Part shown: in pieces, positions 1 to 64,000 of the stretch
Position numbering within the stretch: position 1 is the first letter of the stretch
Layout: every line of letters begins with the position of its first letter
Origin: Streptomyces sp. NBC_01478
GTDB lineage: Bacteria; Actinomycetota; Actinomycetes; Streptomycetales; Streptomycetaceae
Reading direction: 5' to 3'
Assembly: GCF_036227225.1 (NCBI RefSeq)
Contig: NZ_CP109444.1
Span: 3,639,501-3,703,500, forward strand
DNA length: 64,000 nt
Notes under the pieces: model-generated
What the model saw: the letters and a program-made list of their open reading frames with translations, nothing else
The model's database searches: none
Told to the model about the DNA's origin: nothing
Translations under genes and position numbers: made by a program

Positions 1-696
1 CGCGGTGATCTCGTCGAGGGAGCGCAGGTTGTACGGAACGGCGCCGCTGCTGTTGTAGGCGTCCTGGGCCTGCTCGAAGACCGGGTCGATGCCGCGCGAC
101 CCGTCGTTGACGGAGAGGTAACTGCCCGAGGGCAGGGCCTCCATCAGCCGGGTGACGATGGAACGGGCCTGATCGTAGTCGGCGACATGCCCCAGGATGT
201 TGCTGAGGATGAGCGCGGTGGGCCGGCCGAAGTCCAGCGTCTCGGCGGCGACTTCGAGAATGCGGTCCGGGTCCGTCACGTTGGCGTCGATGTAGGCGGT
301 CGCGCCCTCCGCGGTGGAGTACAGCAGGGCGCGGGCGTGCGCGAGCACCATCGGATCGTTGTCGACGTAGACGATCCGCGCCTCGGGAGCGAGCCCCTGG
401 GCGACCTGGTGGGTGTTCTGCGCGGTCGGAAGCCCGGTACCGACGTCCAGGAACTGCCGGATGCCCGCCTCGGAGACGAGATACGCGATATTGCGCCGCA
501 GGAAGCCACGGCTGGACCGGGCAATGGCGACGATCCCGGGAAACACCTCGGTGTACGCGTCACCGGCCGCCTCGTCGACGGGGTAGTTGTCCTTGCCGCC
601 GAGCCAGTAGTTCCAGATACGGGCGGAGTGCGGCACCGACGTGTCGATCTTCTGCTGCTGCTCCGCCGGCTCGGGCGTCGGCACAGGGTCGCTCAT
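1..696 (-). CDS. SAM-dependent methyltransferase, DUF574 family (3' end outside window)
   Basis: The gene reads leftward off the window, so only the first 232 residues are visible. The N-terminus has the family signature YWLGGKDN (residues 30-37). A SAM-binding loop DVGTG (84-88) and an acidic strand VDNDP follow in Rossmann-fold order. These are the marks of the actinobacterial DUF574/Methyltransf_19 family, whose substrates are mostly unknown and whose members often sit near XRE/DUF397 regulator pairs. Such a pair occurs about 10 kb away here. The ATG at 694-696 is the only good start before the conserved block. The family call is solid; the biological role is not known. Confidence 0.9.
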   Translation of the reverse strand, partial: MSDPVPTPEPAEQQQKIDTSVPHSARIWNYWLGGKDNYPVDEAAGDAYTEVFPGIVAIARSSRGFLRRNIAYLVSEAGIRQFLDVGTGLPTAQNTHQVAQGLAPEARIVYVDNDPMVLAHARALLYSTAEGATAYIDANVTDPDRILEVAAETLDFGRPTALILSNILGHVADYDQARSIVTRLMEALPSGSYLSVNDGSRGIDPVFEQAQDAYNSSGAVPYNLRSLDEITA

Positions 697-871
697 GAGT
701 CGTGTACGTCCTTCAACCGGGGCGGGGATCAAGGGGGATCATTCGCGGCACATCCTAGGGGCCAACTCCCTTGGCTGGCGCGCTAGTCCGTGTCTTTCGA
801 CTGGTGTGCTGGTCATGGGACTCGGGCGGTTCGTTCAGCGAAAACGCATACCCCGGGCCACCTCTCTAAGC

Positions 872-912
872 GGTACGAATTTCCGTACCAGTCCGGTACG
901 ATATTAGGTACC
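872..912 (+). promoter_or_regulatory. twin palindromic operators of the yefM-yoeB promoter
   Basis: Two copies of a GTAC-containing palindrome stand in tandem 23 bp apart just before the antitoxin gene. Site 1 (872-889) is GGTACG-N6-CGTACC with perfect arms. Site 2 (895-912) is GGTACG-N6-GGTACC with one mismatch. YefM-type antitoxins are known to bind paired palindromes with a GTAC-like core and to repress their own operon, with the toxin as co-repressor. Site 2 ends 22 nt before the antitoxin ATG. Assigning these as YefM sites is inference from position and symmetry. Confidence 0.75.
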
Positions 913-934
913 ACTCCGCGAGAGGATGTGTGCC

Positions 935-1207
935 ATGACCATTACCGCCAGCGAGGCGCGCAAGGAACTCTTCCCCCTGATCAAGAAGGTCAACGACGAC
1001 CACGCACCGGTACGGATTCACTCCAAGAACGGCGACGCCATCCTCATGTCGGCAGAGGACTACGACGCCTGGCAGGAGACCATCTACCTCCTGCGCTCAC
1101 CGGCCAACGCCCGCCGCCTCATGGAAGCCGTCGCCCGCGACCGTGCGGGCCAGACGGGGGTCACCAAGACCCTGGAGGAGCTCCAGGAACTGGCCGGTGA
1201 CGAGTGA
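935..1207 (+). CDS. yefM: antitoxin of the YefM/Phd family
   Basis: This 90-residue protein begins [19 protein letters not shown] and contains the typical Phd/YefM stretch [20 protein letters not shown]. The N-terminal half should dimerise and bind DNA; the acidic C-terminus ([11 protein letters not shown]) should wrap and neutralise the toxin. An in-frame ATG lies at 926, but AGAGG at 921-925 is well spaced from the ATG at 935, so I use 935. The stop overlaps the GTG start of the toxin gene (GTGA at 1204-1207), which couples translation of the pair. Two palindromes upstream probably mediate autoregulation. Confidence 0.93.
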
Positions 1208-1467
1208 GGGACGTCAACTTCGACCCAGCCGCCTGGGACGACTTCCAGCACTGGCTTGCGACCGACCGCAAGATGGTGCGCCGCATCGTCCGCCTGATCG
1301 GCGAGATCCAGCGCGATCCGTTCAACGGCATCGGCAAGCCCGAACCGCTGAAGGGGGACCTCTCCGGCTACTGGTCGCGCCGCATCGACGACGAACACCG
1401 TCTCGTCTACCGAGCCGACAACAAAGAGGTCAAGATCCTCAAGGCTCGTTACCACTACAGCGACTAG
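1204..1467 (+). CDS. yoeB: toxin of the YoeB/Txe family (ribosome-dependent mRNA endonuclease)
   Basis: This is an 87-residue RelE-superfamily toxin. Family members enter the ribosomal A site and cleave mRNA. The catalytic residues known from E. coli YoeB (E46, R65, H83) align by context with E47 (GKPEPLKG), R66 (DEHRLVYR) and H84 (ARYHYSD), so the enzyme appears intact. It starts with GTG overlapping the antitoxin stop. The pair lies immediately upstream of a BREX operon, a common defence-island setting. Streptomycetes are known to carry YefM-YoeB pairs, so the module itself is not novel. Confidence 0.94.
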
Positions 1468-1997
1468 GCCGGCCAGGGCACCCGCCCAGCGGTCCTGCCG
1501 CCCTACGGCGGCACACAATTGCTGATACGCGAGCAAGGCGCAGCAGTCCCGGGGTGGTCGCAGCGCATGACGACGCCATCGGGGATCCGGCCTCCTTGTG
1601 CCCAAGCCATTTCACGGCGGTCGAGTTGCAGGGACCGCTCATAAGCGCACGACCAACCGGTGAGGCGTCCCACGCACGTCTCACCTTCAGGACGGCGGCG
1701 GCACCCATCGCGTTGCCTGTTGCCGACTGACACGATCGGAATCGACGTACCAACGCCCGTCAAATGGTGTCAGCTCGCCGTACCTTGCGGGCAGCATCGA
1801 CCGGCTCACCGATGGCGAAGCCGCCCTCTCAGGCAACTCCCGGCTAGGCAGCTTCCGGCTGCGGCCTTCACAAACCGGCGCACCTGTTGTCGGTGGCCGC
1901 GGCTAGGATTCACCAGGTCCGCGACTCGGTGGAAACGGTGCGTAAAGCCAGGAGCGGACAGTCACTGGAGACGCGGGACAAGAGGCGGGGACGGCGC
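1468..1997. other. 530-bp gap between toxin and pglW; no gene seen
   Basis: No open frame here has convincing coding character or a known domain. A TAGGAT hexamer at 1904-1909 is a plausible -10 element for the BREX operon and would give a pglW leader of about 80 nt. I see no good -35 partner. A frame open upstream of pglW could extend it to a TTG at 1887, but the extension is low-complexity and unlike a NERD protein. Confidence 0.5.
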
Positions 1998-4900
1998 ATG
2001 CGGCAAGGCCGGTGGACCACGGTCACCGAGTCCGAGTTCGACCATGAACACCGTGGCCTGGAAGCCGTCCGGGAGAAACTACCGGACGCCGACCCCTGGC
2101 GGGCGTGGTCGAACTTCACCTTCACCGCCCACACCGGTCACGTCCGCGAGGTCGATCTCCTCGTCGTCGCCCCCGGCGGCGTCTACATGATCGAGCTCAA
2201 GGACTGGCACGGCTCCGTGACAAGCGAGAACGGCACCTGGGTGCAGACCACCCCCGGTGGCCATCGCCGCCCGCACGGCAACCCGCTCCACCTGGTCAAC
2301 AAGAAGGCGAAGGAGCTGGCCGGCCTGCTCGGCCAGAACGGCAGGCGAATGTGGGTCGGCGAGGCCGTCTGCTTCACCGACGGCGGTCTGCGCGTCCGTC
2401 TGCCCGCACACGACCAGAACGGCGTCCACACCGTTGACGAGCTGGTCGCGATGCTGCAGGAACGGCCTCGTGACGAGCGGCGCCGCATCACGGCCGTCGA
2501 ATCCCGCGAGATCAGGACCGCGCTCGAACGGATCGGCATCCGGCGCAGTGACGCCGAGTACAAGGTCGGCCCGTACCAGTTGGACCGCAAGTCCTTTGAT
2601 TCGGGCCCGACTTGGGCCGACTACAAGGCGAGCCACAGCGAGCTGCCCGAGGTGGCCCGCGTCCGCGTCTACCTCAGCGAGCGCGGCTCGGACGCGTCGA
2701 TCCGGCGGTCGGTGGAGAACGCGGCCCGCCGTGAGGCGGCCGTCCTCCAGCGGTTCAAGCACCCGGGTGTCGTCCAACTCAAGCAGTACTACCCGTCCGG
2801 GCACACCGCGGGCCCGGCCCTGATCTTCGACTATGACCCGCGCACGCTCCGCCTGGACGAGTACCTGCTCCAGTACGGCAAGAGCCTCGACATCCTCGGC
2901 CGGATGGCGCTGGTCCGCCAGCTCGCCGAGACGATGCGTTCCGCGCACTCCGCCCGCATCCACCACCGGGCGCTGGCCGCCCGTGCCGTGCACGTCGTCC
3001 CCCGCGACCGGGGCCGCCGTGGGCAGACGGTCGGTGAGGACGCCGCCTGGCTCACCCCGCGCCTGGAGATCTCGGACTGGCAGATCGCCACCCAGCGCGC
3101 CTCCGGGACGGACGGCGACAGTGGACAGGGCATGACCCGCTTCGCACCGACCGCGCTCTCGGCGATGCACCTGGCAGAGGGCTCCGACCCGTACTTCGCC
3201 CCGGAGTTGACCGCTCTCAAGGCCGATCCGGTCTACCTGGACGTGTACGGCCTCGGCGTCCTCACGTATCTCCTGGTCACAGGCAAGGCGCCGGCCGCAA
3301 GTCAGGCAGAGCTGCTGGCACGGTTGGAGGCGGGCGAGGGGCTGCGCCCCAGCTCGTTGGTCGACGATCTCTCCGAGGACATCGACTTCCTCGTCCAGGC
3401 GGCGACCGCCTACCGGCCCGGACAGCGCCTGTCCTCGGTGGACGAGTTTCTGGAGATGCTGGAGATCGTCGAGGACGGCCTGACCGCCCCGACCTCGCCA
3501 CCCGACCCCGAACCGGCCGAGGACCCCGAGAAGGACCCCCTCGAAGCGGTGGCAGGTGACGTACTCGGCGGGCGCTGGGAAGTCCGCCGCCGCCTCGGCA
3601 CCGGCTCCACCAGCCGGGCCTTTCTCGTCCGCGACCTTCAGGCCGAAGCGCGCAAGACCAGGCCGCTCGCCGTCCTGAAGGTGGCCCTCTCGGACAGCCG
3701 GGGCCAAGTGCTGGTCCACGAGGCCGAGGTGATGAACCGGCTGCGCCCCGACTCGCGAGTGATCCGGCTCGTCGAGCCGGAACCCCTGCGCATCGGGTCC
3801 CGCACGGTCCTCGCCCTGGAGTACGTGGGCGACGAGCGCGAGGCCACAGAGCAGGGCACCGAGACCGCCGACTCCAGCACCGGCACACGCACCCGCCGTC
3901 GCGAGGAGACGGTCGCGCGCCAACTGCGCGAGCACGGCCGGCTGAAGATGGACCAGTTGGAGGCGTACGGCGACTACCTGTTCGGGGCCGTGGACTTCCT
4001 GGAGGGCGAGAGCGTATGGCACCGCGACATCAAGCCGGACAACATCGCCATCCGCATCCGCCCCAACCGCACCCGCGAGCTGGTCCTCATCGACTTCTCC
4101 CTCGCGGGCTACCCGGCCAAGGACTACGAGGCGGGCACCGACGGCTACCTCGACCCGTTCATCGGCTCCCTGACCCGCACCGCGTACGACTCGCACGCCG
4201 AGCGGTACGCGATCGCCGTCACCCTGCACCAGATGGCCTCGCGCGAGCTGCCCAGGTGGGGCGACGGCTCGGTCCCGCCCCGGATGACGGACCCGAAGGT
4301 GTTCCCGTACCCGACCGTCCAGGCCGACGCCTTCGAACCGGCCGTACGGGACGGTCTGGTCGCCTTCTTCCGCAAGGCCCTGCACCGGGACGCGGCGAAG
4401 CGCTTCCCCGAACTGAAGCCGATGCGGGACGCCTGGAGGAAGATCTTCCTCGACGCCTCGCAGACCGTGCCGTCCAGCCACCGTTCCCGCCACCCCGAGC
4501 CCGCCCCGCAGGAGACGGTGGCGGGCGAGCGCGCGGCGGCGATCGCGGACGCCGAACCACTCACTGCCGACGAGCAGCGCGAGCGCCTGGCGGCGGCGGT
4601 CACCCGCGACACCCACCTGTCGGCCGCCGGTCTCACCCCGGCCGCCGAGTCCTTCCTCTACGGCCTTGAGATCACCACCGTCGGCGGCCTCCTCGACTAC
4701 AGCCGCAGCAAGCTGCTCAACGCGCCGGGCCTCGGCACAAAGACCCGCACCGAGGTCCAGCGCCGCCAGCGCCAGTGGGGCAAGCTGCTGCGCGAGGCAC
4801 CGCTCTCCCCGCTCACCCCGAAGGGCCGAGCGGAGGCGAAGGAGGAACTCGCCCAGCTCACCGCCACCGAGTCGGCGGTCGCCGGAGCCCTGGCCCTGGG

Positions 4901-6710
4901 CGAGGGAGCGGCAGGCCTGAGCGAGTCCGCACTGCGCTCGCTGAGCCTCGACCTCCTCGCCACACTCTTCGTCCCGGAGCTGAACAACAATCGCTCCAAC
5001 AGCAACAAGGTCGAGATGGTACGGCTGTTGCTGCGTCTCCCGGACGAGCACGGTGAGCTGCCCGGCATCGGAGTCTGGCCCAAGCAGAAGGACGTGGCGG
5101 AAGCACTCGGCCTGTCCGCCGGGCGCATCCCACAGATGCTGAAGGAGGAGCGCAAGCGCTGGAAGAAGCATCCTGGGGTCCAGGCACTGCGCGACGAGAT
5201 CGTGGGCCTGCTGGTGGGCCTCGGCCGGGTCGCCTCGGCCGTGGAGATCGCCGACGCACTCGCCGTACGGCGCGGTACGCAACTGGCGGGACGCGAACAG
5301 CGCCGCGCGCTGGCTCTGGCGGCGGTACGGGCGGTCGTGGAAGTGGAGCAACTCCAGCCGGAGGAGGCCGAGTTCCAGCACCAGGCCAACCGCAAGGCGA
5401 CGGAGGACGCCCTTGCCGCCGGCCTGCTCGCGTTGGACGTGCGGGAGATCGACGCCCCCGATACTCCGACGGCTCCGGGCCTCCTCGACTATGCGACCCG
5501 CCTGGGCAGAACCGCCGACCGCCTGACTCGTCTGGAGACTCTGCCGACAGCTACAACAGTGCTGAGCGAGCTGGGCGCGCTGACCCCACCGCCCGGTGCC
5601 GTGGACTGGGACGAACGGCGACTGGTTGAACTGGCCGCCGCCGCGTCCGTGAACGCGGCGGCCACGCCCCGACTGGAGATCTACCCGCGCGACCTGCCCC
5701 TGGTACGGGCCCTGCGCCTGACCCAGGCCGGCCTGGTGCGGCTGATCCCAGGCGTACCGGAGGCCCGGCAGCCCGGCCTGACGGGCGAGGACGTCCACGA
5801 GCGGGTACGGGCCCGCTTCCCGGAGCTGGTCATCAGGGACGTTCGGGGCACGAGCACGCACGAGCTGCCGACGGGCGGTCCACTGACCAAGGCGCTGCGG
5901 GATGCGGGCTTCGACCTGACTCTGTCGACGCGCGAGGACACGCGGACGCTCCGCTATCTACCGACGCGGATGGACAGCGCGTCCACCTATCTGACGGGCG
6001 GAAACTGGCGCCCGTCGACGGAGGCCGGCGCAGCAACCCGCTACTCCGACGACCCGCTCGTAGCGGGCGGAGTCCGCGCGGACGAACGGCTGTTGGCCTC
6101 AGCCAGGCGGGACGGCTACCGGGTCCTGACGGTGCACCATGAACGTACGGTCGAGGCGGTACGGAGGCTGTCGGGCCTCCGCATCGCCGCACAGGCGGTC
6201 TCCGTGACGGAACTCTTCCTGAAGTCGATGCACGCCCTGGTCCCCCCGGGCACGAAGCCGACCTGGGAAACGCTGCTGAAGGCAGACGTCGCGGAGCCGG
6301 GCTCGCGGGGAGCACTGAAGTTCACCGAATACGCGCGGACCGCCTGGGGCACGGTGGAGCCGCAGGTACGGGAACTACTCGCCCCGGGCGCCGGTTCGGG
6401 CCCGGTCCTGCTGACCGAGGTGACCGTGTTCGCTCGCTACGACGGCATGGGCGTCCTCGACCGGCTCGCAGAGGCGGCTCGACAGGGCGGGCGCGGACTG
6501 TGGCTGCTGGTGCCGCAGCCGGACCCGGGGCGTGAACCAAAGCTGGGGCACACGGCGGTGGCGTACCAAGTGGGCCTGGGCGAGTGGATCGACCTGCCGG
6601 ACTCGTGGGTAAGAAAGGAGTACCTGTCCAACCTGACGGACGTGAGTGTCTCAAGCACGAACGGAACGAAGGGGACGACGAGTGATCGACCGCAAGGCCC
6701 TGTTGGATGA
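1998..6710 (+). CDS. pglW: PglW, BREX type 2 (Pgl) serine/threonine kinase with NERD domain
   Basis: The 1570-residue protein opens with a NERD nuclease-like domain: D53 in the EVDLLVV strand, then E66-L-K68 in MIELKDW. A first kinase-like fold (about 200-480) lacks HRD and DFG residues (HHRALAARAV and LEISDWQIA stand there), so it is a pseudokinase. A second kinase (about 530-820) is intact: LGTGSTSRAF glycine loop, K561, HRDIKPDN at 675-682, D699 of the DFG position. A helix-hairpin segment (TVGGLLDYSRSKLLNAPGLG) and a long helical C-terminus follow. PglW is the kinase of the Streptomyces phage growth limitation system. I chose the ATG at 1998 (GGGGA at 1987-1991). It overlaps pglX by 29 nt. 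Confidence 0.95.
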   Translation: MRQGRWTTVTESEFDHEHRGLEAVREKLPDADPWRAWSNFTFTAHTGHVREVDLLVVAPGGVYMIELKDWHGSVTSENGTWVQTTPGGHRRPHGNPLHLVNKKAKELAGLLGQNGRRMWVGEAVCFTDGGLRVRLPAHDQNGVHTVDELVAMLQERPRDERRRITAVESREIRTALERIGIRRSDAEYKVGPYQLDRKSFDSGPTWADYKASHSELPEVARVRVYLSERGSDASIRRSVENAARREAAVLQRFKHPGVVQLKQYYPSGHTAGPALIFDYDPRTLRLDEYLLQYGKSLDILGRMALVRQLAETMRSAHSARIHHRALAARAVHVVPRDRGRRGQTVGEDAAWLTPRLEISDWQIATQRASGTDGDSGQGMTRFAPTALSAMHLAEGSDPYFAPELTALKADPVYLDVYGLGVLTYLLVTGKAPAASQAELLARLEAGEGLRPSSLVDDLSEDIDFLVQAATAYRPGQRLSSVDEFLEMLEIVEDGLTAPTSPPDPEPAEDPEKDPLEAVAGDVLGGRWEVRRRLGTGSTSRAFLVRDLQAEARKTRPLAVLKVALSDSRGQVLVHEAEVMNRLRPDSRVIRLVEPEPLRIGSRTVLALEYVGDEREATEQGTETADSSTGTRTRRREETVARQLREHGRLKMDQLEAYGDYLFGAVDFLEGESVWHRDIKPDNIAIRIRPNRTRELVLIDFSLAGYPAKDYEAGTDGYLDPFIGSLTRTAYDSHAERYAIAVTLHQMASRELPRWGDGSVPPRMTDPKVFPYPTVQADAFEPAVRDGLVAFFRKALHRDAAKRFPELKPMRDAWRKIFLDASQTVPSSHRSRHPEPAPQETVAGERAAAIADAEPLTADEQRERLAAAVTRDTHLSAAGLTPAAESFLYGLEITTVGGLLDYSRSKLLNAPGLGTKTRTEVQRRQRQWGKLLREAPLSPLTPKGRAEAKEELAQLTATESAVAGALALGEGAAGLSESALRSLSLDLLATLFVPELNNNRSNSNKVEMVRLLLRLPDEHGELPGIGVWPKQKDVAEALGLSAGRIPQMLKEERKRWKKHPGVQALRDEIVGLLVGLGRVASAVEIADALAVRRGTQLAGREQRRALALAAVRAVVEVEQLQPEEAEFQHQANRKATEDALAAGLLALDVREIDAPDTPTAPGLLDYATRLGRTADRLTRLETLPTATTVLSELGALTPPPGAVDWDERRLVELAAAASVNAAATPRLEIYPRDLPLVRALRLTQAGLVRLIPGVPEARQPGLTGEDVHERVRARFPELVIRDVRGTSTHELPTGGPLTKALRDAGFDLTLSTREDTRTLRYLPTRMDSASTYLTGGNWRPSTEAGAATRYSDDPLVAGGVRADERLLASARRDGYRVLTVHHERTVEAVRRLSGLRIAAQAVSVTELFLKSMHALVPPGTKPTWETLLKADVAEPGSRGALKFTEYARTAWGTVEPQVRELLAPGAGSGPVLLTEVTVFARYDGMGVLDRLAEAARQGGRGLWLLVPQPDPGREPKLGHTAVAYQVGLGEWIDLPDSWVRKEYLSNLTDVSVSSTNGTKGTTSDRPQGPVG

Positions 6711-9700
6711 CCTGAAGCAGCAGGTCAAGGCAGTCGAGTCCGACCTTGGCAAGCAGGTCGAGGTGGTGGCGGAGGGCAAGAAGTTGCGCGCCGAGTACGA
6801 GCACGCGCGCAAGCGGGGCCGTACGGCGGCAACTTGGAACTCTTGGCTGGACGATCGGGTCACGCAGGTCGCGGTGGCATGGGTGCTGGGGACTGTCTTC
6901 GTCCGGTTCTGCGAAGACAACGGGCTGATACCGGAGCCGTACCTGACGGCACCGGAGGCCGATCGGCGGGATCTGGCGCTGGCGCGGTTCGAAGAATACG
7001 TCGCGGGGTCGGAGGATCCGACGTACCGGGGCTGGCTTGAGCAGGCGTTCAAAGACCTGGAGTCGGGACAGGCGGGTCGATTGATGTTCGACCGACGACA
7101 CAACCCGCTGTTTCAGATCCCGTTGTCGCACGACGGCGCGCGAGAGTTAGTGGAGTTCTGGCGTCGGCGGGATGCGGACGGCGCCCTCGTCCACGACTTC
7201 ACGGACCCGCTGAAGAAGGACGAGGACGGAACGCGAGGATGGGACACACGGTTCCTGGGTGACCTGTATCAGGATCTGAGTGAGTCCGCGCGGAAGACAT
7301 ACGCACTGCTTCAAACGCCGGAGTTCGTGGCGGAGTTCATCCTCGACCGGACGATGGATCCGGCGGTCCGCGAGTTCGGGTACGAGGGCCTGAAGGTGAT
7401 CGACCCCACGTGTGGGTCGGGGCACTTTGTGCTGGCAGCGTTTCAGCGGCTGGTGCGGCTGTGGGCGGAGGGTCGGCCCGGCAAGGACGCGCATGAGCGG
7501 GTGAAGGAGTCGCTGGACTCCGTGCACGGGGTGGACTTATACCCCTTCGCGGTGGCTATTGCTCGGTTCCGGTTGCTGGTGGCGGCTATGGCTGCGAGTG
7601 GGGTGCACACGCTGGGGGAGGCGGCTAAGTACGAGTGGCCGATTCATCTGGCGGTGGGTGACTCACTCATCAAGCATCGGCACAAGCAGGGGAACCTGTT
7701 TGACGACTTGGAGGAGGAGGGGGCTGATGAGCTGGCCGACTTCAAGTATGAGACTGAAGATGTGCATGAGCACGCGGATATTTTGCGGGCGGGACGGTAT
7801 CACGTTGTAGTGGGAAATCCGCCATATATTACGGTAAAGGATAAGAAGCTCAATGAGCTTTATCGAGGGCTGTACGATGCGTGCGCGGGGACGTACGCGT
7901 TGTCAGTGCCGTTTGCTCAACGGTTTTTCGAGTTGGCCCAGGTTGGGGACGCCGAAGGGCGTGGCTACGGCATGGTCGGCCAGATCACGGCGAACTCGTT
8001 CATGAAGAGAGAGTTCGGCACACGACTAATCGAATCCTACTTTGGTCACGAGGTGGAACTAACTGAGGTCGTCGACACATCAGGAGCCTATATCCCTGGG
8101 CATGGAACTCCTACCGTCATTTTGATTGGAAAAAGGCGAGGCGGCAATGGACGCTCAGAGACTATCCGTACGGTACGGACCGTCCAGGGTGAGCCTGCCG
8201 CTCCGGAAAAGGGCGAGGATGGCCTCGTCTGGAAGGCCATCGTGAGCCAGATCGACGAACCGGAATCGGTGAGCCAGTGGGTCTCCGTGGGCGACCTGGA
8301 ACGGGAACGATATTTCGGCAGGCAGCCGTGGATGCTTGCCGATGGCGGCTTGGAAATGGTCGAAGGAGTCGAACACACCTCTGTGGCACGCCTCCGGGAC
8401 GTGGTAGAGGAGATCGGCTATGGCGCGGTCACGCGTGAGGATGATGCGTTCATGATCGGGGCCGGAGCCCTGCGCCGCGGACGTGTCCCGGAGTCCCACC
8501 AACGGCCCATCGTGGAAGGTGTCGATGTCCGAGACTACGCCGCATGGGAACCTACTTTCTCCCTTTGGCCGTATTGTGCCGAGGATTTGCAAGCCCAAAT
8601 TTCCGAGCCAGTTGAGCGAATCCTTTGGCCGTTTCGTGTGCAACTTCGTAATCGCGTCGCCTATGGGAGCACGCAGTTAGAGCGTGGACTCCAGTGGTTT
8701 GAGTACTCGATGTTTTTCAAGAAGCGGTATCGCACCCTCCGATCCATTACGTTTGCCTTCGTCTCGACACACAATCACTTCGCCCTAGATCTGGGCGGTA
8801 GGGTCTTCAAGCAGACTGCGCCAGTGATCAAGCTTCGAGAGGGGGCCAGTGATACGGAACACCTGCGGCTGCTAGGACTCCTTAACAGCTCCACGGCCTG
8901 TTTCTGGCTGCAGCAAGTCTCACACAACAAGGGCGAAGGCGGCGGCGCCCGTGTCGAAGCAGGATATGCAGCTATGGGGAGCGAAGCATGGAAAAATTGC
9001 TTCGAGTTCACCGGCACTAAACTGCAGAATTTCCCTCTGCCAGCAGACTATCCCACGCAGCTCGGTGCCGCTCTTGACAGACTCGCAAACGAACTGACTG
9101 CCATCAGCCCACGCGGCAGGATGGCCAAGGCAGTTCCTACGCCTGCCATCCTGCGCGAGGCGCGGACTAACTGGCACGCCACTCGGGCCCGCATGATCGC
9201 CCTCCAAGAGGAGCTGGACTGGCAGGTCTACTCGCTCTACAACTTGCACTCAGAGGACCTGCGCGTCTCCGAGGACCCCAACTCCCTAGATATCCCTGAA
9301 CTCGCCCTCGGTGAGCGCGCATTCGAGATCGTGCTCGCCCGTCGGGTCGCCGCAGGCGAGGCCAGTGATGAGTGGTTCAAGCGACACGGGTCCACTCCAG
9401 TCACCGAGATGCCCACTCACTGGCCCGCCGCCTACCGCGAGGTCGTTGAGAAGCGGATCGACGCCATCGAGTCGTCCCGCGCCATTGGCATGGTCGAGCG
9501 GCCGGAGTACAAGCGGCGCTGGGCCACGGAAGGGTGGGACGCGCTTCAGGAGAAGGCACTGCGGAGCTGGCTGCTCTACCGGATCGAGAACCGCGCACAC
9601 TGGTTCGACGAGAATGGGATGCCCGCCTTCGTCACCCTCTCACGTCTCACCGACAACCTCTCCCGCGACGAGGACTTCGCCTCTGTCGCCAAGATCTACT

Positions 9701-10317
9701 CGCCCCACAAGGAACTACACACCATCGTCTCCGAGTTGATGGCCGACGAGCACGTGCCCTTCCTCGCCGCCCTTCGCTACAAGCCCACCGCCCTCAAGAA
9801 GCGCGCGGACTGGGAGAACGTCTGGGATCTCCAGCGGCAGGAGGACGCAGCTCCGGACGAGCCGGCAAAGCGGAAGATCCGGGACACCATCCCCGTACCG
9901 CCGAAGTACACCTCGGCGGACTTCCTGCGCCCCTCCTACTGGCGGGCCCGCGGCAAGCTGGACGTGCCCAAGGAGCGGTTCATCTCGTACGCGCGGACCA
10001 ACGTCCCCACCCCCGACCTCTACGGTTGGGCTGGCTGGGACCACCGCGAGCAGGCAGTCGCGCTCGACACATACATCGCCACCCACGAGGGCCTGACCAC
10101 CGAAGAGGTCACCCCACTCCTCGCCGGGCTGCTGGAACTCCAGCCGTGGCTGAAGCAGTGGCACAACGAGCCCGATCCGCTCTTCGCCCCGACCCCTGCC
10201 AAGTTCTTCGAGGGCGACCGGCAGATGGAGCAGGGCAAGCACGGCCTCACCGACGACGACCTGCGCGCCTGGCGCCCAGCCGCCGCGACCAGAGGACGCC
10301 GTACCACCAAGAAGTAG
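6682..10317 (+). CDS. pglX: PglX, BREX type 2 DNA methyltransferase
   Basis: The 1211-residue protein has the amino-methyltransferase order: SAM motif I with D241 in VIDPTCGSGHF, then catalytic motif N379-P-P-Y in VVGNPPYITV. A long target-recognition region and helical C-terminus follow, as in BREX PglX proteins. By family knowledge it marks host DNA at a non-palindromic adenine site and is required for defence. The GTG at 6682 with GGGGA six bases upstream gives the start inside pglW. The middle (about 7.54-9.06 kb) is strikingly AT-richer than both flanks. I found no long homopolymeric G tract like the one behind phase variation in S. coelicolor pglX. A strong terminator follows. Confidence 0.95.
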   Translation: MIDRKALLDDLKQQVKAVESDLGKQVEVVAEGKKLRAEYEHARKRGRTAATWNSWLDDRVTQVAVAWVLGTVFVRFCEDNGLIPEPYLTAPEADRRDLALARFEEYVAGSEDPTYRGWLEQAFKDLESGQAGRLMFDRRHNPLFQIPLSHDGARELVEFWRRRDADGALVHDFTDPLKKDEDGTRGWDTRFLGDLYQDLSESARKTYALLQTPEFVAEFILDRTMDPAVREFGYEGLKVIDPTCGSGHFVLAAFQRLVRLWAEGRPGKDAHERVKESLDSVHGVDLYPFAVAIARFRLLVAAMAASGVHTLGEAAKYEWPIHLAVGDSLIKHRHKQGNLFDDLEEEGADELADFKYETEDVHEHADILRAGRYHVVVGNPPYITVKDKKLNELYRGLYDACAGTYALSVPFAQRFFELAQVGDAEGRGYGMVGQITANSFMKREFGTRLIESYFGHEVELTEVVDTSGAYIPGHGTPTVILIGKRRGGNGRSETIRTVRTVQGEPAAPEKGEDGLVWKAIVSQIDEPESVSQWVSVGDLERERYFGRQPWMLADGGLEMVEGVEHTSVARLRDVVEEIGYGAVTREDDAFMIGAGALRRGRVPESHQRPIVEGVDVRDYAAWEPTFSLWPYCAEDLQAQISEPVERILWPFRVQLRNRVAYGSTQLERGLQWFEYSMFFKKRYRTLRSITFAFVSTHNHFALDLGGRVFKQTAPVIKLREGASDTEHLRLLGLLNSSTACFWLQQVSHNKGEGGGARVEAGYAAMGSEAWKNCFEFTGTKLQNFPLPADYPTQLGAALDRLANELTAISPRGRMAKAVPTPAILREARTNWHATRARMIALQEELDWQVYSLYNLHSEDLRVSEDPNSLDIPELALGERAFEIVLARRVAAGEASDEWFKRHGSTPVTEMPTHWPAAYREVVEKRIDAIESSRAIGMVERPEYKRRWATEGWDALQEKALRSWLLYRIENRAHWFDENGMPAFVTLSRLTDNLSRDEDFASVAKIYSPHKELHTIVSELMADEHVPFLAALRYKPTALKKRADWENVWDLQRQEDAAPDEPAKRKIRDTIPVPPKYTSADFLRPSYWRARGKLDVPKERFISYARTNVPTPDLYGWAGWDHREQAVALDTYIATHEGLTTEEVTPLLAGLLELQPWLKQWHNEPDPLFAPTPAKFFEGDRQMEQGKHGLTDDDLRAWRPAAATRGRRTTKK

Positions 10318-10332
10318 TCCGCCAGTTACGCC

Positions 10333-10368
10333 AACGGCCCCGCGATCGGGACAGATCGCGGGGCCGTT
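10333..10368 (+). terminator. hairpin terminator between pglX and the antiparallel DUF397 gene
   Basis: A perfect 15-bp stem (10333-10347 with 10354-10368; arm AACGGCCCCGCGATC) closes a six-base loop right after the pglX stop and before the stop of the opposing DUF397 gene. No long T run follows, as is common in Streptomyces. The symmetry would let it work in both directions. If it is efficient, pglW-pglX form a transcription unit separate from the rest of the BREX genes. Confidence 0.85.
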
Positions 10369-10379
10369 GCCTTGCCTGA

Positions 10380-10589
10380 TCAGTCGCTCAACTGCCCGTT
10401 CCTGATTGCGGAAACGAAGGAGGTCCACCCGCCAGTAGGGAACACAAGCAGCGGCCCGTGGGGAACTTTGCTGTCCCGTACCGGGACGACAGCGGCGAAG
10501 TCGTCAGAGACCTCGACGCAAGCCCCACCGTCCTGGTTGCTGTAGCTGCTCTTACGCCAGGACGCGGCAGTCAGGTCGATGGATCGCAC
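10380..10589 (-). CDS. DUF397 domain protein (partner of XRE regulator)
   Basis: This 69-residue protein has the DUF397 pattern: ASWRKSSYSNQDGGACVEV, then VPVRDSK and a C-terminal W-x-x-F-V-x-A-I segment. DUF397 proteins are small, Streptomyces-specific and nearly always paired with a DUF5753 XRE regulator. Some pairs act as toxin-antitoxin-like or developmental modules. The GTG start at 10589 lies inside the 3' end of the XRE gene and has GGAGG seven bases upstream, so the two are translationally coupled. It runs antiparallel to the BREX genes. Confidence 0.88.
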   Translation of the reverse strand: MRSIDLTAASWRKSSYSNQDGGACVEVSDDFAAVVPVRDSKVPHGPLLVFPTGGWTSFVSAIRNGQLSD

Positions 10590-11413
10590 GTGACTTCCTC
10601 CAACATCTGCAGGATGAACTTCCGCGACTCCACCGGGGAAAGCGCCAGGTCGCGCACCGCATCGTACGCCTTCTGCAAACGCACAACAGGGCCAGATTCC
10701 TCGATGAGTTCGCCCCGGTATCCATTCTCGGTATACGCGACGGTCCTGCCCTCCGGAAGGAGGAGGTACCACATGTCGGCACTCACGAGACCGTGTAGAC
10801 CCGCGCTCTGCAGAAGCACATGAACCGTCACGTTCGGCCGCTCGGCCACTTCGGCCACGTACTCCAACTGCCCCCGCCACTCCGCCCCGTCCCGCAACGG
10901 CGTCCGCAGCACCGCCTCCGACAGGATCGTCCGGAACGGCGGCGCATCCTTCCCCTCCAACAGCTCCCGCCGCCCCATCCGGGCATCGACCTGCTGCTCA
11001 AGTTCCTTCCCCTCAAGCCCGCCCGCCGCCAGCATCTCCCGCGCATACCCCGACGTCTGCAACAACCCCGGCAGCACGCTCACCGCGAAGTGCCACAAGC
11101 TCACCGCCTCCGACTCCAGCGCCATGTACCGCCGGTACCGCTCGCGGAACTGCGTATGGTCCCCAGCGGCAAGCTCCCACAACGCGAGCAGCAGCCCCGG
11201 CGTCCCGTAGTGCGTGTCGAGGGCCTGGACAACCTCCGGGCTACCGAGCGTCTCGCCGTTCTCCATCTTGCCGAACAACGACCAGTCCCAGCCGAGCCGT
11301 TCACCGAGCACCCGCAGGCTCAGCCCGCTCGCTTCCCGTAGCCTCCGCAACTCCTCGGCGAACCGCTGGCGGGGTTCCTGACTGCGGTCGGTGATGACGC
11401 GCCGTTGCGGCAT
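10571..11413 (-). CDS. XRE-family regulator with DUF5753 C-terminal domain
   Basis: The 280-residue protein has an N-terminal helix-turn-helix (about 15-75: RFAEELRRLREASGLSLRVLGERLGWDWSLFGKMENG, read here as separate helices). A DUF5753 ligand-type domain follows, with PGLLQTSGYAREML and the R-x-x-LL segment. This is the WhiJ-like class common in Streptomyces, usually next to a DUF397 gene as here. A longer upstream frame exists, but the ATG at 11413 with GGAGGGAG upstream is the natural start. The pair is transcribed against the BREX genes and separates pglX from pglY. Whether it regulates BREX is unknown. Confidence 0.9.
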   Translation of the reverse strand: MPQRRVITDRSQEPRQRFAEELRRLREASGLSLRVLGERLGWDWSLFGKMENGETLGSPEVVQALDTHYGTPGLLLALWELAAGDHTQFRERYRRYMALESEAVSLWHFAVSVLPGLLQTSGYAREMLAAGGLEGKELEQQVDARMGRRELLEGKDAPPFRTILSEAVLRTPLRDGAEWRGQLEYVAEVAERPNVTVHVLLQSAGLHGLVSADMWYLLLPEGRTVAYTENGYRGELIEESGPVVRLQKAYDAVRDLALSPVESRKFILQMLEEVTCDPST

Positions 11414-11862
11414 ACCACTCCCTCCGGGACATGCGCGTGAGCGACGGGGAACGTGTGGAACCACCTCAGCGCGACGGGGAACCATCGCCCCAGCCACAAC
11501 CCGGCGGCTCACTTCCGGCCGCATCCTCGTAACGACCGGACTACGCAGGGTAATTCACCCAGCGCAACCGGGTCACGGAATCAGCGGAACCGACCTCCGC
11601 ACCCTCACCCAGGCCGAGTTGCTGAGCACCCTCGTCGCCGATGCCAACTTCCGGAGCAGGCAGTCGAGATGACGGCGCCCTTCCACATCCGACCCGTCCG
11701 AAGCCGGGCCTCGACACCTACCTCCCACCCCGTCATGGCCGACTCCGTACCGATCCCCTCCCCGTGATCAACACCCTCACCTAGGATGACGAGAACCAAT
11801 CTCAGCGGCCCGACGGGCTTCCTGATCCGCCTCGCCACAGCGCGCGGCGGCGCTCGAAGGAC
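11414..11862. other. divergent 450-bp gap between XRE regulator and nuclease-helicase gene
   Basis: No convincing gene is seen. The region must hold the promoters of the leftward XRE gene and the rightward nuclease-helicase gene. A TAGGAT hexamer at 11782-11787 is a plausible -10 for the rightward gene, the same hexamer found before pglW. I could not identify a clear operator. Confidence 0.45.
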
Positions 11863-13803
11863 ATGCCCCCACCCGCACGAGTCTTCTTCGTGCTGCCTGG
11901 GGGCATCTCCTTGCTGTTCCGTGAGTCCGCGGCGTCCGTGGCCACCCGCATTCTCGAAGGATCGCTGGCGCTGCATCTGACCGAGAACTTCCGTCACCTG
12001 CACGGCCGGAGCGCCGGGCAGTCGGAAATCAGGTCCTGGGAACGCAGCCTCCCGGCTCTCGTCAACGCGCTCATGGACGCCGGGCTCGGTGACGTCGAGG
12101 TTCTGATCGAGTACAGCCTGCCGCTCACCAGCAAGCGCGCCGACGCCGTACTCGCGGGCGTACACCCCACCACGGGCGAACCGTCGTACGTCATTGTCGA
12201 GTTGAAGCAGTGGAGCGCGGCCTACCCGGAGGAGGACGAGCCGCTGCTGTGCCGGATCGACGCGTACCCGGACGCCGTACTCAACCCGATCGAGCAGGTC
12301 CGGGGCTACTGCGAGTACCTGCTGTCGTTCAACGGCGCCCTGGAACGGATGCCGAAGGCCCTCGCCGGGGTGGCCTTCCTGCACAACGCGAACGAAGGTC
12401 GCATCGCGGGTCTGCGAGGCGTCAAGGAGGACCAGCACGGCCGCCTGTACACGGGTGAACAGCGCGGCGCCTTCCTGGACTTCCTGCGTTCACGGCTCGC
12501 CGCGAAGCCCGGCGCGGAGGCAGCAGACGTACTGCTGAGCGGCAAGATCCGGCCGTCCAAGCAACTGATGGCCGTCGCGGCGGCGGAGATCCGCGACCGC
12601 GAGCAGTTCGTGCTCATCGCCGAACAGCGGGTCGCCTACGAGCAGGTCATGTCCGCCGTGCGCAAGGCGAAGCGGTCCAACCACAAGCAGGTCGTCGTCG
12701 TGACCGGCGGCCCCGGTTCCGGCAAGAGCGTGGTCGCGCTGTCGCTCCTGGGTGAGCTGTACCGGCAGGGCGTGACCGCTCTGCACGCGACCGGGTCCGC
12801 GTCGTTCACCAAGACCATGCGCAAGGTCGCCGGGGCGCGAAAGCCCGCCGTGCAGAAGCTGTTCATGTACTTCAACAGCTTCATGGACGCCGAGCCCAAC
12901 GACCTCGACGTACTGATCTGCGACGAGGCCCACCGGCTGCGCAAGACTTCCGCCAACCGCTATACGAAGGCGGAACTGCGCACCGGCCGCCCTCAGGTGG
13001 CGGAGCTGATCGACGCTGCCCGAGTGCCGGTGTTCCTGCTCGACCAGCACCAGGTGGTGCGGCCCGGGGAGATGGGGACGAAGGCCGAGATCAAGCGGGC
13101 CGCCGCCGCGCAGGGTCTGGAATGCACCGTCGTAGAGCTGGACGGGCAGTTCCGGTGCGGTGGCAGTGACGCGTACGAGAAGTGGGTCGTCGACCTGCTC
13201 GGGCTGGAGGGCGGCACGCCCAACCCGTGGGAGCCGGACGGCAAGTTGGAACTGCGGACCGCCGAGAGCCCGCAGGAGCTGGAGGACTTCCTCGTTGCCC
13301 GCCGTGCGGACGGCTATGGCGCGCGGATGTCGGCCGGCTACTGCTGGAAGTGGACCACCAAGGTCACCCCGGACATGAACGAGCTGCCCGCCGACGTCGC
13401 CATCGGGCAGTGGGCGCGGCCCTGGAACGTGTACGGCGACCGGTCCGTGCTCGGTGCGCCGCCCGCACCGCTGTGGGCAACCGACCCGGACGGTTTCGGC
13501 CAGGTCGGCTGCGTGTACACCGCGCAGGGCTTCGAGTACGACTGGTCGGGCGTGATCATCGGGCCTGATCTGGTGTGGCGTACGGACCGCTGGGTCGTGG
13601 ACCGGACGGCGTCCAAGGACCCGATCTTCACGAAGGCGACGCCGGACAGCGAGATCGGCCGGCTGATCCGCAACACCTACAAGGTGCTGCTGACCCGGGG
13701 CATGGTCGGCACCATCATCTACTCGACTGACCCGGAGACACGCGAGAAGCTGCGCTCGCTCGTGCATCCGGCGTCCGGAGTGGAAGCGCCCGCCTTCGCG
13801 TAG
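11863..13803 (+). CDS. PD-(D/E)XK-like nuclease fused to DUF2075 SF1-type helicase
   Basis: The N-terminal third carries a PD-(D/E)XK arrangement: D94 in the strand SKRADAVLAG, then E113-L-K115 in YVIVELKQW. A superfamily 1-type ATPase follows: Walker A GGPGSGKS (282-289), Walker B LICDEAH, motif III VFLLDQHQ, then QFRCGG, and a C-terminal GFEYDWSGVIIG ... NTYKVLLTRG block. This matches DUF2075 proteins. Nuclease-helicase fusions are common antiphage effectors, and the position between pglX and pglY suggests a defence role. It is not one of the six type 2 BREX core genes. The ATG at 11863 has AAGGA very close; a GTG at 11890 is an alternative. Confidence 0.85.
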   Translation: MPPPARVFFVLPGGISLLFRESAASVATRILEGSLALHLTENFRHLHGRSAGQSEIRSWERSLPALVNALMDAGLGDVEVLIEYSLPLTSKRADAVLAGVHPTTGEPSYVIVELKQWSAAYPEEDEPLLCRIDAYPDAVLNPIEQVRGYCEYLLSFNGALERMPKALAGVAFLHNANEGRIAGLRGVKEDQHGRLYTGEQRGAFLDFLRSRLAAKPGAEAADVLLSGKIRPSKQLMAVAAAEIRDREQFVLIAEQRVAYEQVMSAVRKAKRSNHKQVVVVTGGPGSGKSVVALSLLGELYRQGVTALHATGSASFTKTMRKVAGARKPAVQKLFMYFNSFMDAEPNDLDVLICDEAHRLRKTSANRYTKAELRTGRPQVAELIDAARVPVFLLDQHQVVRPGEMGTKAEIKRAAAAQGLECTVVELDGQFRCGGSDAYEKWVVDLLGLEGGTPNPWEPDGKLELRTAESPQELEDFLVARRADGYGARMSAGYCWKWTTKVTPDMNELPADVAIGQWARPWNVYGDRSVLGAPPAPLWATDPDGFGQVGCVYTAQGFEYDWSGVIIGPDLVWRTDRWVVDRTASKDPIFTKATPDSEIGRLIRNTYKVLLTRGMVGTIIYSTDPETREKLRSLVHPASGVEAPAFA

Positions 13804-13893
13804 TCATGCGTGTGCGAAAAGTGGTCATGCGTTGCCAGGTACGTCATACCATCGGATGATCCTGCGCAGCCGCTCGTCGGGGAGTGATCGCTC

Positions 13894-16800
13894 ATGTCCC
13901 AACAGCCGCTTTTACTCCGCGATGTCATCCATATCAAAGAGTCCATTTCCACGTCGGACTTCGTCCTCCAGCTGTCGGAGGCGACAGCCCCGGAGGGCGC
14001 GGAGCGCGCGCTGCGGGATTACGTGGTCACGGAACGGCTGTTGGAGAACTTCGACGAGGCGCTCGGGCTGATCCAGGCCGCGCTCGACGGACATACGTCG
14101 AAGGCGGCCTACCTCCACGGGTCGTTCGGTTCCGGTAAGTCGCACTTCATGGCGGTGCTCCATGCTCTGCTCAGCGGGGCCCCGGCGGCCCGCGCGCGAG
14201 CGGACTTAGACCCGGTGCTCACCAAGCACGAGTGGCTCGGCACAGAGGGGAAGCGGTTCCTGCTCGTGCCGTACCACATGCTCGGGGCGAAAGCCCTGGA
14301 GCAGCGGGTCCTCGGCGGGTACGTCAGCCACGTCAAGAAGCTGCACCCCGAGGCTCCGACGCCACAGGTGTACCGGACGGACGCCCTGTTCGAGGACATC
14401 CGCGCGATGCGGTCCCGCCTGGGCGACCAGGCGGTGATCGGCGGCCTCATCTCAGCGGACGGTGGCGACAGCTCGGCCGACGAGGAGGACGAGTGGGGCG
14501 AGGCGTTCGGCTGGACACCTGAGCTGCTCGACACCGCGCTCACCGCCGAGGAGGTCCACGAAGGCGGCCAGGCACTCAACCTGGTCAGCCCATCGACGCC
14601 CGCCGAGTTGCGGGCGCGGCTGGTGCAGGACGCGAGTACTCACCTGCTGCCGGGCTTCGCGAGGAACGCCGCCGAGGACGAGCACGGGTTCGTCTCGCTC
14701 GATGCCGGCCTGTCCGTGATCGCCGAGCACGCCAAGTCGCTTGGCTACGACGGGCTGATCCTGTTCATGGACGAGCTGATCCTCTGGCTCGCGACCCTCA
14801 TCCACGACCAGAAGTTCGTGGCCAAGGAAGCTGGCAAGATCACCAACTTCGTGGAGGGCGGCGACGCCCGCCGTGCCGTGCCGGTGATCTCGTTCATCGC
14901 CCGTCAGCGCGACCTGCGGGAACTGGTCAGCGAGGAGGTGTCGGGCGCGGCCGAGGCGTCCATCCAGGACACGCTCAACCTGGCCTCGGGCCGATTCGAC
15001 AAGATCACGCTGGAGGACCGCAACCTCCCCCAAGTCGCGCACGCCCGCCTCCTCAAGCCCAAGGACGACGAGTCCGCCGCCCTCGTCGACGCCGAGTTCG
15101 AGAAGACCCGCAGGATCCGTCAGGAGGTGTGGGACACCCTTCTGGGCTCGGACCGCGGTGCCGACGGCGTCGGCGCGGACGAGGAGAGCTTCCGGCTGAC
15201 GTATCCCTTCTCGCCGGCGTTCATGGACACCCTCGTCCACGTGTCGTCCGCGCTCCAGCGCAACCGGACCGGCATGAAGCTGATGGGGCAACTGCTCGCC
15301 GCCCACCGGGCCGAGCTGCGGCTGGGTGACCTGATCCCGGTCGGCGACCTGTACCCGCTGATCACGGCGGGGGGCGACAAGCCGTTCACCGACAGCCTCA
15401 AGGTGGTCTTCGAGGCGGCCGACAAGCTGTACCGGACCAAGCTGCGGCCGTACCTCCTGCTCACGCACAACGTGACGGAGGAGAACATCGAGCAGTACAG
15501 CCACCGGCCCGACAGCGTCACGGACCCCGAACTGCGCGCCCGGATCAAGCAGTTCATCGGTGACAACCGGATCGTCGGCACACTGCTGCTGTCGGCGCTG
15601 GCCCCGAGCGTCCCCGCTCTGTCCGACCTGACCATCCGCCGCCTGTCCGCCCTCAACTACGGCTCGGTGGTCGCCCCGATCCCGGGCCGCGAGTACGGCA
15701 TCCTGAAGAACAAGGTCGCCGAGTGGGCGGGCCGCTTCCCCGAGATCAAGGAGACCGGCACCGAGAGCAACCCGGGCGTCCGGCTCGAACTGTCGGGCGT
15801 CGACGTCGACTCGGTGATCGCCAACGCCAACGTCAACGACAACCCCGGCAATCGCGAGGCTCTCGCCAAGCGGCTCCTTGTCGAGGAACTCGGCATCGAC
15901 CAGACGCAGTTGATCAACGAGGTGCACTTCGCGTGGCGCGGCACCGACCGCAGTGTCGAGGTGGTGTTCGGCAACGTCGCCGACGAGGACGCGCTGCCGG
16001 ACCATGACCTGATGCCCCAGCAGGACGGGCACTGGCGGATCGTGATCGACCTCCCCTTCGACGAGAGCGAGTGGGGGCCGCGCGAGGACGCCAACCGGAT
16101 GCAGCGGCTGCGTGAGCGGCAGGGCGAGCCGTCCCGCAGCGTCGCGTGGCTGCCGACCCATCTCTCCAGCCAGCGGTACGCCGACTTCCGCCGTCTCGTC
16201 GTCATCGACAAGGCGCTCTCCGACAGCCAGCGGTTCGACGGCCAGTACGCAGGCCATCTGAGTCCCGACAACCGGGCCCGCGCCAAGGGGCTTCTGGAGA
16301 CCCAGCGGGAGTCGCTGCTCAAGAACGTAAAGGCGGCCTTCAAGCAGGCATACGGCCTGGCGGACAAGAAGGCCACCGACGTGGAGCTCGGTTTCGGGGA
16401 CCATCTGGAGTCGCTGCGCGAGGTCGAGGGGCTGGTCCTGTCCTTCGGTCAGTCGATGCGGGACGGCATCCGGCACATCGCGGGCAAGCTGCTCGCGAGC
16501 CAGTACCCGGACCACCCGAACCTCGACCCCGACAACACCGGCATGGTCGTCAAGCCTGCCGACGCCCGAAAGGTGTTCACACACGTACGGGCCGCCGCCG
16601 AGGCTCGCGACGGGCGCGCCGAAGTCCCCGCCCCCGACCGGAATCTGATGCGTCGGGTGGCCACTCCGCTGCGGCTGGGCCTGCAGAAGGAGGCCTACTT
16701 CGAGCTGTCGCAGTACTGGGCGGACCACTTCCGGCAGCTCGCCAGCGGGCAGGGCGTGACCGGCGACCTCAGCCTGATCACCCTCACCGACTGGACGGAC

Positions 16801-17784
16801 CGGCCGACACCGCGCGGTCTGCCCGGCTTCCTCGCCCGGCTCGTCGTGGCCTCGTTCGCCGAGATGGACGACCGGGTGTGGGTGCGCGCGGGCACGCCCC
16901 TCGACCCAGCGCCCGCCCTGAACGAGATCAAGGACCATGACGCGCTGCGCAGCCAGCCGCTGCCGTCCGAGGAGGACTGGGCAACTGCCCGGCAGCGGTT
17001 CACTGCGGTGTTCGGCGAGCCGGCCCCCACCCTGCGGCGTGGCCGCATGGTCAACCAGCTCGCCCGGCAGATCGCCCAGCAGGCGGGCGCCCACCAGGAG
17101 GCAGCCCGTGAGCTGGTGACCCAACTGGAGCGGCATGTCGGCTTCCTCCACCTCGACGAGACCGCCGAGGGCGGGCGTCTGGCCCTCGCGCGGCGAGCCG
17201 TCGAACTGCTCCAGGCGCTGACACGCTCGGCCGGTCAGGGGGCCGCCGGAGCCCGGAAGACCGTCGAGGCCCTGGCCGCCTTCGACTTCGGAGAGGTCGG
17301 CGCGGACCGGTTCGGGACCTCGGTCAAACAGGCCCGCGCGGTGGCCCAGGCGCTGGACTCGACGTCCTGGACCACCCTCGACCTGGCCACCTCGGAGGGC
17401 CCCGGGGGAGAGGCGCTGCTGGAGTCCCTGCGCAATGCCGCGCAGAGCGACCAGCGGACCAACGACCTCAAGGAGGCGCTGGCTCGGACGCAGCGCGAAG
17501 TGCTGGCACTGGTGAAGCGCAACCGCGCTACGCCGACTCCGCCCCCTGCTCCCCCGGCCCCGGGCCCCAGTGATGTGCCACTCGACACACCGTCGAGTCA
17601 TCCGTCGGTGCCCGAGCAGCCGCCGAGCCCGGTTCCCTCCCCCTCGGGACGGGTGAAGCGCTCCGGCGGCGGACGGACCACCGCGTCCAAGGCTGTGGCC
17701 GAACTCCAGGCAGAGATCGCGGAGTTGGCGGCCCGTGAACCCGGTACCGAGGTCGCGTTCACCTGGCAGGTCGTCGAAGGATGA
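13894..17784 (+). CDS. pglY: PglY, BREX type 2 large P-loop ATPase (BrxC-like)
   Basis: This 1296-residue protein has Walker A GSFGSGKS (76-83) and Walker B LILFMDEL with D293-E294. A long, mostly helical body follows. The N-terminus ([22 protein letters not shown]) is characteristic of the PglY/BrxC family. In known systems it is an essential ATPase of the defence complex. The end is proline-rich and low-complexity, then a short conserved tail. The ATG at 13894 has GGGGAG nine bases upstream. It overlaps pglZ by ATGA at 17781-17784, so the two are co-translated. Confidence 0.95.
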
Positions 17785-20681
17785 GCACGGCGACGACCAG
17801 CACGGTGGCAGTGCGGCTGAATCTCGCGACGATCACCCAGTACCTGTCGACCCAGAGTTCACTCGCCGACGCCCTCGCAGGCCGGGACCAACGGCGGGCC
17901 GTGCTGCTGCGCTCGTCGCCGCAGTGGGACGGACCCGCCGAACACGCCTGGGGCGACGGGCTGTCGGCCCGGATCGCTGCGGCGCCCTCCCCGCTCGCCG
18001 TGCACGAACTGCTGCTCGGCCACCTGTCGGGCACGGCGACCGGCCCCGCCCTGCTCGTCGTCCTGACCGACCGCGAACAGAACGAACTCGACCCCGCCAT
18101 CCTGGCCCGCGCCCACAAGAAGCGCATCGACACGGTGGATAGTTGGGACGTGGTGCGTGACGCGTTCGGAGCGCATCAGGTCGACCAGCGGCTCAGGGAC
18201 GACAAGTGGGCCGCGGAGGCCCTGCTGGACGCCGCGCCGCCGAGGGGTGGCTGGCCCCGGCTGGGAGGCGGCATCCTGTCGCGCGGCACGGCCCTGTCCG
18301 CGCTCGCGCTGCGACGCCTGAGGCTGGGCAGCTACGAGGACGAGACGGCCCGGCAGGACCACACCACGTCCGCCGACCGGCTGGACACTCACGCGTTGCT
18401 CGACTGGTCCCTGCTTCCAGGACGTCCGGAGCGCTTCCTGGCGCTGCGCGGCCCCGAACGCGGCGGCCTGGCGGAGTTCCTCGGCGAGGACGACCGAGCC
18501 GGACTCGCGGGGCGGGCACTCCTGGCCCTCGTCGAGGCCGAGCACGGACCGGACGCGGTGGCTTTCGGACTCGTCTGCGCCGCCCTGTGGTGCCATGCCG
18601 AACCGGACGCGGCCGTCTACACGGCACGCGGTCGCGCAGAGCGCTGGTTCGGAGAGCGTCCCCCGGCGCGGGGCGAGCAACTCGACGCCATGGCGGCCGC
18701 CTTCGGCCGTGCCTCGGAGGACTACGTCGGCACGCTCCTCGCTGCAGCCGCCAGGGACGGTGTCGCAGGTTCGGAAGCAGCCCGTGAGGCCCGCCGGACC
18801 AGCGACATGGTGCTGGAGCGCGCCTCGGCGCTGGTCCGCCAGTTCGGCGCGGAAGCCGCCGCAAGGAACAGTCCCCTCCTGCCGGCCGGCCTGGACGCCA
18901 GGTTCACCACGGTCGGGACTGCCCTGGCAGCCGGTGATCCGGGACCGCTCGACACCGCCGTGCGTTCCCTGAGTGAGCACAGGCGTGCACAAGGGCCGGA
19001 GGTCCAGTCGCGGATCGAGCGGACCCGCATGGCGCAGCGACTCGTCCAGTGGCTGGCCACCGAGCCGGCGATGGAGGCGTCTCATGTCGGCGCGGCCATA
19101 AAGCGCCATGTCGACGAGACCGCGTGGGTCGACCGGGCCCTGGAACACATCGAGGCCGGCGGGGACTCCGACGACCGGCTGAGGGCCGCCTACGACGCGC
19201 TGGCCGAGCGCGTGCGGGAACGCCGGCACGAGATCGACCGCGCCTTCGTCGGCGTCCTCGCGACCTGGACCGCGGCGGGCACCGATCCCGGCGGGATGCT
19301 GACGGTGGAGACGTTCCTGGAGCGGGTGGTGAAACCGGTGGTGCGAGGCACCGACCGGCGTGTGCTGCTGATCGTCCTGGACGGGATGAGCGCGGCCATC
19401 GCCACCGAGCTGGGTGAGGAACTCCGCGCTTCCTGGGCCGAGTTCGATCCGGTGACCGAGGAGGGCAAACCCCCGCGACGCCGTGCCATGGCCGCGGCTC
19501 TCCCCACCCTCACCTCCGTGTCCCGTACTTCGCTGTTCGCAGGCAGACTGACGCAGGGATCGCAGAGCGACGAGGCACAGATGTTCCCCGCCCTCCCGCT
19601 CTGGGGCGGAGCGCCGGCGGCCGTGTTCCACAAGGACGACCTGCGGGCCGACAGCGCCGGGGACACGTTCGGGTCCGCGCTCACCGAGGCGCTCATGGAC
19701 GGCCGTACGCATGTCGCAGTCGTCCTCAACGCGATCGACGACCGGCTCGCCAAGGAACAGAAGCTGGGTGACGGGGCCTGGCGGGTCGGCCACATCCCGG
19801 GCCTTCCGGATCTGCTGAGGCTCGCCGCCTCGCAGGGGATGGCCGTGGTCATCACGAGCGACCACGGGCATGTCGTCGACCGGCACGGGCTGAAGGTGGA
19901 CACCGGCTCACCGCTGTCCGCCCGGCACCGCGCCCCGGACGGCAAGACAGGCCCCGCTGAGGTCGCGCTGCACGGCACCCGGGTGGTCGCGCCGCAGCCG
20001 GGAGGCTCGATCGTCGCCCTGTGGGACGCCGACTCGCGGTACACAGCTCGCAAGGCCGGCTATCACGGCGGGGCGTCCCTCGCCGAGTTCACGATTCCGG
20101 TCCTGGCTTTCCTGCCGTTCGGGGCACCCCCTCCTCCGGCCTGGCGGGAATTGGGGGATCAGCGACCGACCTGGTGGCTGTTGGAGGAACCCGCGTCGTA
20201 CGCCGCCACCGTCCAACCCGCCCCGGCGTCCACCGCGAAACGGCCGACGCGGCAGAAGCCGACGAAGGTCCAGGTCCAACTGGCCCGTACTCACGACTCG
20301 TTGTTCGACGTCGCCGTGGTCCCGGCGTCCGACGACGCGGAGACGCTGGTGACCGCCACCGTCGTCGGTCCCGACGACGCCCTCGTCTCGGGTCTCTTCG
20401 CCTCGGAGGCGTTCCAGGGGCAGATCGGTCTGCTCGCGCGCAAGCCACCGATGGACAAGGTGGAAGGAGCGATCCGGGCCCTGCTCGACGCCGGAGGCAC
20501 CCTGCCGGTGACGGCCCTCGCCCAGCGCGTGTCCTATCCGACCACCCGGGCCGACGGGTTCGCGGCCATCCTGCGCCAACTGCTCAACTACGACGGAGTG
20601 CAGGTCTTGGAGACTCTGCCGGACGGTCGGACCGTCCGCCTCGATCTCTCCCTACTCCGCATGCAGTTCGACCTAGCCTGA
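17781..20681 (+). CDS. pglZ: PglZ, BREX alkaline-phosphatase-superfamily protein
   Basis: This 966-residue protein has the PglZ core: [10 protein letters not shown] with D534 at the metal/nucleophile strand, and [13 protein letters not shown] with D694, H695 and H697 as metal ligands. That is the alkaline phosphatase/sulfatase superfamily layout. PglZ is the one protein found in all BREX types. S. coelicolor PglZ is reported to act oppositely to the methyltransferase as a toxic component. The start overlaps the pglY stop. A short perfect hairpin covers the stop codon. The next gene begins 40 bp later, consistent with one operon. Confidence 0.96.
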
Positions 20682-20692
20682 CGTTTCGTCAG
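20678..20692 (+). other. small hairpin over the pglZ stop codon (CTGAC-N5-GTCAG)
   Basis: CTGACG-TTT-CGTCAG forms a perfect six-base-pair stem with a three-base loop that includes the pglZ TGA. It may be a weak attenuator or a chance structure. The same arm pair recurs at four other places in the window, three of them at promoters. Confidence 0.5.
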
Positions 20693-20721
20693 TCCTGCCG
20701 CCCACCGATGAGCCGGGAGCC

Positions 20722-22470
20722 ATGAGCGCCAACGACCGTGTGTTGATCAACCAGATGATCGAGGAGCGTCGCAACGCCCGCGCCGTCCCTCTCTCGTTCG
20801 ACGCGGCCTTCGAGAGGTTCGCGAGCGAACACGCCCTGCACGGCTTCGGTCTCTCGGAAGAGGAGATCGAAGCCGGTGTTATCGGTGGGGCGAACGATGG
20901 CGGCATCGACGGGGTGTACGTCTTCCTCGGTGGTCGACTCCTGCACGAGGACAGCGAGATCCTTCAGCAGACCTCCGCCGTCTCGAACGTGGAGCAGGGG
21001 ACCCAGCTGACGCTCTGGCTCGTCCAGGCCAAGACGAGCCCCGGCTTTTCCGAAGTGGCCCTGGACAAGGTGGCGTCTACCTGCACGAACCTCCTGGACA
21101 TGGAGGTCGACGAGGCCACCGTCGGGATCCTCTACACGGAAGACCTGCTCGCCCGCTTCAGATTGTTCAGGACAGCGCTGCTGCGACTCCTCAGCCGTCA
21201 TCCGACCGTCCTGATCAAGTTCTCGTACGTGACGCGCGGCGATGCGAGCGAGGTGCATCCCAAGGTCCAGGCGAAGGCCAAGATCCTGGAGGCGCAGTTC
21301 TCCAACGCCTTCGCCGTCTCCACCGGCGAGGTCGAGTTCCTGGGCCCCGCGGAACTCTGGAAGCGGGCCAGCACCCTCCCCTCGTACACCCTGGAGCTCC
21401 CCTACCGGGAGAGCATCACGCACGGGACGAGCCATATCGCCCTCGTCTCCCTGGGCGAGTACATCGACTTCCTCAGCGACGAGACCGGGGCGATCAAGTC
21501 CCACATCTTCGACTGGAACGTCCGTGACTACCAGGGAAACGTCGAGGTGAACCGGGAGATCACAGCGTCTCTCCAGAACCCGGAAGCACCCGAATTCTGG
21601 TGGCTCAACAACGGCATCACCATCGTGTGCTCGCAGGCGACCTCGGTCGGGAAACGACTCAGCCTCTCCGACGTGCAGATCGTCAACGGTCTCCAGACGT
21701 CGTACACGCTCCACGAAACGCTCCACGACCTCTACGCCACCGATCCCACCGACGCCGTCTTCGACCGGCTGGTGCAGGTGCGCATTCTCGTCACCGTGGA
21801 CCAAGCGGCTCGTGACTCCGTCATCCGTGCCACCAACCGGCAGACCAGCGTGCCGGTCGCCTCGCTCCGGGCCACGGACGACATCCAGCGGCAGATCGAG
21901 TCGTACTTCCTCGAGCACGACTGGTTCTACGACCGGCGCAAGAACTTCTACCGAAACCAGGGCAAGTCGACCAACCGTATCGTCAGCATCCCGCTGCTCG
22001 CACAGTCAGTGATGGCCATGGCCCTGGGACAGCCCGACTACGCGCGCGCCCGCCCCTCGAGCCTGCTCAAATCGGACTCGGACTATCGCCGCGTCTTCTC
22101 CGACAAGACGGAACTCCCTGTCTACCTGTGGCTGGCCAGAGTGCAACGCCAAGTCGATGAGTATCTGCAGTCGGTATCGGATCCCGCCGTCCGTTCCCTG
22201 CACACCAACCTCCGCTTCCATCTCGCCATGCTCGGTGCCGTAGACCTCGTGGGCCGTGTGTTCAGCAAGCCGGAGACCCTGAACAACGCCGCCCGGGAGG
22301 ATGTCTTCCCGACATCCACGCGCCTCGAATCGCTGTGGACGTCGCTCCAGGAGCAATTCGACGCATTCCAGCGCGAGAGCCGATCGGGGCCGGACAAGAC
22401 CGCGAAGAGCAGCGAGTTCGTCACCTACCTGACGGCCAACCTCGGATACGGCAGCCTCCGCCGCAGGTGA
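20722..22470 (+). CDS. AIPR-family abortive infection phage resistance protein
   Basis: The 582-residue protein has the AIPR core in its middle: FDWNVRDYQGNVEVN, FWWLNNGITIV and DVQIVNGLQTSYTL. The N-terminus adds a possible Mrr/PD-(D/E)XK-type site: D63 in GGANDGGIDGVYVF and Q102-A-K104 in WLVQAKTS. AIPR proteins were first linked to lactococcal abortive infection and often accompany restriction-type islands. The gene lies in the same direction between pglZ and brxD with gaps of 40 and 46 bp, so it is probably co-expressed with BREX. It is not a core component. The ATG at 20722 has GGGAG immediately upstream. Confidence 0.88.
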   Translation: MSANDRVLINQMIEERRNARAVPLSFDAAFERFASEHALHGFGLSEEEIEAGVIGGANDGGIDGVYVFLGGRLLHEDSEILQQTSAVSNVEQGTQLTLWLVQAKTSPGFSEVALDKVASTCTNLLDMEVDEATVGILYTEDLLARFRLFRTALLRLLSRHPTVLIKFSYVTRGDASEVHPKVQAKAKILEAQFSNAFAVSTGEVEFLGPAELWKRASTLPSYTLELPYRESITHGTSHIALVSLGEYIDFLSDETGAIKSHIFDWNVRDYQGNVEVNREITASLQNPEAPEFWWLNNGITIVCSQATSVGKRLSLSDVQIVNGLQTSYTLHETLHDLYATDPTDAVFDRLVQVRILVTVDQAARDSVIRATNRQTSVPVASLRATDDIQRQIESYFLEHDWFYDRRKNFYRNQGKSTNRIVSIPLLAQSVMAMALGQPDYARARPSSLLKSDSDYRRVFSDKTELPVYLWLARVQRQVDEYLQSVSDPAVRSLHTNLRFHLAMLGAVDLVGRVFSKPETLNNAAREDVFPTSTRLESLWTSLQEQFDAFQRESRSGPDKTAKSSEFVTYLTANLGYGSLRRR

Positions 22471-22516
22471 TCCCGGAGCACGGTCCGCCGGGCGGCGCGG
22501 ATGGGACAATGAGCGG

Positions 22517-23842
22517 GTGACCGGCCCCCGCCCTTCTCCCGTCTCCGCCGCCCGGCGGCGCACCGCTCTCGACGCACTCCGGCGCGGTGCGGTGCCCGAG
22601 AGCGGCCTGGATCTCCTGGCCACCGGCCTCGACCGTTTCGAGTCCGCGCTGGACGCGGAACTCGACGCGGTCGCCTCCGGTGCCTCGGTCTTCAAGGCCG
22701 TTCGGGGTGAGTACGGTTCCGGCAAGACGTTCTTCACCCGCTGGCTCGGCGAGCGTGCCAAGCAACGCAACTTCGCTGTCTCCGAGATCCAGATCTCGGA
22801 GACGGAGACCCCGCTGCACAAGCTGGAGACCGTCTACCGGCGCCTCACCGAGCGGCTGTCCACCCCGAGCTTCCCGCCGAGCGCGCTCCGTCCCGTGGTG
22901 GACGCCTGGTTCTACGCCCTGGAGGAGGATGCTCTCGCCGCGGGAGCGGACGAGGACGATCTGGGTGGCGCGGTGGAGGAGTTGCTGGCCGCCCGACTGA
23001 CCGAGGTGTCCCGGCACGCCCCGTCCTTCGCTGCCGCGCTGCGCGGATACCGGTCCGCGCTCGCCGAGGGCGACGAGTCGACGGCGGCGGCCGTCCTCGC
23101 CTGGCTCGGCGGGCAGCCCCACGTGGCGGCGGCGGCCCGCCGGTCCGCAGGAGTGCGCGGCGACCTGGACCACTTCGGTGCACTGGGCTTCCTGCAAGGG
23201 CTGCTCACCGTTCTGCGGGACTCCGGCCACCGGGGGCTGTTCGTCGTACTGGACGAGGTGGAGACCCTGCAGAGAGTGCGGTCGGACGCCCGCGACAAGG
23301 CGCTCAACTCGCTGCGGCAACTGATCGACGAAGTCCACTCCGGGCGGTTCCCCGGCCTGTATCTGGTCATCACCGGCACGCCCGCCTTCTACGAAGGCCA
23401 GCAGGGCGTGCAGCGGCTCCCGCCGCTCGCCCAGCGGATCGCCACGGACTTCACGACCGATCCCCGCTTCGACAACCCCCGCGCAGTCCAGTTGCGCCTG
23501 TCGGGCTTCACCCTGGAGTCTCTGACCGGCCTCGGGGTGACCATCCGCGATCTCTACGCGTCCGGGGCGGACGCCCCCGACCGGATCAAAACGCTGGCGG
23601 ACGACGCCTACATCTCCGATCTCGCCCGCGCGGTGGGCGGAGCCCTCGGCGGCAAAGTCGGCGTCGCACCCCGGCTCTTCCTCAAAAAACTGGTCGGCGA
23701 CGTCCTCGACCGTATCGACCAGTTCCCGGACTTCGACCCACGACAGCACTACCGGCTCACGGTGGGCAGCAGTGAACTCACCGACGTCGAGCGGAACTTG
23801 GCCGCATCGTCGGCGGCCGACGACATCGACCTGGAGTTGTGA
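22517..23842 (+). CDS. brxD: BrxD, BREX type 2 ATP-binding protein
   Basis: The 441-residue ATPase has Walker A GEYGSGKT (64-71) and Walker B FVVLDEVETL (D246-E247). The early block FKAVRGEYGSGKTFFTRWL and the helical remainder fit the BREX BrxD family (DUF2791-like). In type 2 systems brxD and brxHI lie together after pglZ, exactly as here. The GTG at 22517 is the only start before the conserved region. GACAAT at 22504-22509 could be a -10 giving a leaderless transcript, in addition to read-through. Its TGA overlaps the ATG of brxHI (TGATG). Confidence 0.92.
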   Translation: MTGPRPSPVSAARRRTALDALRRGAVPESGLDLLATGLDRFESALDAELDAVASGASVFKAVRGEYGSGKTFFTRWLGERAKQRNFAVSEIQISETETPLHKLETVYRRLTERLSTPSFPPSALRPVVDAWFYALEEDALAAGADEDDLGGAVEELLAARLTEVSRHAPSFAAALRGYRSALAEGDESTAAAVLAWLGGQPHVAAAARRSAGVRGDLDHFGALGFLQGLLTVLRDSGHRGLFVVLDEVETLQRVRSDARDKALNSLRQLIDEVHSGRFPGLYLVITGTPAFYEGQQGVQRLPPLAQRIATDFTTDPRFDNPRAVQLRLSGFTLESLTGLGVTIRDLYASGADAPDRIKTLADDAYISDLARAVGGALGGKVGVAPRLFLKKLVGDVLDRIDQFPDFDPRQHYRLTVGSSELTDVERNLAASSAADDIDLEL

Positions 23843-26001
23843 TGACACAGGCCGCGGACCCTGTCGATCGGCTCGACCCCGTCATCCTGCATCACGTGGT
23901 CAACACGCTGGGCTGGCCGGACCTGCGGCCCCTGCAACGGGCCTCGATCGATCCGGTGATGGACGGTGAGGACGCCGTACTGCTCGCGCCCACGGCCGGC
24001 GGCAAGACCGAGGCCGCCTGCCTGCCGGTCCTTTCGGTCATGTCCGCCCAGGGCTGGACCGGTACGTCGGTCCTCTACCTCTGCCCGCTCAAGGCGCTCC
24101 TCAACAACCTGGTGACCCGCGTCGACGGATACGCGCAGTGGCTCGGACGCAGCGCGGCCCTGTGGCACGGGGACACGAAGGAGTCCCAGCGCCAGCGCAT
24201 CCGTACGGATAGACCCGACATCCTCCTGACGACGCCCGAGTCGCTGGAGGCGATGCTGATCGGGGTGAAAACCGACCACGCGCACCTGCTGGGCGGGATC
24301 CGAGCAGTCGTCGTCGACGAGGTCCACGCATTCGCCGGCGACGACCGAGGCTGGCATCTGCTGGCGGTGCTTGAGCGCCTGCAGCTAGTTGCAGGGCGCC
24401 CGATTCAGCGGATCGGGCTGTCCGCCACGGTCGGGAACCCACAGGAACTGCTCACCTGGCTGCAGGGGTCGGGCGCCGGCCGACGCCCGGGCCGGGTCGT
24501 CGCCCCGGGCATCACAAGCCCCTTGTCCAGCCAGGGCCCTGTGAACGGCGTGACCGGGCCGCCTCCAGGAGACATCGAACTCGACTACGTGGGCTCCCTC
24601 TCCAACGCGGCCAAGGTTCTCTCTGCCCTGCACAAGGGCGAGAAGCGCCTGGTGTTCTGCGACTCCCGACGGCAGGTCGAGGAACTGGGTGCCGCGCTCC
24701 GAGCGCGCGACGTCACTGTCTTCCTGTCGCACGCTTCGCTCTCTGCCGACGAACGTGCAAGGTCAGAACAGGCCTTCGCCGAAGCACGAGACTGCGTCAT
24801 CGTCGCCACCTCCACCCTGGAACTGGGCATCGACGTCGGCGACCTGGACCGGGTCGTCCAGATCGATTCGCCCGGGACCGTCGCCTCCTTTCTCCAGCGC
24901 GTCGGCCGGACGGGGCGTCGCTCGGGAAGCACCCGCAACTGTCTGTTCCTGACCACACACAAAGACACCCTGCTGCAGGCTGCCGGGCTGTTGCTCCTGT
25001 GGGGTCGTGGCTGGGTCGAACCGGTCGTCCCGCCACCCGAGCCACGCCACCTCGTGGCCCAGCAGTTGCTCGCCGTCACACTCCAGGAGCACAAGCTGGG
25101 CGACCATCTGTGGCCCGAGCAGTGGAACGGCCTGGCGCCCTTTGACCGTTCGGCCGCTCCCATCCTGCGTCATCTGACGGAAGAGGGCTTCCTCGACAAC
25201 GACGGGGGCATGCTGTTCATCGGCCCTGAGGCCGAACACCGTTTCGGGCGACGGCACTTCATCGAGCTGACCGCTTCCTTCACCGCACCACCGCAGTTCA
25301 ACGTCCTGTCCGGACGCACTGAGATCGGACGCATGGATCCGTCGGTGCTCACTGAGGAACGCCCTGGCCCACGACGCCTGCTGTTGGCCGGCCGCAGTTG
25401 GCAGGTGACGTTCATCGACTGGGGACGGAAGCGGGTCTTCGTGGAGCCGGTCGAGAACGGCGGGGTTGCCAAGTGGTCGGGAGGCACCCTCGTTGGGCTT
25501 TCGTATGCGCTTACACGCGCGATGCGGGATGTCCTCCTGGGCATCGACCCGGAAGTCTCTCTGACACGACGAGCCGAGGTCTGCCTCCAAGAGTGGCGCG
25601 AGAAAGAGGCTCCCCAACTAGTCCATCCCGGTGGGACGTTGGTGGCCCGGCATGGAAACGATGTTCGCTGGTGGACATGGGCGGGTTACCGCGCCAATGC
25701 CACGTTGGGCGCAACACTGTCGTCGATCGCCGATCCGGTTCAACGTCCGACCGACTGCTACCTGCGGCTGCGCGAGGATCTGAGCCCGAACATGTGGCGC
25801 ATCGCGCTCGACGCCGCACAGGACGGACCGACACTTGTCCTCCCGGACGTTGACCAACGAGCAGTGCGCGGGCTCAAGTTCTCGGCGGCGCTCCCACAGC
25901 GACTGGCCGTGGCCACGCTGTCAGCGAGACTCGCCGACTTCGAGGGTGCGAGTGCGGTGCTGTCGGAGCCAAAGCGCTTCTCCACAGAACAGGGAACCTG
26001 A
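23842..26001 (+). CDS. brxHI: BrxHI, BREX type 2 DEAD/DEAH-box helicase
   Basis: The 719-residue superfamily 2 helicase has Walker A APTAGGKT (49-56), DEVH box (159-162), TTPES, SAT (GLSATVG) and motif VI QRVGRTGRRSG from residue 352. An Lhr-like C-terminal part follows. The gene is the last of the type 2 BREX operon. I use the ATG at 23842, which overlaps the brxD stop as TGATG; a GTG three bases earlier in the same frame would add one residue. The rnpB locus follows on the opposite strand after about 190 bp. Confidence 0.93.
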   Translation: MTQAADPVDRLDPVILHHVVNTLGWPDLRPLQRASIDPVMDGEDAVLLAPTAGGKTEAACLPVLSVMSAQGWTGTSVLYLCPLKALLNNLVTRVDGYAQWLGRSAALWHGDTKESQRQRIRTDRPDILLTTPESLEAMLIGVKTDHAHLLGGIRAVVVDEVHAFAGDDRGWHLLAVLERLQLVAGRPIQRIGLSATVGNPQELLTWLQGSGAGRRPGRVVAPGITSPLSSQGPVNGVTGPPPGDIELDYVGSLSNAAKVLSALHKGEKRLVFCDSRRQVEELGAALRARDVTVFLSHASLSADERARSEQAFAEARDCVIVATSTLELGIDVGDLDRVVQIDSPGTVASFLQRVGRTGRRSGSTRNCLFLTTHKDTLLQAAGLLLLWGRGWVEPVVPPPEPRHLVAQQLLAVTLQEHKLGDHLWPEQWNGLAPFDRSAAPILRHLTEEGFLDNDGGMLFIGPEAEHRFGRRHFIELTASFTAPPQFNVLSGRTEIGRMDPSVLTEERPGPRRLLLAGRSWQVTFIDWGRKRVFVEPVENGGVAKWSGGTLVGLSYALTRAMRDVLLGIDPEVSLTRRAEVCLQEWREKEAPQLVHPGGTLVARHGNDVRWWTWAGYRANATLGATLSSIADPVQRPTDCYLRLREDLSPNMWRIALDAAQDGPTLVLPDVDQRAVRGLKFSAALPQRLAVATLSARLADFEGASAVLSEPKRFSTEQGT

Positions 26002-26146
26002 GCACTTCCCGCTTCCCTGCTTCACCGGGACGAGATGCGGCTGCATCGGCCGAAGGGCCGTCGAACCGCCCTCGTGCGCAACGCGTGCACACTTTTCCAC
26101 GGGAACTCCCGGGAACTCGCAACTGGAAGCGGGAAGCCCCCGGACA

Positions 26147-26193
26147 CAGAAAAGGGCCCCGACCAGCCCATAAGGCCAGGTCAGAGCCCCACC
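26147..26193 (-). terminator. terminator of rnpB
   Basis: On the minus strand an imperfect hairpin (GGGGCTCTGACCTGGCC paired with GGGCTGGTCGGGGCCC around a TTAT loop) is followed by TTTT. It stands directly after the mature 3' end of RNase P RNA and faces the brxHI end, so it may insulate both. Confidence 0.75.
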
Positions 26194-26615
26194 GACAGAC
26201 GAGCCGGGCCGTACGCCGGGTTCTGTGTCCGGGAGGACCTCACGATCCTCCCGGCGACGGCCATCCATCTAGGACCGGTGTTGCCACCGGCCTCGTGCGG
26301 TCTACCCGCGGACTCGGGCGGGCAGCCCTCGAGCGTCCGCGCAGAGCGCGCTTTTTACGGCGGCGCTCCTTTTGACCTTGCTCCGGGTGGGGTTTACCTA
26401 GCTGCCCAGGTCACCCTGGGCACTGGTGGTCTCTTACACCACCGTTTCACCCTTACCGGAGACCGAAATCTCCGGCGGTCTGTTTTCTGTGGCACTGTCC
26501 CGCGGGTCACCCCGGGTGGCCGTTAGCCATCACCCTGCCCTGTGGAGCCCGGACGTTCCTCGGGAAGTCCCCCTAGGGGCACTCCACGCGGCCGTCCGCC
26601 CGGCTCGTCTGCCGT
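26194..26615 (-). ncRNA. rnpB: RNase P RNA (bacterial class A)
   Basis: On the minus strand the ends pair as helix P1 (GACGAGCCGGGC at the 5' end, GCCCGGCTCGTC at the 3' end). Conserved core blocks appear in order: GAGGAACGTCCGGGCTCC (26561-26544), ACAGAAAACAGACCGCC, GGGTGAAACGGTG, TAAGAGACCACC, CTAGATGGATGGCCG and ACAGAACCCGGCGTA. This is the catalytic RNA that matures tRNA 5' ends. The exact termini are uncertain by a few bases. The 5' part overlaps the 3' end of the EamA gene on the same strand, so the rnpB promoter must lie inside that coding region. Confidence 0.95.
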
Positions 26616-27508
26616 GTCGACCATGCTACCGGGCGGGCACCGTCCTTCGGACCGCCCGCCGCAGTCGCCAGCACCGACCCCGCCAGGATCAGCGTGAAGG
26701 CCACCGCGATGCCCACCGTGAGGCTCTCCCCCAGGAACAGCGCGCCCGCCGCCACCGCCACCGCCGGGTTGACGTACGTGATCACCGTCGAACGGGTCGG
26801 GCCGACCTCCTTGATCAGTTCCAGGAAGGCCACGAATGCCACCGCCGTGCAGATCACGCCCAGGCCGGCGAGGGAGGCCAGGACCTGGGGCGAGGGGACC
26901 GTGGACGGCCAGGTCAGAGCTGCCGCCGGGGCGTAGACGAGCGCCGCCAGCGCCAGGCACGGGGCCGTCAGTTGGAGTGTCGGGACGTCCTTCAGGTAGC
27001 GGGCCGCTATCAGCGGCGCCGTCGCGTATCCCAGCACCGTCAGCAGCACCTCCGCCAGCGAGCGCGCGTCGCCGCCCGTCAGATGCGGGACCGTGAGGAC
27101 CGTGACCCCGGCCAGGCCCAGCCCCAGGCCCGCCAGCCGCCGGGTGCCCAGCCGCTCCGTGTCGCCGAAGAAGCGCGCCATCAGCACGCCGACGATCGGT
27201 ACGCCCGCGATCAGCAGCCCGGCCGTAGAGCTGGACAGGTGGCGCTCGGCGTCCGTCAGCGTGAACCACGGGACGATGATCTCTATGCACGCGAAGGCCA
27301 GCATCGGGCGCCAGTGCGTGCGGACCGTGCGGGTCAGGCCGCCTTGTCGCAGGGCGAAGGGCAGGAGCAGTACGGCGCCCAGGGCGCAGCGTGTGAAGAC
27401 GACCATGGACGGGGACAGCGGGGCGTCCACCGCCACCTTGATCATCAGGTAGGGGATGCCCCACACCACTCCCATCAGGGAGAACAGGAACCAGCCGCGT
27501 GCAGTCAT
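26573..27508 (-). CDS. EamA/DMT-family transporter
   Basis: This 311-residue membrane protein has two EamA repeats with about ten hydrophobic helices (start MTARGWFLFSLMGVVWGIPYLMIK; second repeat near FLELIKEVGPTRSTVITYVNPAVAVAAGALFLGESL). Family members export metabolites or amino acids; the substrate cannot be read from the sequence. The last residues are hydrophilic and encoded within the first 40-odd bases of rnpB, so the true end may have been shaped by that RNA gene. An AraC regulator lies just upstream on the same strand and may control it. Confidence 0.9.
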   Translation of the reverse strand: MTARGWFLFSLMGVVWGIPYLMIKVAVDAPLSPSMVVFTRCALGAVLLLPFALRQGGLTRTVRTHWRPMLAFACIEIIVPWFTLTDAERHLSSSTAGLLIAGVPIVGVLMARFFGDTERLGTRRLAGLGLGLAGVTVLTVPHLTGGDARSLAEVLLTVLGYATAPLIAARYLKDVPTLQLTAPCLALAALVYAPAAALTWPSTVPSPQVLASLAGLGVICTAVAFVAFLELIKEVGPTRSTVITYVNPAVAVAAGALFLGESLTVGIAVAFTLILAGSVLATAAGGPKDGARPVAWSTRQTSRADGRVECP

Positions 27509-27527
27509 ACGGCGAGTGTCGGACCGG

Positions 27528-28370
27528 TCAACGCCGATCGTCTTGAACGCTGTTGCGGTACGCCGCCGGCGTCACCCCCAGCACCCGCCGGAACCACCGC
27601 GTCAGATGCGCCTGGTCCGCGAAGCCCACCTGCGCCGCGACCTCGGCGGGCCGCCCGCCCGCCTCCAGCAGGCCGCGGGCCCTCGTCACCCGGTGCTGGG
27701 CGAGCCAGGCGTACGGCGGGATCCCCATCGTCGTACGGAAGGCCCTCAGGAGCTGGTAGCGGGACAGGCCGAAGTCCGCGGCCAGGGACGAGAGCGACGG
27801 CGGGGTCAGCAGCTCGTCGGCCAGGCGGTCCCGTACGGCGTGTGCCACCCAGGCCGCGCCCACGGTCAGGTCCGGTGCCGGGCCGGACGTGGAGTGGCGG
27901 CGGGCCAGGGCCGTGAGGAGCCACGGGAGGCGGGACTCCGCCTCCAACGGGTCCGGGCAGACGCTGAGTTGGGTGTGCGCCGCGCGCAGGGCCACGGCGA
28001 GTTCCGCGTCATCGAGGAGGGGTTCGCGGAAGTGCGGGAGGCCGGTGCCGAGGATGCCGTCCGTCAGCAGTGCCGGGTCCGCGTAGAGGGCGCGGTAGGC
28101 GTAGCCCTCGGTGGTGGTGCCGGGGCCGCCCGTGTGCATTTCGTCGGGCGCGAGGACGACGATGGAGCCCGGGCCCAGCCGGAGGCGTCCGCCGCGGTAG
28201 TCGATGAGTTCCGAGCCGCCGACGCAGACGCCGATCGAGAACTCGGCGTGCTCGTGCGGGGCGAAGACGTGCCGGTCGAAACGGGCGGTCAGGAGGTCGA
28301 GGGGTGGGCCGCAGCGGCCCAGTCTCGCCCTCGTCCACAGCGCCTGCTCACGTGCGCTCACCGGCCGCAC
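27528..28370 (-). CDS. AraC-family transcriptional regulator
   Basis: The 280-residue protein has an N-terminal cupin-like sensing domain (HVFAPHEHAEFSIGVCVGG, then LRLGPGSIVVLAPDEMHTG) and two C-terminal helix-turn-helix motifs (LSSLAADFGLSRYQLLRAFR and PAEVAAQVGFADQAHLTRWF), ending with GVTPAAYR. This is the AraC layout with an effector-binding cupin. The GTG at 28370 follows AGGAG at five bases. It is transcribed toward the EamA gene 19 bp away, suggesting they share a message and that the exporter handles its ligand, which is inference. Confidence 0.92.
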   Translation of the reverse strand: MRPVSAREQALWTRARLGRCGPPLDLLTARFDRHVFAPHEHAEFSIGVCVGGSELIDYRGGRLRLGPGSIVVLAPDEMHTGGPGTTTEGYAYRALYADPALLTDGILGTGLPHFREPLLDDAELAVALRAAHTQLSVCPDPLEAESRLPWLLTALARRHSTSGPAPDLTVGAAWVAHAVRDRLADELLTPPSLSSLAADFGLSRYQLLRAFRTTMGIPPYAWLAQHRVTRARGLLEAGGRPAEVAAQVGFADQAHLTRWFRRVLGVTPAAYRNSVQDDRR

Positions 28371-28410
28371 CCCCTCTCCTCCCCAGGGTGCAACGCGCCG
28401 GGGCCGTGTG

Positions 28411-29046
28411 TCATGCCGGGGTGAGCGCCCGTTCCAACGCGTCGAAGGCCGCGCACACCCGTGCCCGGTGGTCGTCCACCAGGCTTTCCGCCGGCTCCCC
28501 CGCGAACACGCGGCGCGCGGTCGCGACGTAGACCGTGCGGTACGCGGCGACGGTCAGGGCCGCGGTCAGGGCGGGGTCGGGAGTGTCCGGGGCGGTCTCG
28601 GTGAGGGCGGTGGTCAGGGCGTTCTCGATCTCCTCCAGCGCCTCGCGGCCCCGGGCGCGCAGGGCGGGCGAGTCGGCCACGACCTCCCAGAAGTCCGGGA
28701 ATCCGCGGTCGGGGCCGGCCAACGGGTGGCGCTGGTCGAGGAGTTCGAGGGCGAGGCGGCGGAGCGCGGCGAGCGGGGTCTCGCCGGGGGCGCGGTGGCG
28801 TACGGCCCCGCTGAACACCTCGACGGCCTCCGGGATGCGGTCGAGGAACAGGTCCTCCTTGCGCGGGAAGTAGTTGAAGACGGTCATCGTCGACACCTCG
28901 GCGGCCCGCGCCACCTCCGCCACCGACACCTGGTCGAAGCCGCGCTCCCGGAACAGCGCCGAGGCGACGTTCGAGATCCGTTGCCGCGTCGCCCGCTTCT
29001 TGCGCTCCCTCAGCGGCAGCTCGGCCGCGTTCTCGTTCTCACTCAC
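28411..29046 (-). CDS. TetR-family regulator of the adjacent monooxygenase
   Basis: The 211-residue protein has a canonical TetR DNA-binding domain (RQRISNVASALFRERGFDQVSVAEVARAAEVSTMTVFNYF) followed by a helical ligand domain. It is divergent from an FAD monooxygenase gene 47 bp away, the usual set-up in which the regulator represses both. The GTG at 29046 has no Shine-Dalgarno sequence; a TACACT hexamer on the same strand (29059-29054) sits seven bases upstream, so the message may be leaderless. Confidence 0.92.
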   Translation of the reverse strand: MSENENAAELPLRERKKRATRQRISNVASALFRERGFDQVSVAEVARAAEVSTMTVFNYFPRKEDLFLDRIPEAVEVFSGAVRHRAPGETPLAALRRLALELLDQRHPLAGPDRGFPDFWEVVADSPALRARGREALEEIENALTTALTETAPDTPDPALTAALTVAAYRTVYVATARRVFAGEPAESLVDDHRARVCAAFDALERALTPA

Positions 29047-29054
29047 GAGAACAG

Positions 29055-29084
29055 TGTAGCCAACATAATTTTTTAGTGACTACA
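29055..29084. promoter_or_regulatory. operator/promoter between tetR-type gene and monooxygenase
   Basis: An imperfect inverted repeat (TGTAGCCA at 29055-29062 facing TGACTACA at 29077-29084) spans an AT-rich core. TACAAT at 29081-29086 is a fitting -10 for the monooxygenase, and TACACT on the minus strand (29059-29054) for the regulator. A repressor bound here would block both. Confidence 0.65.
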
Positions 29085-29093
29085 ATCCTGCCT

Positions 29094-30665
29094 ATGAAAA
29101 CTGACACCGACTACGACGTCGTCATCGCCGGCGCCGGTCCCATCGGCCTGCTGCTCGCCTGTGAGCTGCGGCTCGGCGGGGTGCGGGTGCTGGTCGCGGA
29201 GCGGCTGGCCGAGGTGGACGAGACGATCAAGGCGGGCGGGATCAACACCCTCACCGCCGTCTCCCTGTACCGGCGGGGGCTGCTGCCCGCGCTGACCGAG
29301 GTGCAGGTCGAGACGGCGAACGGCATGAAGGAGTTCCTGCGGACGCAGAGCGGCGGTGACGGTGCCGCCCCGCCGCCGAAGTCCGCCGGGCACTTCGCCG
29401 GGATCACCCTGCGCGCCGATCTGCTCGACGCGTCGGACCCCGCCTTCGCGGAGGTCGGTCCGCCCGGCGAGGTCGGCCGGTTCGTCCCGCAGGCCCCGTT
29501 GGAGCGGCTGCTCGGCCGGCGCGCCGGCGAACTCGGCGTCGAGGTGCGCAGGCAGGTCGAATTGACCGGCTTCGACACCGACGAGGACGGGGTGACCGTC
29601 CACCTCGCGCCTCTCACTCCCACGGACGGCTCCGCGCCGCAGACCGTTCGCGCAGGCTGGCTGGTCGGCTGCGACGGCGGCCGCAGCCTCGTCCGCAAGC
29701 TCGCCGGGATCCAGTTCCCGGGCACCGCACCGGAGATCACCGGCTACCAGGCGATCGCCGACCTGACCGGCACCGAGGGTCTGAGCAAGGGCTGGAACGC
29801 CACCGGCACGGGGATGTACACCTACGGCCCGATGCCGGGACGGATGGTCTCCATCGAGTTCGACGGGCCGCCCGCCGACCGTCAATCCCCGGTCACCACC
29901 GAGGAGTTGCAGGCCAGTGTGCGCCGCGTGACCGGAGTCGACGCCACCGTGCACCAACTGCACACGGCGACCCGGTTCACCGACAACTGCCGCCAGGCGG
30001 AGACCTATCGCTCGGGCCGGGTGCTGCTCGCGGGCGACGCGGCGCACGTCCACTCGCCGTTCGGCGGACAGGGGCTCAACCTCGGGGTCGGGGACGCGAT
30101 GAACCTCGGCTGGAAGCTCGCCCTGGTGGTGAGCGGCCGGGCGCCCGCCGGACTGCTCGACACCTACACGGCGGAACGGCATCCGATCGGCGCCTGGGTA
30201 CTGGACTGGACCCGCGCGCAGATCGCGGTGATGCGGCCCGACGCGCACGCCCGTGCCCTGCGCGGGGTGATCAGCGACCTCGCGGGGACGGTCGACGGCA
30301 CGACGTACTTCGTCCAGCGGATCTCCGGCGCCTGGCAGCACTACGACCTCCCCGGCGACCACCCCCTGACCGGCCGCAGTGCCCCCGACCTCGAACTCGC
30401 CGACGGCACCCGCCTCGGCGACCACCTCCACACCGGCCGCGCGCTCCTCCTCGACCTCACCGACGACCCCAAACTCCGGGCGCGCGCGGCGGGTTACGAG
30501 GGTCTGGTGGACGTCCTGACCACCACCTGCCCCCAACACCCGGAACTGGCCGGGCTGTTGGTGCGCCCCGACGGGATCACGGCATGGGCGGCCGACGTGG
30601 ACGGCACCGAGGACGACCCGGCGGAGGCGCTGCGGCTGTGGTTCGGCGCGCCGCTTGGCACTTGA
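29094..30665 (+). CDS. FAD-dependent aromatic monooxygenase
   Basis: The 523-residue flavoprotein has the three class A hydroxylase motifs: GAGPIG (13-18), D194-G in GCDGGRSLVRK and D315 in LLAGDAAHVHSPFGGQGLN. A thioredoxin-like C-terminal tail follows, as in phenol hydroxylase/PheA-TfdB type enzymes, which oxygenate aromatic or polyketide substrates with NAD(P)H and O2. Rifampicin monooxygenases belong to the same family, so a detoxification role under TetR control is possible but unproven. The ATG at 29094 lies eight bases after a -10-like TACAAT, pointing to a leaderless mRNA; an in-frame GTG at 29076 would fall before the likely transcription start. Confidence 0.9.
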   Translation: MKTDTDYDVVIAGAGPIGLLLACELRLGGVRVLVAERLAEVDETIKAGGINTLTAVSLYRRGLLPALTEVQVETANGMKEFLRTQSGGDGAAPPPKSAGHFAGITLRADLLDASDPAFAEVGPPGEVGRFVPQAPLERLLGRRAGELGVEVRRQVELTGFDTDEDGVTVHLAPLTPTDGSAPQTVRAGWLVGCDGGRSLVRKLAGIQFPGTAPEITGYQAIADLTGTEGLSKGWNATGTGMYTYGPMPGRMVSIEFDGPPADRQSPVTTEELQASVRRVTGVDATVHQLHTATRFTDNCRQAETYRSGRVLLAGDAAHVHSPFGGQGLNLGVGDAMNLGWKLALVVSGRAPAGLLDTYTAERHPIGAWVLDWTRAQIAVMRPDAHARALRGVISDLAGTVDGTTYFVQRISGAWQHYDLPGDHPLTGRSAPDLELADGTRLGDHLHTGRALLLDLTDDPKLRARAAGYEGLVDVLTTTCPQHPELAGLLVRPDGITAWAADVDGTEDDPAEALRLWFGAPLGT

Positions 30666-30698
30666 CACTGCCGCGGCGTCAGCATCTGCACTGACCCC

Positions 30699-31244
30699 AT
30701 GAGGACCAACTGGGCAGGCGGCGGGCGGGTGTTCGGGTATGCGCGGGCGCGACGGGCCCTGGTGGCCGGGTCGGCGCTCGCGTGTGTGCTGGAGACGCTC
30801 ACCATGTCGGTGCTGCTGCGGGACTGGCCGGTGCTCCACGAACTGGTGCCGATTCTGGGCCTGTTCGCGGTCGCGTCCGTCGCCGCCCTGCACGCGTCCT
30901 CCGTCGCCCGCCCGCACCTGCTGGACCCGCACGCGCTACGGCTCCGGCGGGCCACCCGCGCCGACGTGACCGTCCCGCTGGGTCACATCGCCTCCGCCGA
31001 GGGCGAGTTGCGGGTGGCCCGGCGCCGGGCCGACGGCGAACTCGACCTCCCCGTCGGCTTCCGCACCTCCGTCACCCTCCAACTCGCCGAGCCGGTCACC
31101 CACTTCACGCTGCTCGGCCGGCAACGGGAGGTCCACACCGTCCACTTCCACGCCGACGACGCCGACCACGTCGTAGAAACACTCACAGAAGCAATCAGGC
31201 GGGTGCGAACCGTACCTTCGACGTTCCCGGGTCCGCCTGGGTGA
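30699..31244 (+). CDS. hypothetical membrane protein
   Basis: The 181-residue protein has two hydrophobic helices near the N-terminus (about 20-40 and 48-70) and a soluble C-terminal part rich in charged residues (RATRADVTVPLGHIASAEGELRV in separate strands). I do not recognise a family. It follows the monooxygenase by 33 bp in the same direction and its 3' end overlaps the convergent RNB gene by about 50 bp. The C-terminal domain resembles bacterial PH-like domains in pattern, which is a guess. Confidence 0.75.
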   Translation: MRTNWAGGGRVFGYARARRALVAGSALACVLETLTMSVLLRDWPVLHELVPILGLFAVASVAALHASSVARPHLLDPHALRLRRATRADVTVPLGHIASAEGELRVARRRADGELDLPVGFRTSVTLQLAEPVTHFTLLGRQREVHTVHFHADDADHVVETLTEAIRRVRTVPSTFPGPPG

Positions 31245-32625
31245 GCCGGACGCGCAGCCGCTCACCCAACGGCAGCGGGGTGGTGCCGCCTTCGAGGCGG
31301 GCGACGACGGCCGGGGTGTCCAACTGGACCTTTCCCACGGTGGGTTGGTGTTCCTCGACGTCCACCACATAGCCGTCGAAGAGGTCGCCGACGCGGTCCT
31401 TCAGCAACGCGGCCTCGACGATGTCGACGCACTCGCGCTCGACGGTGCCCGCGAGCCGGGTGCCGTCGGCCATCTGTTCGGGGAGGGCGTCGAGGCCGGC
31501 CAGCACCCAGGCGGGCGGGGCGCCGGGAGCGAGGCAGAGCTCGGAGGCGTAGCGGTCGACCAGCCGTCGTAGGGGCGCTGTGCAGTGGGTGTAAGGGGCG
31601 GCTACCGCCGCGTGCGTGGTGACGGGCGGGAGGTCGCCGTCCCGGAAGACCGTGTAGCCCGCGCCGCGCAGCAGGGTCGTGCACTCCTGGAGGAAGGCCG
31701 CGTGGTGCGGGCGGCGCGGGTCCAGGGAGCGGATGAGTTCGGCGTAGGACATGTGGTGCGGCCAGTCGATGTGCAGGGCGTGCGCGGTGTGGTGGAGGCG
31801 GCCGACGGCGCCGTCCGGGGCGGTGGGCAGGGTGCGCAGGACGCCCGTGCCGTGCGTGAGCATCAGGTCGGCGGCGGCCATGCCGGTGAGGAGGGAGATC
31901 TGGGCGTTCCAGCCGTCGGCGGGGAGCGGGGCGCGGTAGGCGAGTTCGTAGGTGTTCCCGCGCTCGACGATCTCCTGCTCGGGCACGTTGAGGGAGATGC
32001 CGCCGCGCTCGACCTCCAGCCGTTCGCGCGCCTCGCCGATGTCCTTGAGCAGCGCGAGCGGCTCCTCGGCCGTGCCCTCGTCGATCCGCCGCTGCGCGGT
32101 CGCGTAGTCGAGTTTGGCCCGGCTGCGGACGAGGGCGCGGCGGACGTCCACGGCGGACGTACGGCCGTCCGCGTCCAGGTCGATCGTCCACAGCACCGCC
32201 GGCCGGGTCACGTCCGGCAGCAGGCTCGCGGCGCCCTCGCTCAGCAGGGGCGGGTGCAGCGGGGTCTTCTCGTCGGGGAAGTAGAGGGTGGTCACGCGGC
32301 GGTGGGCCTCCGCGTCCAGCGCACCGCCGGGGACCACGAAGGCGGCGACGTCGGCGATGGCGTAGCGGACCCGGAAACCGGTCCCCCTACGGGACAGGTG
32401 CATCGCCTGGTCGAGATCCATGGACGTGGGCGGGTCGATGGTGAAGAAGGGGATGTCGGTCGCGTCCTCGGCGGGCGGGATCGGGGCCTTCGCGGCCGCT
32501 TCCGCCTCGGCCAGTACCTCCGGCGGGAAGCTCTCGGGGACGCCGAGTTCGGTGCGCAGGGCCGCGAGGGCGGCGCGGAGCGGGGCTTCGGGGGTGCCGG
32601 TCACCCGGATGCGGCGGCTGGGCAT
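31195..32625 (-). CDS. RNB-domain ribonuclease (RNase II/R family)
   Basis: The 476-residue protein has the RNB catalytic block FFTIDPPTSMDLDQAMHL with D64, D70 and D72, then YAIADVAAFV and the late TAPLRRLVDRYAS motif. RNB enzymes degrade RNA 3' to 5'. The protein lacks the flanking cold-shock domains of E. coli RNase II/R and is shorter, as is usual for the actinobacterial version. The ATG at 32625 gives the compact form; the open frame continues upstream without conserved sequence. It is divergent from yaaA, with 76 bp between. Confidence 0.9.
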   Translation of the reverse strand: MPSRRIRVTGTPEAPLRAALAALRTELGVPESFPPEVLAEAEAAAKAPIPPAEDATDIPFFTIDPPTSMDLDQAMHLSRRGTGFRVRYAIADVAAFVVPGGALDAEAHRRVTTLYFPDEKTPLHPPLLSEGAASLLPDVTRPAVLWTIDLDADGRTSAVDVRRALVRSRAKLDYATAQRRIDEGTAEEPLALLKDIGEARERLEVERGGISLNVPEQEIVERGNTYELAYRAPLPADGWNAQISLLTGMAAADLMLTHGTGVLRTLPTAPDGAVGRLHHTAHALHIDWPHHMSYAELIRSLDPRRPHHAAFLQECTTLLRGAGYTVFRDGDLPPVTTHAAVAAPYTHCTAPLRRLVDRYASELCLAPGAPPAWVLAGLDALPEQMADGTRLAGTVERECVDIVEAALLKDRVGDLFDGYVVDVEEHQPTVGKVQLDTPAVVARLEGGTTPLPLGERLRVRLTQADPGTSKVRFAPA

Positions 32626-32701
32626 GACACGAGCGTAGGCACAATCCGCCCGCCCGCACCCTTTACGCTGGCGCAGCACCCACCGTAAGGAGAAACCCAC
32701 C

Positions 32702-33484
32702 GTGCTCGTCCTGCTGCCGCCCTCCGAAGGCAAGGCCTCCGCCGGCCGCGGTGCCCCGCTCAAGCCGGAGTCCCTGTCGCTGCCGGGACTCGCCGACGCC
32801 CGCGCGGCCGTCCTCGACGAACTCGTCGACCTGTGCGCGGCCGACGAGGACAAGGCACGCGAGGTGCTCGGCCTGAGCGAGGGGCTCAGGGGCGAGATCG
32901 CCAAGAACGTCGACCTGCGGACCGCCGGCGCGCGGCCCGCCGGGGAGATCTACACGGGTGTCCTCTACGACGCCCTCGACCTGGCCTCGCTCGAACCGGC
33001 CGCGAAGAAGCGGGCCGCGCGCTCGCTGCTGGTGTTCTCCGGGCTGTGGGGCGCCGTGCGCGTGACGGACCGCATCCCGTCCTACCGCTGCTCGATGGGG
33101 GTACGGCTGCCCGGGCTCGGGGCGCTGGGCGCGCACTGGCGGGCGCCGATGGCGGCCGCGCTGCCCGAGGTCGCGGGGAGCGGGCTGGTGCTGGATCTGC
33201 GGTCCTCGGCGTATGCGGCGGCGTGGAAGCCGAAGGGCGAGGTCGCGGGGCGGACGGCGACCGTACGGGTGCTGCACGCGCCGACCCGGAAGGTCGTCAG
33301 CCACTTCAACAAGGCGACGAAGGGGCGGATCGTGCGGAGCCTGTTGAGCGCGTCGGCCGCGCCCGGGACGCCGGCGGAGCTGGTGGAGGCGTTGCGCGGG
33401 CTGGGGTACGAGGTGGAGGCGGAGGCGCCGGGGCGGGCGGGGCAGGCCTGGTCGTTGGATGTGCTGGTGGACGAGATTCACTGA
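32702..33484 (+). CDS. yaaA: YaaA-family peroxide stress protein (DUF328)
   Basis: The 260-residue protein begins [17 protein letters not shown], the family hallmark. It keeps [21 protein letters not shown] and the [10 protein letters not shown] block. YaaA lowers intracellular iron and limits oxidative DNA damage in E. coli; the fold contains a helix-hairpin-helix DNA-binding element. The GTG start follows AAGGAGA. Nothing suggests degeneration. Confidence 0.9.
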
Positions 33485-33558
33485 GCACTCCCGGAGCATG
33501 CGTTGCAGTATGCGCAATGAGCTTTGCGCGTGCTGCATCGGCTGGGCAGGATGAGGCC

Positions 33559-34197
33559 ATGGCTTCCTCCTCCCTGCTCGGGCTCGCTCCCGTTCTTCCC
33601 GTCGTCGTCATCGAGGACGTCGCCGATGCCGTGCCGCTCGCGCGGGCGCTGGTGGCCGGTGGGCTGCCGGCGATCGAGGTGACGTTGCGAACGCCGGTCG
33701 CGCTGGAGGCGTTGCGGGCGATCGCGGGTGAGGTGCCGGGGGCGGTGGTCGGGGCGGGGACCGTGCTGACTCCGGGGCAGGTGAAGGAGTGCGTGGCGGC
33801 GGGGGCGCGGTTCCTGGTCAGTCCCGGGTGGACGGAGTTGCTGCTGGAGGCGATGCAGGGGTCCGGGGTGCCGTTCCTGCCCGGGGTGTCGACCACGTCC
33901 GAGGTTGTCGCGCTGCTGGAGCGCGGGGTGCGGGAGATGAAGTTCTTCCCGGCTCAGGCGGCGGGCGGTACGGCGTATCTCCGGTCGCTGGCCGGGCCGT
34001 TGCCGCAGGCGCGGTTCTGTCCTACCGGTGGGATAGGGGTCAACTCCGCGCCGGAATACCTGGCGTTGCCCAACGTCGGCTGTGTGGGCGGGAGTTGGAT
34101 GATCCCGGCGGACGCGGTGGCCGCGCGTGACTGGGGGCGGATCGAGGCGCTGGCCCGCGAAGCCGCGGCGCTCAGCGCAGGTGGGACGTGTCGTTGA
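33559..34197 (+). CDS. eda: KDPG/KHG aldolase
   Basis: The 212-residue class I aldolase has E40 in AIEVTLRTP and the Schiff-base lysine K128 in [13 protein letters not shown], with GAGTVLTP and PTGGI phosphate-binding loops between and after. It cleaves 2-keto-3-deoxy-6-phosphogluconate (or 4-hydroxy-2-oxoglutarate) to pyruvate plus glyceraldehyde 3-phosphate (or glyoxylate). The ATG at 33559 gives normal family length. An earlier start would add a short non-conserved stretch. The last 26 bp overlap the convergent RNase H gene. Confidence 0.92.
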
Positions 34198-35560
34198 ACA
34201 GCCGTACGCTCGCGTTGCCGTCCGCGTAGTACGCCACGGTCGAGATCGATGCCGCCGACAGTTCCATGCGGAACAGGGACTCCGGCGGGGCGCCCAGGGC
34301 GAGTTGGACGAACGTCTTGATCGGGGTGACGTGGGTGACGAGCAGGACGGTGCGGCCCGCGTAGGCCTTGATCAGTCGGTCGCGGGTGGCGGCGATACGG
34401 GTTGCCGTCTCCGTGAAACTCTCGCCGCCGCCGGTGGGGTGGACCTCCGGGTCGTTGAGCCAGGTCGTCAGGTCTTCGGGGTATCGCTCACGTACCTCGC
34501 CGAAGGTGAGGCCCTCCCAGGCGCCGAAGTCCGTTTCGCGCAGGCCCTCTTCGATCGTGACGTCGAGGCCGAGGCGCTCCGCTACGGCTGCCGCGGTTTC
34601 CCTGGTGCGGGTGAGGGGGGAGGCGATGATGTGCTGGATGGTGCCTCGGGCCGCCAACGCGGTTGCGGCTCGGGTGGCTTGGTCCTGGCCGACGGGTGAG
34701 AGGGAAGGGTTGGTGCCGCCGCTGCCTGAGAAGCGCTTCTGGGGGGTGAGGGGGGTTTCGCCGTGGCGGAGGAGGACGAAGGTGGCGGGGGCGCCCATGT
34801 CTGCGGGGGCCCAACCGGGGCTGGGGGTGGCTACGTTGCGGGCGGCGCGGGTGTCTGCGACGGCTTTGGCGGTAGTCACAGTGCGGGCCCGTGGGGGCTG
34901 GTCGCGCAGTTCCCCGCGCCCCTTAGGTGACTCACCTGAGCCTGCGCTGGAGAGGTCGTCGCGCCCGCGCGGCGGAGCCGCAGATGTCACAGCCCCGCGC
35001 CCCTTAGGTGTCTCGCCTGAGCCTGGGCTGGAGAGGTCGTCGCGCCCGCGCGGCGGAGCCGCATGTGTCACAGCCCCGCGCCCCTTAAGGGCATCACCTG
35101 AGCCTGCGCTGCGAAGGTCCGCCGTCGAATCCGCCGCCGACCACTGCTCGCCGCGCTTCCCCGCGTCCATCGCCTCGTTCGCCAAGCGGTCCGCGTGTTT
35201 GTTCTGGGCCCTCGGGATCCACTCGTACGTCACCTGGTCGGCCGGGAACACCGCACCCGCCTCCGCCGCCAGGGGCTTCATGTCGGGGTGTTTGATCTTC
35301 CAGCGGCCCGACATCTGCTCGACGACGAGCTTGGAGTCCATGCGGACGTGGATGTGGGCGGACGGGTCCAGGGTGTGGGCGGCGCGGAGGCCGGCCACCA
35401 GGCCCCGGTACTCGGCGACGTTGTTCGTGGCGACGCCGATGTACTCGGCCGCCTCCACCAGCGTCTCCCCCGTCGTCGCGTCGACGACCACGCTGCCGTA
35501 GCCCGCGGGACCCGGGTTGCCCCGGGAACCGCCGTCGGCCTCGACGATGAACTCCCGCAC
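34172..35560 (-). CDS. bifunctional RNase H / acid phosphatase-like protein
   Basis: The 462-residue protein joins an RNase HI domain (1-135; acidic residues D9, E50, D75, D124) to a histidine phosphatase domain (about 258-462; R265-H266-G267-E268 and late THV). This fusion is known in actinobacteria, where the phosphatase half resembles CobC and the RNase H half removes RNA from hybrids. The linker (about 151-225) is unusual: two and a half near-identical 27-residue units rich in G, P and R, encoded by an 81-bp tandem repeat. It ends a minus-strand group with the zinc-ribbon and Nif3-like genes. Confidence 0.93.
   Translation of the reverse strand: MREFIVEADGGSRGNPGPAGYGSVVVDATTGETLVEAAEYIGVATNNVAEYRGLVAGLRAAHTLDPSAHIHVRMDSKLVVEQMSGRWKIKHPDMKPLAAEAGAVFPADQVTYEWIPRAQNKHADRLANEAMDAGKRGEQWSAADSTADLRSAGSGDALKGRGAVTHAAPPRGRDDLSSPGSGETPKGRGAVTSAAPPRGRDDLSSAGSGESPKGRGELRDQPPRARTVTTAKAVADTRAARNVATPSPGWAPADMGAPATFVLLRHGETPLTPQKRFSGSGGTNPSLSPVGQDQATRAATALAARGTIQHIIASPLTRTRETAAAVAERLGLDVTIEEGLRETDFGAWEGLTFGEVRERYPEDLTTWLNDPEVHPTGGGESFTETATRIAATRDRLIKAYAGRTVLLVTHVTPIKTFVQLALGAPPESLFRMELSAASISTVAYYADGNASVRLFNDTSHLR
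34912..35108. repeat. 81-bp in-frame tandem repeat in the RNase H/phosphatase linker
   Basis: About 2.4 copies of an 81-bp unit begin at 34912, 34993 and 35074. Each contains CCCCGCGCCCCTTA, then GCGCCCGCGCGGCGGAGCCG. The same blocks occur in noncoding DNA at 53789-53849 and in part at 59609-59697, so the repeat belongs to a dispersed intergenic family that has become coding here without breaking the frame. Confidence 0.88.
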
Positions 35561-35572
35561 GCCGCAAGCTCC

Positions 35573-36316
35573 TTACAGACCTGAGTCGGACGTACGCACC
35601 AGGATGCGGCGGCAGTTCTCGCAGCGGACCACCGTGTCGGGGGCCGCCGCGCGGACCTCGTTGAAGTCGGTGATGGCCAGCTCCTGGCGGCAGCCCTGGC
35701 AGGTGCGCTGGTAGAGCTTGGCGGCGCCGATGCCGCCCTGCTGCTGGCGGAGCTTGTCGTAGAGCTTGAGGAGGTCCGCGGGGATGGTGGCCGAGACGAC
35801 CTCGCGCTCCTTCTCGGCCGTGGCCTCGTCGGCGTCGAGGGTCTCGTAGGCGGCGTCGCGGCGGGCGGTCGCGTCGTCGATCTTGCCCTGCACGGAGCCG
35901 ACCCGCTCGGTCAGTTCGGCGGTGCGCTCCTGTGCGGACTCACGGCGCTCCATGACCTCCAGGACGATGTCCTCGAGGTCGCCCTGGCGCTTGGCGAGGG
36001 AGACGATCTCGCGCTGGAGGTTCTCCAGGTCCTTGGGGGACGTGACGGCACCCGAGTCGAGGCGCTGCTGGTCGCGGGTGGCGCGCTGGCGCACCTGGTC
36101 CACGTCCTGCTCGGCCTTGGTCTGCTCGCGGGCGCAGTCGCTCTCCTCGGTCTGCACGGCCACGAGCAGGTCGCGCAGTTGCGTGAGGTCCTTGGTCAGC
36201 GAGTCGATCTCGGCGTGCTCGGGCAGGGAGTTGCGCTTGTGCGCGAGCTGCGAGAGGCGTACGTCGAGAGCCTGGACTTCGAGCAGTCGGATCTGGTCGG
36301 CGGGCGCGGCGTTCAG
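35573..36316 (-). CDS. coiled-coil C4-type zinc-ribbon protein (CT398/DUF164-like)
   Basis: The 247-residue protein is a long coiled coil ending in a zinc ribbon (CQGCRQEL ... CENCRRIL). Homologues sit beside Nif3-like genes across actinobacteria; the molecular role is not settled. The conserved N-terminus (NAAPADQIRLLEVQALDVRL) lies upstream of the first usual start, a GTG at 36163. The only codon at the right place is CTG at 36316-36314, with GGGAG seven bases upstream and overlapping the Nif3 stop as CTGA. I therefore annotate a CTG start; the 196-residue form from 36163 is the conservative alternative. Confidence 0.85.
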   Translation of the reverse strand: MNAAPADQIRLLEVQALDVRLSQLAHKRNSLPEHAEIDSLTKDLTQLRDLLVAVQTEESDCAREQTKAEQDVDQVRQRATRDQQRLDSGAVTSPKDLENLQREIVSLAKRQGDLEDIVLEVMERRESAQERTAELTERVGSVQGKIDDATARRDAAYETLDADEATAEKEREVVSATIPADLLKLYDKLRQQQGGIGAAKLYQRTCQGCRQELAITDFNEVRAAAPDTVVRCENCRRILVRTSDSGL

Positions 36317-37185
36317 TTGGGGGCTCCCAGTGGGTCAGGTGTGGTGGAGGACGCCGCGTGGGCGGTCCAGGGGTCGGTGACCGTCTTGGAGACGTGGACC
36401 CTGAGGTCCCATCCCTCGCGGTCGGAGATCTCGTCGAGCTGGGCGGCGGCCAGCTCGCACCAGGGCCACTCGGTGGCCCAGTGCGCCGCGTCGAGCAGCG
36501 CGAGAGGGTTTTGGGCGCGGGCTTCGGACACCGGGTGGTGGCGGAGGTCCGCGGTGAGGAAAGCGTCCACGCCGGCCGCTCGTACGTCGTCGAAAAGGCT
36601 GTCGCCGGAGCCGCCGCTCACCGCGACCCGGTGGACCAGGGCGTCGGGGTCGCCCGCGACGCGGATGCCCTGCGCGGTGGCGGGCAGCCGCTCCGCGGCG
36701 CGGGCCGCGAGTTCGCGGACGGTCAGCGGGTGGTCCAGCTCGCAGATCCGGCCCAGGCCCCTGCGGCCTTCCGGATCGGTCGGGTCCGGCACGAGCGGTC
36801 CTACGACACGGAGGTCGAGCGCGCCCGCGAGGGCGTCGGAGACTCCCGGGTCGGCGCGGTCGGCGTTGGTGTGGGCGACGTGCAGCGCGATGTCGTGCTT
36901 GATCAGGGTGTGCACCACGCGGCCCTTGAAGGTGGAGGCCGCGACCGTGGTCGTACCGCGCAGGTAGAGGGGGTGGTGGGTGACCAGCAGGTCGGCGCCC
37001 AGCTTCACGGCCTCGTCGACGATCTCGCGCACGGGGTCCACGGCGAACAGCACGCGGGTGACGTCCTGGTCCGGGTCGCCCACGACGGTGCCGACCGCGT
37101 CCCAGGACTCGGCCCGCTCGGCGGGCCACAGGTTCTCCAGCGCGGCGATGACTTCGGACAGGCGGGGTACGGACTGACGGGGCAC
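36313..37185 (-). CDS. Nif3-like dinuclear metal centre protein
   Basis: The 290-residue protein keeps the metal-binding pattern of the NIF3/YbgI (DUF34) family: LLVTHHPLY with H70-H71, then HVAHTNADRAD, and a late HWATE. Homologues form toroidal hexamers with two metals per subunit and have been proposed as GTP cyclohydrolase I type 2-like or chaperone proteins; function is open. The stop overlaps the CTG of the zinc-ribbon gene, so the two are translationally coupled. Confidence 0.92.
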   Translation of the reverse strand: MPRQSVPRLSEVIAALENLWPAERAESWDAVGTVVGDPDQDVTRVLFAVDPVREIVDEAVKLGADLLVTHHPLYLRGTTTVAASTFKGRVVHTLIKHDIALHVAHTNADRADPGVSDALAGALDLRVVGPLVPDPTDPEGRRGLGRICELDHPLTVRELAARAAERLPATAQGIRVAGDPDALVHRVAVSGGSGDSLFDDVRAAGVDAFLTADLRHHPVSEARAQNPLALLDAAHWATEWPWCELAAAQLDEISDREGWDLRVHVSKTVTDPWTAHAASSTTPDPLGAPN

Positions 37186-37383
37186 GGGGAAAGGCTACCT
37201 GGCCGCACTGTGCGGCTGAACCGCTGAAGCGGTCGTATGCGGGTCTACGGCCCCGTTCAGCACACCCGCCCCGGTTTCCTCAGGCGAATCGTTACTTGGC
37301 CACCCTTATTGGTGAAGCGGCTGCTCATCGGTCCCACGTCCGTACGTGCGAAAACTAGTTTCGTCGCCGGAGGTGACCGAACC

Positions 37384-38652
37384 ATGACGGCATGTGCGAT
37401 CGAGCCCACGGCGGCGGACGAGGACGGGGACGAGTGCGGGGACCCGCGGAACGATGGCACCGCGTGTGCGATCACCGCGGACGGGGCGTACGCCGCCCGT
37501 CTCGCGCCGGCCGGTGACTGTCTGTTCCCGGAGCGGTGGACGCTGGACGGCCCCGAGCCGTACGCCGTGCCGCTGCCCGGCAACCAGCCCGAGGAGCCGG
37601 GTACCGAGGTGCAGCCGATGGGCGACGGGCGGGTGCTCATCCGGCGGCTGGTGGACGGGCGGCACGCGTTCTCGCTGCTGTACCCGACCGGTCCCGGCAC
37701 CGGTGAGCTGCTGCTCGGCGCGATCGAGTGCCCGGACCCGGACACCCGCCTGCGGCTGCTGCCCCCGGCGCCGGGGGGCGAGAAGGCGTACGCCCTCGCC
37801 GTGGGCCGGCGCTCCACCGCGGTGTGGCTGGTGGCGGGCGGGGCCTTCGGTCCTGAGCATCTCGCGATGGTCCCGGGGCGCTGTTCGGGCGGGGTGTGGC
37901 TGGACCGGGCGGGGCGGATGCTGGCGCTGGACCGGGAGGTCGGCGGGCGGACCAAGGCGATCGTGGTCGACCTGGAGCGGGACGGGGAGGTGTCGCCGCT
38001 GCTGCAGATCGCCGCGGACAGCGACGACCGGCTGCTGGCGGCCGACCCCGACAGCGGGCTGCTGCTGATCCGCTCGGACGCGCCGTCGCCGGGGCGGGGG
38101 GACCGGCTGGGCTGGGGGGTCATCGGCTCCACGCTGCCGGTGCGGTTCCCGGAGTGCCTGCGGGTGCCGGACTGCACGGTGACGCCGTTCGCGATCCAGC
38201 CGGGGCAGGTGCTGATGCCGGAGAACTGCGGGGTGGCGCTGCGCGTCGACGGCCCGGCCGGCACCTGGTTCGCCGTATGGCGGCCCGCGGAGCGGCAGTT
38301 GCTCCAACTCCCCGCGCCCGAAGGGTGGTTGGCGGGCACCGGGCTGTGGACCGAGGACGGGGTGCTGCAACTGCCGTACGCCACACCGGAAGTGCCGTGC
38401 GGTGTGGCGCGGTTCGCTGTGCCCAGGGGGGCGGGGGGAACGGGGGACACGGGGACCGCGGGGGTGGGGGCCCTTGCGGTTACGGGGGACACGGGGGAAT
38501 CGTGCCCGGAGGATCCGGTTCGGGACGGGACGGCAGGTGCGCCTGGGGAGGCCGCGCCGCAGCCGTCCGAACCGGATCCTCCGGTGCCGGTGACGCCCCG
38601 CCCGGTGCCCTTGCGGGAGGCTCCGCTCAAAGGCCGGGTGGCCGTCGGGTAA
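37384..38652 (+). CDS. hypothetical protein, propeller-like with low-complexity tail
   Basis: The 422-residue protein is not recognised by name. It has no signal peptide and repeats short beta-rich segments (GRVLIRRLVDGRHAFSLLYP, KAYALAVGRRSTAVWLVAGG, GRMLALDREVGGRTKAIVVD), suggesting a beta-propeller-like fold. The tail after residue about 345 is G/P/T-rich and disordered-looking, encoded by G-run DNA (38426-38498) and an 18-bp inverted repeat. The ATG at 37384 follows GGAGG at ideal distance. It is divergent from the Nif3 gene. Confidence 0.8.
   Translation: MTACAIEPTAADEDGDECGDPRNDGTACAITADGAYAARLAPAGDCLFPERWTLDGPEPYAVPLPGNQPEEPGTEVQPMGDGRVLIRRLVDGRHAFSLLYPTGPGTGELLLGAIECPDPDTRLRLLPPAPGGEKAYALAVGRRSTAVWLVAGGAFGPEHLAMVPGRCSGGVWLDRAGRMLALDREVGGRTKAIVVDLERDGEVSPLLQIAADSDDRLLAADPDSGLLLIRSDAPSPGRGDRLGWGVIGSTLPVRFPECLRVPDCTVTPFAIQPGQVLMPENCGVALRVDGPAGTWFAVWRPAERQLLQLPAPEGWLAGTGLWTEDGVLQLPYATPEVPCGVARFAVPRGAGGTGDTGTAGVGALAVTGDTGESCPEDPVRDGTAGAPGEAAPQPSEPDPPVPVTPRPVPLREAPLKGRVAVG
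38506..38584. repeat. 18-bp perfect inverted repeat inside the hypothetical gene
   Basis: CCGGAGGATCCGGTTCGG at 38506-38523 is exactly complementary to 38567-38584, leaving a 43-base loop. It lies 68 bp before the stop, in the low-complexity tail. It could form an mRNA hairpin. Confidence 0.85.
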
Positions 38653-38778
38653 CAAACGGATGCGGCTCGGTAACGAAGTCGTTCCGGACGGCGGTCCGTC
38701 GCGCGTCACCCCGGGAACGGCTGGATAAGATCGCCGTGCTGTAAGAAGGATCATGTTTTCTACGGGGTGAAGTATCCG

Positions 38779-38946
38779 ATGAACGACACGAACAGCGCGC
38801 AGACCATGTCTGCCGACGCACACGAGGCCTCCGGGCACGGCAAGCACCGGGGCCCGGTCTCGGCGCAGGACGGCGACGCGGCCGCCCACGGCCGGCACCG
38901 CAAGCCGTCCGAGCAGTCCACGCAGTCGAAGTACGCGGCAGTCTGA
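38779..38946 (+). CDS. small hydrophilic protein, 55 residues
   Basis: MNDTNSAQTMSADAHEASGH begins a 55-residue, histidine-, glycine- and serine-rich protein with the repeated motif GKHRGP/GRHRKP. No domain is recognised. GGGGTGA lies eight bases before the ATG and a TAAGAT hexamer (38726-38731) is a plausible -10, so it probably has its own promoter. A GTG four codons upstream is possible. A hairpin covers the stop and a strong terminator follows. Confidence 0.72.
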   Translation: MNDTNSAQTMSADAHEASGHGKHRGPVSAQDGDAAAHGRHRKPSEQSTQSKYAAV

Positions 38947-38959
38947 CGCCACGTCAGAC
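38941..38959 (+). other. hairpin over the stop codon (GTCTGACG-CCA-CGTCAGAC)
   Basis: Perfect eight-base arms around a three-base loop include the TGA of the small gene. The inner part is another CTGAC-N5-GTCAG element. Confidence 0.55.
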
Positions 38960-38973
38960 ACCTTGCACGACAC

Positions 38974-39003
38974 GGCCCCGCTCGTCTCCGGACGGGCGGG
39001 GCC
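38974..39003. terminator. bidirectional terminator
   Basis: GGCCCCGCTCGTC pairs with GACGGGCGGGGCC (one G-T wobble) around a four-base TCCG loop. It lies between the rightward small gene and the leftward SDR gene, which end 28 and 11 bp away. Confidence 0.88.
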
Positions 39004-39013
39004 GCCGCGTTCC

Positions 39014-39964
39014 CTATGTCGCGCCCGGCTCCCGCTTCAGCCCCAGTACCTCCGCCGCCGCGAACGTCTCACCGTCCGGCCGCTGCGCGTAGTGCGGAGT
39101 GAGTACGGCGTCCAGCTCGTCGTAGCTGAAGACGTCCTGCTTGCTGTCGAACTTGGCCTGGACGTGCGGGCGTTCGACGATCGCGACCATGCCGCCGTGG
39201 ACGACGAGGAGCTGTCCGTTGATCCGCTCGGCGGCCGGTGAGGCCAAGTAGCCGACGAGCGGGGCGACATGCTCGGGGGCGAGCGGGTCGAGTCCCTCCT
39301 CGGGTTCCTGGAAACCGGCGAAGACGTCCTCGGTCATCCGGGTGCGGGCGCGTGGGCAGATGGCGTTCGCGGTCACGCCGTACTTGGCCAGCGCCAGCGC
39401 CGTGGAGGTGGTCAGGCCGACGATCCCGCCTTTCGCGGCGGCGTAGTTGGGCTGTCCCGCCGAGCCCGCGAGGTAGGCCTCGGACGAGGTGTTCACGATC
39501 CGCCCGTACACCGGTGCGCCGGTGGCCTTGGACCGCTCGCGCCAGTGTCTGGCCGCGAAGTGGGTCGTGTTGAAGTGGCCTTTGAGGTGGACCCGGATCA
39601 CCGCGTCCCACTCGCCCTCCGTCATGGAGAAGACCATGCGGTCGCGCAGGATGCCCGCGTTGTTGACGAGGACGTCCAGCCTGCCGAACTCGGCGATCGT
39701 CAACTCGACCAGTTCGGCGGCCTGTTGGAAGTCGGCGACGTCCCCGGTGTGGGCGACGGCCCGGCCGCCCGCCTCGCGGATCTCGGCGGCGACCTGTTCG
39801 GCGGGGCCCGCGGAGGCCTCGCCGGAGCCGTCCCGGCCCGGCTGTCCGTAGTCGTTGACGACGACGGCCGCGCCGAGCCGGGCGAGTTCGAGTGCCTCGG
39901 CCCGGCCCAGGCCGCGTCCGGCGCCGGTGACGATCGCGGCGAGCCCCTCAAGTGGCAGTGTCAT
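39014..39964 (-). CDS. SDR-family hydroxyacyl dehydrogenase (Hsd4A-like)
   Basis: The 316-residue SDR has TGAGRGLG (13-20), NNAG (101-104), S160/S161, Y174 and K178 (YAAAK), with a C-terminal extension beyond the usual 250 residues. That length and the motif VVNDYGQPGRDGSGEA fit the multifunctional-enzyme-type 3-hydroxyacyl-CoA dehydrogenases, including Hsd4A of mycobacterial and rhodococcal sterol side-chain degradation. It is last in a three-gene leftward operon with a zinc alcohol dehydrogenase and an Hsd4B-like hydratase, so hydration and dehydrogenation of enoyl-CoA are encoded together. The exact acyl substrate is inferred. Confidence 0.88.
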   Translation of the reverse strand: MTLPLEGLAAIVTGAGRGLGRAEALELARLGAAVVVNDYGQPGRDGSGEASAGPAEQVAAEIREAGGRAVAHTGDVADFQQAAELVELTIAEFGRLDVLVNNAGILRDRMVFSMTEGEWDAVIRVHLKGHFNTTHFAARHWRERSKATGAPVYGRIVNTSSEAYLAGSAGQPNYAAAKGGIVGLTTSTALALAKYGVTANAICPRARTRMTEDVFAGFQEPEEGLDPLAPEHVAPLVGYLASPAAERINGQLLVVHGGMVAIVERPHVQAKFDSKQDVFSYDELDAVLTPHYAQRPDGETFAAAEVLGLKREPGAT

Positions 39965-39973
39965 GACCGGCCT

Positions 39974-41050
39974 TCAGATCTCGATGCAGGTACGCAGGGC
40001 CGTGCCCTGGCGCATCTGGTCGAGGGCCTCGTTGATGTCGGCGAGCGGCACCCGGTGGGTGATCAGGCTCTCCAGGTCGACGCGGCCCGCCCGCCACAGG
40101 GCGATCGTGCGCTCGTAGGAGCGCAGGACGTCGCCGCCGCCGTACATCGAGGGCAGGATGCGCTTCTCGTCGAAGAACAGCTCGAACATGCTGAGTTGGA
40201 GGTAGTCGTCGAGGGCGCCCGCGCCGACCACGACGAGGGTGCCGCCGCGGCGGGTGTTCTCGTAGGCGGTGCGGGCGGTGGCGGAGCGGCCGACGACCTC
40301 GAAGACGTAGTCGAAGCCCTCGCCGCCGGTGACCTGTTGCTTGGCGTCCGCCAGCTCGTCCGGTGAAATCGCCCTCGTGGCACCGAACTTGAGGGCGGCC
40401 TCGCGGCGCGAGGCGACCGGGTCGACGGCGACGATCTCGGCGGCGCCCTTGAGCCGGGCGCCCTGGATCGCGGAGATGCCGACACCGCCGCAGCCGATCA
40501 CGGCGACCGACGAACCGGCCTCCACATCGGCGGTGTTGAGGGCGGCGCCGAGTCCGGTGGTGACCCCGCAGCCGATGAGGGCGGCGATGTCGAAGGGCAC
40601 GTCGTCGGGGATCGGCACCGCGCAGCCCGCGTCGACGACGACCTCCTCGGCGAAGGTGCCGGTGCCCGCGAAGCCGAACACATCGCCGCCGGGGCGCTTG
40701 AAGTTGGGGGTGCCCGCGTTCATGAAACCGGCCAGACAGAGGTGGGTCTGGCCGCGCTTGCAGGCGGGACACACGCCGCAGGCCGGCAGCCAGCAGACGA
40801 CGACCCGGTCGCCGGGCTTCAAGTGGCCCACGCCCTCGCCGACTTCGAGGATCTCGCCGGCGCCCTCGTGCCCGGGCACGAACGGCGCCGGCTGCGGCAG
40901 GACGCCGGCCATCGCGGACAGGTCCGAGTGGCACAGCCCCGTGGCGCGCACCCGGATCCTGACCCGGCCGGGCCCGAAGCCCGTCGTCTCGACGTCGTCG
41001 TGGACTTCCAGTTTGTCCTGGCCTATCTCGTGCAGTACGGCTGCGCGCAT
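39974..41050 (-). CDS. zinc-dependent alcohol dehydrogenase (class III-like)
   Basis: The 358-residue MDR enzyme has catalytic zinc ligands C40 and H61-E62, a structural zinc set C91, C94, C97, C105 and the Rossmann motif VIGCGGVG. It is of the NAD(P)- or mycothiol/NDMA-linked actinobacterial type; the cofactor cannot be told from sequence alone. It lies nine bases upstream of the SDR gene and 93 bases after the MaoC hydratase gene, and probably oxidises an alcohol in the same lipid or steroid pathway. Confidence 0.9.
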   Translation of the reverse strand: MRAAVLHEIGQDKLEVHDDVETTGFGPGRVRIRVRATGLCHSDLSAMAGVLPQPAPFVPGHEGAGEILEVGEGVGHLKPGDRVVVCWLPACGVCPACKRGQTHLCLAGFMNAGTPNFKRPGGDVFGFAGTGTFAEEVVVDAGCAVPIPDDVPFDIAALIGCGVTTGLGAALNTADVEAGSSVAVIGCGGVGISAIQGARLKGAAEIVAVDPVASRREAALKFGATRAISPDELADAKQQVTGGEGFDYVFEVVGRSATARTAYENTRRGGTLVVVGAGALDDYLQLSMFELFFDEKRILPSMYGGGDVLRSYERTIALWRAGRVDLESLITHRVPLADINEALDQMRQGTALRTCIEI

Positions 41051-41143
41051 GGGGCGCTCCCCTCAAGTCCGGCCTGGTGCAGGAGTGTTCAGCGGTCTGG
41101 GGTCTGAGGTCTGGGGTGTTCGGCGGTCCGGGGTGTTAGGTGG

Positions 41144-42013
41144 TCAGGAGTGTTCGACGGTCGTGTCGGCGAGGACGGGGGCGTCGTCCCGCTCCACGGC
41201 GCTCACCGCGACCCGCACGGTGCCCGCGCCGGGCTCGCCCTGCCGCCACATGCGGATGCGCAGCGTCTCGCCGGGGAACACCACTCCGGTGAACCGGGTG
41301 TCGTAGGCGCGGACCCGGGTCACGTCGCCGCCGAGCAGGGTGTCGACGACCGCCTTGAGCGTCATGCCGTAGGTGCACAGCCCGTGCAGGATGGGCCGGT
41401 CGAACCCGGCGAGCTTGGCGAACTCGGGGTCGGCGTGCAGCGGGTTCCAGTCGCCGGAGAGGCGGTAGAGGAGTGCCTGGTCCTCGCGGACGGCACGCTC
41501 GACCACCTTGTCGGGCTCACCTGTCGGTGGCTCGGCGCGGACGGAGGGGCCGCGGTCGCCGCCCCAGCCGCCCTCTCCCCGTACGAAGATCTGCGCGTCG
41601 TTCGTCCACAACGGGCCATCGGCGTCGGCGACTTCGGTGCGCATGACGAGGACGGCCGCCTTGCCCTTGTCGTAGACGGCGGCGATGTGGCTGGTGCTGG
41701 TCGCGGCGCCCTTGGCGGGGATGGGGCGGTGGAGGCGCAGGGACTGGCCGCCGTGCAGGACGCGGGCGAGGTCGACCTCGATGCCGGGCATGGACAGGCC
41801 GCTGATCACGCCGGGCGAGCCGTTGCCCGCGACGGTGGCGAAACTCGGCAGGACGTGCAGCCGGGACTCCAGGGTGTAGCGCAGCTCGTCGGGGTCGGTC
41901 GCGGGGGTGCCCGCGCCGAGGCCGAGGTGGTAGAGCTGGACGTCCTTGGTGTCCCAGGAGATCTCTCCCGAGCGGGGTTCGGCGGCGAGTGCCCTGGCGG
42001 CGTCGATCGGCAT
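41144..42013 (-). CDS. MaoC-type enoyl-CoA hydratase (Hsd4B/ChsH3-like)
   Basis: The 289-residue double hot-dog protein has the hydratase motif in its C-terminal half (LSGDWNPLHADPEFAKLAGF and ILHGLCTYG). From memory, its N-terminus (SWDTKDVQLYHLGLGAG) and overall pattern closely follow mycobacterial Rv3538, a KstR-regulated hydratase for sterol side-chain enoyl-CoA. AGGAGA lies before the ATG at 42013, which I prefer over an upstream extension. It heads the operon, with a KstR-like box about 80 bp upstream. Confidence 0.9.
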   Translation of the reverse strand: MPIDAARALAAEPRSGEISWDTKDVQLYHLGLGAGTPATDPDELRYTLESRLHVLPSFATVAGNGSPGVISGLSMPGIEVDLARVLHGGQSLRLHRPIPAKGAATSTSHIAAVYDKGKAAVLVMRTEVADADGPLWTNDAQIFVRGEGGWGGDRGPSVRAEPPTGEPDKVVERAVREDQALLYRLSGDWNPLHADPEFAKLAGFDRPILHGLCTYGMTLKAVVDTLLGGDVTRVRAYDTRFTGVVFPGETLRIRMWRQGEPGAGTVRVAVSAVERDDAPVLADTTVEHS

Positions 42014-42093
42014 GGGTCTCCTGTCAGTGGTGGCGAGAGACCCCGGTGCGGCCGTCCGCACCGTCGGCCGCACCGAGGTCGTCACGGGCCGAC

Positions 42094-42109
42094 CTAGAAC
42101 GCGTTCCAG
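42094..42109. promoter_or_regulatory. KstR-like operator upstream of the hydratase operon
   Basis: CTAGAACGCGTTCCAG contains TAGAAC-N2-GTTCCA. Mycobacterial KstR binds TAGAAC-N2-GTTCTA. Two further boxes in the window match TAGAAC-N2-GTTTCA, one of them by a KstR-like regulator gene. Confidence 0.7.
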
Positions 42110-42154
42110 TCCGGCGACCCTTGTATAGCCGAGCGTCCCTTACTTGTGAAGGCT

Positions 42155-42171
42155 CCTGACACTGTGTCAGG
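42155..42171. promoter_or_regulatory. 17-bp perfect palindrome CCTGACAC-T-GTGTCAGG
   Basis: It lies between the leftward hydratase operon and the rightward ABC transporter operon, 45 bp beyond the KstR-like box. Its size and symmetry fit a TetR- or GntR-type operator. The arms recur at 51863-51877 and 57512-57526. Confidence 0.65.
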
Positions 42172-42265
42172 TCGGTGGTCGTGGCGGCACCCGTGACATT
42201 TGTCCCGCCCGAGTCCGTACAAGCGCATCTGCCGGACGGGGGCTCGGATTCGTAGCGTCGTAGCC

Positions 42266-43189
42266 ATGACACAGACAGGTGGGGCGGCGGGTGGGGCACG
42301 GTGCGCGGTGTCCTTCGCGGGGGCGGTCAAGACCTTCGGCGCGGTGCGGGCCGTGGACGGTGTGGACCTGGAGATCGGGCGCGGCGAGACGGTCGCGCTG
42401 CTCGGCCGCAACGGCGCGGGCAAGTCGACGGCGATCTCGCTGCTGCTCGGGCTGAACGCGCCCGACGCCGGCACGGTCGAACTGTTCGGCGCGGCACCGG
42501 AGTCGGCCGTACGGAACGGCCTGGTCGGAGCCATGTTGCAGGAGGCGCGGGCGGTGCCCCGGGTCACCGTCGGCGAGCTGGTCGCCTTCGTCGCCCGGCG
42601 CTATCCGGCGCCGATGCCCGTAGCCCGGGCCCTGGAACTGGCCGGCATCGGCGAGCTGGCCGGGCGGCGGGTGGACCGGCTGTCGGGCGGGCAGACGCAG
42701 CGCGTGCGGTTCGCCGTGGCACTGGCCGGGAACCCGTCGCTGATCGTCCTGGACGAGCCGACCGCGGCGCTGGACGTGGAGGCGCGGTACGCGTTCTGGC
42801 AGTCGATGCGGGGGTACGCGCGGCGCGGTCACACCGTCCTGTTCTCCACGCACTACCTGGAGGAGGCGGACGCGCACGCCGACCGGATCGTCGTCGTCGA
42901 CCGCGGCCGGATCGTCGCCGACGGCACCGGTGAGCAGCTCAAGCGGGCGGCCGGCGGCAGCCTCGTCTCCTTCGACCTGGCCGGCCGCCCCACCGAGGAC
43001 CTGGCCCGACTCCCCGGCGTCCGCAGCCTCGAACTCCGCGGCGACCGCGCCCTGTTGCGCACCGACGACTCGGACGCGACGGTGATCGCCCTGGCCGCGC
43101 GGAACGCGATCCGCGGCCTGGAGGTCACCCCGGCGTCCCTGGACGACGCGTTCCTGGCACTGACGGCACGTGAGGTGGAGGCGGCGTGA
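42266..43189 (+). CDS. ABC transporter ATP-binding protein
   Basis: The 307-residue ATPase has Walker A GRNGAGKST, signature LSGGQTQRV and Walker B LIVLDEPTAALD, followed by the H-loop FSTHYLEE. It is the DrrA/CcmA-like type that pairs with an ABC-2 permease for drug or lipid export. The genes for the permease and a histidine kinase follow, so the set looks like a stress-sensing exporter. The ATG at 42266 precedes the conserved start. Its TGA overlaps the ATG of a tiny frame (TGATG). Confidence 0.93.
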   Translation: MTQTGGAAGGARCAVSFAGAVKTFGAVRAVDGVDLEIGRGETVALLGRNGAGKSTAISLLLGLNAPDAGTVELFGAAPESAVRNGLVGAMLQEARAVPRVTVGELVAFVARRYPAPMPVARALELAGIGELAGRRVDRLSGGQTQRVRFAVALAGNPSLIVLDEPTAALDVEARYAFWQSMRGYARRGHTVLFSTHYLEEADAHADRIVVVDRGRIVADGTGEQLKRAAGGSLVSFDLAGRPTEDLARLPGVRSLELRGDRALLRTDDSDATVIALAARNAIRGLEVTPASLDDAFLALTAREVEAA

Positions 43190-43347
43190 TGCTCGACTGC
43201 CTGCGGCTCGCACACCGTCTGCCCCTGCGTGGCCCCGGTTCGACGACCGGCCGCACGGTCGCCGACCGCCCGCTCGACGCCACCCCGGCGACCTCGCACC
43301 GCCGGATCCCCGCCCGCACGACCCCCGAGACGGAGACCGTCCGATGA
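43189..43347 (+). CDS. possible 52-residue coupling ORF between ABC ATPase and permease
   Basis: This small frame starts at an ATG overlapping the ATPase stop and ends at a TGA overlapping the permease ATG (ATGA). It begins MLDCLRLAHRLPLRG, is R/T/P-rich and matches no family I know. The exact fit at both ends suggests ribosomes could pass through it to reach the permease. It may equally be chance in GC-rich DNA. Confidence 0.4.
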   Translation: MLDCLRLAHRLPLRGPGSTTGRTVADRPLDATPATSHRRIPARTTPETETVR

Positions 43348-44060
43348 TCGACTACCTGCGCCTCGAAGTACGCCGGACCCTGCGCGACGTCGGCTTCGTG
43401 ATCGGCGGGATCGCGATGCCCGTGATGATGTACCTGCTGTTCACCAACCTCGGCGGCGACGACAGCGGCTACCAGGCCACGGCGATGGTCGGCATGGCCG
43501 CCTACGGCGCGGTCGGCTCCGCGCTCAACACCGGTGGCGGGGTCGCCGAGGACCGGGCGATCGGCTGGCTGCGGCAACTGCGGGTGACGCCGATGACCCC
43601 GCGCCAGGTCGTCCTGGGCCGGGCCCTGACCGGTTCGGTGACCGTGCTGCCCGCGATCGTCGCGGTGCTCGCGGCGGGCGGCCTGGTCAACGGCGTACGA
43701 CTGGCCGCCTGGCAGTGGGCGCTGATCGCGCTGCTGCTGTGGCTGGGCTCGATCCCCTTCACCCTGCTCGGCCTCGCCAACGGCTACGGCCTCACCGCCC
43801 AGACCACCGGCGTCGCCAACATGGCCTGCAACCTGGGGCTCGCGGTCGTCGGCGGCCTGTGGTTCCCGATCAGCCTGTTCCCCGGTTGGCTGCGTGCGAT
43901 CTCCCAGTACACCCCCACCAACCGCTTCGCCGAACTCGGCACCTCCGTCGCCGACGGGCACGCCCCCGCACTCGGCGCGATCGTGGTGCTGACCGCTTGG
44001 CTGCTCGCGTTCGGTTCGTACGCTGTGCTGGCGTACCGCCGGACCGGGCGGACCGTGTGA
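43344..44060 (+). CDS. ABC-2 type permease
   Basis: The 238-residue integral membrane protein has about six helices, starts MIDYLRLEVRRTLRDVGFVI and keeps the ABC-2 region (GGGVAEDRAIGWLRQLRVTPMT, then LGLAVVGGLWFPISLFPGWL and a late SQYTPTNRF). It should form the pore for the ATPase just upstream. The ATG at 43344 gives the normal length; upstream in-frame sequence is not membrane-like. Confidence 0.9.
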   Translation: MIDYLRLEVRRTLRDVGFVIGGIAMPVMMYLLFTNLGGDDSGYQATAMVGMAAYGAVGSALNTGGGVAEDRAIGWLRQLRVTPMTPRQVVLGRALTGSVTVLPAIVAVLAAGGLVNGVRLAAWQWALIALLLWLGSIPFTLLGLANGYGLTAQTTGVANMACNLGLAVVGGLWFPISLFPGWLRAISQYTPTNRFAELGTSVADGHAPALGAIVVLTAWLLAFGSYAVLAYRRTGRTV

Positions 44061-44077
44061 CCGGGGGAGCGAAGCAG

Positions 44078-45364
44078 ATGTCCTGGATACGAGGGATCAG
44101 GTGCCAGGTACGGGCCTGGCGGGTGGCGCGGGCCCGGTGGAAGGCCGACATGGCGGAGTTCAAGGTCGCGCAGAAGGAGGCGCGCCGCAAGGGCGAGTGG
44201 CCCGAGAACCCCGGTCCGCCGCCGACCGGATTCTCCCTGCTGCCGTGGCTGCTGATGGGCATGGGCTCCTTCTCCAACCTCCTCCAGGGCAAGACCTCCA
44301 ACCCCTGGATCGGCGGCCTGGGCCTGTTCGCCTTCAACTCCCTCTACATCTATGTCGTGTTCCGCTCCTTCGTGAAGGAGAAGCGCACGGCGGTCTCGAC
44401 CCTGGTGGCCCTGGTCGCGATGGGCCTGATCACCTGCGGCCTCGCCCTCGGCTACGGCGGCAGTTGGCTGTACTTCTTCCCGCTGCTCGGCCTCGCCACG
44501 GGAGCCGTCGTGCGGGGCCCGCGCCTCGGCCAGGTCGGCCTCGCGCTGACCGCACTCGCCGCGGCGGTCTCCGTCTACCGGGCGGGCTGGGACGCGATCA
44601 ACGTCGCCTACGGCACGTTCCTGTCGACGATGGTGACCGCGGCGATCCTCTCCCTCTCCGAGGCCGTACGCGAACTGCGTGCCGCCCGCGAGGAGTTGGC
44701 CCGCCGCGCGGTCGAGAAGGAACGGATGCGCTTCTCCCGCGACCTGCACGACCTGCTCGGGCACACCCTCTCGGTGATCGTGGTGAAGTCGGAGGCCGCC
44801 CGGCGTCTCGCACCCCGGGACATGGAGGCCGCGCTCGGCCAGATCACCGACATCGAGGCCGTCGGCCGGCAGGCGCTCACCGAGATCCGCGAGGCGGTCA
44901 CCGGCTACCGCGAGGGCAGCCTCGCCACCGAACTGGACCGCGCCCGCTCCGCCCTGTCCGCCGCCGACATCGACCCGGTGGTCCGCCAGTCGGGCCCGCC
45001 GCTGACCCCGCAGACCGAGGTCCTGCTGGGCTGGGTGGTCCGCGAGGCGGTCACCAACGTCGTACGGCACAGCGGCGCGACCCGCTGCGAGATCACCCTC
45101 GACGGCGTCCTGGACCGCGCCCGTCTGACGGTCGCCGACGACGGCACCGGGGGCGCGGGGCCGGCGGCCGGTCCCGCCGAGGGCATCGGCGGGACCGGCC
45201 TGAAGGGCCTGACGGAACGCCTCGCGACGGCGGGCGGCTCCCTGCGGGCCGGCCCGTCGCCACGCGGCGGCTTCACGGTCACCGCCGAACTCCCGGTGGA
45301 GCAGGCGGACTTGGCGTCTCACGTGGTGACTACGACGGGGACTACGGCGCCCAGGGAGCCGTGA
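44078..45364 (+). CDS. sensor histidine kinase (HisKA_3/NarL type)
   Basis: The 428-residue protein has four to six hydrophobic helices (about 50-170), the phospho-acceptor H224 in FSRDLHDLLGHTLSV, and an HATPase domain (REAVTNVVRHSGA, then GGTGLKGLTERL). This DesK/LiaS-like class usually pairs with a NarL regulator encoded next to it. The likely partner lies 1.8 kb downstream, separated by a GH54 gene on the other strand. The last 23 bp overlap that gene's end. Confidence 0.92.
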   Translation: MSWIRGIRCQVRAWRVARARWKADMAEFKVAQKEARRKGEWPENPGPPPTGFSLLPWLLMGMGSFSNLLQGKTSNPWIGGLGLFAFNSLYIYVVFRSFVKEKRTAVSTLVALVAMGLITCGLALGYGGSWLYFFPLLGLATGAVVRGPRLGQVGLALTALAAAVSVYRAGWDAINVAYGTFLSTMVTAAILSLSEAVRELRAAREELARRAVEKERMRFSRDLHDLLGHTLSVIVVKSEAARRLAPRDMEAALGQITDIEAVGRQALTEIREAVTGYREGSLATELDRARSALSAADIDPVVRQSGPPLTPQTEVLLGWVVREAVTNVVRHSGATRCEITLDGVLDRARLTVADDGTGGAGPAAGPAEGIGGTGLKGLTERLATAGGSLRAGPSPRGGFTVTAELPVEQADLASHVVTTTGTTAPREP

Positions 45365-46904
45365 CCACCCAACTCACGTCGTCCGTCCACGAGGTGGCGC
45401 TGTCGAAGGCGTTCGAACCGCCGTTGCTCGCGATGTAGACGTTGTAGTTGTAGTGCCGGAGGTATCTGGTCGGGTAGTTGTACGACGCGAACGAGGTGCC
45501 CGTGCCGCTCTTGCCGGTCGACGCGCAGAACGTGGCGTCCTGTCTGAACTGCGTTGTGCCGACCATGGGTTGACGGTAGAGCTGGTAGTTGTAGTGGCGC
45601 AGGAAGTCGCCGGGGTAGTTCCGCGACTCGAACGAGTAGCAGGAGCTGTCGGCCAGTCCCCTGCGGACGATCCAGGTCGCGTCGCCCTTGTCGAGGGCCG
45701 CGCTGCTCGACGTGATCGCCGAGAGGACGGCCGCGTTGTTCTGGTGGCGGATGTAGTCGGCCGTGCAGCACGAGGTGGTCGCCCGCAGCGAGATCTCCGA
45801 ACCGGCCGCCAGCGTCCCGGTGGTCCCGGTCGAGCCGCCGTAGCCGACGGACACGATGTTGGCCTGGACGGAGTTGTCGGCGGCGTCCGTCGGGATGCCG
45901 GCGGTCATGACGCCCTCGAAGAACGAGCCGATGGAGCCGTTGCTGTTGTCCCCGCCGGTGCCCAGGACGATCGCGCCCTCCTGATGCATGGGCGAGTAAC
46001 CGCTCGTGGTGGGTTCACCCCCGGAATAGGAGGTCGTGAGACTCCCCGACTGCGCGTTTCCGGATTTCAGCGCGAAATGGTCCTGACCGTTGTTTTTCAG
46101 CAAAGCGGTGACGAACGGTATCGCCCCGGTGCCGGTGTTCGCCGTGTTCTTGCTGTACCCGGAGTCCGACTGGAACAGCCCGTTCTCCAGGTCGGCCTGC
46201 ACCCAGGGGCCCCCGCCGTAGCAGGGCGCGAACCAGCACTCCGTACCGAAGTTGATCGCGTCCATGTGACCGTTGCCGGTGTCCTGGTTGTTGGTCTCGG
46301 CGTTGCCGTAGTCGAAGCAGCAACTGCCGTTGACGTGCGTGCCGGAGGTCACCATGTACATCCCCTCGGCGGCGCCGTTCGTCGCCACGCCCGAGGTGGA
46401 GTTGTCGCGGTAGCCCATGCCGGCCGAGATCTCCAGGCCGTAGACCTGATGCCCGCCGGCGGTCACCGGCAGCGCGTCCGCGGGCGCCCCGACATCGGCG
46501 ACGCCGGCCCCGCCCGCGCCCTCGATCGTGAGGTCGTTGTGGCGCGCGGACTGGTCGTAGATCTTGGTGATGATGCACGTCGTACCGGAACAGAACGAGT
46601 CCTGCGCCGCCGCGTTGGCGTAGCCCCCGGCCGCCAGCAGCCCGATGTTCGCGGTGGCGCTGTCGGAGGCGCGCTGCACTTGGTAGAGCGATCCGTTGTA
46701 CGACGAGTAGAGCGCCCGGACGAGACTGTGCGCGGCGACGCAGGGCGTCCCGGCGGTGGCGTAGATGTCGCAGGGCAGCGAGGTCGCGGCCGACGCCTGC
46801 GGAACGCCCACGGCGAGCGCGAGGACGGTCACGAGCGCGGACAGTGCGGCCAGGGTGGCGTTTCTCAGCCGGCGCGGCCGGGTGCGGGGGAATCTCAGGA
46901 ACAC
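45342..46904 (-). CDS. secreted GH54 alpha-L-arabinofuranosidase with CBM42
   Basis: The 520-residue protein has an Arg-rich signal peptide (about 1-40, ending ASAA), a GH54 catalytic domain and a C-terminal AbfB (CBM42) domain. Hallmarks are the nucleophile E240 in ADLENGLF, the adjacent cysteine pair C195-C196 in GSCCFDYGNAET that forms an unusual disulfide in this family, and beta-trefoil repeats FESRNYPGDFLRHYNY and ASYNYPTRYLRHYNY. It releases arabinose from arabinan or arabinoxylan outside the cell. AGAGG precedes the GTG at 46904. It lies antiparallel between the kinase and the regulator genes. Confidence 0.93.
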   Translation of the reverse strand: MFLRFPRTRPRRLRNATLAALSALVTVLALAVGVPQASAATSLPCDIYATAGTPCVAAHSLVRALYSSYNGSLYQVQRASDSATANIGLLAAGGYANAAAQDSFCSGTTCIITKIYDQSARHNDLTIEGAGGAGVADVGAPADALPVTAGGHQVYGLEISAGMGYRDNSTSGVATNGAAEGMYMVTSGTHVNGSCCFDYGNAETNNQDTGNGHMDAINFGTECWFAPCYGGGPWVQADLENGLFQSDSGYSKNTANTGTGAIPFVTALLKNNGQDHFALKSGNAQSGSLTTSYSGGEPTTSGYSPMHQEGAIVLGTGGDNSNGSIGSFFEGVMTAGIPTDAADNSVQANIVSVGYGGSTGTTGTLAAGSEISLRATTSCCTADYIRHQNNAAVLSAITSSSAALDKGDATWIVRRGLADSSCYSFESRNYPGDFLRHYNYQLYRQPMVGTTQFRQDATFCASTGKSGTGTSFASYNYPTRYLRHYNYNVYIASNGGSNAFDSATSWTDDVSWVVTAPWAP

Positions 46905-46990
46905 GGTGCACCTCTTTTTCTGGTCCTGGTAGGGCGGTGCGGGTGGCCGACACTTGGAGGAGCAGGTCGGTCGATATATCGGACGCCGTT

Positions 46991-47051
46991 CGATCGAAAT
47001 GCCGAACCATTCGCGATCGAAATGTCGAACTGTCGAAAGTTTTCCGAAAAC
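46991..47051 (-). promoter_or_regulatory. direct repeats and palindrome upstream of the GH54 gene
   Basis: A 17-bp direct repeat (CGATCGAAATGYCGAAC, at 46991-47007 and 47014-47030, 23 bp apart) is followed by a 13-bp palindrome GTTTTC-C-GAAAAC at 47039-47051. The region is clearly AT-richer than its surroundings. LacI-type repressors of polysaccharide genes use sites of this sort; which protein binds here is unknown. Confidence 0.6.
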
Positions 47052-47186
47052 GGCTCTGCTCGGGAAATTCCAGGATGTCGGCGGAATGCCGAGGCGATTG
47101 TTTGCCCGCAGCAGGAGACCGTCAAGACTCGCGGACGCGAACAATGAAGAGTTTTTGATAACCGCCCCGGGCCTTACGCTGGCCTC

Positions 47187-47828
47187 GTGGATGAGATGCC
47201 CCGGGACCACCGGCCCGCCAAGTCCGTCAGAGTGCTGCTCGCCGAGGACCAGGGCATGATGCGCGGCGCCCTCGCCCTGCTGCTCGGCATGGAGGCCGAC
47301 CTGGAGGTCGTGGCCCAGGTCGGGCGGGGTGACACGATCGTGGACGCCGCCCTGATCCACCGTCCCGATGTCGCCCTCCTCGACATCGAACTCCCCGGCA
47401 TGAGCGGCCTGGACGCCGCCGCCGAACTCCGCGAACAGGCCCCCGACTGCCGGGTGTTGATCCTCACGACCTTCGGCCGCCCCGGCTATCTGCGCCGGGC
47501 GATGGAGGCGGGCGCGGCGGGCTTCCTGGTGAAGGACGGCCCGGTGGAGGACCTCGCCGCCGCGATCCGCCGCGTCCTGACCGGCGAGACGGTCATCGAC
47601 CCGGCCCTGGCCGCCGCCGCACTGAGCGCGGGCCCGAACCCGCTCACCGCCCGCGAGTGCGACGTCCTCAAGGCCTCGGTGGACGGCGCGACGGTCTCCG
47701 ACATCGCCGGCCAACTCCACCTCTCCGAGTCCACCGTCCGCAACTACCTCTCCTCGGCGATCGGCAAAACAGCCACCCGCAACCGCATGGAGGCGATGCG
47801 GGAGGCACGGCAGCAGGGGTGGTTGTAG
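47187..47828 (+). CDS. NarL/LuxR-family response regulator
   Basis: The 213-residue protein has a receiver domain with phospho-acceptor D66 (VALLDIELPGM) and K-containing GFLVKDGP, followed by a LuxR helix-turn-helix (LTARECDVLKASVDGATVSD in part, then LHLSESTVRNYLS). It is the natural partner of the histidine kinase at 44.1-45.4 kb. No Shine-Dalgarno sequence precedes the GTG at 47187; TACGCT at 47175-47180 lies seven bases away, so the message may be leaderless. An in-frame ATG at 47196 is an alternative. Confidence 0.92.
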   Translation: MDEMPRDHRPAKSVRVLLAEDQGMMRGALALLLGMEADLEVVAQVGRGDTIVDAALIHRPDVALLDIELPGMSGLDAAAELREQAPDCRVLILTTFGRPGYLRRAMEAGAAGFLVKDGPVEDLAAAIRRVLTGETVIDPALAAAALSAGPNPLTARECDVLKASVDGATVSDIAGQLHLSESTVRNYLSSAIGKTATRNRMEAMREARQQGWL

Positions 47829-47834
47829 CCCGGC

Positions 47835-48590
47835 CTACGCCTCCGGGGCCCGGCGGAACAACGCCGTCCAGAGGAAGTCCTCCCCGAAGCACGGAGATTC
47901 GGCCGGTTCGTCCCGCATCCGGCGCAGCTCGACCACCTCCAACTCCCCGAATATCCAGCGCAGTTCCTCGGGCGTGTAGGCCAACCCGCCCTGGAGCCCG
48001 GAGCCGCGATAAAGATCGGTGTCGGGCAGCTCCGACCCCATCCCGCCCGCCGCGAAGCAGGTGAGCGCGAAGTGTCCGCCGGGGGCGAGGACTTGGTCCA
48101 GCAGGGCGAGGTAGCTGATGCGCCGGTGCGGGGGCAGGTGGTGGAAGCAGCCGGAGTCGTGGACGAGGTCGTAGGGGCCGGGGAGTTCTGTGGCGGCGAG
48201 GGTGAACGCGTCTCCGCAGTGGAACCGGACCCGGCTTCCGGAGTCACGGGCCCGCTCTTCCGCCCACGCGACAGCCGTCGGCGACAGATCCACCCCGTCC
48301 ACCTCGAAGCCCCGCGCGGCCAGGTGAAGGGCGTTGCGCCCCGGTCCGCACCCCAGGTCCAGGGCGCGGCCGCCCGCCGGTATCAGTCCCCGGTCGAGAT
48401 ACCCGGCCAGGCTCTCGTCCGGCTTCGCCACGAAGAACGGCACCGGCTTGTCACGGTCGGCGTAGAACCCGTCCCACCAGGAGGCACCTTGGGAACTCCA
48501 ACGGTCGGCCTCCGGCGCGAACAGCCCGTCCAGAAGACGGAGTACGTCGTCGACCGTGCGTATGTCCCGCGCGCGCTGGTTCTGGTCCAT
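47835..48590 (-). CDS. class I SAM-dependent methyltransferase
   Basis: The 251-residue enzyme has motif I ALDLGCGPGRNALHLA, the following acidic VDGVDLS and YDLVHDSGCFHHLPP at the motif IV position, typical of the small-molecule Methyltransf_25/thiopurine-like class. The substrate cannot be deduced. The ATG at 48590 is preceded by GGAG nine bases away. It converges on the response regulator, ending seven bases after its stop. Confidence 0.88.
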   Translation of the reverse strand: MDQNQRARDIRTVDDVLRLLDGLFAPEADRWSSQGASWWDGFYADRDKPVPFFVAKPDESLAGYLDRGLIPAGGRALDLGCGPGRNALHLAARGFEVDGVDLSPTAVAWAEERARDSGSRVRFHCGDAFTLAATELPGPYDLVHDSGCFHHLPPHRRISYLALLDQVLAPGGHFALTCFAAGGMGSELPDTDLYRGSGLQGGLAYTPEELRWIFGELEVVELRRMRDEPAESPCFGEDFLWTALFRRAPEA

Positions 48591-48934
48591 CCGGTGCCAC
48601 TCCAACTCTCCGGCCCTCCGACTCTCCAAGGCGTCGAGCCTAGGGTCGGACGGGCCGGAAGCCCAGGTCAGCCCCCGTCCGGGGCGCTCACGCGGATGCC
48701 GTCAACACCCCTGTGCGGGCCTGGAGTTGGTGCCGGAAGGGCGTCACTCCGGCACCACACTGAACCCCTGCCCACGCCCTGCCCGAGGGCCACCAGGGTG
48801 GCATTCCCGGGCATGGCGACCGCACTTTTCGGCGCGGGGTGCGTTCCGGCCGGCACCGCCCTCGCCGCGCTGCTCCGTCACCTTCACCGAGTCGAACGAC
48901 TTCCCCTCCGGCGCGAGTCGCCCGACCCGTTGCC
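48591..48934. other. 344-bp gap; one inverted repeat, no gene
   Basis: A nine-base-pair hairpin (TGGTGCCGG at 48728-48736 with CCGGCACCA at 48749-48757) could end transcription of the leftward MFS gene. No coding frame is convincing. Confidence 0.45.
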
Positions 48935-50515
48935 TCACTTCTCAGAACTCGTGGAGGCCGCTCCCTCGGCGGCCACCGTCGGCTCCGCACCCGCCCTCGC
49001 CGCCGACGGCATCCCGGAAGACATCCCAGAAGGCACCCCCGCCTCCTTGTCCCCCTTGCCCCACGGCAGCCACACCGCCATCAGCACCACCCCGCCGAGC
49101 AGCACCCCCGCCCCCGTCCGGAACGCCAGCGCGTACCCCTCCGTCAGCGCCTCCGCCGTGCCGCCACCGCTCCCCGCCGTACGCGCCGCCGCGATCGTCG
49201 ACATCACCGCGAGCCCCAGCGAACCGCCCATCGTGCGCGAGGTGTTGACCAGCCCTGAGACGAGACCGGCCTCCCCCGGCGCGGCCCCGGACGTGGCGAG
49301 CGCGGCGAGCGGTGTGGCCGTCAGCCCCGCGCCCAGCATCATCAGGATTCCGGGGAACATGATCTCGGTCGGGTAGTCGCCCCGCACGGTCATCAGGGAC
49401 TGCCAGCCGAAGCCCGTCGCGGCGATCAGCGTCCCGAGCACGGCCACGTTGCGCGCGCCGAGCACCGGCATGAAACGGGGCGCCGCCTTGGAGCCGACGA
49501 GGACGGCCAGGGAGCTCGGCACCAGCGCGAGCCCCGCCTCCAGCGGTGTGTACCCGAGGACGTTCTGCGCGTACAGCGTCATGAAGAACCACATGCAGAA
49601 CATCGCGGAGCCGCACAGGAACATCGCCGCGTTCGCCGACGACACCGCCCGCACCCGGAACAGTCCGAGCGGCATCAGCGGAGCCGCCGTACGCGCCTCG
49701 ACGACGAGGAAGAGGACGATCAGCGCGAGTCCGGCGGCCAGCGGGAGCAGGGTGTCGGTGGACGTCCACCCCTCGGCCTCGGTCCGCGAGATGCCGTACG
49801 CCAGCGCTCCGAGCCCCGCCGTGACCAGGACGGCGCCCGGCAGATCGAGCCGCCGCCCGTCGCCGACCCGGCTCTCCGGGAGCCGGCGCAGCGAGCTGAG
49901 CAGGACCACCGCGCCGACCGGCACGTTGATCAGCAGCACCCACCGCCACGACAGCGTGTCCACGAGCACTCCGCCGACGAGTCCGCCGGCCGCACCGCCA
50001 CCCGCGCCGACCGCCGTCCAGGTGGCGATGGCCCGTGCGCGGGCCGCGCCCTCCGACACCGCCGAGGTGACGATCGTCAGCGTCGAGGGTGCCAGTACGG
50101 CGGCGCCGAGTCCCTGCGCGGCCCGCGCGAGGAGCAGTTGCCAGCCGTCCTGGGCGAGTCCGCCGGCCAGCGAGGCCACGGTGAAGAGGGCGAGCCCGAC
50201 CAGGAACATCCGCTTGCGGCCGTAGAGGTCACCGGCCCGTCCGCCGAGCAGCATGAACCCGGCGAACGCGATGGCGTACGCGTTGACCACCCATTGCAGT
50301 CCGGGCGCGCTCATCCCCAGGTCGGTCCGCATCGACGGCAGCGCCACGTTGACGACGGACACGTCGAGGACGACGAGGAACTGCCCCGCGCAGGCGAGCG
50401 CGACGACCAGCCAGGCGGCGGGCGGTGCCGAGCCCCGACGGGACGGGCGGAGCACGCGCGTCATTCGGGACACTCGGGATATGCGGGAGGGTGAGGCGTC
50501 AGCGGCTCGGTGCAT
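48935..50515 (-). CDS. MFS drug transporter, DHA2/EmrB type (14 helices)
   Basis: The roughly 526-residue membrane protein has the DHA2 pattern: LDVSVVNVALPSMRTDLG, motif A GRAGDLYGRKRMF and motif C VGAGGGAAGGLVGGVL. Such pumps export drugs or metabolites with proton influx. A very hydrophilic tail rich in A and G closes it. The ATG at 50515 has GAGAG about ten bases upstream; an ATG three codons earlier is too close to it. Its substrate is unknown. Confidence 0.9.
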   Translation of the reverse strand: MHRAADASPSRISRVSRMTRVLRPSRRGSAPPAAWLVVALACAGQFLVVLDVSVVNVALPSMRTDLGMSAPGLQWVVNAYAIAFAGFMLLGGRAGDLYGRKRMFLVGLALFTVASLAGGLAQDGWQLLLARAAQGLGAAVLAPSTLTIVTSAVSEGAARARAIATWTAVGAGGGAAGGLVGGVLVDTLSWRWVLLINVPVGAVVLLSSLRRLPESRVGDGRRLDLPGAVLVTAGLGALAYGISRTEAEGWTSTDTLLPLAAGLALIVLFLVVEARTAAPLMPLGLFRVRAVSSANAAMFLCGSAMFCMWFFMTLYAQNVLGYTPLEAGLALVPSSLAVLVGSKAAPRFMPVLGARNVAVLGTLIAATGFGWQSLMTVRGDYPTEIMFPGILMMLGAGLTATPLAALATSGAAPGEAGLVSGLVNTSRTMGGSLGLAVMSTIAAARTAGSGGGTAEALTEGYALAFRTGAGVLLGGVVLMAVWLPWGKGDKEAGVPSGMSSGMPSAARAGAEPTVAAEGAASTSSEK

Positions 50516-50583
50516 GGTCGTCATACTCTCAACCGGCCCGCGCCCCTTGCATCGGCATTTCGCCCGGCCACGGGCCCGTCGTA

Positions 50584-50638
50584 AGACCTACGTCAGACCT
50601 GAGCCAGACCCATGTCAGACCCACGTCAGACCTACGCC
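50584..50638. repeat. five tandem copies of an 11-bp unit at the 3' end of the thiolase gene
   Basis: Units AGACCTACGTC, AGACCTGAGCC, AGACCCATGTC, AGACCCACGTC and AGACCTACGCC follow one another without gaps. The thiolase stop codon lies inside the last unit. Confidence 0.85.
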
Positions 50639-51822
50639 GTCCGCAGCAGCGTCACCACCGCCGCCCCGCCCAACCCGATGTTGTGCGCGAGCCCCACCTC
50701 GGCCCCGGGCACCTGCCGCTCCCCCGCCGTCCCCCTCAACTGCCAGACGAGCTCGGCGACCTGGGCGATCCCGGTGGCCCCCAGCGGATGCCCCTTGGAG
50801 ATCAGTCCGCCGGACGGGTTGACCACCCACCGCCCGCCGTACGTCGTCGCCCCGGACTCGACGAGCTTCCCGGACTCCCCGGGCTCGCACATGCCGAGCG
50901 CCTCGTACGTGAGCAGTTCGTTGATCGAGAAGCAGTCGTGGAGTTCTACGACGTCCACGTCCTCGATGCCGAGCCCGGACCGTTCGTAGACCTGGCGGGC
51001 GGCGGCCCGGGACATCGGCTGCCCGACGACGTCGACGCAGAAGCCGGAGGCGAAGGAGTCCTCGGTGTCGGTGGTCATCGCCTGGGCGACGATCTCGACG
51101 AGCGGGCCCGCCAACTCGCGCTCCTGCGCGAAGCGTTCGGAGACCACGACCGCCGCCGCGGCCCCGTCCGAGGTCGGCGAGCACTGGAGTTTCGTCAGCG
51201 GGTGGTGGACGACCCGCGCCGCGAGGATGTCGTCGACGTCGTACACGTCCTGGAACTGGGCGTACGGATTGTGGGCCGAGTGCCGGTGGTTCTTGGCGGC
51301 GACGGCGGCGAGCTGCGCCTCGGTCGTGCCGTACTTCTCCATGTGTTCGCGGGCCGCGTCGCCGAAGATCTGGGCGGTGGGCGGGGTCATCTCGAAGCCG
51401 TGCCGGGCGGCCATGATGCCGTAGTGCCGGGCGACGGGGGAGGTCGCGAAGTCGCCGCCGTCGGAACCACCGCCCAGCGCGCCCCTCTTCATCTTCTCGA
51501 AGCCCAGCGCCAGCACGCAGTCGGCCGCCCCGCCCTCGACGAGTTGCCGGGCGAGCATCAGCGCGGTCGATCCCGTCGCACAGTTGTTGTTGACGTTGTA
51601 GACGGGGATGCCGGTGAGACCCAGTTCATAGGCGGCGCGCTGGCCGGCGGTCGAGGGCTGAAAGCAGTAGCCGACAGGAACCTGTTCTACGTCTCCGTAG
51701 GAGATCCCGGCGTCCGCGAGGGCGGCGTTCCCGGCCTCCCGCACCATGTCCCAGTACTGCCACTCCCGGCTCTCGGGCTTCTCGAACTTGGTCATTCCGA
51801 CGCCGGCGACATAGGCCTTCAT
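50632..51822 (-). CDS. SCP-x-type thiolase / lipid-transfer protein
   Basis: The 396-residue thiolase-fold protein has C81 in VNNNCATGS, ELHDCFS, and GGLISKGHPLGATG near the C-terminus. This is the sterol carrier protein x class (mycobacterial Ltp type), which cleaves or forms C-C bonds in branched or steroid side-chain acyl-CoA. It begins MKAYVAGVGMTKFEKP like Ltp proteins. A KstR-like box ends 13 bp before its ATG. With the hydratase and SDR at 39-42 kb it would complete a beta-oxidation round. Confidence 0.92.
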   Translation of the reverse strand: MKAYVAGVGMTKFEKPESREWQYWDMVREAGNAALADAGISYGDVEQVPVGYCFQPSTAGQRAAYELGLTGIPVYNVNNNCATGSTALMLARQLVEGGAADCVLALGFEKMKRGALGGGSDGGDFATSPVARHYGIMAARHGFEMTPPTAQIFGDAAREHMEKYGTTEAQLAAVAAKNHRHSAHNPYAQFQDVYDVDDILAARVVHHPLTKLQCSPTSDGAAAAVVVSERFAQERELAGPLVEIVAQAMTTDTEDSFASGFCVDVVGQPMSRAAARQVYERSGLGIEDVDVVELHDCFSINELLTYEALGMCEPGESGKLVESGATTYGGRWVVNPSGGLISKGHPLGATGIAQVAELVWQLRGTAGERQVPGAEVGLAHNIGLGGAAVVTLLRTA

Positions 51823-51834
51823 GGCGGGCGAGAT

Positions 51835-51848
51835 TAGAACACGTTTCA
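51835..51848. promoter_or_regulatory. KstR-like operator at the thiolase promoter
   Basis: TAGAACACGTTTCA matches TAGAAC-N2-GTTYCA, 13 bp upstream of the thiolase start, where a bound repressor would block initiation. Confidence 0.7.
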
Positions 51849-51862
51849 GTAAATGGCCAGAG

Positions 51863-51877
51863 CTGACAGAGGGTCAG
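51863..51877. promoter_or_regulatory. CTGAC-N5-GTCAG element between thiolase and MFS genes
   Basis: CTGACAGAGGGTCAG has the same arms and spacing as the palindromes at 42156-42170 and 57512-57526, though its centre is not symmetric. It lies 14 bp beyond the KstR-like box, the same order as at the hydratase operon. Confidence 0.55.
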
Positions 51878-52029
51878 ATATTCATGGGACGGTCAAGGAT
51901 TCGTTAGTACGCCGAAGCATCGGAATAGTTGCCCATGCATACGAGGTTTACCGTGCACTTATCCCGCACGGATCACCTCACCCCTACTCACACCTACGGC
52001 TCACCCTCACGGCCTGGAGGCCTCCCTTC

Positions 52030-53763
52030 ATGACGCACACGTCGACCGACCAGCCCGCACGGAGGCCGTCCGGCGCCGTCGTGCCGGTGCTCGCCTTCGC
52101 GGGCATCGTTGTCGCGGTGATGCAGACCCTGCTCGTCCCGGTCATCAAGGACCTGCCGCAACTGCTGAGCACCGAGCCCAGCAACGCCACCTGGGTCCTG
52201 ACCTCGACACTCCTGTCCGGAGCCGTCGCCACGCCGATCATGGGCCGCCTCGGCGACCTCTACGGCAAGCGCCGGATGCTGATCGTCAGCCTGGCCGTGA
52301 TGGTCGTAGGAGCACTGGTCAGCGCCCTCACCAGCGACCTGCTCACGATGATCGCGGGCCGTGCGCTCCAGGGCTTCGCGATGGGCGCGATACCGCTGGG
52401 CATCGGCCTGATGCGCGACATGCTGCCCCGCGAGAAGCTCGGCTCGGCCATGGCCCTGATGAGTTCCTCGATCGGCGTCGGCGGCGGTCTCGCACTGCCC
52501 GCCGCGGCCCTGGTCGCCCAGCACGCCGACTGGCACGCCCTCTTCTACGGCGCCGCCGGCCTCGGTGTCCTCGCCATCGTCCTCACCCTGCTCGTCGTAC
52601 CGGAGTCCCCGATGCGCGCCGAGGGAACCTTCGACGTGCTTGGCGCGATCGGCCTGTCCGCCGGACTCGTCCTCTTCCTCCTGCCCATCACCAAGGGCAG
52701 CGACTGGGGCTGGACCTCCGGCACCACGCTCGGCCTGTTCGCCGCGGCGGCCGTCGTCCTGCTCCTGTGGGGCGTGATGGAGCTGCGTCTGAAGGCCCCG
52801 CTGGTCGACCTGCGCACCACGGCCCGCCCCGCGGTCCTCTTCACCAACCTCGCCTCGATCATGGTCGGCGTCTCCTTCTACGTCGTCTCCCTCGTCCTGC
52901 CCCAGCTCCTCCAGCTCCCCAAGGCCACCGGTTACGGCCTCGGCCAGTCGATGGTCACCGCCGGTCTGCTGGTCGCGCCGCTGGGCCTGACGATGATGTT
53001 CACCGCCCCCGTCTACGCCCGTCTCTCCGCGAAGTACGGCCCCAAGGTCACCCTGATCATCGGCATGGTGATCATCGGCATCGGCTACGGCGCGGGCATC
53101 GGCCTCATGAGCGCGGCCTGGCAGAGCCTGGTCATCGCGGTCGTGCTGGGTGCGGGGATCGGTCTCGCGTACTCGTCGCTGCCCGCGTTGATCGTGGGGG
53201 CGGTTCCGGCGTCGGAGACCGGTGCGGCGAACGGGCTCAACACCCTGATGCGGTCCATCGGTACGTCCGTCTCCAGTGCGGTGATCGGGATGGTGCTGGC
53301 GAACACCGCGAACCATGTGGGCGGGGTCGCTGTCCCGACCATGCACGGGTTCCGGGTGTCGTTCCTGATCGCCACGGGTGCGGTTGCCGTCGGCCTGTTG
53401 ATGGCGTTGTTCCTTCCCAAGCCGAATCGTGCGCCGCAGTTGAACTTCAGCAGTGAGGAAGAGGCCAACCTCGAGCGCGCGGAGGAGGTTCTTCGGGGGT
53501 TCCGGGGGCGGGTGCTCGGTGCCGACGGTTCTCCTGTCGCTCGGGCCAAGGTCACGTTGATCGACCGGCGGGGGCGGCAGGCCGGGGCGACGCTCTCCGA
53601 GGAGGACGGGAGTTATGTGCTGGCCGTGCCGTCCGAGGGGGCGTATGTGCTGGCGGCGCGGGCCAGTGGGCATGGGCCGCTTGCGTCGTCTGCGTCGCAC
53701 GCCGGGGACTCCGTCGCGGTTGACCTGGATCTTTCGTTGCCCGGCGAGACTGTCAGCGCGTAG
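52030..53763 (+). CDS. MFS transporter with C-terminal carboxypeptidase-regulatory-like domain
   Basis: The 577-residue protein has an N-terminal 14-helix MFS part (motif A GRLGDLYGKRRML, motif C GVGGGLALPAAALV) to about residue 470. A soluble tail follows that reads as a CarboxypepD_reg/transthyretin-like domain (GFRGRVLGADGSPVARAKVTLIDRRG, separate strands, then EEDGSYVLAVPSEGAYVLAARA). By topology the tail should be cytoplasmic. The substrate is unknown. The ATG at 52030 follows GGAGG nine bases upstream. Confidence 0.9.
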   Translation: MTHTSTDQPARRPSGAVVPVLAFAGIVVAVMQTLLVPVIKDLPQLLSTEPSNATWVLTSTLLSGAVATPIMGRLGDLYGKRRMLIVSLAVMVVGALVSALTSDLLTMIAGRALQGFAMGAIPLGIGLMRDMLPREKLGSAMALMSSSIGVGGGLALPAAALVAQHADWHALFYGAAGLGVLAIVLTLLVVPESPMRAEGTFDVLGAIGLSAGLVLFLLPITKGSDWGWTSGTTLGLFAAAAVVLLLWGVMELRLKAPLVDLRTTARPAVLFTNLASIMVGVSFYVVSLVLPQLLQLPKATGYGLGQSMVTAGLLVAPLGLTMMFTAPVYARLSAKYGPKVTLIIGMVIIGIGYGAGIGLMSAAWQSLVIAVVLGAGIGLAYSSLPALIVGAVPASETGAANGLNTLMRSIGTSVSSAVIGMVLANTANHVGGVAVPTMHGFRVSFLIATGAVAVGLLMALFLPKPNRAPQLNFSSEEEANLERAEEVLRGFRGRVLGADGSPVARAKVTLIDRRGRQAGATLSEEDGSYVLAVPSEGAYVLAARASGHGPLASSASHAGDSVAVDLDLSLPGETVSA

Positions 53764-54555
<792 letters not shown>

Positions 54556-54557
54556 CC

Positions 54558-55535
54558 TCAACTCGGCAGCCCTGCCAGCCACTTGATCAGATGCTCGTTG
54601 ACCTCCGCGGGACGCTCCTGCTGGATCCAGTGCCCGCAGCCCTCCAGGATGTGCGAGCCGCGCAGGCCGGGCAGGGTCACGGGGTAGGCGGCGATCGCGT
54701 CGGACAGCCAGGTGGTGGAGGCGTCCAGGGAACCGCCGAGGAACAGGGACGGCTGGGTGACGGGGGCGCCGTCGTGGTCGGCCAGGTCCTCCCAGTCGCG
54801 GTCCATGTTCCGGTAGCGGTTCAGGGCGCCGGTCAGGCCCGTCCGCTCGAACTCCCCCGCGTAGACGTCGAGTTCATCGACTCCCAACCACGCAGGTGTC
54901 CCTGCCTCCGCCGGGAAGCGCTCCCGCAGTGTCCCGCCGTCCCGGCTCACGAAGTGCGGGTCGGGCGTGCCGGGGGCGGGCATCGTGTCGGCGGAGAACG
55001 CGGCGTAGAAGCCGGCCAGCCAGCCGCGCACGTCGGGTTCGATCTCGGCCTCGGCTCGGCCGGGCCGCTGGAAGTAGGAGACGTAGAACTCCTCGTCCCC
55101 GCCCATCCCGGCGAAGATCTCGCTGGGGCGCGGGCCGCCGCGCGGGGCGTAGGGGACGCTCAGCAGTCCTACGGCGCGGAAGACGTCCGGCCGCAGGAGG
55201 GCGGAGTGGGCGGCGATGCCCGCGCCCCAGTCGTGGCCGACGATCACCGCCGACCGCTCGCCCAGCGCGTGCACCACGGCCACGGCGTCCTCGACGAGGT
55301 CGAGCATCCGGTACGCCGACGCGTCCTCGGGCCGCGACGAGCGGCCGTAGCCGCGTACGTCGACGGCGACCGCGCGGTGGCTCGCAGCGGCCAGCGCCGG
55401 GAGCTGGTGGCGCCACGAGTACCAGGACTCCGGGAAGCCGTGCACGAGCAGGACCAGGGGGCCGGTGCCCTGTTCCACCAGGTGGATACGGCCGGCGGGG
55501 GCCGGGACGAGCCGATGGGTGACGTTCTTGACCAT
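54558..55535 (-). CDS. alpha/beta hydrolase, epoxide hydrolase-like
   Basis: The 325-residue enzyme has the oxyanion motif HGFPE (32-36), a nucleophile D102 in VGHDWGAG and a late catalytic histidine in EGCGHWIQQE. An aspartate nucleophile with a W behind it is the soluble epoxide hydrolase pattern. A tyrosine-bearing lid lies between. The ATG at 55535 follows GGAGGA at eight bases; the upstream extension of the frame is R-rich and unlike the family. Confidence 0.9.
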   Translation of the reverse strand: MVKNVTHRLVPAPAGRIHLVEQGTGPLVLLVHGFPESWYSWRHQLPALAAASHRAVAVDVRGYGRSSRPEDASAYRMLDLVEDAVAVVHALGERSAVIVGHDWGAGIAAHSALLRPDVFRAVGLLSVPYAPRGGPRPSEIFAGMGGDEEFYVSYFQRPGRAEAEIEPDVRGWLAGFYAAFSADTMPAPGTPDPHFVSRDGGTLRERFPAEAGTPAWLGVDELDVYAGEFERTGLTGALNRYRNMDRDWEDLADHDGAPVTQPSLFLGGSLDASTTWLSDAIAAYPVTLPGLRGSHILEGCGHWIQQERPAEVNEHLIKWLAGLPS

Positions 55536-55654
55536 GGTGACGAGTCCTCCGTGACGGGGGCCGGTCCGACGATCCTGCGCCCGGTCCCGGCGCGCCCACG
55601 ACTCTTGTTGCCGCTTCGGCAAACCCGCCCCAGGTGGCGGCTAGGGTGACTTCC

Positions 55655-56566
55655 GTGTCGTACGCAGGTCCGGACTTCGATTCCCCACAGCCCCGCCGTC
55701 CCCGTCGAGGGCCCCTGACCGTGGCGCTGGCCGCGCTGGTCCCGGGGGCACTGATCGGGTGGTTCGTCTATGAGGCGGTGGCCGACCCAGGGGGCGGCAG
55801 CGCGGCCGCCCATTCCACGTCTACGGCGTCCGGTGCGCCCGCGTCCCCGACGGGTACCGCGTCGAACGACGACAAGCCGCCCGGCACCAGCTCCCTCAAG
55901 GGCAAGGTCGTCGTCATCGACCCGGGGCACAACATCACCAACTTCCAGCACACCGCCGAGATCAACCGCAAGGTGGACATCGGCACGAACTGGAAGGAGT
56001 GCGACACGACCGGGACGTCGACCAACGCGGGTTATTCGGAAGCCCAGTTCACGATGGACGTGTCCCACCGGCTGCGGGCGCTGCTCGAACAGCAGGGCGT
56101 CACGGTGAAGTTGACGCACGACGGTGACTCCCCCGCCTGGGGACCCTGTGTCGACCAGCGCGCGAAAGCCGGCAACGACGCGCACGCGGACGCCGCGATC
56201 TCCATCCACGCGGACGGTGCCCCGGCCGGCGACCGCGGCTTCCATGTGATCCTGCCCGCCTCGGTGCACGCGGGCGCCGCCGACACCCGTGCCATCGTCG
56301 GCCCCTCCGCCGTGCTCGGCCGCAGCGTCGAGAGCAACTACCTTCGCGCCACGGGCGAACAGCTCTCCAATTACGTCGGTGACGGCACCGGTCTCGTCAC
56401 GCGTAAGGACCTGGGCGGTCTCAATCTGTCAACGGTTCCCAAGGTGTTCATCGAGTGCGGCAACATGCGCGATAGCAATGACGCTGCACTGCTGACGAAC
56501 GGCGCCTGGCGACAGAAGGCGGCGCAGGGGATCTCTGAGGGAATCGTGAGTTTCCTGCGCGGGTAG
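55655..56566 (+). CDS. N-acetylmuramoyl-L-alanine amidase (Amidase_3)
   Basis: The roughly 303-residue protein has a short cytoplasmic start, one membrane helix (about 23-47), an S/T/A-rich linker, and an Amidase_3 catalytic domain: VVVIDPGHN for the first zinc histidine, ISIHADG for another, and the catalytic glutamate in KVFIECGNM. It cuts the peptide from peptidoglycan glycan strands outside the membrane. The GTG at 55655 is preferred (AGGGTG upstream); GTGs at 55634 and 55646 are alternatives. Confidence 0.9.
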   Translation: MSYAGPDFDSPQPRRPRRGPLTVALAALVPGALIGWFVYEAVADPGGGSAAAHSTSTASGAPASPTGTASNDDKPPGTSSLKGKVVVIDPGHNITNFQHTAEINRKVDIGTNWKECDTTGTSTNAGYSEAQFTMDVSHRLRALLEQQGVTVKLTHDGDSPAWGPCVDQRAKAGNDAHADAAISIHADGAPAGDRGFHVILPASVHAGAADTRAIVGPSAVLGRSVESNYLRATGEQLSNYVGDGTGLVTRKDLGGLNLSTVPKVFIECGNMRDSNDAALLTNGAWRQKAAQGISEGIVSFLRG

Positions 56567-56652
56567 CGATCAGCGGGCTGATCCGGGCGGACACCCTGGC
56601 AGGGTGGACGATAGGGTCAACCGACGACGAGACGACCTACGAAGGACCTGAA

Positions 56653-57426
56653 GTGAATATCCGCTCCCTCACACGAGGCGACGGCGTGGTGATCGGGGCA
56701 GCGGTATTGCTCTTCATCGCGTCGTTCCTCAAGTTCTACACGGCCAACGGGATCGACCTGGACATCACCGCGTGGACGAGCCTCGGTAACGGCCTCGGCA
56801 CCTACATGGGCGGCGTCATCGGTGCCGCTCTCGTCGTCGTCAACCGTTGTCTGCCGCAGCCGCGCAAGATCGTGGGCCTGGACCTCGGGACAGTCGGCGT
56901 GGCGTTCACGGTCCTCACCGCGTGGGCCCTGTTCTGGACGCTGGTGGACGTCGGCGACAACGTCAGCGCGGGCGCCGGCCTCATCCTCGGCTTCATCGCC
57001 GCCCTCGTCATGGCAGGCGGCGCCATCGCGACGCCCCTCCTCCCGCCCCTCCAGGCCGCCCTCGTCCCGGCCCCCAAGCCGGCCGCCCCGCAGCCCTACG
57101 GCGCCCAGCCGCCCGGTGGTTACGGCTACCCGGGTGCCGGTGCGCCGCAGCAGCCCTCGTACGGCACTCCGCCGCAACAGGCGCAGGCCGCGCAGCCGTT
57201 CGGGCAGCCCGCGCCGGCGCCGGCCGGGGACTTCTCGCCGTTCTGGTTCGCGGTGCCGGTGGCCCGGCCGCTGTTCGCGGAGGACGGTTCGCCGGCGCCG
57301 ATCGCCGAACTGGCTCCGGGTACCTGGTACTTGGCCGTCGAGCAGCGCGGTCCGGCGCTGGTCGCGCAGACCCAGGACGGCCGTCGTGGCGTCCTCCAGG
57401 ACACCTCGGGGATCCAGCGCGGCTGA
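56653..57426 (+). CDS. DUF5336-type membrane protein with proline-rich tail
   Basis: The 257-residue protein has four hydrophobic helices (about 12-32, 48-68, 80-100, 108-130), a P/Q/G/A-rich linker (PYGAQPPGGYGYPGAG) and a short globular C-terminus (FWFAVPVARPLFAEDGSPAP). This is the actinobacterial DUF5336 layout; function unknown, perhaps scaffolding at the cell envelope. The GTG at 56653 follows AAGGA. The amidase gene precedes it. Confidence 0.82.
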   Translation: MNIRSLTRGDGVVIGAAVLLFIASFLKFYTANGIDLDITAWTSLGNGLGTYMGGVIGAALVVVNRCLPQPRKIVGLDLGTVGVAFTVLTAWALFWTLVDVGDNVSAGAGLILGFIAALVMAGGAIATPLLPPLQAALVPAPKPAAPQPYGAQPPGGYGYPGAGAPQQPSYGTPPQQAQAAQPFGQPAPAPAGDFSPFWFAVPVARPLFAEDGSPAPIAELAPGTWYLAVEQRGPALVAQTQDGRRGVLQDTSGIQRG

Positions 57427-57511
57427 GCCCCCTCCCTCAGCGTTCGCCGCGGCCCCTCGCCCTTCCGGGCGGGGGGCCGTTGTCGTACAGTCGCAGCCGT
57501 CGAACGGTTTG

Positions 57512-57526
57512 CTGACGGACCGTCAG
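57512..57526. promoter_or_regulatory. 15-bp palindrome CTGACGG-A-CCGTCAG
   Basis: A perfect palindrome 21 bp before the oxidoreductase start. Size and symmetry suit a TetR-family operator. The arms equal those at 42.16 and 51.87 kb. Confidence 0.68.
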
Positions 57527-57547
57527 TTCGGTTGCTGTGGAGGCGAT

Positions 57548-58552
57548 ATGCGGCTCGGTCTCGCACTCGGGTACTGGGGGCGCGGGCCCTCCGCCGACCA
57601 TGTGCCGCTGGCGCTGGAGGCCGAGCGGCTCGGGTACGACTCCGTGTGGACGGCCGAGTCGTGGGGCTCCGACGCCTTCACTCCCCTCACCTGGATCGCG
57701 GCGCAGACCTCAACGATCAGACTGGGCACGGCCGTTGCGCAGATGGCGGCCCGCTCGCCGACCACCACCGCGATGCACGCGCTCACCCTCGACCATCTCT
57801 CCGGCGGGCGCGTGCTGCTCGGGCTCGGGCTGTCGGGGCCGCAGGTGGTGGAGGGGTGGTACGGGCGGCCGTTCCCCAAGTCGCCGCTCACCGCGACCCG
57901 GGAGTACGTCGAGGTCGTACGGCAGGTGCTGCGGCGGGAGGCGCCGGTCGAGGTGGCCGGGCGGTTCCACGCGCATCCGTACCGGGGCGCGGACGGGACC
58001 GGGCTCGGCAAGGCGCTCAAGTCCATCACCCACCCGCTCCGTTCCGACCTGCCGATCCTGCTCGGTGCGGAGGGGCCGAAGAACGTGGCGCAGACGGCGG
58101 AGATCGCGGACGGATGGCTGCCGTTGTACTGGTCGCCGAGCCGCCCGGAGGTCTACGGGACGACGGTCTTCCGCGACGACTTCCTCGTCGCGCCCATGGC
58201 GCAGGTGAAGGTCTGCGACGACGTCGCCGAAGGCCTCCTCCCCGTGAAGATGATGCTCGGCTTCTACATCGGGGGGATGGGGCACGCGGCCCGTAACTTC
58301 CACGCCGATCTGATGGCGCGTATGGGGTACGAGGAAGAGGCCCGGCGGATACAGGAGTTGTTCCTCGCGGGGCGCCGGGAGGAGGCCGTGCTCGCGGTGC
58401 CGGACGCGTTCGCGGACGAGATCTCGCTCGTGGGCCCGCGTGAACGGATCGCGGAGAAGCTGGAGTTGTGGCGCAAGGGCCCGGTGACGGATCTGCTGGC
58501 CCTTGCGCCCGACCCGCACACGCTGCGGGTGCTGGCGGAGCTGAACTCCTAG
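57548..58552 (+). CDS. LLM-class F420-dependent oxidoreductase
   Basis: The 334-residue TIM-barrel protein has the luciferase-like features GYWGRGPSADHVPLALEAERLGYDSVW, TSTIRLGTAV and MHALTLDHLSGGRVLLGLG. Such actinobacterial proteins reduce or oxidise substrates with F420 rather than FMN; some act in steroid or lipid metabolism. The ATG at 57548 with GGAGG close upstream is the natural start. A TetR-type palindrome covers the promoter, so expression is likely repressed until a ligand appears. Confidence 0.9.
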   Translation: MRLGLALGYWGRGPSADHVPLALEAERLGYDSVWTAESWGSDAFTPLTWIAAQTSTIRLGTAVAQMAARSPTTTAMHALTLDHLSGGRVLLGLGLSGPQVVEGWYGRPFPKSPLTATREYVEVVRQVLRREAPVEVAGRFHAHPYRGADGTGLGKALKSITHPLRSDLPILLGAEGPKNVAQTAEIADGWLPLYWSPSRPEVYGTTVFRDDFLVAPMAQVKVCDDVAEGLLPVKMMLGFYIGGMGHAARNFHADLMARMGYEEEARRIQELFLAGRREEAVLAVPDAFADEISLVGPRERIAEKLELWRKGPVTDLLALAPDPHTLRVLAELNS

Positions 58553-58570
58553 GAGCCGCTCAACTCACCT

Positions 58571-59140
58571 TCAGCCGCCCGTCAGTTGGCCTGCCGACGG
58601 CACCTTGTCGGTCACCTCGGCGCCCGCGCTCTTCCCGGCTTCCTTGACCTTGTTGATGATGTCGTCGAAGGAACTCGCCGTGGCATCCGTCGAGTCGCCC
58701 TTGCGCAGCTTGGACGGAAGATCCTTGAGGGAGTCGATGCCGGCGGTCAGCGGGGCGAGTGCCTTGGAGAGCGCGGGGTCGCCCTGGGCGTTCTTCTTGG
58801 CCGCCTTGAGCCGGTTGTACGCGAACGCGCCCGCGAGGCCCGCCTTGACGAGCGCGAACCTGCGGCCGCTCGCGCCCTTCTTGAACTTGCCCGCCTTCCA
58901 GGGCTTCACGATCCACTGGTAGGTGGCACCGGCGGCGAGACCCGCGTTCGCGACGAAGCGGGTCTTGGCGAACTTCTGCCGTTCGGCGGAGGTGCTGGGG
59001 CTCGGGGTGGCGGCGGCGGCCACTACGGCTGCGGTGTCCTGCGTGGCGTCCTCGGTGGCGCTGCCGCAGGCCGTGGCACCGGCGAGCAGGGCGCAGCACA
59101 GGGTGAGCGCCACGAAGAGGCGCCGTATCGGTACGGGCAC
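58571..59140 (-). CDS. putative lipoprotein
   Basis: The 189-residue protein has a lipoprotein signal (MPVPIRRLFVALTLCCALLAGATAC, cysteine 25 as acyl site) and a lysine- and alanine-rich remainder (KFAKTRFVANAGLAAGATYQ, then KAGKFKKGASGRRFALVKAGL). No enzyme domain is recognised. It converges on the F420 oxidoreductase gene. Confidence 0.8.
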   Translation of the reverse strand: MPVPIRRLFVALTLCCALLAGATACGSATEDATQDTAAVVAAAATPSPSTSAERQKFAKTRFVANAGLAAGATYQWIVKPWKAGKFKKGASGRRFALVKAGLAGAFAYNRLKAAKKNAQGDPALSKALAPLTAGIDSLKDLPSKLRKGDSTDATASSFDDIINKVKEAGKSAGAEVTDKVPSAGQLTGG

Positions 59141-59283
59141 GGGGTCCTCCGGGGTGTTCTCCCCGAGTGGGTGTCCTTACCCGGGCAGCCTCGCCCGGCT
59201 CCGCCGCGTGCGCCACCCGGGCGGGACCGTTCGGGTTTTCCCCGGCCGGGTTTCATACGGCCGGAAGCGGCAATCCGGTTCGC

Positions 59284-59574
59284 ATGTCCCCCTACTATCG
59301 ACGCGGTTCGAATTCCGTCGGCAATGTCATCGTGATCATCGCCGACATCATGGCCCTCATCCTGGCCCTGTGGATTCTGATGTACCTGCTGGACGCCAAC
59401 CGCGCGAACGACCTCGTGCAGTTCGTCCACCACTCGGCCAACTGGCTCGCCGGCTGGTCCCGTGACCTGTTCACCTTCGACGAGGCGTGGGCGAGGGTCG
59501 TCTGCGGGTATGGCCTTGCCGCAGTGGTGTACCTGTTCATCGGGCATGCGATCGCGAACCGGGTTAACCACTGA
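59284..59574 (+). CDS. small two-helix membrane protein
   Basis: The 96-residue protein MSPYYRRGSNSVGN... has two membrane helices (about 14-36 and 73-92) and an amphipathic middle (VHHSANWLAGWSRDLFTFDE). It is a common streptomycete type with no known function. The ATG at 59284 precedes the conserved start; an in-frame extension upstream overlaps divergent DNA. Confidence 0.75.
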   Translation: MSPYYRRGSNSVGNVIVIIADIMALILALWILMYLLDANRANDLVQFVHHSANWLAGWSRDLFTFDEAWARVVCGYGLAAVVYLFIGHAIANRVNH

Positions 59575-59608
59575 GCGCTGGGCCGGATGTCGTCTGCGGG
59601 TTCGTTGT

Positions 59609-59697
59609 GGCTGGTCGCGCAGTTCCCCGCGCCCCTAAAAGATGGCCCGTTGCAACCGGCCTGTTTTTAAGGGGCGCGGGGAACTGCGCGACCAGCC
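59609..59697. terminator. 27-bp perfect inverted repeat, probable bidirectional terminator
   Basis: Arms 59609-59635 and 59671-59697 (beginning GGCTGGTCGCGCAGTTCCCC) are exact complements around a 35-base loop, with TAAAA and TTTTTAA at the loop edges. It separates two convergent genes. Parts of the arm recur near 34.9 and 53.8 kb, so it belongs to the dispersed repeat family. Confidence 0.88.
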
Positions 59698-59712
59698 CCC
59701 ACCGGCCCGCGC

Positions 59713-60780
59713 TCAACAACAATCCGGATCCAGCCCCAACGGCAAGTGCTCGGCCCCGAAGACCGCGCACGTCGCGTCATGGCCCCCCAGCGCCGCCACC
59801 GCAAGCAGCAACGACCCGGCAGTCCACGTGGTCAACTCACGCGGCCACACCGCGTCGTCGTCGAAGACATACCCCGTCCAGTACAGCCCGGTCTCCGCAT
59901 CGCGCAGATGCCGGATCGACTGGAGGATCTCCAACGCACGGTCGGACTCCCCCAACACCCACAGCGCCAGGGCGAGTTCGGCGGACTCGCCACCCGTCAC
60001 CCACGGGTTGGGGACGACACACCGCACCCCGAGATCGGGCACGACGAACCGGCTCCAGCCGTCCTCCACCCGGGACTTGGCCTCCGTGCCGGTCAACGCG
60101 CCGCCCAGGACCGGGTAGTACCAGTCCATCGAGTAACGGCCTTTGTCCAGGAACCGTTCCGGATGCCGCCGGATCGCGTGCCGTAGCGCGCCGACCGCCA
60201 ACTCCCAGTCCGGCTGCGGCTCTTCACGCTGTTCGGCGATCGCGAGCGCGCAGCGCAGCGCCTGGTGGATCGAGGAGGAACCGGTGAGGAGCGCGTCCGT
60301 CGTGTCCGTGCCGTCGTCCTCGCGCTTCCAGCCGATCTGCCCGCCCGGCTGCTGAAGCCGCAGCACGAACTCGACCGCCGCGAACACCGTGGGCCACAGC
60401 CGGTCCAGGAACGTGTCGTCGCCGGTCGCGAGGTAGTGGTGCCACACGCCTACGGCTATGTAGGCGACGAAGTTGGTCTCGCGGCCCCGGTCGGTGACGT
60501 CGTGCGCGTCTCCGTCGGCGTAGGCCGCGTACCAGGAGCCGTCCTCGTTCTGGTGCCGGGCGAGCCAGGTGTACGCCCGGTCGGCGGCCTCGTGCTCGCC
60601 CGCCGCGTCGAGCGCCATCGCGGCCTCGGTGTGGTCCCACGGGTCGAGGTGATGGCCCCGGAACCACGGGATCGCCCCGTCCTCCCGCTGCACGGCGAGG
60701 ATGCCGGCGACGGTCGCGGCGGCCTGCTCCGCGGTGAGGACCCCGGGCAGGACGAGGTGTTCTGTCCGGGGAGTGGTCAC
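59713..60780 (-). CDS. six-hairpin toroid protein (prenyltransferase/squalene-cyclase-repeat-like)
   Basis: The 355-residue protein repeats helical units with Q-x-x-DG-x-W/I-P patterns (AVQREDGAIPWFRGHHLDPWDHTEAAMALDAAG; ARHQNEDGSWYAAYADGD; LRLQQPGGQIGWK), an alpha/alpha toroid as in squalene-hopene cyclases, prenyltransferases or glycosidases. No DXDD-type cyclase motif is obvious, so a glycoside-acting or binding role is as likely. The GTG at 60780 overlaps the stop of the methyltransferase gene. It ends a tight operon with glycosyltransferase and methyltransferase genes. Confidence 0.82.
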   Translation of the reverse strand: MTTPRTEHLVLPGVLTAEQAAATVAGILAVQREDGAIPWFRGHHLDPWDHTEAAMALDAAGEHEAADRAYTWLARHQNEDGSWYAAYADGDAHDVTDRGRETNFVAYIAVGVWHHYLATGDDTFLDRLWPTVFAAVEFVLRLQQPGGQIGWKREDDGTDTTDALLTGSSSIHQALRCALAIAEQREEPQPDWELAVGALRHAIRRHPERFLDKGRYSMDWYYPVLGGALTGTEAKSRVEDGWSRFVVPDLGVRCVVPNPWVTGGESAELALALWVLGESDRALEILQSIRHLRDAETGLYWTGYVFDDDAVWPRELTTWTAGSLLLAVAALGGHDATCAVFGAEHLPLGLDPDCC

Positions 60781-61511
60781 TTGGCTTCCGCCAGGGGCAG
60801 GTGCGGCTTGGTCGCGTACGCCACGAAGCTCTTGCCGATCAGCGGGTTCAGCGCCTGTTCGGCGACCCGGGTGGCGACGGGTTTCTTCATGATGTCCCAG
60901 ACCAGGAGCTTGTGGTACGCCTGCACCGGCAGCGCCTTGTCGTTGTCCACGCCGAACGCGCACTTCAGCCACCAGTACGGCGAGTGCAGTCCGTGCGCGT
61001 GATGGGTGCCGTACGGCTGGAGGCCCGCCTCGCGGATCTTCGTGAGGAGTTCGTCCGCCTTGTAGATGCGGATGTGGCCGCCCTCGACCTCGTGGTAGGC
61101 GTCGGACAGGGCCCAGCAGATCTTCTCGGGGCCGTAGCGCGGGACGGTGATGGCGATGCGGCCGCCGGGCTTCAGGACCCGGACCATCTCGGCGAGCACG
61201 CCCTTGTCGTCCGGGATGTGTTCCATCACCTCGGAGATGATCACGACGTCGAACGACTCGTCGGGGAAGGGGAGTTGGAGTGCGTCACCCTCCATCGCGG
61301 TGGCGGTGGCGCCGGCCGGGGCCTCGCCGGCCTCCTTCATCGCCGCGAACCACTTGGCGACCTCGCGGATCTCCTCGGCGTTCTGGTCGAGGGCGACGAC
61401 CTGTGCCCCTCGCCGGTAGCACTCGAACGCGTGCCGCCCGGCACCGCACCCGAGGTCCAGGACACGGTCGCCAGGGGCGAGCGGGAACCGGGAGAAGTCG
61501 ACGGTCAGCAC
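60777..61511 (-). CDS. class I SAM-dependent methyltransferase
   Basis: The 244-residue enzyme has motif I VLDLGCGAGRHAFECYRRG and VIISEVMEHIPDD, with a C-terminal helical part (PYWWLKCAFGVDNDKALPVQ). It resembles Methyltransf_11/25 members that modify lipids or sugars. Both ends overlap neighbours: its GTG start lies in the 3' end of the glycosyltransferase gene and its stop overlaps the toroid gene's GTG. The three products likely act on one molecule. Confidence 0.9.
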   Translation of the reverse strand: MLTVDFSRFPLAPGDRVLDLGCGAGRHAFECYRRGAQVVALDQNAEEIREVAKWFAAMKEAGEAPAGATATAMEGDALQLPFPDESFDVVIISEVMEHIPDDKGVLAEMVRVLKPGGRIAITVPRYGPEKICWALSDAYHEVEGGHIRIYKADELLTKIREAGLQPYGTHHAHGLHSPYWWLKCAFGVDNDKALPVQAYHKLLVWDIMKKPVATRVAEQALNPLIGKSFVAYATKPHLPLAEAK

Positions 61512-62902
61512 GAGGCCCTGCTTTCGGGATAGACACCGGTGTCACTTGGCGAGGTCGTGGACCGGACCTCGGTGGCCGCGGAGCGGCCGGGGAGCTTGGC
61601 GGCGGAGCCGGCCATGGCCTCGCGGTAGCGCAGGACCGTGCCCTGCGCGGCTCGCGTCCAGGTGAACCGGGCCAGTACCCGCTCACGGCCGGCGCGGCCC
61701 AGCCGCACTCTCAGCTCCGGGTCGCCCAGCAGTCGGCTCAGGGCGGTGGCCAGTGCGCCCGGGTCGCCCGGCGGTACCGCGAGGCAGGTCTCGCCGTCGC
61801 GTCCGGCGACCTCCGGGATCGCCCCGCCCGTCGTCGCCACGAGGGGCGTGCCGGTGGCCATCGCCTCCGCCGCCGGGAGGGAGAAGCCCTCGTACAGGGA
61901 GGGCACGCAGGCGACCTCCGCCGAGCGGACCAGGTCGACGAGTTCGGCGTCCGAGATGCCCTTGACGAACTCGACGGCGCCTTCGAGGCCGTAGCGCTCG
62001 ACGGCCTGGGCGACCGGGCCCTCCGTCGGGCGCTTGCCTACGACGATCAGGTGGGCGTCGGAGTGTTCGGTGCGGATCTTGGCGAGGGCCTCGACCAGGA
62101 AGACCAGGCCCTTGAGGGGGACGTCCGCGCTGGACGTGGTGACGATCCGGCCGGGCACCTGGGGGACGGCGGGGTCCGGGGAGAACTGGTCGGTGTCGGC
62201 GCCGATGTGGACGACGTGGATGCGGTCGTCGCGGACACCGAGGTGGTCGATGATCTCCTGGCGCGAGGTGCCGGAGACGGTGAGCACGGAGGGGAGGCGG
62301 CGGGCGACGCGCTTCTGCATCCGGGTGAACGCGTACCAGCGGCGCTTGGACATGCGCTGGCGCCGGTCCTCCGCCGCATCCAGCTCCAACTGCCGGTCCA
62401 CGGTGATGGGGTGATGGATCGTCGTCACCAGCGGGGCGCCGACGTCGCCCAACAGGCCGTAGCCGAGCGTCTGGTTGTCGTGCACGACGTCGAACTCGCC
62501 GCGTCTGGCGCGGAGATGGCGGCGGGCGCGGAGCGAGAACGTGAGGGGCTCGGGGAAACCGCCGGTCCACATCGTCGCCACTTCGAGGGCGTCGATCCAG
62601 TCGCGGTACTCGTCGCGCTTCGGGGTGCGGAAGGGGTCCGGGGAGCGGTAGAGGTCGAGCGAGGGCAGCTCGGTCAGGGAGATGCCGTCGTAGCCCGGGT
62701 CGAGGACCGGGTAGGGCTGTGAGCCGATGACCTCGACGCGGTGGCCGAGGCGGGCCAGTTCGCGGGAGAGGTGGCGGACGTAGACGCCCTGGCCCCCGCA
62801 GAACGGGTTCCCCTTATAGGTGAGGAGTGCGATACGGAGCGGTCGCTCGCCGTCTTCGGCGGGGTCCTCCTGGGGACCCGCCTGACTGGCCTCAGCGGTC
62901 AC
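61505..62902 (-). CDS. GT4-family glycosyltransferase
   Basis: The 465-residue GT-B enzyme starts with a glycine-rich acceptor motif (KGNPFCGGQGVYVRHLSRELARLGH), has an LTVSGTSRQEI segment and a donor-site EGFSLPAAEAMATGTPLVA, the GT4 E-x7-E pattern. It transfers a sugar from an NDP donor; neither sugar nor acceptor is visible. A non-conserved tail ends it. The GTG at 62902 lies 54 bp from the KstR-like box, so the operon may be in the same regulon. Confidence 0.92.
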   Translation of the reverse strand: MTAEASQAGPQEDPAEDGERPLRIALLTYKGNPFCGGQGVYVRHLSRELARLGHRVEVIGSQPYPVLDPGYDGISLTELPSLDLYRSPDPFRTPKRDEYRDWIDALEVATMWTGGFPEPLTFSLRARRHLRARRGEFDVVHDNQTLGYGLLGDVGAPLVTTIHHPITVDRQLELDAAEDRRQRMSKRRWYAFTRMQKRVARRLPSVLTVSGTSRQEIIDHLGVRDDRIHVVHIGADTDQFSPDPAVPQVPGRIVTTSSADVPLKGLVFLVEALAKIRTEHSDAHLIVVGKRPTEGPVAQAVERYGLEGAVEFVKGISDAELVDLVRSAEVACVPSLYEGFSLPAAEAMATGTPLVATTGGAIPEVAGRDGETCLAVPPGDPGALATALSRLLGDPELRVRLGRAGRERVLARFTWTRAAQGTVLRYREAMAGSAAKLPGRSAATEVRSTTSPSDTGVYPESRASC

Positions 62903-62956
62903 TCTGAGCCCCCTTCTGCCTGCACTGTCCCGCGAGATTACGCCGGGACGCTAATC

Positions 62957-62970
62957 TAGAACAAGTTTCA
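62957..62970. promoter_or_regulatory. KstR-like operator between glycosyltransferase and regulator genes
   Basis: TAGAACAAGTTTCA matches TAGAAC-N2-GTTYCA. It lies 54 bp from the leftward operon start and about 155 bp from the rightward regulator start, so it could act on either. Confidence 0.7.
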
Positions 62971-63124
62971 GACTTGATCGTCCAGGAGGTTCTGAATCTA
63001 CCGGCCGGTACGGGCCCTCGGAGAAGTGGATCAGGTGATTCACACCACGGCCGACGCCCTGCCATGATCGGTCCGATCACCCGCCTTCACCGACAGTCAC
63101 GGGAACAGTCACGGAACGGGAGCC

Positions 63125-63751
63125 ATGCCAGTGGAAGCCAAGCCCGAAGCCACTGCGCGGACCTCGCCGCCCCTCACCGAGCGGCAGGAGGCCCGGCGGC
63201 GCCGCATCCTGCACGCGAGCGCGCAGTTGGCGAGCCGGGGCGGTTTCGACGCGGTGCAGATGCGGGAGGTCGCGGAGTCCTCGCAGGTCGCGCTCGGCAC
63301 GCTGTACCGGTACTTCCCGTCCAAGGTGCATCTGCTGGTCGCCACGATGCAGGACCAGTTGGAGCACATGCACGGCACGCTGCGGAAGAAGCCGCCGGGC
63401 GGCGAGAGCGCGGCCGAGCGGGTCGCAGAGACCCTGATGCGGGCCTTCCGGGCGCTTCAGCGCGAGCCGCATCTCGCGGACGCGATGGTGCGCGCGCTGA
63501 CCTTCGCGGACCGCAGCGTCTCCCCCGAGGTCGACCAGGTCTCCCGCCAGACCACGGTGATCATCCTGGACGCGATGGGCCTGGAGAACCCGACGCCCGA
63601 GCAGCTCTCCGCGGTGCGGGTCATCGAGCACACCTGGCACTCGGCCCTGATCACCTGGCTCTCGGGCCGCGCGTCCATCGCCCAGGTGAAGATCGACATC
63701 GAGACGGTGTGCCGGCTGATCGACCTGACGGACCCGGAGAAGAAGGACTAG
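63125..63751 (+). CDS. kstR: TetR-family regulator, KstR-like
   Basis: The 208-residue protein has a TetR domain (RILHASAQLASRGGFDAVQM, then VALGTLYRYFPSKVHLLVATM). From memory its recognition helix region AVQMREVAESSQVALGTLYRYFPSKVHLLV nearly equals that of mycobacterial KstR, the repressor of sterol catabolism released by 3-oxo-steroid-CoA; similarity continues (ADAMVRALTFAD, VSPEVDQV). GGGAG is close to the ATG at 63125; a GTG two codons later (63131) has better spacing. The symbol is tentative. Confidence 0.82.
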   Translation: MPVEAKPEATARTSPPLTERQEARRRRILHASAQLASRGGFDAVQMREVAESSQVALGTLYRYFPSKVHLLVATMQDQLEHMHGTLRKKPPGGESAAERVAETLMRAFRALQREPHLADAMVRALTFADRSVSPEVDQVSRQTTVIILDAMGLENPTPEQLSAVRVIEHTWHSALITWLSGRASIAQVKIDIETVCRLIDLTDPEKKD

Positions 63752-63763
63752 CCGGGAGCGCGA

Positions 63764-63793
63764 GAACGCCGGCCCCTGGATAGGCCGGCGTTC
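63764..63793. terminator. bidirectional hairpin terminator
   Basis: GAACGCCGGCC (63764-63774) and GGCCGGCGTTC (63783-63793) form a perfect 11-bp stem with an eight-base loop between two convergent genes. Confidence 0.88.
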
Positions 63794-63797
63794 GTGC

Positions 63798-64000
63798 TCA
63801 CGCGGTGGCGGCGGCCAGTGCCCGATGACGGTCCGTCACATAGCGCGCCACGGTCTTTCTGTCGACGGCCGTCAACAGCCGCTTCTCGACCGCCCGTTGG
63901 ACGTCCCGGACCGCTTCGGACAGTCCCGTGTCCAACTGGCACTCCGCGTCGGCGCGGGCGGTGCGGAGCTCGTCGTTGCCGAGCGCGCGCAGGGCCCGCT
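63798..64000 (-). CDS. C-terminal fragment of an unrecognised gene (start beyond window)
   Basis: The last 66 residues are visible: a mostly helical, charged segment containing DAECQLDTGLSEAVRDVQRA and ending RYVTDRHRALAAATA before the TGA at 63800-63798. No family is recognised from this part. It converges on the KstR-like gene with a terminator between. Confidence 0.65.
   Translation of the reverse strand, partial: RALRALGNDELRTARADAECQLDTGLSEAVRDVQRAVEKRLLTAVDRKTVARYVTDRHRALAAATA

What the first reader, a model, noticed from the sequence alone, without database searches (positions are those of the whole stretch)
1998..26001. Complete type 2 BREX (Pgl) locus with three inserted modules
All six core genes of type 2 BREX are present with intact motifs, yet the locus also holds an XRE/DUF397 pair, a nuclease-DUF2075 helicase and an AIPR gene at three internal positions. 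Core genes on each side remain intact. This suggests BREX is used as a landing ground for further defence functions, or that these genes work with BREX. Core identification rests on known families; co-operation is inference.
Basis: partly seen in the sequence, partly recalled or inferred. Interest (0 to 1): 0.7.

Follow-up and report, generated by a model that had tools for sequence, protein, structure and literature searches.

The report
BREX phage-defence locus with plug-in nucleases
This Streptomyces chromosome carries a complete type 2 BREX (Pgl) anti-phage system with a regulator pair and two extra genes that look like nucleases in fixed internal gaps, an arrangement shared by a family of related loci, which suggests that BREX serves as a modular chassis for exchangeable defence genes.

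Summary
All six type 2 BREX genes are intact, with an XRE/DUF397 pair, a Schlafen-group-3 helicase with a nuclease-like N-terminus, and an AIPR gene inside. The extras fill two gaps, not three: pglX-pglY (XRE pair and helicase) and pglZ-brxD (AIPR). They are not fresh insertions. On a PglY tree of 99 loci the helicase in pglX-pglY marks one clade of 12; 10 of these have AIPR. Both genes co-vary with pglY and are under purifying selection.
Across 90 loci, gaps of 350 bp or more split pglX-pglY in 53 of 69 and pglZ-brxD in 37 of 85, but pglY-pglZ in 2 of 86 and brxD-brxHI in 0 of 83. A CBS plus GmrSD-like pair is the commonest alternative to AIPR. XRE looks like a resident regulator. The helicase also lives elsewhere. 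AIPRs at 75% identity or more, among those whose surroundings I read, all lie inside BREX. AIPR models as a FokI/MspJI-like nuclease plus a tentative ParB-like domain.
Nuclease genes embedded in BREX are already published, so this is a new variant of a known kind. Cooperation with BREX is untested.

The parts
1998..6710 (+). pglW: NERD nuclease-like domain, two kinase domains
   Evidence: PADLOC PglW 1553 bits, PF08378, PF00069; HRDIKPDN
6682..10317 (+). pglX: adenine methyltransferase with target-recognition region (open frame from 6646)
   Evidence: PADLOC PglX 1659 bits, DUF7008 540 bits; NPPY
8122..9202 (+). variable, presumably target-recognition (specificity) region of pglX, exchanged between sister loci
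   Evidence: 57-62% nucleotide identity in the two 500-bp windows 8200-9200 against 84-92% in the neighbouring ones (L053, L093, L105); protein identity 28-77% in residues ~481-840 against 62-100% outside, seven sister loci. That this is the recognition domain is inferred
10380..10589 (-). DUF397 small protein, start overlaps the end of XRE
   Evidence: PF04149 74 bits; start codon read from the sequence
10571..11413 (-). XRE/DUF5753 transcriptional regulator (open frame to 11524)
   Evidence: PF19054 167 bits, PF13560 59 bits
11540..11554 (.). candidate operator, palindrome close to ACTACGCnGCGTAGT, in the divergent XRE/helicase intergenic region
   Evidence: 12 of 14 positions here; at the same place in sister loci
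11562..11648 (+). remnant of a small gene (cluster c11) that sister loci carry intact between XRE and helicase
   Evidence: tblastn 62% over residues 47-69 of the L053 protein, E 1.3e-6
11863..13803 (+). Schlafen-group-3 (DUF2075) helicase with a PD-(D/E)XK-like N-terminal motif
   Evidence: PF09848 299 bits; D94...E113-x-K115 invariant in 27 sequences and GGPGSGKS, DEAH; the nuclease part rests on the motif alone
13894..17784 (+). pglY (BrxC-like ATPase)
   Evidence: PADLOC BrxC/PglY 1485 bits
17781..20681 (+). pglZ
   Evidence: PADLOC PglZ 893 bits
20722..22470 (+). AIPR gene: predicted FokI/MspJI-like PD-(D/E)XK nuclease (residues 1-219), tentative ParB-like domain (234-386), helical C-terminus
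   Evidence: PF10592, AbiU model 616 bits; AlphaFold model pLDDT 83; VIA-align matches; E31, D59, D63, Q102, K104 invariant in 93 sequences
22517..23842 (+). brxD
   Evidence: PADLOC BrxD 681 bits
23839..26001 (+). brxHI
   Evidence: PADLOC BrxHI 1067 bits

Best explanation
The locus is a type 2 BREX (Pgl) system of a lineage that took up two auxiliary genes with nuclease-like domains before its members diverged and has mostly kept them. PglX marks host DNA at a site set by its exchangeable specificity region, and PglW/Y/Z/BrxD/BrxHI block unmarked phage DNA (family knowledge; inferred here). The XRE/DUF397 pair is a resident regulator, divergent from the helicase-pglY-pglZ-AIPR-brxD-brxHI gene row, which it probably controls through the palindrome at 11540-11554 (inferred). 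The nuclease-helicase and AIPR are additional, mostly self-contained anti-phage effectors. They are held in insertion-tolerant junctions of the BREX locus, where they share its expression and its inheritance or transfer, and add a second, possibly abortive, layer against phages that pass or inhibit BREX. Shown: identity, positions, junction preference, co-inheritance, purifying selection. Inferred: nuclease activity of AIPR and helicase, regulation, back-up role.
Against: AIPRs at 75% identity or more were seen only inside BREX, which fits a BREX-dependent partner better than a self-contained gene. The helicase needs one change, AIPR three, so there is little or no independent replication of the pairing. 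No activity was measured; the helicase model is poor (pLDDT 54) and its nuclease part rests on a motif. XRE does not co-vary with the core (r 0.35), which is weak for a dedicated regulator. Two loci have broken helicases (L087, L093) and two lack AIPR (L074, L007), so neither gene is needed to keep the locus.
Confidence: 0.55

Rival explanations
1. AIPR (and perhaps the helicase) is an obligate partner of this BREX lineage: a nuclease held inactive and released when BREX engages unmodified DNA or is inhibited by a phage protein, in the way SspE reads the host mark or PrrC guards a restriction enzyme (both from papers, not tested here).
Against: Two clade members keep BREX without AIPR; the ParB-like match is middling and a profile-profile test of AIPR against the GmrSD-like family failed (probability 0.15%); more distant AIPRs live apart from BREX.
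Confidence: 0.27
2. The junctions pglX-pglY and pglZ-brxD are merely the places where insertion does least harm; the extra genes are hitchhikers of a defence island with no functional link to BREX.
For: The spared pairs are the overlapping ones (median gap -4 for Y-Z and -1 for D-HI); cargo includes NB-ARC/TPR and DUF6879 genes with no clear defence role. But Z-D is also -3 in many loci without cargo.
Against: Purifying selection on AIPR and helicase; AIPR kept in 10 loci of the clade; several cargo families match defence models (OLD/GajA, QatC, PDC-M28, MkoA).
Confidence: 0.13

Closest known systems
Type 2 BREX / Pgl system (Streptomyces coelicolor; PMC4365076 passages, PMC12839542 section 22)
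   Same: All six core genes with the defining domains; order W-X, Y-Z, D-HI
   Different: Carries XRE/DUF397, nuclease-helicase and AIPR between core genes; a term search of the main text of PMC12839542 finds no AIPR, DUF2075 or DUF397
Auxiliary and back-up nucleases embedded in BREX loci (PMC12839542, section 35 read in full); 'guilt by embedding' (Payne et al. 2024, known only from citing passages)
   Same: Nuclease genes of other families sit between BREX core genes in many taxa; PD-(D/E)XK enzymes are the most frequent there
   Different: Here the junctions are counted one by one in one genus, cargo is placed on a core-gene tree, and AIPR is an added cargo class
BrxU, GmrSD-family enzyme within a type 1 BREX island (PMC8565348, listing and abstract start only)
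   Different: AIPR has a PD-(D/E)XK-like N-terminus and no detectable profile similarity to the local GmrSD family
AbiU (PADLOC model PDLC02357) / AIPR family PF10592
   Same: Nearly full-length model match, 616 bits; an AIPR gene inside a restriction-modification operon is on record for Prevotella intermedia (PMC5608340, passage)
   Different: Inside a BREX locus; I found no phage phenotype on record for this protein

Membership tests
Type 2 BREX (Pgl) | PglX methyltransferase, PglZ, BrxC/PglY ATPase present and intact | tested here: met
Type 2 BREX (Pgl) | PglW, BrxD and BrxHI present | tested here: met
   brxD and brxHI adjacent in 83 of 83 loci where both were called
Type 2 BREX (Pgl) | Phage restriction and DNA methylation by the locus | not testable with these tools
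   no experiment
AIPR / AbiU | PF10592 domain above its cut-off and AbiU model over the length | tested here: met
   126 bits against cut-off 25; 616 bits, profile 1-534 of 537
AIPR / AbiU | Abortive infection phenotype | not testable with these tools
   no experiment
PD-(D/E)XK nuclease fold (AIPR N-terminus) | Structural match and conserved acidic/Lys motif | tested here: met
ParB/DUF262-like domain (AIPR middle) | Structural or profile similarity | tested here: inconclusive
Schlafen-group-3 / DUF2075 helicase | PF09848 over its length, Walker A and DEAH motifs | tested here: met
   299 bits, positions 1-354 of 354; GGPGSGKS, DEAH

The most novel reading that the evidence does not exclude
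The pglZ-brxD junction of type 2 BREX is a dedicated effector socket: alternative residents (AIPR, or a CBS/GmrSD-like pair) are nuclease modules, perhaps all built on a ParB-like NTPase, that the same sensing core switches on, so that type 2 BREX is a system with interchangeable specificity (PglX variable region) at one end and interchangeable killing modules at the other.
Probability: 0.18. Interest if true: 0.75.

Novelty: new variant of a known kind. Interest (0 to 1): 0.47.

Why it matters
How type 2 BREX stops phage is unresolved; nuclease roles are proposed for PglZ (shown for type 1, PMC12205998, abstract start) and for the NERD domain of PglW, but not settled for this type. If lineage-specific nucleases are plugged into fixed junctions of the locus and conserved there, single-gene deletions can ask directly whether the core senses and the plug-ins kill. 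The junction map also gives a practical way to look for new defence genes in Streptomyces.

Tried and rejected
Three separate insertions in this strain: rejected, because the arrangement is shared by a 12-locus clade. XRE/DUF397 as a chance neighbour: rejected on density (44 DUF5753 matches in 12.12 Mb give about 0.9 expected in 243.6 kb of X-Y gap; 48 of 69 gaps hold one; the density is from the own genome only). Homology of AIPR with the GmrSD-like cargo at profile level: not found. Foldseek on the AIPR model found nothing significant; the VIA-align second look on Foldseek's own candidates gave the nuclease matches. Helicase structure: too poor to use (pLDDT 54); its fold list only repeats an SF1-type ATPase core. 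NCBIfam listed no family for AIPR. In one search the sixth protein was given on the wrong strand and is ignored. S. coelicolor's own locus could not be read. The collections of phages, plasmids, viral and metagenome contigs were not searched.

Outside the genus: 5 of the 14 other BrxD genomes of a phylum sample (17 of 231 hit, three of them of this genus) were fetched. L137 and L138 have open frames between pglX and pglY, L139 one between pglZ and brxD, and in L140 and L141 no pglY or pglZ was recognised. Of five named loci of other genera, L010, L015 and L016 have no insert in the junctions seen, and L013 and L014 have an XRE gene before pglX. Too few for counts.

Limits: genes in relatives were called by a home-made codon-usage caller and labelled by blastp clusters; 'XRE' means linkage to the window XRE by blastp at 1e-10. 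I gave 147 of the 150 helicase rows that I count (the last three lie in genomes without a listed brxD) and 90 of the 97 BrxD rows (short pieces left out, G144 apart); both tool lists for the helicase are cut off. Junctions off the fetched stretch or without a recognised flank were left out, hence the different n. L004 and L005 were left out of the tree as copies of L093 and L105. L095 is a rearranged locus, counted as interrupted and as 'other'. Genomes are not corrected for relatedness. Loci were chosen because a helicase lay near brxD. The operator motif was drawn from an alignment of six loci, so its count there (6 of 7 hits at 12 or more of 14 in 1.71 Mb) is circular; in four further clade loci with XRE it scores 12 (L003), 13 (L006), 11 (L008) and 11 (L069), 122-159 bp before XRE, but hits of 11 turn up by chance (4 others in the 64 kb window). 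One search lists 37 AIPR proteins at 76% identity or more (the window's own among them); the surroundings of only those that coincide with my loci are known.
Full report
OBSERVATION. The window lies at 3,639,501-3,703,500 of a 12.12 Mb single-contig genome. A genome of its genus group shares a contig length with S. vinaceus (7,673,509 bp: G133, P0031) and the nearest named loci are Streptomyces, so I take it as Streptomyces (inference). Pfam and PADLOC confirm PglW, PglX, PglY, PglZ, BrxD and BrxHI as long intact frames, and key motifs are present. Between pglX and pglY lie, on the minus strand, DUF397 and XRE/DUF5753 with overlapping ends, then on the plus strand a 646-residue protein with a PD-(D/E)XK-like motif and a Schlafen-group-3 (DUF2075) helicase. 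Between pglZ and brxD lies an AIPR protein of 582 residues that matches PADLOC's AbiU model over nearly its whole length. So two junctions are interrupted, one of them by two modules.

THE LINEAGE. Six other genomes of the genus sample (G011, G133, G144, G230, G243, G308) carry AIPR directly before brxD, and named loci add S. xantholiticus, SKN60 and S. katrae (L003, L006, L008). On a PglY tree of 99 loci (quick maximum likelihood) the 12 loci with the helicase in X-Y form one group with starred support and need a single change; AIPR, in 10 of those 12, needs three changes (one gain and two losses, L007 and L074, would fit; three gains are not excluded). The tree warns of long branches, but names none inside this group. 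Within the clade, distances of AIPR and helicase follow those of pglY (r 0.95 and 0.92) while XRE does not (0.35) and pglX does less (0.73); dN/dS in the pairs computed is 0.08-0.14 for AIPR and 0.10-0.21 for the helicase, against 0.11-0.18 for pglY. The helicase is broken in L087 and L093, while AIPR and the core genes that lie wholly in the fetched stretch are full length there. So AIPR and helicase are old, selected parts of this lineage, yet dispensable to it.

ARE THE EXTRAS TIED TO BREX? XRE: in 48 of 69 X-Y gaps; from 44 DUF5753 matches in the own genome about 0.9 would be expected in 243.6 kb of gap. Helicase: of 147 PF09848 hits, 57 lie within 70 kb of a brxD, and 55 of the 103 genomes in that list have brxD, against 86 of 392 overall (odds ratio 9.5, p 2e-17; relatedness not corrected; itself counts 110 genomes). 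In flanks chosen for this, the helicase, mostly with a second paralogue of about 700 residues, stands beside or near pglW or behind brxHI (L143-L145, L147-L156). But of 27 hits listed at 75% identity or more to the window helicase, 7 lie in the X-Y gap (one broken), 4 within 35 kb of brxD (G078, G208, G248, G345), 1 (G340) beside broken pglY pieces, and 15 elsewhere, one of these 77 kb from brxD (G230) and one fragment on a draft contig (G330) (my tally). AIPR: of 20 matches above 560 bits in 392 genomes, 7 are in the Z-D gap and 13 not beside brxD. I read the surroundings of 8 of these 13 and of 3 weaker matches: none has pglX, pglY, pglZ or brxD in the stretch, and their identity to BREX AIPRs is 26-57%; 5 were not read. 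The own genome has only this one PF10592 match.

OTHER PARTS. Three sister loci (L053, L093, L105) differ from the window by 38-43% of bases over a 1-kb stretch of pglX but by 8-16% in the neighbouring windows, so specificity is probably exchanged in an otherwise stable locus. Upstream of XRE, in the divergent region, a palindrome close to ACTACGCnGCGTAGT is found in each of the ten clade loci with an XRE gene (11-14 of 14 positions); it is a candidate operator, partly circular because it was drawn from six of them. Sister loci also hold a small gene pair between XRE and helicase, of which the window keeps a 23-residue remnant.

MECHANISM. Most likely a regulated BREX core with additional nuclease-like effectors in tolerant junctions (0.55). 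An obligate, BREX-triggered AIPR is the main rival (0.27). Neutral hitchhiking is less likely given the selection (0.13).

PRIOR WORK. PMC12839542 (abstract, sections 22 and 35, and term passages) reports nucleases of many families embedded in BREX loci in at least 4363 taxa, PD-(D/E)XK enzymes first, and proposes auxiliary and back-up roles; its main text has no AIPR, DUF2075, DUF397 or CBS by term search, and its supplements were not read. Its 'Schlafen' genes are RNases fused to a kinase and wHTH, unlike the helicase here. Embedding of defence genes within others is a published discovery principle (Payne et al. 2024, seen only as cited in PMC12255303 and PMC12988326). The PrrC precedent is from a passage of PMC12707154; SspE from listings and abstract starts. 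AIPR has been noted in an RM operon of Prevotella intermedia (PMC5608340, passages), in a candidate defence system found by gene-language models (PMC9523054, passages) and in a figure legend on P4 satellites (PMC9122126, passages). Ten full-text searches listed no paper that I could see to describe AIPR within type 2 BREX; listings are partial and few papers were opened. Hence: a new variant of a known kind.

Noticed in passing
window 8122-9202: A 1-kb stretch of pglX is a mosaic: 57-62% nucleotide identity to three sister loci against 84-92% in the neighbouring windows; probably exchange of the target-recognition region.
   Followed up: partly
window 11540-11554; L105 8085; L053 7005 (brxD-forward orientation); L006 3294; L003 1972: Conserved palindrome in the divergent XRE/helicase region, a candidate operator.
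   Followed up: partly
26 loci, among them L030, L032, L038, L041, L043, L044, L049-L052, L055-L057, L062, L064, L071, L073, L075: CBS-domain plus GmrSD_N protein pair on the opposite strand in the pglZ-brxD gap: the commonest alternative to AIPR; in L143 the pair stands beside pglW.
   Followed up: partly
L144, L145, L148-L152, L155, L156: Pair of SLFN-g3 helicases (about 630 and 710 residues) next to or near pglW, or behind brxHI; possibly a two-gene defence module of its own.
   Followed up: partly
L118 (G340): Decayed BREX: intact helicase (89%) beside three pglY pieces; no brxD found in that genome.
   Followed up: no
L020, L028, L037, L045, L054, L067: Inserts of 3.5-3.6 kb between pglW and pglX made of the candidate defence genes PDC-M28B/C with, in five of the six, a third small gene: a third internal junction with its own typical cargo.
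   Followed up: partly
L095 (G183): Rearranged type 2 BREX locus with pglY, pglX and pglW inverted between pglZ and brxD.
   Followed up: no
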